From a virus, in IMG/VR virus record IMGVR_UViG_3300032931_000192, positions 1 through 22,999 of that record: a stretch of DNA of 22,999 nucleotides, one strand, 5' to 3'. Both the position numbers and the translations under genes were made by a program. Positions 1 through 22,999 of this stretch are shown piece after piece. Numbering within the stretch: position 1 is the stretch's first letter; every line of letters begins with the position of its first letter. The notes under the pieces are model-generated. The model saw only the letters and a list, made by a program, of their open reading frames with translations, was not told the DNA's origin and made no database searches.

Positions 1-84
1 CCAGCAGGCCTGCTCGTTCTCGGGCTCCTGGATCTTGCTCAGGACGCGCTCGTAGAGCGTCCTGTAGACCTTCTCGAAGGCCAC
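1..84 (-). CDS. HNH-type endonuclease, N-terminal fragment (runs off window)
   Basis: The first 28 codons of a leftward gene are visible, starting at a GTG. A strong Shine-Dalgarno (GGAGGAG) lies 7 bases upstream, inside the end of the preceding gene, and the GTG is one base after that gene's TAG stop, so translation is probably coupled. The peptide begins MAFEKVYRTLYERVLSKIQE and continues PENEQACW. This matches from memory the N-terminus of many phage HNH homing-type endonucleases, where a segment like F..K+...P...ECW leads into W.G and the HNH core. The catalytic part lies outside the window, so the call rests on the leader only. Any small phage protein with a similar leader is an alternative. 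Confidence 0.45.
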   Translation of the reverse strand, partial: MAFEKVYRTLYERVLSKIQEPENEQACW

Positions 85-85
85 C

Positions 86-415
86 CTAGGACTCCTCCAG
101 GCCGAGATCGCGACGGGCCAGCAGCAGGCAGTCCCTGGCCTCCTCCCAGTCCAGGCACGCGCCGAGGGCCGCCATGCGCAGGGCGTCTGCGAGTGTCTGC
201 AGCGTGTGCGCGCGGACCGCGGGCGGGGCACCCCCCAGGCCCTTGATCACGACCATCTCCAGGTTGACGGCTGTGCCGACGAACCAGTGGAGCAGTCGAC
301 CGTAGGCCTCGCGCTCCTCCTTCTCCTCCTCCTCCGGTCTGCGGGCCACTGCGGCCTCGATCGCCGCGGCCATCCTGGGGGCCTTGGCCTTGATAGATCC
401 CTCTGGGTAGTTCAT
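86..415 (-). CDS. hypothetical phage protein, 109 aa
   Basis: I do not recognise this protein. The ATG at 415 is chosen over upstream in-frame codons because CAGGAGTGACC sits directly before it. The N-terminal third carries an acidic/basic stretch, RRPEEEEKEERE, likely helical. The rest is an Ala/Leu-rich helical segment with no signal peptide or clear membrane span. Its start is 2 bases from the stop of the SprT-like gene and its stop overlaps the ribosome binding region of the nuclease-like gene, so it is an internal member of the leftward cluster. A role in host takeover or replication support is possible from position only. Confidence 0.75.
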   Translation of the reverse strand: MNYPEGSIKAKAPRMAAAIEAAVARRPEEEEKEEREAYGRLLHWFVGTAVNLEMVVIKGLGGAPPAVRAHTLQTLADALRMAALGACLDWEEARDCLLLARRDLGLEES

Positions 416-417
416 GG

Positions 418-1005
418 TCACTCCTGGTCCACTTCGTTTCCACCACACACCGGGCAAAACGGCCCGGCACCGTTCGAGGCCGTCTCGGCCCAGATCTGAG
501 TCATCCGCCAGATCGCCCCGCACTCGGTGCAGGAGAACTTGAGTTGGCGGCAGGTGTCCTTCTTGCGCTTGCTGGTGCTCAGGGCCCCGTGGGGGTAGGC
601 CCCGAGGCTCCTGGCGACATCCTGGAGCTTGGCGGCCAGTGCCGGGCCCGCGCGGGTCGCGGTCGGCTTGCCCTCGAGCCCGACCGCCCTGGCGGCCTTG
701 ACGAAGGGCCCCTTATGGCCGCTCCTGCAGTCGTCCGCGGCGTGGACCATCTCATGGGTCAGGACGTCCAGCACGGCCTGCTCCAGGGCAAGCCCGGGGG
801 AGATGAAGATCTCGTTCACCTTCCGGGTGCTGGCCGAGCGCGACCAGCACTCACCGATCCGCTTGGCCGGGGAGCCGCCCCCGGGCCAGCTACAGGAGAC
901 CCGGCCGTCGTCAGGCACCGTCACCCCTGCCGGGGCGAAGACGGCCCCCTGGAGGGCCGTGTAGGCCGCCTGGAGCCACTCCTCGCGGGTCTTGTACTGT
1001 TGCAT
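418..1005 (-). CDS. SprT-like zinc metalloprotease with C-terminal zinc ribbon
   Basis: This 195-aa protein has an HExxH zinc-protease site (HEMVH, residues 84-88) followed by the HKGPF segment typical of SprT-like domains. A C-terminal zinc ribbon has two CxxC knuckles (C159/C162 and C184/C187). SprT/Spartan family members are metalloproteases, and the eukaryotic ones cleave DNA-protein crosslinks. SprT-like genes are frequent in phage early regions but their phage role is not settled. The start at 1005 follows GGAGCAGGACC. The frame stays open further upstream to 1425, but that part is out-of-frame shadow of the DUF6011-type gene. Lys/Arg richness around residues 145-155 would suit DNA binding (inference). 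Confidence 0.85.
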   Translation of the reverse strand: MQQYKTREEWLQAAYTALQGAVFAPAGVTVPDDGRVSCSWPGGGSPAKRIGECWSRSASTRKVNEIFISPGLALEQAVLDVLTHEMVHAADDCRSGHKGPFVKAARAVGLEGKPTATRAGPALAAKLQDVARSLGAYPHGALSTSKRKKDTCRQLKFSCTECGAIWRMTQIWAETASNGAGPFCPVCGGNEVDQE

Positions 1006-1016
1006 GGTCCTGCTCC

Positions 1017-1637
1017 TCAGAGGGCGAACTTGCCGGCGCAGATGGGGCCGATACCGGACTCGATGGAGGCCGGGTCGGTCAGGCCACGGCCGCATGAGCA
1101 GCAGCGGCCGGCGAGCTTGCCGTACTTCATGGCGGCCTGGAGGGGGTTCCCCTCGAACTCGACCAGCATCTCCTTGACCTCGACCATGTCGACGCCTGGG
1201 CGGGCCCAGAGGGTCAGGATGCCGTTGTCGATCTTGCCGATGACCTCCTCGGCATCGTCGTGCTTGATCCGGCAGAGTCGGTCCTGGTTCTTGCAGGCAA
1301 TGGTCAGCTTGCCTGCGTAGAACTTCGCCTGGCGCTGCAGGACGTCGTGAAGCCGGGTCGGCCTGGACGGGGCCGCCGGAGCGGCCTGGGGGGCCGCCTG
1401 GGCCGGCTGGCGGGGCCTGCTCCACTCGACGAGCTTGCCGGCGAACTCGGCCTGCCGGTCAGAGACGAAGCGGCCGAACCGGCAGGTGCCGCCCTTGCCC
1501 TGGGCGAAGGAGTCGCTGCGGGCGTCGAAGCGCTCGCCGGCCTCCTTGAGTCGGGCCACCATCGGGTGCTCGGGGTAGACCGGCGCTGCGGGGGCCGCGG
1601 CCGGGGCCGAGATCTTGCTCATCCAGGACGCTTGCAT
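1017..1637 (-). CDS. DUF6011-type zinc-finger phage protein
   Basis: This 206-aa protein ends in a compact Cys motif, CxxC-GR-LTDP-SI--GIGP-C (C179/C182 to C200). From memory this is the signature of DUF6011, found at the end of many phage early proteins. The N-terminal part has an Ala/Pro-rich leader, then a segment reading GRFVSDRQAEFAGKLVEW. Similar 'LS-KQ---A-KL' segments occur in the same phage proteins. An Ala/Pro/Gln linker (about residues 76-92) separates it from the C-terminal domain. The start at 1637 has TGGAG 9 bases upstream; an internal ATG five codons later has no such site. Biochemical function is unknown; single-strand or primer-template binding is only a guess. Confidence 0.8.
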   Translation of the reverse strand: MQASWMSKISAPAAAPAAPVYPEHPMVARLKEAGERFDARSDSFAQGKGGTCRFGRFVSDRQAEFAGKLVEWSRPRQPAQAAPQAAPAAPSRPTRLHDVLQRQAKFYAGKLTIACKNQDRLCRIKHDDAEEVIGKIDNGILTLWARPGVDMVEVKEMLVEFEGNPLQAAMKYGKLAGRCCSCGRGLTDPASIESGIGPICAGKFAL

Positions 1638-1662
1638 GGTCGTGCTCCAGGTGGGTTGCTGA

Positions 1663-1860
1663 TCAGTTCGCCAGGGCTTCAGCGGCGGCGTCGATGCCGG
1701 CTACGTAGAAGCCAAGCACGCCCGGCTTGGCCTGGGACTTGCCGCTCACCAGGAGGACCCAGAAGGCGCGGATGCCGTCGCGGCCGGTGGTGGTGGCGGT
1801 CCAACGCGCGCCGCACTGCTCAGTGATGATGATGGCGGTGGTGACTGTGGGGTTGCGCAT
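1663..1860 (-). CDS. hypothetical phage protein, 65 aa
   Basis: I do not recognise this small protein. It begins MRNPTVTTAIIITEQ and alternates short beta-like segments with charged turns. It has no cysteine pair, membrane span or signal peptide. The start is supported by ACTGGAG nine bases upstream in the same GGAG...CGACCATG context as its neighbours. It is the first gene downstream of the internal promoter element at 1901-1957, giving an expected leader of roughly 40 nt. It can therefore be transcribed independently of the genes upstream in the cluster. Confidence 0.7.
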   Translation of the reverse strand: MRNPTVTTAIIITEQCGARWTATTTGRDGIRAFWVLLVSGKSQAKPGVLGFYVAGIDAAAEALAN

Positions 1861-1900
1861 GGTCGTTGCTCCAGTGGGGTTTCGAGGACCTCGTTTAACT

Positions 1901-1957
1901 GAGGCCTCGATTGTGAGGCCGAACCTAATCCCAAGTCAAGCGCTCAGGTATTGCCTG
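1901..1957. repeat. 57-bp promoter repeat, copy 1 (internal to the leftward cluster)
   Basis: This segment matches 3595-3651 at 52 of 57 positions by direct alignment. The shared block carries the -35 and -10 elements of a leftward promoter, an AGCGC-T core and a 13-bp palindrome-like end (CAGGTATTGCCTG here, one base off perfect symmetry). The right end of this copy overlaps the last four codons of the gene at 1944-2192, so part of the element is also coding. A duplication that created a second promoter inside the operon is the simplest reading. Confidence 0.9.
1910..1939 (-). promoter_or_regulatory. sigma70-like leftward promoter, internal copy
   Basis: Read on the minus strand there is a -35 box TTGACT (1939-1934), an 18-bp spacer and a -10 box CACAAT (1915-1910). 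The -10 is one base weaker than in the copy at 3604-3633. Transcription would start near 1903, within or beside an imperfect dyad (CCTC-GTTTAACT-GAGG, 1889-1904) that could hold an operator. Product: transcripts for the genes from 1860 leftward. Confidence 0.65.
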
Positions 1958-2192
1958 ACAACCCTCCCAGGCTCGGGACCGGGACCGCCACCAGTCGACG
2001 GCTGTCGAGGTAGCGGATGACGACCTGGATGTAGCCTGCCTCGCGGAGTTGGTCCCGGTTGACGGGCTTGCCGTTCCAACGGTTCGAGACGTCTGCGATC
2101 AGGAAGTCCTTCCCGGCCTCGAAGTCTGCGATGGCAGCGGCCGAGGTGCGGTAGCTGCGGCCGTAGGCCGCGACCAGCGTGGTGCTGTTCAT
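1944..2192 (-). CDS. conserved small phage protein, 82 aa
   Basis: The protein begins MNSTTLVAAYGRSYRTS and continues with an A-DF-AGKDF-I-D-S-RW-GKP-N sequence. I recognise this pattern from a very common small phage and prophage protein of unknown function that ends in a 'V-IRY---R' segment, as this one does. The length is typical. Its start codon overlaps the stop of the upstream gene. No strong Shine-Dalgarno is visible, so translation is probably coupled. Its last codons run into the promoter repeat at 1901-1957. The role is unknown; the family usually sits among early phage genes. Confidence 0.8.
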   Translation of the reverse strand: MNSTTLVAAYGRSYRTSAAAIADFEAGKDFLIADVSNRWNGKPVNRDQLREAGYIQVVIRYLDSRRLVAVPVPSLGGLSGNT

Positions 2193-2386
2193 CGCGTCAG
2201 CCCCAGGCCGTCTGCCACGATGCCCTCGACGATGCCGGCGATGAAGCGGTGCTCGACTGCCAGGGCGAGGCCCCAGCGAGGGGTGTCGTCGGGGAGGTGC
2301 TCCTCGACCCAGGCCTGGGCGGCGTCGCTGACCGGGGTCAGCATGAAGAGGCCGCCCTGGTCCTCGTCGATGATGAAGTCAGTCAT
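2189..2386 (-). CDS. conserved small phage protein, 65 aa
   Basis: The pattern, an acidic start (DFIIDEDQG), then LF-LTPVSDAAQAWVEEHLP, then VEHRFIAGIVEGIVADGL, belongs to a small family I know from many phages. Its usual form is 'I-DHGSI--L-P-T-A---W---------W----VE-RY---I--G---DGL'. No function has been assigned to it as far as I know. The start at 2386 is backed by GGGAGGCGGCC. The gene overlaps the end of the upstream gene by 8 bp and the start of the downstream gene by 4 bp, so the three are almost certainly co-translated. Confidence 0.8.
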   Translation of the reverse strand: MTDFIIDEDQGGLFMLTPVSDAAQAWVEEHLPDDTPRWGLALAVEHRFIAGIVEGIVADGLGLTR

Positions 2387-2612
2387 GGCCGCCTCCCTCG
2401 GTGCCGGCCTGGGCGATGCAGCCCAGCTTGCCGTCGGTGTAGGTGTGGGTGGCGGGCTCGTCGACCTCGACCACGCGGGTGTTGCTCACGCTGAACCAGC
2501 GCATCATCAGGTCGAAGACGTTCTCCTCGGCCTCCTTGCGGGTGGCGAAGCGCAGGGCGTTGCCGGCCCACTCGGGGCGGTCGTTGACCTGGACCTCGGG
2601 CTTGAAGGACAT
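2379..2612 (-). CDS. conserved small phage/plasmid protein, 77 aa
   Basis: The protein begins MSFKPEVQVNDRPEWAGNAL and has the block RFATRKEAEENVFDLMMRW, ending with a V--TRVVE-D-P segment. I recognise this arrangement from a widespread family of about 70-aa phage and plasmid proteins without known function. The start follows CAGGAGCCTGATC. The C-terminal QAGTEGGGHD tail is coded in the stretch that also holds the ribosome binding site of the next gene. No membrane or metal-binding features are visible. Confidence 0.8.
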   Translation of the reverse strand: MSFKPEVQVNDRPEWAGNALRFATRKEAEENVFDLMMRWFSVSNTRVVEVDEPATHTYTDGKLGCIAQAGTEGGGHD

Positions 2613-2637
2613 GATCAGGCTCCTGTGTGTTGAGGGT

Positions 2638-2913
2638 TCAGAGGATGCCGCTCTTGGCGGCCTTCTTGCGGGCCTGGGAGGCCGCGAAACGGTTCCGGTA
2701 CTCGCGCTTGATCTCCTCGGCCTGCCCGCGCCACTGCTCGCCCGCCGAGAGGTAGTCGAGCAGTGGCAAGACCCAGGTCGTGAAGTAAGCCCGGGCCTCG
2801 CCCGTGAGGGCCTTCTCGACCTCCCGGCTGCCGGCGAACAGGTCGTGCTGGGGGTCGAGCTTGGAGCGGAGCAGGTCGACGGCGCACTGCTGGGTCTGGG
2901 TGAGGTTCTTCAT
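2638..2913 (-). CDS. hypothetical phage protein, 91 aa
   Basis: I do not recognise this protein. It is charged and probably all-helical: MKNLTQTQQCAVDLLRSKL at the start, a central YFTTWVLPLLDYL segment, then a strongly basic tail (REYRNRFAASQARKKAAK). The start at 2913 is supported by AAGGGG about seven bases upstream. It lies 2 bases past the stop of the upstream 47-aa gene. The basic tail would be compatible with nucleic acid binding (inference only). Confidence 0.7.
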   Translation of the reverse strand: MKNLTQTQQCAVDLLRSKLDPQHDLFAGSREVEKALTGEARAYFTTWVLPLLDYLSAGEQWRGQAEEIKREYRNRFAASQARKKAAKSGIL

Positions 2914-2915
2914 GA

Positions 2916-3059
2916 TCAGTTCCCCTTCCGGTAGGCCAGGCCGTTGCCGGGGCGGGTGGGTTCGAGGACCCGCTTGGCGTTCGCCAGGGCCTCGTTGAGG
3001 TGGACCTCGGCGGCCAGGACGGCCTGCGCTGCGGCCGGGTTGAGCTTGAGCTTGGGCAT
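2916..3059 (-). CDS. hypothetical phage protein, 47 aa
   Basis: This is a short gene lying inside a longer out-of-phase frame. It starts at an ATG preceded by CTGGAG and the same ACGACC spacer seen at several neighbours. The product begins MPKLKLNPAAAQAVLAAEVH and continues as an Ala/Leu-rich helix with a basic C-terminus (GLAYRKGN). It ends 2 bases before the next start. I recognise no family. The shared start context and exact fit between neighbours support it as a real gene. Confidence 0.65.
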   Translation of the reverse strand: MPKLKLNPAAAQAVLAAEVHLNEALANAKRVLEPTRPGNGLAYRKGN

Positions 3060-3105
3060 GGTCGTGGTCTCCAGGTGAAGGGCCCCGTGGGGCCCGGGTT
3101 GAGGT

Positions 3106-3564
3106 TCAGGCCGGCTCGACGGCCGCGAACAGGACGGTGTAGGAGGGGAAGGTCTTGGCGGCCGCGCCCTGGGCCTTGGCGGCCAGATCGAGGGTGCGGT
3201 GGTAGGACAGGACCTTGTCGCCCTTGGTGATGGCCTCGGCGATCTCCACCTCGCAGCGGGCGAAGTGTTCACGCCGGCACTGGGCCTCGAAGTCCTCGAG
3301 GTGGGTGGCCGCGATCTTCGCGTACCGGGCCCGGTCGGCGTCGCAAATGACGCTCGCGTACTTGTAGCCCAGGTGCTGCGCCCCGATAGCGTGGACCCAG
3401 GACGACTTGACGTTGTCCTTGCCGTAGATCCTCCAGTCGCGCTCGTACCCCGCACGGCACGCCTCGGGGTTGAAGTTGGCGAGCACCAGGGCGTGGGTGT
3501 AGGTGCGCTCGGTGCGGCGGGTGTCGATGATCTCGCCGTTGAACTTGACTTGGTACTTGTGCAT
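3106..3564 (-). CDS. hypothetical phage protein, 152 aa, first gene of the leftward cluster
   Basis: This is the first gene behind the promoter at 3604-3633, with an expected leader of about 33 nt and a CAGGAGCCCGACC ribosome binding context. The protein begins MHKYQVKFNGEIIDTRRTER, contains a YTHALVLANF segment, a middle portion with several Cys and His (YASVICDADRAR, EAQCRREHFARCEVE), and ends TVLFAAVEPA. I recall phage proteins with a similar start but no function. The Cys/His residues are not spaced as a standard zinc finger. As the promoter-proximal early gene it is a good candidate for an early host-interaction protein (inference). Confidence 0.75.
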   Translation of the reverse strand: MHKYQVKFNGEIIDTRRTERTYTHALVLANFNPEACRAGYERDWRIYGKDNVKSSWVHAIGAQHLGYKYASVICDADRARYAKIAATHLEDFEAQCRREHFARCEVEIAEAITKGDKVLSYHRTLDLAAKAQGAAAKTFPSYTVLFAAVEPA

Positions 3565-3603
3565 GGTCGGGCTCCTGTGGGGGTCTCGTTGATCGAGGAC
3601 TCG

Positions 3604-3633
3604 ATTATGAGGCCAAACCTAATCCCCAGTCAA
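3604..3633 (-). promoter_or_regulatory. sigma70-like leftward promoter (early promoter candidate)
   Basis: On the minus strand there is a -35 box TTGACT (3633-3628), an 18-bp spacer and a -10 box CATAAT (3609-3604), each one base from consensus. The expected start is near 3597, 33 nt before the first gene of the leftward cluster. This is the clearest host-type promoter in the window, which fits early expression of the cluster by host RNA polymerase. Confidence 0.75.
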
Positions 3634-3638
3634 GCGCT

Positions 3639-3651
3639 CAGGTATTACCTG
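3639..3651. promoter_or_regulatory. 13-bp palindrome upstream of the leftward -35 box
   Basis: CAGGTATTACCTG is a perfect inverted repeat with 6-bp arms and a single central base. It lies five bases upstream of the -35 box of the leftward promoter. A dimeric activator or repressor site is the natural reading. In the internal promoter copy the matching site (1945-1957) has one mismatch in the right arm. Confidence 0.55.
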
Positions 3652-3659
3652 CTCCGGGG

Positions 3660-3669
3660 CGTGTAAACG
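3660..3669 (+). repeat. CGTGTAAACG word, copy 1 (non-coding)
   Basis: This exact 10-mer lies in the divergent control region, 9 bp beyond the palindrome. It is the only copy outside coding sequence. The word is imperfectly symmetric (8 of 10 positions). Confidence 0.8.
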
Positions 3670-3703
3670 CCGATCCGGCCCGCTGCGGTAGAGTCGGAAA
3701 AGA

Positions 3704-3737
3704 CAACGGCCCCGCGGCTTGCGCTGCGGGGCCGTTG
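3704..3737 (-). terminator. hairpin, probable leftward-reading intrinsic terminator
   Basis: The arms CAACGGCCCCGC (3704-3715) and GCGGGGCCGTTG (3726-3737) form a perfect 12-bp stem with a 10-nt loop. On the minus strand the stem is followed by TCTTTTCC, a modest U-run. On the plus strand no T-run follows. It would stop antisense transcription coming from the right before it reaches the leftward operon. On the rightward transcript it would be a leader hairpin of the primase mRNA, just upstream of its ribosome binding site. Confidence 0.55.
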
Positions 3738-3768
3738 CTCCCGGTGGAGGCCGGGGAGGGAGGCGACC

Positions 3769-5865
3769 ATGCTGTTCCCGACCGGCACTCTAGCAGATCA
3801 ACCAGCCCCAAGGAAGACCATGCCGTCCCAGACAGTACCGGCCAAGCGAGGCCGCCCAGCACTGAAGAAGGTCCCGGAGCCCACACCGGACGAGAGCCTG
3901 GAGGCGTCCAGGGAGTTCATGCTCAGGGACCTGAAGCGATCAGGCCTGACCCCGGCGCACATGCCCGTGGAGCCCCTCCCGGTCAGCACCTGGAAGGCCC
4001 CGGCCTACCGAATCCACTACCCGGCAGCGGGCGAGGGCTACCACCGGGACAGGATCGACCGGGACGAGGCGAAGTACATGCAGCCTCCGGGGACCCCGAC
4101 CTACCTCTTCACCCGCTCGGTCGACGAGTACGACCTCTGGCGGGAGTCGAAGCTGAAGATGATCGTCGAGGGCGAGAAGAAGATGGTCGCCGGCTGCCTC
4201 AGGCTGGGCGTCCCGTCGGTCGGTGTGGGCGGTGCCCACGCGCCCCTCACCGGGGGCGAGCTTGACCCCTGGATCGTCCAGGGCGTGGGCCCCGGGGATC
4301 GGGTCCTGGTGGTCTACGACGGGGACGTCGTGACGAACGCCTCTGTGGGGGCCGCGGCGGCCTCCCTGGCGAGACTGATCGAGGGCCTGGGGGAGAGCAT
4401 CAGGGTCGAGGTGGTCCTGCTCCCAAAGGGCCCGATGGGGGTCCGCATGGGCCTCGACGACTGGCTGCTCGAGGTCCCGAAGGGCAAGGAGCTTGCGGCC
4501 TTCGAGGCCCTCCCCAGGCTGGACTGGAGCCAGATGCCGGACCTGACGAGCGTCCTCATCCGCAGGTACAAGCTGCAGGTCTCGATCAACAAGGACGGCG
4601 ACGAGAAGCTCCTGCCGAACTACAGCAACGCGGCCATGATCATCGACCACTACTGGGGCAAGAAGCTCAGGACCGACAAGTACATCGGGGCGGTGTTCGG
4701 GGACAGGCCGCTGCAGGACAGCGACGACGGCTTCATCTGTGCATGGATTCAGCGTCACCACCTGGGCATGTTCCCGGTCGACACGATCGTCAAGGCCCGG
4801 AGGCACGCGACCATGCTCAGGAGCGGGAACGCGCTCGGTGACTGGCTGAGGGGGCTGACCTGGGACGGGACCAAGCGCGTCGATGCCTTCTGGCAGGCCT
4901 ACTGCGGGGCTACAGCGCAGCCCGAGGAGTACCTGAGGGGTGCGGCAAGGGCCCTGTTCATCGGGGCCGTCCTGAGGGCCCTGGAGCCCGACAGCAAGTT
5001 CGACTTCCTGATCACCGTCTGCGGGGCGCAGGGTGCGATGAAGACCAGTCTCTGGGAGGTCCTCGGGGGCTCGATGTACGGCAGGCCGCTGACGAACATG
5101 GCACGGCTCGACAAGGAGGACGAGATGAAGCGGATCGCCGCGGTCTCATGGCTCCTGAACTTCGACGAGCTTGCAGGCAGGGGCCGGGTCGAGTTGACCT
5201 TTATGAAGAACTGGCTCAGCCAGCGCACCGACACCTGGGTCAAGAAGTACGAGGAGAACGCCACCACCCGCATGCGAGGGTTCGTTGCGGTGGCGACCAC
5301 CAACGAGAGGGACATCCTGACAGACAGCACCGGCAACAGGCGACACCTGATCGTTGACGTCGGCCAGATCGACATCGAGAGGGTCCGCAAGGACCGTGAG
5401 CAGATCTGGGCAGAGGCCGTGGTGCTGTCCCGCAGCGTCGACCACTGGTGGGTCATTGGCGGGGCCACAGAGCAGCAGGAGAGGCACAGGGAGCACCACC
5501 CCTGGGAGGGGCAGGTGGATGCCTACCTGAGCATGTCGCTGCCGAAGCTCAAGAGTGGCGAGGAGTTCATCACCACGCCCTACCTGCTCCAGGCGGTCGG
5601 GCACGTGCGTGGAGACGAGAGCAAGGACAGGGCGGCCTCGACCAGGATGGGGCATCTGCTCCACGCGAGGGGGATGGTCAGGCGCAAGGTGCGGACCACC
5701 TACATCGACTGGGACACGGTCCCGGCCGTGGGAGAGGGCAGGCGCGACACCAGGAGGTGGATCGGGCTCCCGCCAGAGGCCATCCCCGAGACGACCTGGG
5801 TCTACGTCAGGGCGAGCGTTCCCACCGACCCCGCACCTAGGAAGCCTCCTAGGAAGAAACGATGA
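3769..5865 (+). CDS. replicative primase-helicase (Toprim-like plus VapE/SF3-type ATPase)
   Basis: This 698-aa protein has, in order, a basic N-terminus with an AT-hook-like KRGRP (26-30) and a DUF3854-type Toprim-like domain. That domain shows VEGEKK (133-138), YDGD (183-186) and GLDDWL (228-233). A VapE-type ATPase follows, with LTWDGTKRVDAFW (363-375), a Walker A-like GAQGAMKT (419-426), an acidic LLNFDEL (462-468), ATTN (509-512) and TGNRRH (521-526). A winged-helix-like C-terminus follows. Such proteins prime and unwind DNA at the phage origin. The residue before the Walker A lysine is Met instead of the usual Gly. Two starts are possible: 3769 (GGGAGGGAGG upstream) and 3820 (AAGGAAG upstream). 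About half of its Arg codons are AGG, unlike the packaging and portal genes. The iteron cluster directly behind it fits an origin recognised by this protein. Confidence 0.88.
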   Translation: MLFPTGTLADQPAPRKTMPSQTVPAKRGRPALKKVPEPTPDESLEASREFMLRDLKRSGLTPAHMPVEPLPVSTWKAPAYRIHYPAAGEGYHRDRIDRDEAKYMQPPGTPTYLFTRSVDEYDLWRESKLKMIVEGEKKMVAGCLRLGVPSVGVGGAHAPLTGGELDPWIVQGVGPGDRVLVVYDGDVVTNASVGAAAASLARLIEGLGESIRVEVVLLPKGPMGVRMGLDDWLLEVPKGKELAAFEALPRLDWSQMPDLTSVLIRRYKLQVSINKDGDEKLLPNYSNAAMIIDHYWGKKLRTDKYIGAVFGDRPLQDSDDGFICAWIQRHHLGMFPVDTIVKARRHATMLRSGNALGDWLRGLTWDGTKRVDAFWQAYCGATAQPEEYLRGAARALFIGAVLRALEPDSKFDFLITVCGAQGAMKTSLWEVLGGSMYGRPLTNMARLDKEDEMKRIAAVSWLLNFDELAGRGRVELTFMKNWLSQRTDTWVKKYEENATTRMRGFVAVATTNERDILTDSTGNRRHLIVDVGQIDIERVRKDREQIWAEAVVLSRSVDHWWVIGGATEQQERHREHHPWEGQVDAYLSMSLPKLKSGEEFITTPYLLQAVGHVRGDESKDRAASTRMGHLLHARGMVRRKVRTTYIDWDTVPAVGEGRRDTRRWIGLPPEAIPETTWVYVRASVPTDPAPRKPPRKKR

Positions 5866-5867
5866 CT

Positions 5868-5885
5868 GTTCCCACCGTTCCCACC
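5868..5885 (+). repeat. tandem iteron pair (GTTCCCACC x2)
   Basis: Two perfect head-to-tail 9-bp units directly follow the primase stop codon, with an inverted single unit at 5899-5907. The spacing of exactly 9 bp is the same in the block at 5945-5962. Confidence 0.85.
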
Positions 5886-5944
5886 TCGCTCGAAAAGTGG
5901 TGGGAACAGCGGAGAGCGAGCACTGGCGCGGCCTTGCGGCGTTC

Positions 5945-6060
5945 GTTCCCACCGTTCCTACCACTTCTATCACCTCTCTCTATCTCTTTAAAAAAAAAGA
6001 ATTATTTTATAGGCCAGTAGTAGGAGGAGAGTCGGTAGGAACGGTGGGAATGGTGGGAAC
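5945..6060. repeat. inverted iteron blocks flanking A/T-rich core
   Basis: The left arm TTCCCACCGTTCCTACC (5946-5962) is matched exactly by the complement of 6034-6050, giving a perfect 17-bp inverted repeat. A 71-bp interval separates the arms and holds the A9 tract and the ATTATTTTATA segment. A third inverted unit (6052-6060) follows. Head-to-head iteron blocks could load the initiator on both sides of the melting region, or the arms could form a cruciform. Confidence 0.85.
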
Positions 6061-6160
6061 GGAACGCGCAAACCCGCGCCAATCCTAGCTCTCCCGTTAC
6101 CCCACCTCTGTTCCCACCTGCACCCCCGTGTGGGAACGGATGCCCCCGGGGGTATAGGGG

Positions 6161-6190
6161 TTGCGGATTTCGCCGCCGCTACAGTAGAAT
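6161..6190 (+). promoter_or_regulatory. sigma70-like promoter for the packaging/structural genes
   Basis: TTGCGG (6161-6166), an 18-bp spacer and TAGAAT (6185-6190, one base from consensus) lie immediately before the terS-like gene. The predicted start site falls at about 6197, at the ATG itself (6198), implying a leaderless or nearly leaderless mRNA. The -35 is weak. Confidence 0.5.
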
Positions 6191-6197
6191 ACGCGGC

Positions 6198-6575
6198 ATG
6201 TCAAGCCCCCGCCGCCGCCCGCCCCCGCCACGCCGCTCGGTGGGTAACTCAGCACCTGAGCCGGCGGCCGTGGCCGTGGCCGAGGCCCTGCCCCAGGTGC
6301 GGGCCTACCAGCGCATGCCCGAGATGCAGCACATGGTGCTGGACGTCTTCCAACGCGCCGGTGGCCGTGCGGCCATGGTCGAGTGGGCCAGGCAGAACCC
6401 CGGGGACTTCTTCACCAAGGTCCTGCCCAGGCTCATCCCTGCCACGCTCGCTGGCGGCCTCACGGGCAACATCACCGTCGTGGTCGAGGGCAACAACGGA
6501 GTGCCCGCCCAGGCCGTGCCTGGGGTCCTGAACAGCATCGTGGCGGGTGCCGTCGGGAGCGTCGACCCGACATGA
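6198..6575 (+). CDS. terS: terminase small subunit-like DNA-packaging protein
   Basis: This 125-aa product lies just upstream of, and overlaps by ATGA, the large terminase gene, which is the usual place for the small subunit. It starts with a very basic, Pro-rich leader (SSPRRRPPPPRR). A helical middle and the segment MVEWARQNPGDFFTKVLPRL follow, then IPATLAGGLTGNITVVVEG. From memory this resembles the C-terminal half of small terminase subunits of podovirus-type phages ('W----P-DFY--L---LIP'). A complete N-terminal helix-turn-helix is not obvious. Small subunits recognise the packaging site and feed DNA to the large subunit. No Shine-Dalgarno precedes the ATG, so it may be translated from a leaderless message. 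Confidence 0.65.
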   Translation: MSSPRRRPPPPRRSVGNSAPEPAAVAVAEALPQVRAYQRMPEMQHMVLDVFQRAGGRAAMVEWARQNPGDFFTKVLPRLIPATLAGGLTGNITVVVEGNNGVPAQAVPGVLNSIVAGAVGSVDPT

Positions 6576-7927
6576 CCACGGTACGTGTAAACGGGGGCAT
6601 GACCCCCAGGCACTACCAGCGACCGTACATGGACGCGATGGACGCCGGCTGCAAGTTCGCGGTCTGGGTGATGCACCGACGAGGCGGCAAGGACCGCACG
6701 GCCCTGGCCCAGGTCGCCAAGGACTCCTTCAAGCAGGTCGGCCTATACTGGCACTGCCTGCCCACGCTCAAGCAGGCACGCAAGGTGGTCTGGGACAACA
6801 TCGCGAGCGAGGGCAAGAACCTGATCGACGCGACCTTCCCGCGCGAACTCATCGCCAAGCAGCACCAGGACGAGATGAAGATCGTGCTGCGCAACGGCAG
6901 CATCGTGCAGTTGGTGGGCGCGGACAACTTCAACAGCCTCGTCGGTGCCAGCCCGCGACACGTGACCTTCAGCGAGTGGAGCCTGACAGACCCGAGGGCC
7001 TACGACTTCGTCAGGCCCATCCTGCGCGAGAACAAGGGCAGCGTCAGCTTCATCTACACGCCCCGGGGCTACAACCACGGGTGGAAGACGCTGCAGATCG
7101 CCAAGAAGCTCCCAGGGGCCTTCTGTGCCCTGATGCCCATCACGGCCACTGGCGTGCTCACAGAGGCCGACATGGCTCTCGAGCGTGCCGAGGGCATGGC
7201 CGAGGAGTTGATCCAGCAGGAGTACTACTGCGACTTCAGCGCGGCCAACGTGGGCGCGGTCCTCGGCTCCCGCATCAGCAAGGCCGAGCGTGCAGGCAGG
7301 CTGCATGAGCGCGTGCTCTGGTCCCCAGGCTCTCGCGTGGTGGTCTCGAGCGACATCGGCTACCGGGACACGGCCGCCTTCTGGTGGTGGCAGATCAACG
7401 CTGGCGGCTTCGAGCTTCTGCACTACGACGAGGGCAGCGGCCTCGACGCCGATGACTGGGTCGGCCGGCTGCAGGCCGTCGGGCTGCCGATCCACAAGCT
7501 CTACCTGCCGCACGATGCGAAGGCCAAGACCTTCCAGACCAAGCGCTCGGTGATCGAGACCATGTCGATGGCCTTCGAGTGCGAGATCGTGCCCCAGGCA
7601 CGCGTCCAGGACCGCATCAACGCCGCGCGCGTGGTGGCCGAGCAGTGCGAGTGGAACAGCAGCGCCTGCGAGCGCGGCCTGGAGGTCCTGCGCGCTTGGT
7701 CCTTCGCATACGACGACGACCGGAAGGTCTTCAGTTCCGAGCCCGACCACAACTGGGCATCGCACGGTGGAGACGCCTTCAGCTACGGGGCGCTGGTGCT
7801 CCAGACCGAGGTGGCGACGCCCAAGCCCAGGGTGCTGCCCAAGGACGCTGGTGGTGCCCACCACGTGTTCACCCTCGACGACCTCTGGGATACTGTGGGG
7901 CCTCGCACGGACGCGAGGCTGGAGTGA
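6572..7927 (+). CDS. terL: terminase large subunit (packaging ATPase/nuclease)
   Basis: This 451-aa protein has an N-terminal ATPase with the adenine-side element (HYQRPYMDAM), a Walker A-like MHRRGGKDRT (34-43), and FSEW (133-136) as the Walker B/catalytic Glu region. The coupling segment PRAYDFVRPILREN and the FIYTPRGYNHGW block follow. The C-terminal RNase H-like nuclease shows acidic residues in SSDIGYRDT (D261, D266), YLPHDAK (D315) and SHGGDAF (D401). It packages concatemeric DNA into proheads through the portal and cuts it. The ATG overlaps the TerS-like stop (ATGA), indicating coupling. The frame is open further upstream, but that part is shadow of the small-subunit gene. Confidence 0.93.
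   Translation: MTTVRVNGGMTPRHYQRPYMDAMDAGCKFAVWVMHRRGGKDRTALAQVAKDSFKQVGLYWHCLPTLKQARKVVWDNIASEGKNLIDATFPRELIAKQHQDEMKIVLRNGSIVQLVGADNFNSLVGASPRHVTFSEWSLTDPRAYDFVRPILRENKGSVSFIYTPRGYNHGWKTLQIAKKLPGAFCALMPITATGVLTEADMALERAEGMAEELIQQEYYCDFSAANVGAVLGSRISKAERAGRLHERVLWSPGSRVVVSSDIGYRDTAAFWWWQINAGGFELLHYDEGSGLDADDWVGRLQAVGLPIHKLYLPHDAKAKTFQTKRSVIETMSMAFECEIVPQARVQDRINAARVVAEQCEWNSSACERGLEVLRAWSFAYDDDRKVFSSEPDHNWASHGGDAFSYGALVLQTEVATPKPRVLPKDAGGAHHVFTLDDLWDTVGPRTDARLE
6584..6593 (+). repeat. CGTGTAAACG word, copy 2 (start of terL)
   Basis: This exact copy lies 12 bases into terL, read as codons CGT GTA AAC (Arg-Val-Asn). Confidence 0.8.
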
Positions 7928-7930
7928 CGC

Positions 7931-10198
7931 ATGGAGCAGACCCAGAACAAGACCGACGAGTCCAAGGCCAACGCGGGCAAGGACAAGGGCGAGAAGCCCG
8001 ACCAGTGCGCGCGCTGGTCCCGCGAGATCGCCGCCGCCAGCAAGTGGCGCGAGAAGTTCGACCGGAGCGCACGCGAGTGCGAGAAGGCCTACGCTGACGA
8101 GCGCGACAACAGCGTCCTGGGGAACCGCAACAAGAGCAGGGTGAACCTGTTCTGGTCCAACACCCAGGTGATCCTGGCCTCGATCTACGGCAAGCTCCCC
8201 AAGGCCGAGGTCGACCGCAAGTTCGGCGACTTCCAGGACGACGTCTCGCGGGTCGCGGCCGAGATCATGCAGCGGGTGCTCAACAACGACATCGAGCGCG
8301 AGCACGACGACACCAGCGCAGCCATGCGCGATGCCGTCCAGGACCGATTCGTGGTCGGCCTGGGGCAGGTCTGGTGCCGATACGACGTCGACACCGAGGA
8401 GTACGACGCGCCGGTCCTGGACCCGACCACGCAGCAGCCCGTGATCGGCCCCGACGGCCAGCCCCGGATGCAGAAGGCCGAGCGCATCCTGAACGAGGAG
8501 GCCGAGACCGACTACGTCTACTGGGAGGACTTCCTCTACTCACCGTGTAAACGCTGGCGCGACTGCCGGTGGGTGGCGCGTGCGGTGATGATGGGCGACG
8601 CGACGCTCAAGAAGCGCTTCAAGCACCTCACCGCAGAGCAGTTGGCGATGATCCCCATGGGGGACGACGTCGGCCGCAACAAGGACAAGGCCTCGCCCGA
8701 CGAGGTCCTGAAGCACACCCCCTTCAAGCAGGCCCGGGTCTGGGAGATCTGGAGCAAGACCGACAACAAGGCCTACTGGTACGTCGAGGGCTGCGAGTTC
8801 ATGCTCGACGAGCAGGACGACCCGCTCGAACTGGAGGACTTCTTCCCCTGCCCCGAGCCTGTGGTCGCGACCACCCTCACCAAGAGCTTCCTGCCCCGCG
8901 CCGACTACGTCATGGCCCAGGACCTCTACAAGGAACTGGACAAGGTCAACGACAAGCTCTCGCGCCTGCAGCAGGCCGTGAAGGCCGTCGGGGTCTACGA
9001 CAAGAACGCGACCGAGGTCAAGCGGGTCTTCCAGGAGGCCGTCGAGAACGAACTCATCGGGGTCACCAACTGGGCCAAGTTCTCCGAGGCCGGCGGCCTC
9101 AAGGGCGTGGTCGACTGGCTCCCCCTGGACGCCTTCGCGATCGCCATCGAGCACCTCACGAACCGCAAGAACCAACTCCAGCACGACCTCTACGAGGTCC
9201 TGGGGATCAGCGACATCATGCGCGGCGCGAGCGTCGCGACCGAGACCGCGACGGCCCAGCAGTTGAAGGTCCAGTACGGCGGTGCCCGGCTCTCGAACCT
9301 GCAGAACGGCGTCGCGCGGTTCGTCTCGAGCGTGATGCGGATCAGGGCCAACATCATCTCGAACTTCTTCCAGCCCGAGACGCTCATCAAGCGCTCACTG
9401 ATCGACCGCACGCCCGACGCGCAGTACGCTCAGCAGGCCATCGAGATGCTGAAGCAGTTCGGCGTGAGCATGTACGGGATCACGGTCACCAGCGACGCTC
9501 TGGCTGCACCTGACTGGCAGGCCGAGAAGGAGCAGCGCAGCGAGTTCCTCACGGCAGCCGGTGGCTTCCTCGAGAAGGCCCTCCCGGTGGCCGAGAACAA
9601 CCCCGAGGCGGGCGTCTTCCTGCTCAAGCTCCTCCAGTGGGCCGCCGCGGGCTTCAAGAGCGGCAAGACCGTCGAGGGCGTCCTGGACGAGGGCGTGAAG
9701 GCCCTCGAGGAGGCCGCCAAGCAGCCCAAGCCGCCTCCCCCGCCCAGCCCCGAGGAGGTCAAGCAGCAGATCGCCAAGATGCAGGAGGAGAGCAAGCAGG
9801 AGATCACCCGCATCAACAACGAGAGCGCCGAGCGGATCGCCGAACTCAACAACGGCACCAAGGTCCTGCTCCAGCAGATGACCCAGGCCATGGGCGTGCT
9901 CCAGCAGCAGGCCGACATGGCCTTCCAGGCCGTCCAGATGCTGATGCAGAACCAGCAGGACCAGCAGTCGCAGCAGGCGGATCACGCCAACTCGCAGCAG
10001 CTTGCCGCGATGAACCCCCCGCCTGGCGGCCAGGAGCCCCCAGGCGGGCCGCAGCAGCCTCCGATGCCCGAGGGCCTGGGCGAGATGCCTCAGGGCCCGC
10101 AGCAGCCCCCACAGGGCGTGATGCCCCCGCCAGACCCGAACCCCATGCCGGGCATGCCGGCCCTCCCAACCGCCCCGCAACTACCACCAGGAGTGTGA
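7931..10198 (+). CDS. portal protein (head-tail connector)
   Basis: This 755-aa protein follows terL by three bases and starts after CTGGAGTGACGC. The first 450 residues show the typical portal layout for short-tailed phages: an N-terminal helix (ARWSREIAAASKWREKFDR), NLFWSNTQVILASIYGKLPK, and a middle beta-rich part. Then come the long helix and tunnel region around EHLTNRKNQLQHDLYEVLG and ISDIMRGA. The C-terminus is a charged coiled coil (about 615-665), then Gln-rich and finally Pro/Gly/Gln-rich low-complexity tail. Twelve copies would form the portal ring through which TerL pumps DNA. The low-complexity tail could form a barrel or contact ejection proteins (inference). Confidence 0.85.
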   Translation: MEQTQNKTDESKANAGKDKGEKPDQCARWSREIAAASKWREKFDRSARECEKAYADERDNSVLGNRNKSRVNLFWSNTQVILASIYGKLPKAEVDRKFGDFQDDVSRVAAEIMQRVLNNDIEREHDDTSAAMRDAVQDRFVVGLGQVWCRYDVDTEEYDAPVLDPTTQQPVIGPDGQPRMQKAERILNEEAETDYVYWEDFLYSPCKRWRDCRWVARAVMMGDATLKKRFKHLTAEQLAMIPMGDDVGRNKDKASPDEVLKHTPFKQARVWEIWSKTDNKAYWYVEGCEFMLDEQDDPLELEDFFPCPEPVVATTLTKSFLPRADYVMAQDLYKELDKVNDKLSRLQQAVKAVGVYDKNATEVKRVFQEAVENELIGVTNWAKFSEAGGLKGVVDWLPLDAFAIAIEHLTNRKNQLQHDLYEVLGISDIMRGASVATETATAQQLKVQYGGARLSNLQNGVARFVSSVMRIRANIISNFFQPETLIKRSLIDRTPDAQYAQQAIEMLKQFGVSMYGITVTSDALAAPDWQAEKEQRSEFLTAAGGFLEKALPVAENNPEAGVFLLKLLQWAAAGFKSGKTVEGVLDEGVKALEEAAKQPKPPPPPSPEEVKQQIAKMQEESKQEITRINNESAERIAELNNGTKVLLQQMTQAMGVLQQQADMAFQAVQMLMQNQQDQQSQQADHANSQQLAAMNPPPGGQEPPGGPQQPPMPEGLGEMPQGPQQPPQGVMPPPDPNPMPGMPALPTAPQLPPGV
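8544..8553 (+). repeat. CGTGTAAACG word, copy 3 (inside portal gene)
   Basis: This exact copy is read in a different frame from the terL copy: CCG TGT AAA CGC (Pro-Cys-Lys-Arg). AAA and TGT are rare in this gene, which otherwise uses AAG and TGC by eye. Confidence 0.8.
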
Positions 10199-10200
10199 CC

Positions 10201-10377
10201 ATGACCGAGCAGGAACTGAAGCAGGCCCACCTCGACGCGCAGGAGGCCGTCGAGGCGGCCGAGATCGCGATGACCGTCGCCATGCAGCATGGCGACATGG
10301 CCGCGCACGCAGCGGCGGTCGCCGAGCGCGCAGAGGCGGAGCGGACCCTCCTCCGACTCGTCAGCATCGGGGTCTGA
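10201..10377 (+). CDS. small helical hypothetical protein, 58 aa
   Basis: This short gene follows the portal stop by two bases, with a good ribosome binding site (CAGGAGTGTGACC). The product starts MTEQELKQAHLDAQEAVEAA, is rich in Ala, Glu and His, and is almost certainly a long amphipathic helix or coiled coil. I recognise no family. Its place between portal and zinc-ribbon genes suggests a minor assembly factor, but nothing in the sequence proves that. Confidence 0.7.
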   Translation: MTEQELKQAHLDAQEAVEAAEIAMTVAMQHGDMAAHAAAVAERAEAERTLLRLVSIGV

Positions 10378-10381
10378 GGTC

Positions 10382-10807
10382 GTGCCTACCTACGCATTCC
10401 GGTGCGAGGCCTGCGGCGAGGTCGAGGAGCACCTGATCCCGATGGGCGAGTACAACCGCAACCCGCCCGCCTTCTTCCACTGCTCGCAGCGGATGGAGCG
10501 GTACATCAACGTGACACCCGGCATGAGTGGTCTCGCGAACGCCCTCGCTGGCGACCGCTACTATGACGGCATGCGGGCACCCGACGGCTCGGACATCAGC
10601 ACCCGCAGCAAGCACAGGCAGTACATGAAGGACCACAACGTCACCCTGGCGGACGACTTCAAGGACACCTGGGCCAAGGCCGCCAAGGACCGGGCCGAGG
10701 GCCGCCTCGCGGGGCTCGCCGACCCGACCCGTGTAAACGACGTCCAGACCGCCATCCAGAAGACAGGAGAAGGCTATGTCCCGCAGCGGCGCGAGTCGGC
10801 GGAGTGA
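10382..10807 (+). CDS. FmdB-like zinc-ribbon phage protein, 141 aa
   Basis: The gene starts at a GTG. The leader MPTYAFRCEACGE is the hallmark of FmdB-type small zinc ribbons. The first knuckle is C8-x-x-C11; the second is incomplete (FFHCSQRM, with C34 and H33 only), so a Cys/His arrangement or loss of zinc is possible. The remaining 100 residues are a helical extension rich in charged residues. Similar zinc-ribbon proteins are often found between portal and scaffold genes in phages of this type, with no fixed role. The start has GAGG close upstream and lies five bases after the previous stop. The 3' end overlaps the next gene by 32 bp and carries a CGTGTAAACG word. Confidence 0.75.
   Translation: MPTYAFRCEACGEVEEHLIPMGEYNRNPPAFFHCSQRMERYINVTPGMSGLANALAGDRYYDGMRAPDGSDISTRSKHRQYMKDHNVTLADDFKDTWAKAAKDRAEGRLAGLADPTRVNDVQTAIQKTGEGYVPQRRESAE
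10730..10739 (+). repeat. CGTGTAAACG word, copy 4 (end of zinc-ribbon gene)
   Basis: This exact copy, read CGT GTA AAC (Arg-Val-Asn), lies 37 bases before the start of the 878-aa gene. Confidence 0.8.
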
Positions 10808-13412
10808 CGAGCTTGCTGGTGCTGCCGACACGGCAGTCACCATCGGCAAGAACGCAGTGATGCAGCCCATCGCTGGCCTCTCGGGGGTCGGCCGTGGGAC
10901 CGCGAGCATGATCGCCAGGATGCTCCGGGGCGAGGGCGTCAGGGACGCGTCTCGCGGTGCCATCGACGACGCAGTCACCACCATCGACGACGTCCAGGGG
11001 CTCGCTGGCGGGCCCGAGACGGCCGAGGGCGGCCGCAACCTGGAGGCCATGGGTGATGCCATGGACTGGGCCGCCGAGAAGCTCGGCAACCCCGTCGACC
11101 GTGCAGGCTCGGCCTCGCCCCTGGCTGGCGCGCTCCTGGCCGGTGCCGGTGCCGTGATCGACCCGACCAAGGTCGGGCGCGGCGTCAAGACCGCCAGCAA
11201 GGCAGTCAAGAAGGCGGCCGCCAGCAGGCAGATCGCCAAGACCATCGACGAGGCCGCTGCCGGCCGCTCTGCCGCGTTCGTCGAGCCGACCGACGCTGCG
11301 CAGCGCGCACGCCTCGGCCTGCTGCCGCAGGAGCTTGCCGGGTTCGGCGACAAGGCCCTGCGCGAGGCCGCTGCCGAGAAGAAGGTCGCCAGGGCCGACG
11401 AGCGGGTGGTGGAGAAGCAGAAGGGTGGTGGTGCGCGCGGCGGGGCCGCGGACGCGCGCGAGTACCGCAAGATCTACGAGACGCAGGGCTACCCTGAGGT
11501 GCTGGCGCGGGCGCTGCGCGAGACGCACCTGAAGCCCAACCCGGACGGTGGCTGGATCGGCATACCCCGTACGGTACAGAACAGGTCCGACCTGCGCGGC
11601 ATGCGCGGCAGCCTCGACCAGCAGCTTGCGCAGGGCGTGTCGGCTATCCAGTACGCAGACCCCGAGCATGGTGTCGGCACGTGGTACCCGCGAGCGCAGA
11701 ACGCGCACAGGCTCATCAACGAGCCGCACCAGTTCGACCGTGGCCTGGAAGGCGCCGCGACCTACTCGGCCGGGGTCTCGCCCGACAGCGAGCTTGCCTT
11801 CAACCTCAAGCACCAGAACAGCCGCGCACTGGGCACGTCCGAGATGGCCTACCGTGGTGCGCCGATGCGCTCCCTGGACGAGGCCGTGGCGAACGACCAG
11901 AAGGTCAAGCACGCCGCGAAGGTCGGTGAGTACCGCAACAAGAACGACTACCGGGTGCCGCTCGATTCGCCGTACGGTGTGAACGACTTCCGCATGGCCC
12001 AGAGCTACGGCTACACCGACCCGGCCGGCGACCCCTGGAAGGCCGGCGTGTCCGAGACCATGCACCCGGTGATGGACCAGGAGACGCTCCTGATGGGCAA
12101 GCGCGCCAGCGACAGGCGGCTGGGCGGCATCGACAAGTGGACCGGCTCGATCACGCAGGAGATCCCCTGGGTGCTGGGCAAGGCCGAGGACCTGTACTCG
12201 CGCGGCTACAAGGGCCGCTTCAAGGGCGACGAGCCGGGCATGCCGGGCATCGTCCAGGGCATCGTCCAGGCCCTGCGCGAGGCCAACAGCACGGTGGCCG
12301 ATTCGCTGCCCAAGCACACCCTCTCGGCCACCTACGAGGCCGCGCCGTCGGTCAGCAGCGGGCACATGGCGCAGGTGCCGGACATGCCGTTCGAGCAGCG
12401 CAGGGCCTACGGCGAGACCGGCGACTGGGCCACGCCCGCGCCGATGGCTGCGATGGACTTCGAGTCCCCGTACGGCACCATCAAGGCCGGCGAGGTCGGT
12501 GCCGGCAACCGGGACTCGATCTATCGTGCCGTGGGCATGCGCCAACTGCCCACCACCGAAGGGGAGGGCTCGTCCACCAACGCCGAGGGCGTGCATCGCA
12601 GTGGCCCGATGAAGACCGCGCGGCCCCTGATGGACTTCGCCACCGCTGACGAGAAGAAGGGCATCGGCACCAACACCATCAACCCCGACACCAAGGCTGC
12701 GGTGACGGCAGCGGAAGGCTTCCGGGCCCTGGTCGATGCGCAGGACGCAGGCGCGGCCAACCTCGCAGTGACGATGGCCGGTCGAAAGGGCAAGCAGGGC
12801 CTGCTGATGGAGCGCGCCCAGGCCCCCACGGGCGAGGAGTTGGCGAACGTGCAGTCGCTGCTCGAAGGCACCGACGCCTACGCCGTGCCCAACAACCGCG
12901 GCATGCATATCATGCAGACCTCGGACGACCCGGGCAACCGGGAGGCCGTGGTGAAGCTGCTGCGCAAGATGCAGTCGCAGATCGACGACGCCTTCCCCGG
13001 TGCCACGCGCATGGCCGCCGACAACGAGGGTGTGTACGTTCCTGGGCTGGCCAAGTACGACCCCGAACTCGACAAGATGGTGCCGACCGTGCCGGGCAGC
13101 GGCGAGGCCACCGCTGCGCAGATGCAGCGCTTCGCCGATGCGCCGCCCGAGGTGGCTCGCGGCATGAGCGAGTCGGAGGAGATCCGCAGCCTCATCAAGC
13201 AGAAGATCGACCGTGACCGCTCGATGGGCGGGGACCGCCCGGACATCCAGAAGACCCGGCAGTTCTTCGCCGAGGCCGACTGGCAGAAGGCCGTCGATCT
13301 GGTCCGCAAGGGTGCCAAGCCTGCTGCGGCAATCGCCGCACTGGGCTACTCGCTCCAGGGTATGGCAGCGCAGGAGGCGGCGGCTGCGCTCGAATCCGCC
13401 GCTCAACGATAA
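10776..13412 (+). CDS. large uncharacterised protein in the head module, 878 aa
   Basis: I do not recognise a function with confidence. The gene starts after AGGAGAAGGCT, overlaps the end of the zinc-ribbon gene, and ends 12 bases before the scaffold gene. The N-terminal 200 residues are Ala/Gly-rich with a hydrophobic stretch (LAGALLAGAGAVIDP, about 116-130). A globular region follows, with GVGTWYPRAQNAH (about 303-315) and ATYSAGVSPDSELAFNLKH (about 328-346). A second domain is rich in Asp/Gly, and a helical basic C-terminus precedes a hydrophobic Ala-rich end. The 'YSAGVSP--E--F--KH-NSRALG' block reminds me of a domain in large phage proteins catalogued as DUF7178, but I cannot verify this. 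Possible roles are a virion-packaged enzyme or an ejected protein; both are inference. Confidence 0.8.
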   Translation: MSRSGASRRSDELAGAADTAVTIGKNAVMQPIAGLSGVGRGTASMIARMLRGEGVRDASRGAIDDAVTTIDDVQGLAGGPETAEGGRNLEAMGDAMDWAAEKLGNPVDRAGSASPLAGALLAGAGAVIDPTKVGRGVKTASKAVKKAAASRQIAKTIDEAAAGRSAAFVEPTDAAQRARLGLLPQELAGFGDKALREAAAEKKVARADERVVEKQKGGGARGGAADAREYRKIYETQGYPEVLARALRETHLKPNPDGGWIGIPRTVQNRSDLRGMRGSLDQQLAQGVSAIQYADPEHGVGTWYPRAQNAHRLINEPHQFDRGLEGAATYSAGVSPDSELAFNLKHQNSRALGTSEMAYRGAPMRSLDEAVANDQKVKHAAKVGEYRNKNDYRVPLDSPYGVNDFRMAQSYGYTDPAGDPWKAGVSETMHPVMDQETLLMGKRASDRRLGGIDKWTGSITQEIPWVLGKAEDLYSRGYKGRFKGDEPGMPGIVQGIVQALREANSTVADSLPKHTLSATYEAAPSVSSGHMAQVPDMPFEQRRAYGETGDWATPAPMAAMDFESPYGTIKAGEVGAGNRDSIYRAVGMRQLPTTEGEGSSTNAEGVHRSGPMKTARPLMDFATADEKKGIGTNTINPDTKAAVTAAEGFRALVDAQDAGAANLAVTMAGRKGKQGLLMERAQAPTGEELANVQSLLEGTDAYAVPNNRGMHIMQTSDDPGNREAVVKLLRKMQSQIDDAFPGATRMAADNEGVYVPGLAKYDPELDKMVPTVPGSGEATAAQMQRFADAPPEVARGMSESEEIRSLIKQKIDRDRSMGGDRPDIQKTRQFFAEADWQKAVDLVRKGAKPAAAIAALGYSLQGMAAQEAAAALESAAQR

Positions 13413-13424
13413 GGAGAAACCTAA

Positions 13425-14543
13425 ATGGCAATCGACACCGGCAACACCGACAACGACCTCCAGGAAGACCCACGGTTCGGCTCAAGCGGCGACGACCAGA
13501 GCCTGCGCGAGACCCTCGAGTCCCAGTTCAAGGCCCAGGCCGACGCGCCCGAGGCCATCGAGAAGCAGCCCGGCGAGACCGACGCCCAGGCCGCGCAGCG
13601 GGTACGTGACGAGCGCGGCCGCTTCGCCAAGGGCGAGGCCCAGGCGCAGGATCAGGGCAAGCCTGCGCAGGATCAGGGCAAGCCCGCCACGCAGCAGGCC
13701 GCGCCTGCCCAGGCCGGCTTCGAGAAGCCCCCCGCCTCCTGGACGCCCGTCGCACGCGAGAAGTGGGCGGGCCTCGACCCCGAGGTGCGAAGCGAGGTCT
13801 ACCGTCGCGAGCGCGAGCACCAGCAGTACATGCAGCAGTCGGCCGGCAGCAGGCAGTTCGTCGAGGCCTTCGAGCGGACCATCAAGCCCTTCGAGCAGTT
13901 CATCGCGGCGGAGGGCGCGAACCCTCTCCAGGCCGTGCAGAACCTGATGCAGACCGCCGCCCAGCTTCGGGTCGGTGCGCCCGCGGCCAAGGCCCAACTG
14001 GTGGCCCAGATCGTCCAGCAGTACGGGATCGACATCGGCATGCTCGACAGCGCCCTGGCGGCCGGTCCGCAGCAGCGCCAGCAGCCCCAGGCTCAGCAGT
14101 TCCGGGACCCCCGCGTGGACCAGATCCTGCAGCAGCAACAGCAGTCCCAGCAGATGCAGGAGCAGCAGATCGAGGAGGCCATCGGGGGCGAGCTTCAGAC
14201 CTTCGCGGCAGACCCCGCGCATGAGTTCTTCCAGGACGTCCGGGGGATCATGGCCGACCTCGTCGAGGTCGCCGCGAAGCAGGGCGTGGTGCTCTCTGTC
14301 GACGACGCCTACGAGCGTGCTTGCCAGATCAATCCACAGGTGCGTACAATCATCACCCAGAGAAGTCAAGCGTCCAATGCGGGCACGTTGACTCAGGCAG
14401 CACTTCGAGCGAAGCGTGCTGCGTCGAGCGTCCGAGGTGACTCGACCCTGCCCGGAAACGGGGCCAGGGACCGGCTCACCCCCAAGGATGACTCGGTGCG
14501 GGGCATCCTCGAAGCTCAGTTCGCCCAGGCCCGTCAGGCCTGA
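13425..14543 (+). CDS. scaffold (prohead assembly) protein
   Basis: This 372-aa, highly charged, Gln/Ala-rich protein lies directly upstream of the major capsid gene, the usual place of the scaffold. It begins MAIDTGNTDNDLQEDPRFGS. It has an acidic disordered N-terminus, then RERGRF-KG-like RDERGRFAKG, a PASWTPVAREKWAGLDPEV block common in scaffold proteins of this phage group, and REREHQQYMQQ. A Gln-rich coiled coil follows, and the C-terminus has repeated Arg/Lys (ALRAKRAASSVRGDS) expected to bind coat protein. A 21-bp tandem duplication (13644-13684) gives the repeated QDQGKPA. The start is supported by AAGGAG. Confidence 0.82.
   Translation: MAIDTGNTDNDLQEDPRFGSSGDDQSLRETLESQFKAQADAPEAIEKQPGETDAQAAQRVRDERGRFAKGEAQAQDQGKPAQDQGKPATQQAAPAQAGFEKPPASWTPVAREKWAGLDPEVRSEVYRREREHQQYMQQSAGSRQFVEAFERTIKPFEQFIAAEGANPLQAVQNLMQTAAQLRVGAPAAKAQLVAQIVQQYGIDIGMLDSALAAGPQQRQQPQAQQFRDPRVDQILQQQQQSQQMQEQQIEEAIGGELQTFAADPAHEFFQDVRGIMADLVEVAAKQGVVLSVDDAYERACQINPQVRTIITQRSQASNAGTLTQAALRAKRAASSVRGDSTLPGNGARDRLTPKDDSVRGILEAQFAQARQA
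13644..13684 (+). repeat. tandem 21-bp duplication in scaffold gene
   Basis: GCGCAGGATCAGGGCAAGCC occurs at 13644-13663 and again at 13665-13684, in frame, producing AQDQGKPAQDQGKP in the disordered N-terminal part. This is a short in-frame slippage-type duplication. Confidence 0.85.
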
Positions 14544-14655
14544 GCACCCCGAGAGCGCATGCGCCCACTCGGTTCCTTGCAGCCTTGACCGGCTGGATGA
14601 ACCCTCTGGGCCATCTCCACAGGTCGGAACCTAACCCAACCACAGGAGCCTCTCA

Positions 14656-15621
14656 ATGCCGTTTCCGAACGTAAGCGACATCGTCGCGACCACCATCGAG
14701 CTTCGCTCGAAGAAGATCGCCGACAACGTCACCAAGAACAACGCCTTCCTGGCCCGCCTCAACCAGCGCGGGAACGTCCGCACCGCCTCGGGCGGCTCGG
14801 TCATCCTGGAAGAGATCTCCTTCGCCGAGAACGCCAACGCCAGTTGGTACTCGGGCTATGACCTTCTGCCGGTCGCCGCGCAGGACGTCATCAGTGCAGC
14901 CCAGTTCACCTGGAAGCAGGCCGCCTGCCCGGTGCTGATCTCGGGCCTGGACGAACTCCAGAACTCGGGCGAGCCCCGCATGATCGAACTGATGGAGGGC
15001 CGCATCAAGGTCGCCGAGAGTTCGATGATGAACCTGCTCGCGGCAGGCGTCTACTCCGACGGCACCGCTGCCGGCGGCAAGCAGGTCGTGGGCATCAACG
15101 CCGCGGTCCCGACCGCGCCCGCCACCGGCACCTACGGCGCCATCGACCGTGCCGTCTGGCCCTTCTGGCGCTCGCAGTACACCCTCACGGGTGCGGCCCT
15201 GACCAGCGCCACCGTCCAGGGTGCCTGGAACACCATGTGGGCCTCGCTGGTCCGCGGCATGGACCGGCCCGACCTGATCCTGGTCGACAACTTCATGTGG
15301 GGCATCTACACCGCCTCGCTGCAGTTGCTGCAGCGCTTCGCCTCTCCCGAGGTCGGCGCGCTCGGCTTCCCGGCCCTGAAGTACATGGACGCGGACGTCG
15401 TGCTGGACGGCGGCATCGGCGGCTACATGCCCTCGCGCACGGCCTTCTTCCTCAACACCAAGTACCTCTTCCTGCGCCCCCACGCAGACCGCAACATGGT
15501 CCCGCTCTCGCCCAACCGGCGCTATGCGATGAACCAGGACGCCGAGGCCCAGATCCTGGGCTGGGCGGGCAACATCACCTGCGCGGGCGCGCAGTTCCAA
15601 GGCCGGCTGCAGTCCGCGTAA
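14656..15621 (+). CDS. major capsid protein
   Basis: The protein is 321 aa. The N-terminal block ATTIELRSKKIADNVTKNNA (residues 11-30) followed by FLARL and a glycine-rich GG segment is, from memory, diagnostic of the coat proteins of the BPP-1-like podovirus group, usually annotated major capsid/head protein. Further matches are the IL-E-I-FAEN block, W-SGYDLLP, the AAQFTWKQAACPV strand and the LDELQNSGEP helix. Position after the scaffold, a strong SD (CAGGAG) and a terminator behind it fit high expression. A 112-nt leader-like gap separates it from the scaffold, with no promoter I can identify. Confidence 0.9.
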   Translation: MPFPNVSDIVATTIELRSKKIADNVTKNNAFLARLNQRGNVRTASGGSVILEEISFAENANASWYSGYDLLPVAAQDVISAAQFTWKQAACPVLISGLDELQNSGEPRMIELMEGRIKVAESSMMNLLAAGVYSDGTAAGGKQVVGINAAVPTAPATGTYGAIDRAVWPFWRSQYTLTGAALTSATVQGAWNTMWASLVRGMDRPDLILVDNFMWGIYTASLQLLQRFASPEVGALGFPALKYMDADVVLDGGIGGYMPSRTAFFLNTKYLFLRPHADRNMVPLSPNRRYAMNQDAEAQILGWAGNITCAGAQFQGRLQSA

Positions 15622-15641
15622 GCGGCTGCGCGGTTGCCATT

Positions 15642-15669
15642 CCCCGGGGCTCACCCCCTGGGGCTTTTT
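15642..15669 (+). terminator. intrinsic terminator after the major capsid gene
   Basis: CCCCGGGG (15642-15649) pairs with CCCC-T-GGGG (15655-15663, one bulged T) across a short CTCAC loop, followed by CTTTTT (15664-15669). It is 20 bases behind the capsid stop codon and just before the next gene's ribosome binding site. It probably ends part of the transcripts, so downstream genes receive less message. Confidence 0.8.
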
Positions 15670-15681
15670 GGAGACCAGCAG

Positions 15682-15849
15682 ATGAGCATGAACAAGCCGG
15701 ACGAGACGCAAGAGGCGGCACCTGCGGAGAAGGCCGAGGAGGCACCCGCAGAGGTCGTCGTGGAGGCCAAGGAGGCCCCCGTCGAGCCCGTCTACGCAAC
15801 CTCCCTCCACGACCCCGGTCACCCGCTGCACCACCTTCGCGGCGTCTGA
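15682..15849 (+). CDS. small acidic hypothetical protein, 55 aa
   Basis: This short gene starts at an ATG preceded by TTGGAG, which lies directly after the terminator tail. The product, MSMNKPDETQEAAPAEKAEE and onward, is Ala/Glu/Pro-rich and probably disordered in its first half. It ends with a more ordered DPGHPLHHLRGV. No family is recognised. Similar short acidic proteins sit between coat and decoration genes in related phages. A role as a minor capsid or assembly peptide is inference. Confidence 0.65.
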   Translation: MSMNKPDETQEAAPAEKAEEAPAEVVVEAKEAPVEPVYATSLHDPGHPLHHLRGV

Positions 15850-15876
15850 CAACCAAACCTCAGGAGCTACCTCACC

Positions 15877-16611
15877 ATGACTTGGACCCTCATCAATCGC
15901 CGGGCCGGCTACCCGAACATCGAAGCCCCGCCCCTCCCCGCACCTGCCAGCATCGCACTGCTGCCGATCAGCCCGGGCTTCATCACCTCTGCCGTCGACG
16001 ACACCTACGGTGGCGGGGAGTTCGTCTGGGCCCGCGCCTCGGCGGCCATCCGCCAGTTCGGCCTCGTCACGCTGCTGCCGGTCTGGAGCCCCACCACCAG
16101 GACCTACACCTACAACGCGACCGAGGTCGCGAACGTCGCCAACCTCGGCCAGCCCCTGGGCGTGGCCCAGTACGCGATGACCGTCGGCCAGTTCGGTTGG
16201 TTCCAGATCCAGGGCGTGACCCCGATCTCGGCAACGGCCACGGTCGCGGCAGGCGTGACCTTCGGCATCACTGCCGCCGGTCAGGTCGGCGCGAACACCG
16301 CCGGCAAGCAGGTCCTGGGCGCTGTCGCGGTGGCACCCTCCACCCTGGCGGTGGTCAAGACCGGCGCGACCGGCCGCTCGGGCGACACCGTGATCAACGT
16401 CGGCGACGTCCAGGGTCTGTTCATCGGCATGGCCCTGACCGGCACCGGCGTCGGCGCGGGCGTGATCGCCAGCATCGACCCGCTGAACCGCTACGTGGTC
16501 AACAGCGTGGCGAACACCGCCGACATCAACGGCACCTCGCTCACGGGCACCGCGACCGGCTTCATCGTCGCCCTGCTCAATCGCTCCTTCGCGCAGGGTG
16601 CGATCACCTAA
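15877..16611 (+). CDS. head decoration/stabilisation-like protein, 244 aa
   Basis: The protein is beta-rich, with few charges and many Gly, Ala, Thr and Val, as in decoration or fibre-like capsid proteins. The first half contains ITSAVDDTYGGGEFVWARA and GQPLGVAQYAMTVGQFGWFQI, segments I recall from proteins behind the coat gene in BPP-1-like phages. The second half contains two Gly/Val-rich repeats (AVVKTGATGRSGDTVINVGD and the ALTGTGVGAGVIASID block), typical of phage surface-adhesin-type domains. The start follows CAGGAGCTACCTCACC. It lies between two terminators with the small acidic gene, so these two form a sub-operon with expression separate from tail genes. Confidence 0.65.
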   Translation: MTWTLINRRAGYPNIEAPPLPAPASIALLPISPGFITSAVDDTYGGGEFVWARASAAIRQFGLVTLLPVWSPTTRTYTYNATEVANVANLGQPLGVAQYAMTVGQFGWFQIQGVTPISATATVAAGVTFGITAAGQVGANTAGKQVLGAVAVAPSTLAVVKTGATGRSGDTVINVGDVQGLFIGMALTGTGVGAGVIASIDPLNRYVVNSVANTADINGTSLTGTATGFIVALLNRSFAQGAIT

Positions 16612-16629
16612 GCCGAAAGGCTTGGCCTG

Positions 16630-16667
16630 GGCCCGCGCTCGATGGCTCGATGCGCGGGCCTTTCTTC
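16630..16667 (+). terminator. intrinsic terminator after the decoration-like gene
   Basis: GGCCCGCGC (16630-16638) pairs perfectly with GCGCGGGCC (16652-16660). The loop can extend the stem with TCGA/TCGA, and the tail is TTTCTTC (16661-16667). It lies about 20 bases after the stop at 16611. Confidence 0.8.
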
Positions 16668-16686
16668 ACCAACTGGAGATTCCGAC

Positions 16687-17271
16687 ATGGAACAGTACGA
16701 CGGCAACCCGGCAGACTTCGCGACCCCCAACGCAGGCGACGACAAGCTCTTCGTCGTCTTCTACATGGGCATCCTTCAGGATCAGGCCCGCTCCGAGGAG
16801 GAGGGCCGACCGATCTATCACGACGTCGAGTGGATTCGGATCATCACCCCCGGCGACAACACCATGCGGATCGAGCGCCCGGTCACGGCCGACGAGCGCC
16901 GCCGCTTCCCGCGCCAGTACGCGGCCTTCAAGAACGGCATGAAGGACGAGGACCAGACCCCGGGCATGCGCCTCTCGGAGTGGCCGATGGTCTCCCGGGC
17001 CATGGCCGAGGAGCTTCGCGGCATCAAGATCTACACCGTCGAGCAGGTCGCCGAACTCCGCGACGACGTCATGCTCCGGGTCCCGGGTCTGGTCTCGCTC
17101 AAGAAGCAGGCCCAGGTCTGGCTGGGCAAGACCAAGGACAGCGCAGCGGCCGCCAAGACCGCCAAGCAACTCGAGGACCTGCGCGCGCAGAACGAGTCCC
17201 TCCAGGAGGCCAACAAGAAGCTCCTGGAGCGTGTCGATGCCCTGATGGGCAAGCTCTCGGCGAACGCCTGA
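16687..17271 (+). CDS. conserved structural-module protein with C-terminal coiled coil, 194 aa
   Basis: The middle block holds WIRIITPGD, IERPVTADERRRFPRQYAAF-KNG, then LSEWPMVSRAMAEELRGI and YTVEQVAELRDD. It matches from memory a family in phages between coat and tail-adaptor genes; it has no assigned function but is widely conserved. The last 50 residues (KQLEDLRAQNESLQEANKKL and beyond) have a heptad pattern and form a coiled coil. The start at 16687 has CTGGAG about ten bases upstream. The position after a terminator suggests lower expression than capsid proteins. A connector-associated or tail assembly role is inference. Confidence 0.75.
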   Translation: MEQYDGNPADFATPNAGDDKLFVVFYMGILQDQARSEEEGRPIYHDVEWIRIITPGDNTMRIERPVTADERRRFPRQYAAFKNGMKDEDQTPGMRLSEWPMVSRAMAEELRGIKIYTVEQVAELRDDVMLRVPGLVSLKKQAQVWLGKTKDSAAAAKTAKQLEDLRAQNESLQEANKKLLERVDALMGKLSANA

Positions 17272-17284
17272 GCGAGGGGCGGCC

Positions 17285-18022
17285 ATGCCCGACTTCAATC
17301 GGTACGAGACGGCCCTGACCATCGTTCAGCGCACGCTGCGCAGGATGGGCCTGACCGTGCCCGCCTTCGTTTACACGGGCAGTGACGAGACTGCCCTGCA
17401 GATGGGGGAGCTACTGAACCAAGTCGGGCGGCGGCTGCTGACCGAGAACGATGAGGGCTGGCAGCAACTCAACAAGACCTGGGCCCTGAGCACCGTCTCG
17501 CCCACGGTCCTCTACGACCTCCCGAGCGACTACGACGCCTTCATCGACTCGACCTTCTGGAACAACACCACCCGGCTGCCCCTCATCGGCCCGGTCAGTG
17601 CCCAGCAGTGGAACATGCTCAAGGCCCGGGCCTTGGGTGCCTCCACGCTCTCGCTGATCTACAGGCTGCGGGGCTCGCAGCTTGAGTTCTATCAGGTCCC
17701 GAGCGCGATGGATCTGCGCATCGACTATCGCTCCCGGGGCTGGGTGCGGCTCGCCGACGGCTCCACCTTCAGGGACTACGCATCGAACGACGACGACACC
17801 CTGCTCTGGGACACCGAGCTAGTGTGCGCCGGTCTGAAGCTGGCCTTCATGGAGGCCAAGGGCTTCGACTCGACCGCCGCCAAGCGCGACTACGACAACC
17901 TGCTCGAGGTCGAGATCGCCGCAGACCGCGACGCACCCACCCTGAGCGCATCCCGCGGCTCGCAGGGCGAGCCTCTCATCTCGCCCTGGTTCAACCTGCC
18001 CGACACGGGCTACGGGGTCTGA
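17285..18022 (+). CDS. head-tail adaptor, tail tubular protein A-like, 245 aa
   Basis: The N-terminal segment FNRYETALTIVQRTLRRMGL (4-23) followed by a conserved helix block and the LLTENDEGWQQLNKTWALST segment match the gatekeeper/tail-tubular-A-type adaptors of short-tailed phages. So do LPSDYDAFIDSTFWNNTTRLPL-IGP and WDTELVCAGLKLAFMEAKGFD. In these phages the adaptor ring attaches below the portal and starts the tail. The start is supported by GAGGGGCGGCC. The neighbours, coiled-coil protein upstream and nozzle-like protein downstream two bases away, fit. The gene carries the one minus-oriented copy of CGTGTAAACG. Confidence 0.78.
   Translation: MPDFNRYETALTIVQRTLRRMGLTVPAFVYTGSDETALQMGELLNQVGRRLLTENDEGWQQLNKTWALSTVSPTVLYDLPSDYDAFIDSTFWNNTTRLPLIGPVSAQQWNMLKARALGASTLSLIYRLRGSQLEFYQVPSAMDLRIDYRSRGWVRLADGSTFRDYASNDDDTLLWDTELVCAGLKLAFMEAKGFDSTAAKRDYDNLLEVEIAADRDAPTLSASRGSQGEPLISPWFNLPDTGYGV
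17368..17377 (-). repeat. CGTGTAAACG word, copy 5 (minus orientation, inside adaptor gene)
   Basis: The plus strand reads CGTTTACACG, in codons TTC GTT TAC ACG (Phe-Val-Tyr-Thr). It is the only copy on the minus strand. Confidence 0.8.
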
Positions 18023-18024
18023 TC

Positions 18025-19704
18025 ATGGGCCTGACCCGTCGACAGATGGTCCCGAAGAGGACGCCCCAGAGGGCCGACCAGAGGCTCAAGACGGTCCCTG
18101 CGCCCTTCCTCGGGCTGAACTCGACCGACGCCCTCTCGGAGATGGCCCTGACCGACGCCCTGGAGATGGACAACATCATCTCCGCAGAGGTCGGGCTGGC
18201 CGTCCGCGAGGGCTACTATGCCCACGCCGCGAACGTCGGAGGGAACAGCCCCGTGAGGCCCATCGGGACCGTGATGGCCTACGCAGGCGCGCCCGCGAAC
18301 AGCATCGCGAACCCGGCCACCACGCTCAAGATCTTCGCCGCCACCGACTTCGGGATCTACGACGTCACGACCCCCGGGGACAAGGTCGCGGTGGCGGCCC
18401 TGATGGCCCTCTCCGGGACCACCGGCGCGGGCCGCATGAGCATCGTCCAGGCCACCACCGGCGGGACCCTGCAGTACCTTGTGGCCTGCAGCGAGACCGA
18501 CGGGGGCTACCTCTACGACGGCGCGACCTGGATCAAGATGACCAACATCGGCGGCCCAGGCCCCGGGATCATCACCGGCTGTGACCCGACCCTCTTCGTC
18601 CAGGTGGTGCAGTGGAAGCGTCGACTGATGTTCGTCGAGCGAGCCAGCACCCGGGTCTGGATTCTCCCCATCGACTCCGTTGGTGGTGCCGCTCAACTCT
18701 TCGACTTCGGTGCGCAACTGCGCAACGGTGGGGCCCTGCTCGGGCTCATCAACTGGACCCAGGACGATGGTGTCGGGGTCGACGACCGTCTGGTGGTCTT
18801 CGGCTCTGCAGGCGACGTCGCGATCTACGAGGGCACCGACCCGACCAACGCGGCGACCTTCGGGACGGTCGGTACGTGGTTCGTCGGAGCGCCCCCGGTC
18901 GGGCGCAGGTGCTTCACCAGCGTCGGCGGCAACCCCTACCTGCTGACCACCTTCGGGATCATCCCGGTGGCCCTGCTGGTGCAGGGCGGCCTGGACAACA
19001 TCCTCACCTCCGACACGCAGTTGCTGAAGCAACTCCGCAAGATCCAGCAGACCATCAACATCGACTTCCAGACGGCCCTCAACAGCGTCGGCTGGGAGAT
19101 GCTGATGGTCAGCTCCAAGGCCCTGTTGGTCGTTGCACGACCCCCGACCGACGGGGGCGAGCTTATCCAGTACGCATTCCACCTCCACAACAACGCGTGG
19201 TGTCGGTTCGTCGGAATCCCCGCCACGACCTGGGCGCGGGTCCTCTCGGACGTCTACGGCGGCACCTCTGACGGTCGCGTGCTCCGCCTCCTGTCAGGCT
19301 ACACCGACGGTGCCGACATCGCCGGCGCGGGCGCGACCGAGATCACCTCCAGGGTGACCCCGGCCTTCAACTACCTCGACAACCCGGCCGTCCAGAAGCA
19401 GATGCTGATGATCAAGCCGACCTTCCTCGGGCAGCAGGAGCCGGCCTGGGGCGTGGCGATGAACGTCGACTTCGAGGTGACTGCGAACCCGACCATCCCG
19501 GCACCCCCGGTGCCCGCAGGCGCGCTCTGGAACTCGGCCCTGTGGGACTCGGCGACCTGGGGAGGTGCCAACACCACCCAGGGCTCCTGGCGCTCGGTCT
19601 CGGGCCTGGGCTTCACCATGGCACCCACGGTGTTGATGAAGACCACCACACAGACCGTTCTGACCGGCTACCAGTACATGTTCAAGCAGGGAGGGCCCTT
19701 CTGA
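18025..19704 (+). CDS. tail nozzle / tail tubular protein B-like protein, 559 aa
   Basis: This large beta-rich protein follows the adaptor by two bases. The N-terminal MGLTRRQMVPKRTPQRADQR leads into VPAPFLGLNSTDALSEMALTDA and DNIISAEVGLAVREGY. From memory that is the start of the beta-propeller tail proteins in this phage group (often annotated phage stabilisation or tail tubular B-like). Propeller-like blades with LFVQVVQWKRRLMFVE, DRLVVFGSAGDVAIYEG and NNAWCRFVGIPA follow. The C-terminal end contains ALWNSALWDSATWGG (about 500-514), a W-repeat also seen in relatives. It likely forms the tail tube/nozzle through which DNA passes. No strong Shine-Dalgarno; translation is probably coupled to the adaptor gene. 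Confidence 0.75.
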   Translation: MGLTRRQMVPKRTPQRADQRLKTVPAPFLGLNSTDALSEMALTDALEMDNIISAEVGLAVREGYYAHAANVGGNSPVRPIGTVMAYAGAPANSIANPATTLKIFAATDFGIYDVTTPGDKVAVAALMALSGTTGAGRMSIVQATTGGTLQYLVACSETDGGYLYDGATWIKMTNIGGPGPGIITGCDPTLFVQVVQWKRRLMFVERASTRVWILPIDSVGGAAQLFDFGAQLRNGGALLGLINWTQDDGVGVDDRLVVFGSAGDVAIYEGTDPTNAATFGTVGTWFVGAPPVGRRCFTSVGGNPYLLTTFGIIPVALLVQGGLDNILTSDTQLLKQLRKIQQTINIDFQTALNSVGWEMLMVSSKALLVVARPPTDGGELIQYAFHLHNNAWCRFVGIPATTWARVLSDVYGGTSDGRVLRLLSGYTDGADIAGAGATEITSRVTPAFNYLDNPAVQKQMLMIKPTFLGQQEPAWGVAMNVDFEVTANPTIPAPPVPAGALWNSALWDSATWGGANTTQGSWRSVSGLGFTMAPTVLMKTTTQTVLTGYQYMFKQGGPF

Positions 19705-20144
19705 TGCTCGAGGTGAACGTGCCCAGCATGGTCTGGGAGTTCCTGCACGACAGGCTGAAGCTGCACGCCAGCGCCGACTTCAGGGGCGTCCTCTGGGCCT
19801 CCGAGGATCGTCGCGGCACGCCGATGACGATGGACGACGTCGCGGCAGCCGTCGGCTTCAACACCTTCATCGGCAAGACCTGCTGCATGCACGTGGTGGT
19901 CCAGGAGCCGCAGCACGTGACCCGGAAGATGATCCGGGACGCCTTCGACTACGCATTCAACGTCGCCAAGGTCGAGGTGATCTTCGGCCCTGTCGACTCC
20001 ACCAACGCCGCCGCAATCGAGTTCGACAAGCGGATCGGCTTCAGGGAGATCGGTCGCTTCCCGGGCGCAGGCCTCGAGGGCGATCTGGTCCTGTTCGCAA
20101 TGACCCGAGACGAGTGCCGTTGGATTCGCGGCAAGGAGCACTGA
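19704..20144 (+). CDS. GNAT-family acetyltransferase, 146 aa
   Basis: The ATG shares its first base with the stop of the preceding gene (TGATG), so translation is coupled. The C-terminal half has the GNAT signature in phages: VIFGPVDSTNAAAIEFDKRI, GF-EIGRFPGAG, then DLVLFAMTRDECRWI. The core acetyl-CoA loop, usually Q/R-x-x-G-x-G/A, is replaced by HVTRKMIRDAF, so activity is not guaranteed. Small acetyltransferases are found in the tail modules of several podovirus groups. They may modify host or virion proteins, but no substrate is known. Confidence 0.8.
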   Translation: MLEVNVPSMVWEFLHDRLKLHASADFRGVLWASEDRRGTPMTMDDVAAAVGFNTFIGKTCCMHVVVQEPQHVTRKMIRDAFDYAFNVAKVEVIFGPVDSTNAAAIEFDKRIGFREIGRFPGAGLEGDLVLFAMTRDECRWIRGKEH

Positions 20145-20145
20145 C

Positions 20146-21294
20146 ATGGGCGGCAAGAGCGGACCGGCACCCCCGGACTACACGGCCGCGGCAGAGCGGC
20201 AGGCGCAGTCCTCGCGGGAGGCCACGACCACGCAGAACTGGGCCAACCGACCGGACCAGAACAACCCCTGGGGTAGCACCTCATGGCAGTCTGCCTCGGA
20301 CGTCGACCCCTCCACAGGGCAGAAGGTCACCCGGTGGACCCAGAACACTTCGCTGAACCCGAACGTGCAGGGCGCTCTGGACTCCCAGATCGACCTGCAG
20401 CGGGGCCGCAGCGAGCTTGGCGCGAGCATGCTGGGCCGCGCCAAGCAGGAGCTTGGGCAGCCCATGGAGTGGGGCCAGTTCGGTGAGTACAAGAACGCCC
20501 CGAACGCCCGACCCTTCGAGTTCGGCAGCGCCCAGGACGCGCGCGCCAGGGCCGAGGAGAATGCCTACAAGTCCGCGACCTCTCGCCTCGACCCGCAGTG
20601 GCAGCAGCGGGCAGGGGACCTCGAGTCCCAACTCGCGAACAAGGGCATCACCCGCAACAGCGATGCCTACTCGCGTGCGATGGGCGACTTCGACCGCTCC
20701 CGGAACGACGCATACCAGCAGGCCCAGATGGGTGCCATCAGTGCAGGCGGGAACGAGGCTCAGCGGAACGTCGGGATGGACCTCAACATCAACCAGCAGG
20801 GCTTCAACCAGGACCTACAGTCCACGCAGGCCCAGAACAACATCCGCCAGCAGCAGATCGCCGAAGAGATGCAGAGGCGGGGCTTCAGCCTGAACGAGAT
20901 CAACGCCGCGATCAGCGGCCAGCAGGTCTCCGCCCCGCAGTTCCAGCCCTTCAGCATGGCCGGTGCCTCGGCCCCGGTGAACTACATGGGCGCTGCCCAG
21001 CAGCAGTACCAGGGTGCGCAGGACCAGTGGCAGAACCAGAACGCCGGCCTGGGCAACATCCTCGGTGCCGCCGGCCAGGTCGGTTCAGCCTTCATGTTCT
21101 CGGATCGCCGGCTGAAGGCCGACGTCAAGCGCATCGGGACCCACACCCTCGGGTTCGGGATCTACCTGATGCGGTACATCGGCGAGACCCGGATGCGGGT
21201 CGGTGTCATCGCGCAGGAGGTCCAACGCTACCGACCGGATCTTGTCCGGGACGGCGGTGGCGGGGTCCTCCAGGTCAACTACAAGGAGCTTTGA
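20146..21294 (+). CDS. tail-associated protein with C-terminal S74-type chaperone domain, 382 aa
   Basis: The last 64 residues (about 319-382) begin SDRRLKADVKRIG and continue with YLMRYIGETRMRVGVIAQEV, ending DGGGGVLQVNYKEL. This is the pattern of Peptidase_S74 intramolecular chaperone domains found on phage tail fibres and spikes, where the domain helps trimerisation and is often cleaved off. The first 300 residues, however, are Gln/Asn/Ala-rich and helical (NWANRPDQNNPWGS, repeated QQ and NQQG), not a fibre-like beta structure. The region near residue 305 is hydrophobic (LGNILGAAGQVGSAFMF). An ejection or tail-tip protein is as plausible as a fibre. The start has AAGGAG before it. Confidence 0.75.
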   Translation: MGGKSGPAPPDYTAAAERQAQSSREATTTQNWANRPDQNNPWGSTSWQSASDVDPSTGQKVTRWTQNTSLNPNVQGALDSQIDLQRGRSELGASMLGRAKQELGQPMEWGQFGEYKNAPNARPFEFGSAQDARARAEENAYKSATSRLDPQWQQRAGDLESQLANKGITRNSDAYSRAMGDFDRSRNDAYQQAQMGAISAGGNEAQRNVGMDLNINQQGFNQDLQSTQAQNNIRQQQIAEEMQRRGFSLNEINAAISGQQVSAPQFQPFSMAGASAPVNYMGAAQQQYQGAQDQWQNQNAGLGNILGAAGQVGSAFMFSDRRLKADVKRIGTHTLGFGIYLMRYIGETRMRVGVIAQEVQRYRPDLVRDGGGGVLQVNYKEL

Positions 21295-21295
21295 G

Positions 21296-21559
21296 ATGCC
21301 CAACAACTACGGCAAGCCCACCACAACCCTCAACGCGGTCGGCAGTCGGGGTAGGATCGTCGACAGCGCCGTCGATGCCGCCACCGGGAACGTCGACCCG
21401 ACCCCGGCCCAGAGCCAGTCGGCCGCGACCCCCTCCCGGAACGCAGGCATGAGCCAGAGCGACTTCGGCAACGGGCGCAGGCTCACCCCCGAGCAGGCTG
21501 CAGCGAAGCAGGCCAAGCTGGCGGAGATGCTCCGCCGCCGCAACCCGGAGGGCTTCTGA
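21296..21559 (+). CDS. hypothetical structural-module protein, 87 aa
   Basis: This small Ser/Thr/Ala-rich protein begins MPNNYGKPTTTLNAVGSRGR, is likely disordered in the first two thirds, and has a basic helical end (LTPEQAAAKQAKLAEMLRRR). The start follows AAGGAG inside the preceding gene's last codons. It sits two bases from the next gene. No family is recognised; proteins like this are common just before ejection-protein genes. Confidence 0.65.
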   Translation: MPNNYGKPTTTLNAVGSRGRIVDSAVDAATGNVDPTPAQSQSAATPSRNAGMSQSDFGNGRRLTPEQAAAKQAKLAEMLRRRNPEGF

Positions 21560-21561
21560 CC

Positions 21562-21948
21562 ATGTACGGCGAAGAGGACAGTCTCGACCCTGCGCTGGTC
21601 GAGCAGGTCATGGGCCTGCGTCGGCTGCAGCCGCAGCAGATGCAGCTTCAGCGTCAGCAGCAGCTTGCGGACCAACTCCGGGGTGCCTCGATGCGCGGCC
21701 CGGGGCAGGTCCAGGGCCGCCCCTCGTTCCTGCAGCCCTTCGCGCAGATGGCCCAGGGCTACGCAGGCAAGAAGCTCGACGAGCGCGCCAGCGCCGGCAT
21801 GCAGGACATCGCCGGCAAGCAGGCCGACATCCTGGGCCAGTACTTCAAGGCCGCCAGGGGCCGCAGGCCGGCGATGTCGATGGCCCAGCGTGCGCCGAGC
21901 AGCGCCATCGACGACGGCTTCTCGTCCGACCCGCAGGCGGGGTACTGA
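21562..21948 (+). CDS. hypothetical structural-module protein, 128 aa
   Basis: This Gln/Arg-rich protein has MYGEEDSLDPALVEQVMGLR at the start and a following LQPQQMQLQRQQQLADQLRG helix. The middle (PSFLQPFAQMAQGYAGKKLD) has a pattern I recall from small virion proteins in related phages, where it is followed by a large ejection protein. There is no strong Shine-Dalgarno; the start overlaps the ribosome-reach of the previous gene's stop (two bases apart). The function is unknown. Confidence 0.7.
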   Translation: MYGEEDSLDPALVEQVMGLRRLQPQQMQLQRQQQLADQLRGASMRGPGQVQGRPSFLQPFAQMAQGYAGKKLDERASAGMQDIAGKQADILGQYFKAARGRRPAMSMAQRAPSSAIDDGFSSDPQAGY

Positions 21949-21951
21949 ACC

Positions 21952-22999
21952 ATGGCAGCGATGCTCCCCCGGACCCTCCGAGGCGGCGGCATGGGCGCGC
22001 CTGGGCGGGCCCTCCCCCAGGCCGTTGGTGCGCTGCCGAACGCAGCCCCCGAGCCCGACTACGTCGACCCCTACGCTGAGCAGATCGCGGCCATGGAGGC
22101 GCGTGTAAACGCCCCTGTCGCTCCGATGTTCAGCCCGGAGGAGATCTCGCAGCGCAGGGCCGACAACAGCCACCAGTACGACATGGGGCTGCTCGGCCAA
22201 CTCTCTGGCGACGAGAGCCTCGGACAGGTCGGTGGGCAACTCCTGAAGCAGGCCCTGGCGGGCCGCAACCAGAAGGTCACCGAGCGCGGCGTCGCGGACC
22301 CCCTCACCGGGATCTTCAAGGAGGACCCGGAGTACCAGCGCCAGCGCATGGAGCAGCAGCTTGCGGGCATGAAGCAGCACTCGGCCGGCGCTCGAGCCGC
22401 CTGGAACGAGCGCCGCCAGCGCGCCGAGGAGCAGCAGGCGTTCAAGGAGATGATGGGCAACGCCCAGGCCGGGGGCGCGGCAGAGCGCCGCCAGGGCGTC
22501 ATCGACAATCGCACCTTCAACATGGGCACCAAGCTCAGGGGCGAACTCCAGAAGCGCATGGACAAGGTCAACGACGGCCTGAACCACGCGCGGAACGTGC
22601 AGCAGGCCCTGATGGACCCGAGCATCGCCCGGGACCCGACCAGGCAGGTCGCGCTGGTGTTCTCCTTCGGCAAGATGCTCGACCCCGAGTCTGTGGTGCG
22701 AGAGTCCGAGTACGCACTGATCGCCAACGCCCGGGGGGCCTTCGAGACCTTCCTGCAGACCCCCGACATCATCATGCGGGGCACAAAACTCACCGACAAG
22801 CAGCTTGCCTCGATGAGGCAGATCGCGAGCCAGTTCCTGGCCGGTGGCGCGGGCCGCGTGGACCTCGTCAAGGACCAGTACAAGGGGATCGCCAGCAGGC
22901 ACAACATCCCCCTCGAGGACGTCCTGCCCTTCGAGGCCCCCGGGCCTGGGGCCGGCGGCCAGAGGCCTCCGGGGATCGACGTCGGCGCGGCCCTCGGCG
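21952..22999 (+). CDS. probable virion/ejection protein, N-terminal part (runs off window)
   Basis: The frame is open from the ATG at 21952 to the window edge (349 codons plus one base). The N-terminus is Gly/Pro/Ala-rich, then a long charged helical region (about 110-200). A recognisable block, VALVFSFGKMLDPESVVRES plus EYALIANARG (about 233-262), is known to me from many phage virion proteins that sit behind tail genes, usually of unknown function or annotated as ejection/internal virion proteins. The following Pro/Gly-rich stretch near the edge (APGPGAGGQRPPG) looks like a linker, so more domains may lie beyond. A copy of CGTGTAAACG lies at codons 51-54. Confidence 0.75.
   Translation, partial: MAAMLPRTLRGGGMGAPGRALPQAVGALPNAAPEPDYVDPYAEQIAAMEARVNAPVAPMFSPEEISQRRADNSHQYDMGLLGQLSGDESLGQVGGQLLKQALAGRNQKVTERGVADPLTGIFKEDPEYQRQRMEQQLAGMKQHSAGARAAWNERRQRAEEQQAFKEMMGNAQAGGAAERRQGVIDNRTFNMGTKLRGELQKRMDKVNDGLNHARNVQQALMDPSIARDPTRQVALVFSFGKMLDPESVVRESEYALIANARGAFETFLQTPDIIMRGTKLTDKQLASMRQIASQFLAGGAGRVDLVKDQYKGIASRHNIPLEDVLPFEAPGPGAGGQRPPGIDVGAALG
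22102..22111 (+). repeat. CGTGTAAACG word, copy 6 (start of ejection-like gene)
   Basis: This exact copy, read CGT GTA AAC (Arg-Val-Asn), lies about 150 bases into the last gene. Confidence 0.8.

Follow-up and report, generated by a model that had tools for sequence, protein, structure and literature searches.

The stretch of DNA analyzed here (the window) comprises the 22,999 bases of a virus record that probably represents a fragment. Its capsid protein shares 60%–67% identity with the capsid proteins of Stenotrophomonas phage BUCT555 and the Myxococcus phages Mx8 and Mx9. At positions 418–1005 of the minus strand, the window encodes a 195-amino-acid, SprT-like zinc metallopeptidase whose C-terminal part is a zinc ribbon (phrog_6361); we propose this protein as the binder of a dispersed DNA word. 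Residues 4–124 (634–996, minus strand) make up the SprT-like zincin domain, with HEMVH at residues 84–88 and a third histidine at residue 97. Residues 149–195 (421–561, minus strand) make up the ribbon, which matches zinc ribbons structurally and has cysteines at 159, 162, 184, and 187; it includes Arg153 (codon 547–549, minus strand), a residue whose identity predicts the word's outer base pair in the residue-word comparison described below. The predicted structure has a pLDDT of 87.5. Foldseek alone returned no significant structure match for this model, and a second-look structural alignment placed residues 4–124 closest to the protease domain of human SPRTN (6mdx and 6mdw, Z scores of 8.7 and 8.6, respectively). 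The window protein scores 18.5 bits against the Pfam SprT-like family PF10263 (gathering cut-off 25.6), which is passed by homologues in phage Sharkboy (26.5) and genome G008 (30.7). The HExxH...H motif is intact in 131 out of 131 homologous entries, some of which are overlapping loci of one contig. SPRTN is a DNA-dependent protease (PMC5127644), and the window protein, with its SPRTN-like zincin fold and retained motif, is a putative protease.

The 10-mer CGTGTAAACG has six exact copies in the window by direct count on both strands, matching every position and strand reported by an earlier reading of the DNA from its letters (the sequence-only reading). The first copy (3660–3669, plus strand) lies in a divergent intergenic gap, and the second (6584–6593, plus) is also intergenic, with the predicted terminase start 7 bp further on. 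The remaining copies are located within the portal gene (8544–8553, plus) and within the genes at 10382–10807 (10730–10739, plus), 17285–18022 (17368–17377, minus), and 21952–22998 (22102–22111, plus). These four genic copies cover all three codon phases, in keeping with the variety of coding contexts noted earlier, although two copies are non-coding in our gene calling, rather than one. Base composition predicts 0.022 copies (0.02–0.03 had been estimated), and the figure under an order-2 Markov model is 0.001. One-mismatch copies are absent from the window, while shuffled sequences contained a mean of 0.42 sites with one mismatch or fewer. A chance origin of the six copies was rejected on the shuffle, composition, and Markov expectations. 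No other 10-mer in the window comes close to its over-representation under the order-2 Markov model. Four other 10-mers also reach at least six copies, but these are rich in G+C and have Markov expectations of approximately 0.3–0.6, and hence the equal abundance of many unrelated 10-mers, raised beforehand as an objection, was not found.

The portal gene illustrates how the word sits within a coding sequence. It reads CCG-TGT-AAA-CGC (P-C-K-R) in the window, compared to CCC/CCA-TGC-CGC/CGG-CGC/CGG (P-C-R-R) in G011–G013, the nearest structural relatives of the window, in which neither SprT nor the word was found. The difference amounts to a synonymous Cys codon and a conservative Arg-to-Lys replacement, bearing out the earlier proposal that the word forces codon choice in this gene. 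This pattern is as expected if selection acts on the DNA word rather than on the protein. Elsewhere in the window, an 878-amino-acid open reading frame (10776–13412) matched G013 alone within the set (38%) and had no PHROGs match.

Many phages, both related and unrelated, contain dispersed copies of the word or of a closely similar variant, and the further copies anticipated in relatives were thus found. In a set of 80 viral contigs that share a related capsid gene, CGTGTAAACG is in strong excess in several (e.g., six copies in L032 and three each in L057 and L062). Others have copies of another palindrome, CTTTAAAG, dispersed through their sequence; it is present 16 times in G020 and 17 times in G027 (approximately 0.01 expected). 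Genome G001 has 14 copies of GTGTAAAC and three of GTTTAAAC in 42 kb, while G022, apparently complete given its direct terminal repeats, has 11 and nine, respectively. The region upstream of the capsid gene contains GTGTAAAC in G001 and L045, and CTTTAAAG in L063 and its kin. The perfect palindromes GTTTAAAC or CTTTAAAG in relatives strengthen the view, first based on the near symmetry of the word, that it is probably the site of a dimeric binder. The word is not parS, and ParB was rejected as the binder: the ParB_N-domain protein of G001 (L091:14739–15794, minus strand) had a homologue in no other locus compared at that stage. Separately, a parS-like palindrome, GTTCCACGTGGAAC, is clustered around the genome ends of BUCT555 (L087; positions 477, 2375, 37889, and nearby) and occurs twice in L028 (756 and 810), and is perhaps a host or phage ParB site.

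Dispersed, frame-independent, and evenly spaced copies are also typical of host words, and a phage could carry such a word as an uptake sequence, iterated palindrome, recombination hot spot, or segregation site. We consider this very unlikely. The word is present in 12 or fewer copies in each of 398 sampled Pseudomonadota genomes, mostly below a reversed-word control, so the host-word analogy drawn by the sequence-only reading found no enrichment behind it in this sample. Moreover, the same word is present in phages infecting actinobacteria, cyanobacteria, and proteobacteria, where it follows a residue of a phage protein.

That residue emerged from a column-by-column comparison of shared proteins, which pointed to the SprT-like zinc-ribbon protein; the discriminating column was noticed first in the capsid-related group and then held in a wider set and in isolates. 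A SprT profile search identified 80 loci (39%–73% G+C), most of them on contigs outside the earlier set, and nearly all contigs chosen solely for encoding a SprT relative carry the word. Arginine at the ribbon position goes with GT[G/T]TAAAC, tyrosine with CTTTAAAG (with CTGTAAAG in L255), and phenylalanine with CTTTAAAG- or CTCTAAAG-type words. When SprT proteins were clustered at 90% identity, the rule held in all 46 clusters with a scorable word, comprising 39/39 Arg clusters with GTnTAAAC and 7/7 Tyr/Phe clusters with CTnTAAAG (Fisher P = 1.9e-8, the Tyr/Phe class being seven clusters only). The Arg153 column is the sole alignment column that separates the word classes without overlap, and the window itself combines Arg153 with an Arg-class word. 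A SprT tree requires five class changes, at least three of which are forced by well-supported branches, and hence the association does not reflect one inherited split. It is plausible that Arg and Tyr act as readers of different outer bases.

The association has exceptions and borderline cases. Nineteen of 58 Arg clusters fell below the score cut-off (nine of these are contigs shorter than 10 kb), with most still showing an excess of the word, and the Arg types L190 and L193 showed little or no excess. Genome G003, a 27.9-kb fragment, carries the words, and no SprT was identified in it. In G021 (L153–L155), the words are GTGTAAAT, GTTTAAAT, and ATTTAAAT, which have an A:T outer pair on one or both sides while Arg is kept, indicating that other residues matter too. 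The ribbon of G021 reads GALWRL, a hint of a second specificity residue.

Other phage-encoded proteins were compared with the word classes in the same way. A YdaS/Cro-like HTH protein (L091:5452–5784, minus strand), encoded directly after a SNF2-type helicase, accompanied the word in the first group: homologues were present in each of the 13 word-bearing genomes where it could be searched for, and in none of four compared genomes without a GT-type word. However, near-identical HTH proteins accompany different words (L128 and L139, with L138 identical to L139), and the divergent HTH proteins of G003 and G007 share one word, which led us to reject the HTH protein as the specificity factor. An early-region AT-hook or ribbon-helix-helix-like protein could be the binder instead, but the AT-hook protein does not follow the word class, and a partial comparison of gene content revealed no common HTH or AT-hook partner among distant SprT phages. 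We therefore regard binding of the word by either of these proteins as very improbable. None of the AT-hook/RHH-like protein, VapE primase-helicase, PolA, SNF2 helicase, DUF6011, and DUF2815-like proteins splits the word classes like the SprT ribbon does. A priming or origin signal for a VapE/RepB-type phage primase, used at Okazaki-like intervals, would fit the kilobase spacing and lack of strand preference, and a fast-diverging VapE protein is encoded near SprT in the first group. Nonetheless, VapE splits the word classes less cleanly (the nearest relative of the G020 protein belongs to the other class), and the residue code sits in SprT rather than VapE, making such a role highly doubtful.

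Since, across dozens of unrelated phages, the word differs in its outer letters exactly where one SprT residue differs, it is very probably a landing site for SprT. With high confidence, although from sequence comparison, we therefore identify CGTGTAAACG as the likely recognition site of the phage's own zinc-ribbon protein (418–1005, minus strand). A SprT dimer would read the near-palindrome GT(G/T)TAAAC through its two zinc ribbons, with the outermost base pair specified by Arg153, or by Tyr/Phe in other phages.

Named phages, picked by protein similarity alone, showed the same association. The word was present in nine out of nine isolates with a KKQxTR or close PKQxTR ribbon: Zeta1847 (22 copies), Powerpuff (27), Pan1 (16), R5C (17), Bogota (about 40), Arya and Mica (seven each), and ep3 and Persinger (four each), where counts of palindromic forms are both-strand output halved. 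The hosts of these nine phages are Microbacterium, Arthrobacter, Pseudanabaena, Dinoroseobacter, Streptomyces, Enterobacter, Burkholderia, Escherichia coli, and Pseudomonas. For example, Bogota contains 39 copies of GTGTAAAC, compared to 0.04 expected. Isolates with another ribbon, lacking the motif (Sharkboy, Coltrane, CN1, and Epa5), contained 0–1 copies, and the SprT-less relatives BUCT555, Mx8, Mx9, and ppBjS10J-1 contained none. Two of the isolates with another ribbon have repeats of their own, namely TACAATAGAA-type and CTATATAG repeats in Coltrane (L285–L286) and TAGATAGATA repeats in CN1 (L287–L289).

The layout of sites was assessed using 235 sites in 16 genomes or fragments (4–40 sites each). 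In most of these, the gaps between sites are more even than under random placement (P = 0.0006 in both G001 and Powerpuff; Fisher-combined P = 5e-18, a value inflated by relatedness). Most sites are inside genes, and wholly intergenic sites are enriched fourfold (72 versus 17.6 expected). Intergenic copies lie mostly in codirectional gaps, in about the number expected, many of them less than 50 bp from a start codon, and only 2 are in divergent gaps, where 7.8 would be expected. A promoter-specific role was rejected on these codirectional and divergent gap counts, and the special weight that the sequence-only reading had given to the copy beside the early promoter was not borne out by the low divergent-gap count. 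In 11 out of 14 genomes, a site precedes the SprT start at a distance of 13–77 bp; these 11 are not all independent (the SprT proteins of G019 and G026 are near-identical). The position of the site just before the gene suggests autoregulation. In the window, the SprT gene has no upstream site within 2.6 kb, the nearest being 2,656 bp away.

These features bear on what a bound SprT may do. It is possible that the array acts in silencing and immunity in the manner of stoperators, with SprT bound to the word, blocking transcription at many places and controlling its own synthesis; in temperate SprT phages, SprT would then be the missing repressor. The dispersal of the sites with group-specific variants, the intergenic enrichment, the proximity of many sites to start codons, and the frequent site upstream of SprT are all consistent with this. 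So is Arthrobacter phage Powerpuff, with its 27 sites, which is temperate and forms immune lysogens, and in which its authors found no identifiable repressor (PMC8758107). However, sites with the asymmetric form show no preferred orientation relative to the gene that contains them (52 same and 48 opposite, palindromic forms being common), while reversing the L5 stoperators abolishes repression (PMC9283540). Sites are also not enriched in divergent promoter gaps, the metallopeptidase motif retained throughout the homologues would not be needed by a mere repressor, and no integrase was noticed in G001, as seen in passing rather than by a systematic search for lysogeny genes.

The stoperator analogy offered by the sequence-only reading fits in some respects and not in others. 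In the cluster A mycobacteriophages L5 and Bxb1, tens of short repressor sites are spread genome-wide, their group variants match the binder, and one site lies close to the gene that encodes it (PMC6550527, PMC9283540). The word is similar in having many dispersed copies, enrichment near gene ends, group variants, and a site before SprT. The two systems differ in that the word is a near or full palindrome, rather than an asymmetric site oriented with transcription, and that most of its sites are inside genes. Stoperators are bound by a two-domain HTH repressor, whereas here the candidate binder combines a SprT-like zincin domain with a zinc ribbon, and the word tracks this protein in preference to the HTH protein examined. 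Furthermore, the word system is found in unrelated phages of many host phyla.

Our first choice, held tentatively, is that the sites dock a protease. Copies kept at roughly even intervals genome-wide, inside and between genes, would provide the metallopeptidase with a landing place every few kilobases, and so restrict its action to phage DNA, where docked SprT might, for example, remove or cut proteins tightly bound to that DNA. The retained catalytic center and the even, non-oriented grid favor docking of a protease across the whole phage genome. Regulation is favored by the enrichment of sites close to gene starts and upstream of SprT, and our second choice is that bound SprT may mainly regulate transcription, including that of its own gene.

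Known systems share only parts of this arrangement. The window protein resembles the SPRTN/SprT family in its HExxH...H zincin domain (Z score of 8.7) and C-terminal zinc-binding ribbon. To our knowledge, SPRTN has no sequence-specific genome-wide sites, whereas a ribbon residue of the phage SprT co-varies with a dispersed DNA word. The dispersed inverted repeats of phiC31 and the C1 operators of P1 likewise pair a phage-encoded binder with many scattered operators, although the proteins are unrelated and the sites longer, and we know of neither even spacing nor a one-residue code in those systems. In open-access text, we found no description linking the word to SprT or assigning a genome-wide grid of sites to a protein of this kind.

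Overall, we consider it reasonably probable that phages widely use a system that directs a SprT-type metallopeptidase to their DNA by means of a roughly even, sequence-specific grid across coding and non-coding DNA, with a one-residue Arg/Tyr code. Such a system could serve as a genome-wide DNA-tethered protease or as an immunity factor of temperate phages that lack a repressor. If correct, this would provide a function and a target for a family that annotations of many phages list only as "SprT-like protease" or "hypothetical", account for a hidden layer of selection acting on the phage genome as a whole, and make binding specificity predictable from one residue. SprT would also be a specific candidate for the repressor that is missing in Arthrobacter cluster AZ and Microbacterium cluster EH phages, a question raised in the literature (PMC8758107). 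If it is instead a site-tethered protease, it would represent a new viral way to confine proteolysis to the virus's own DNA.
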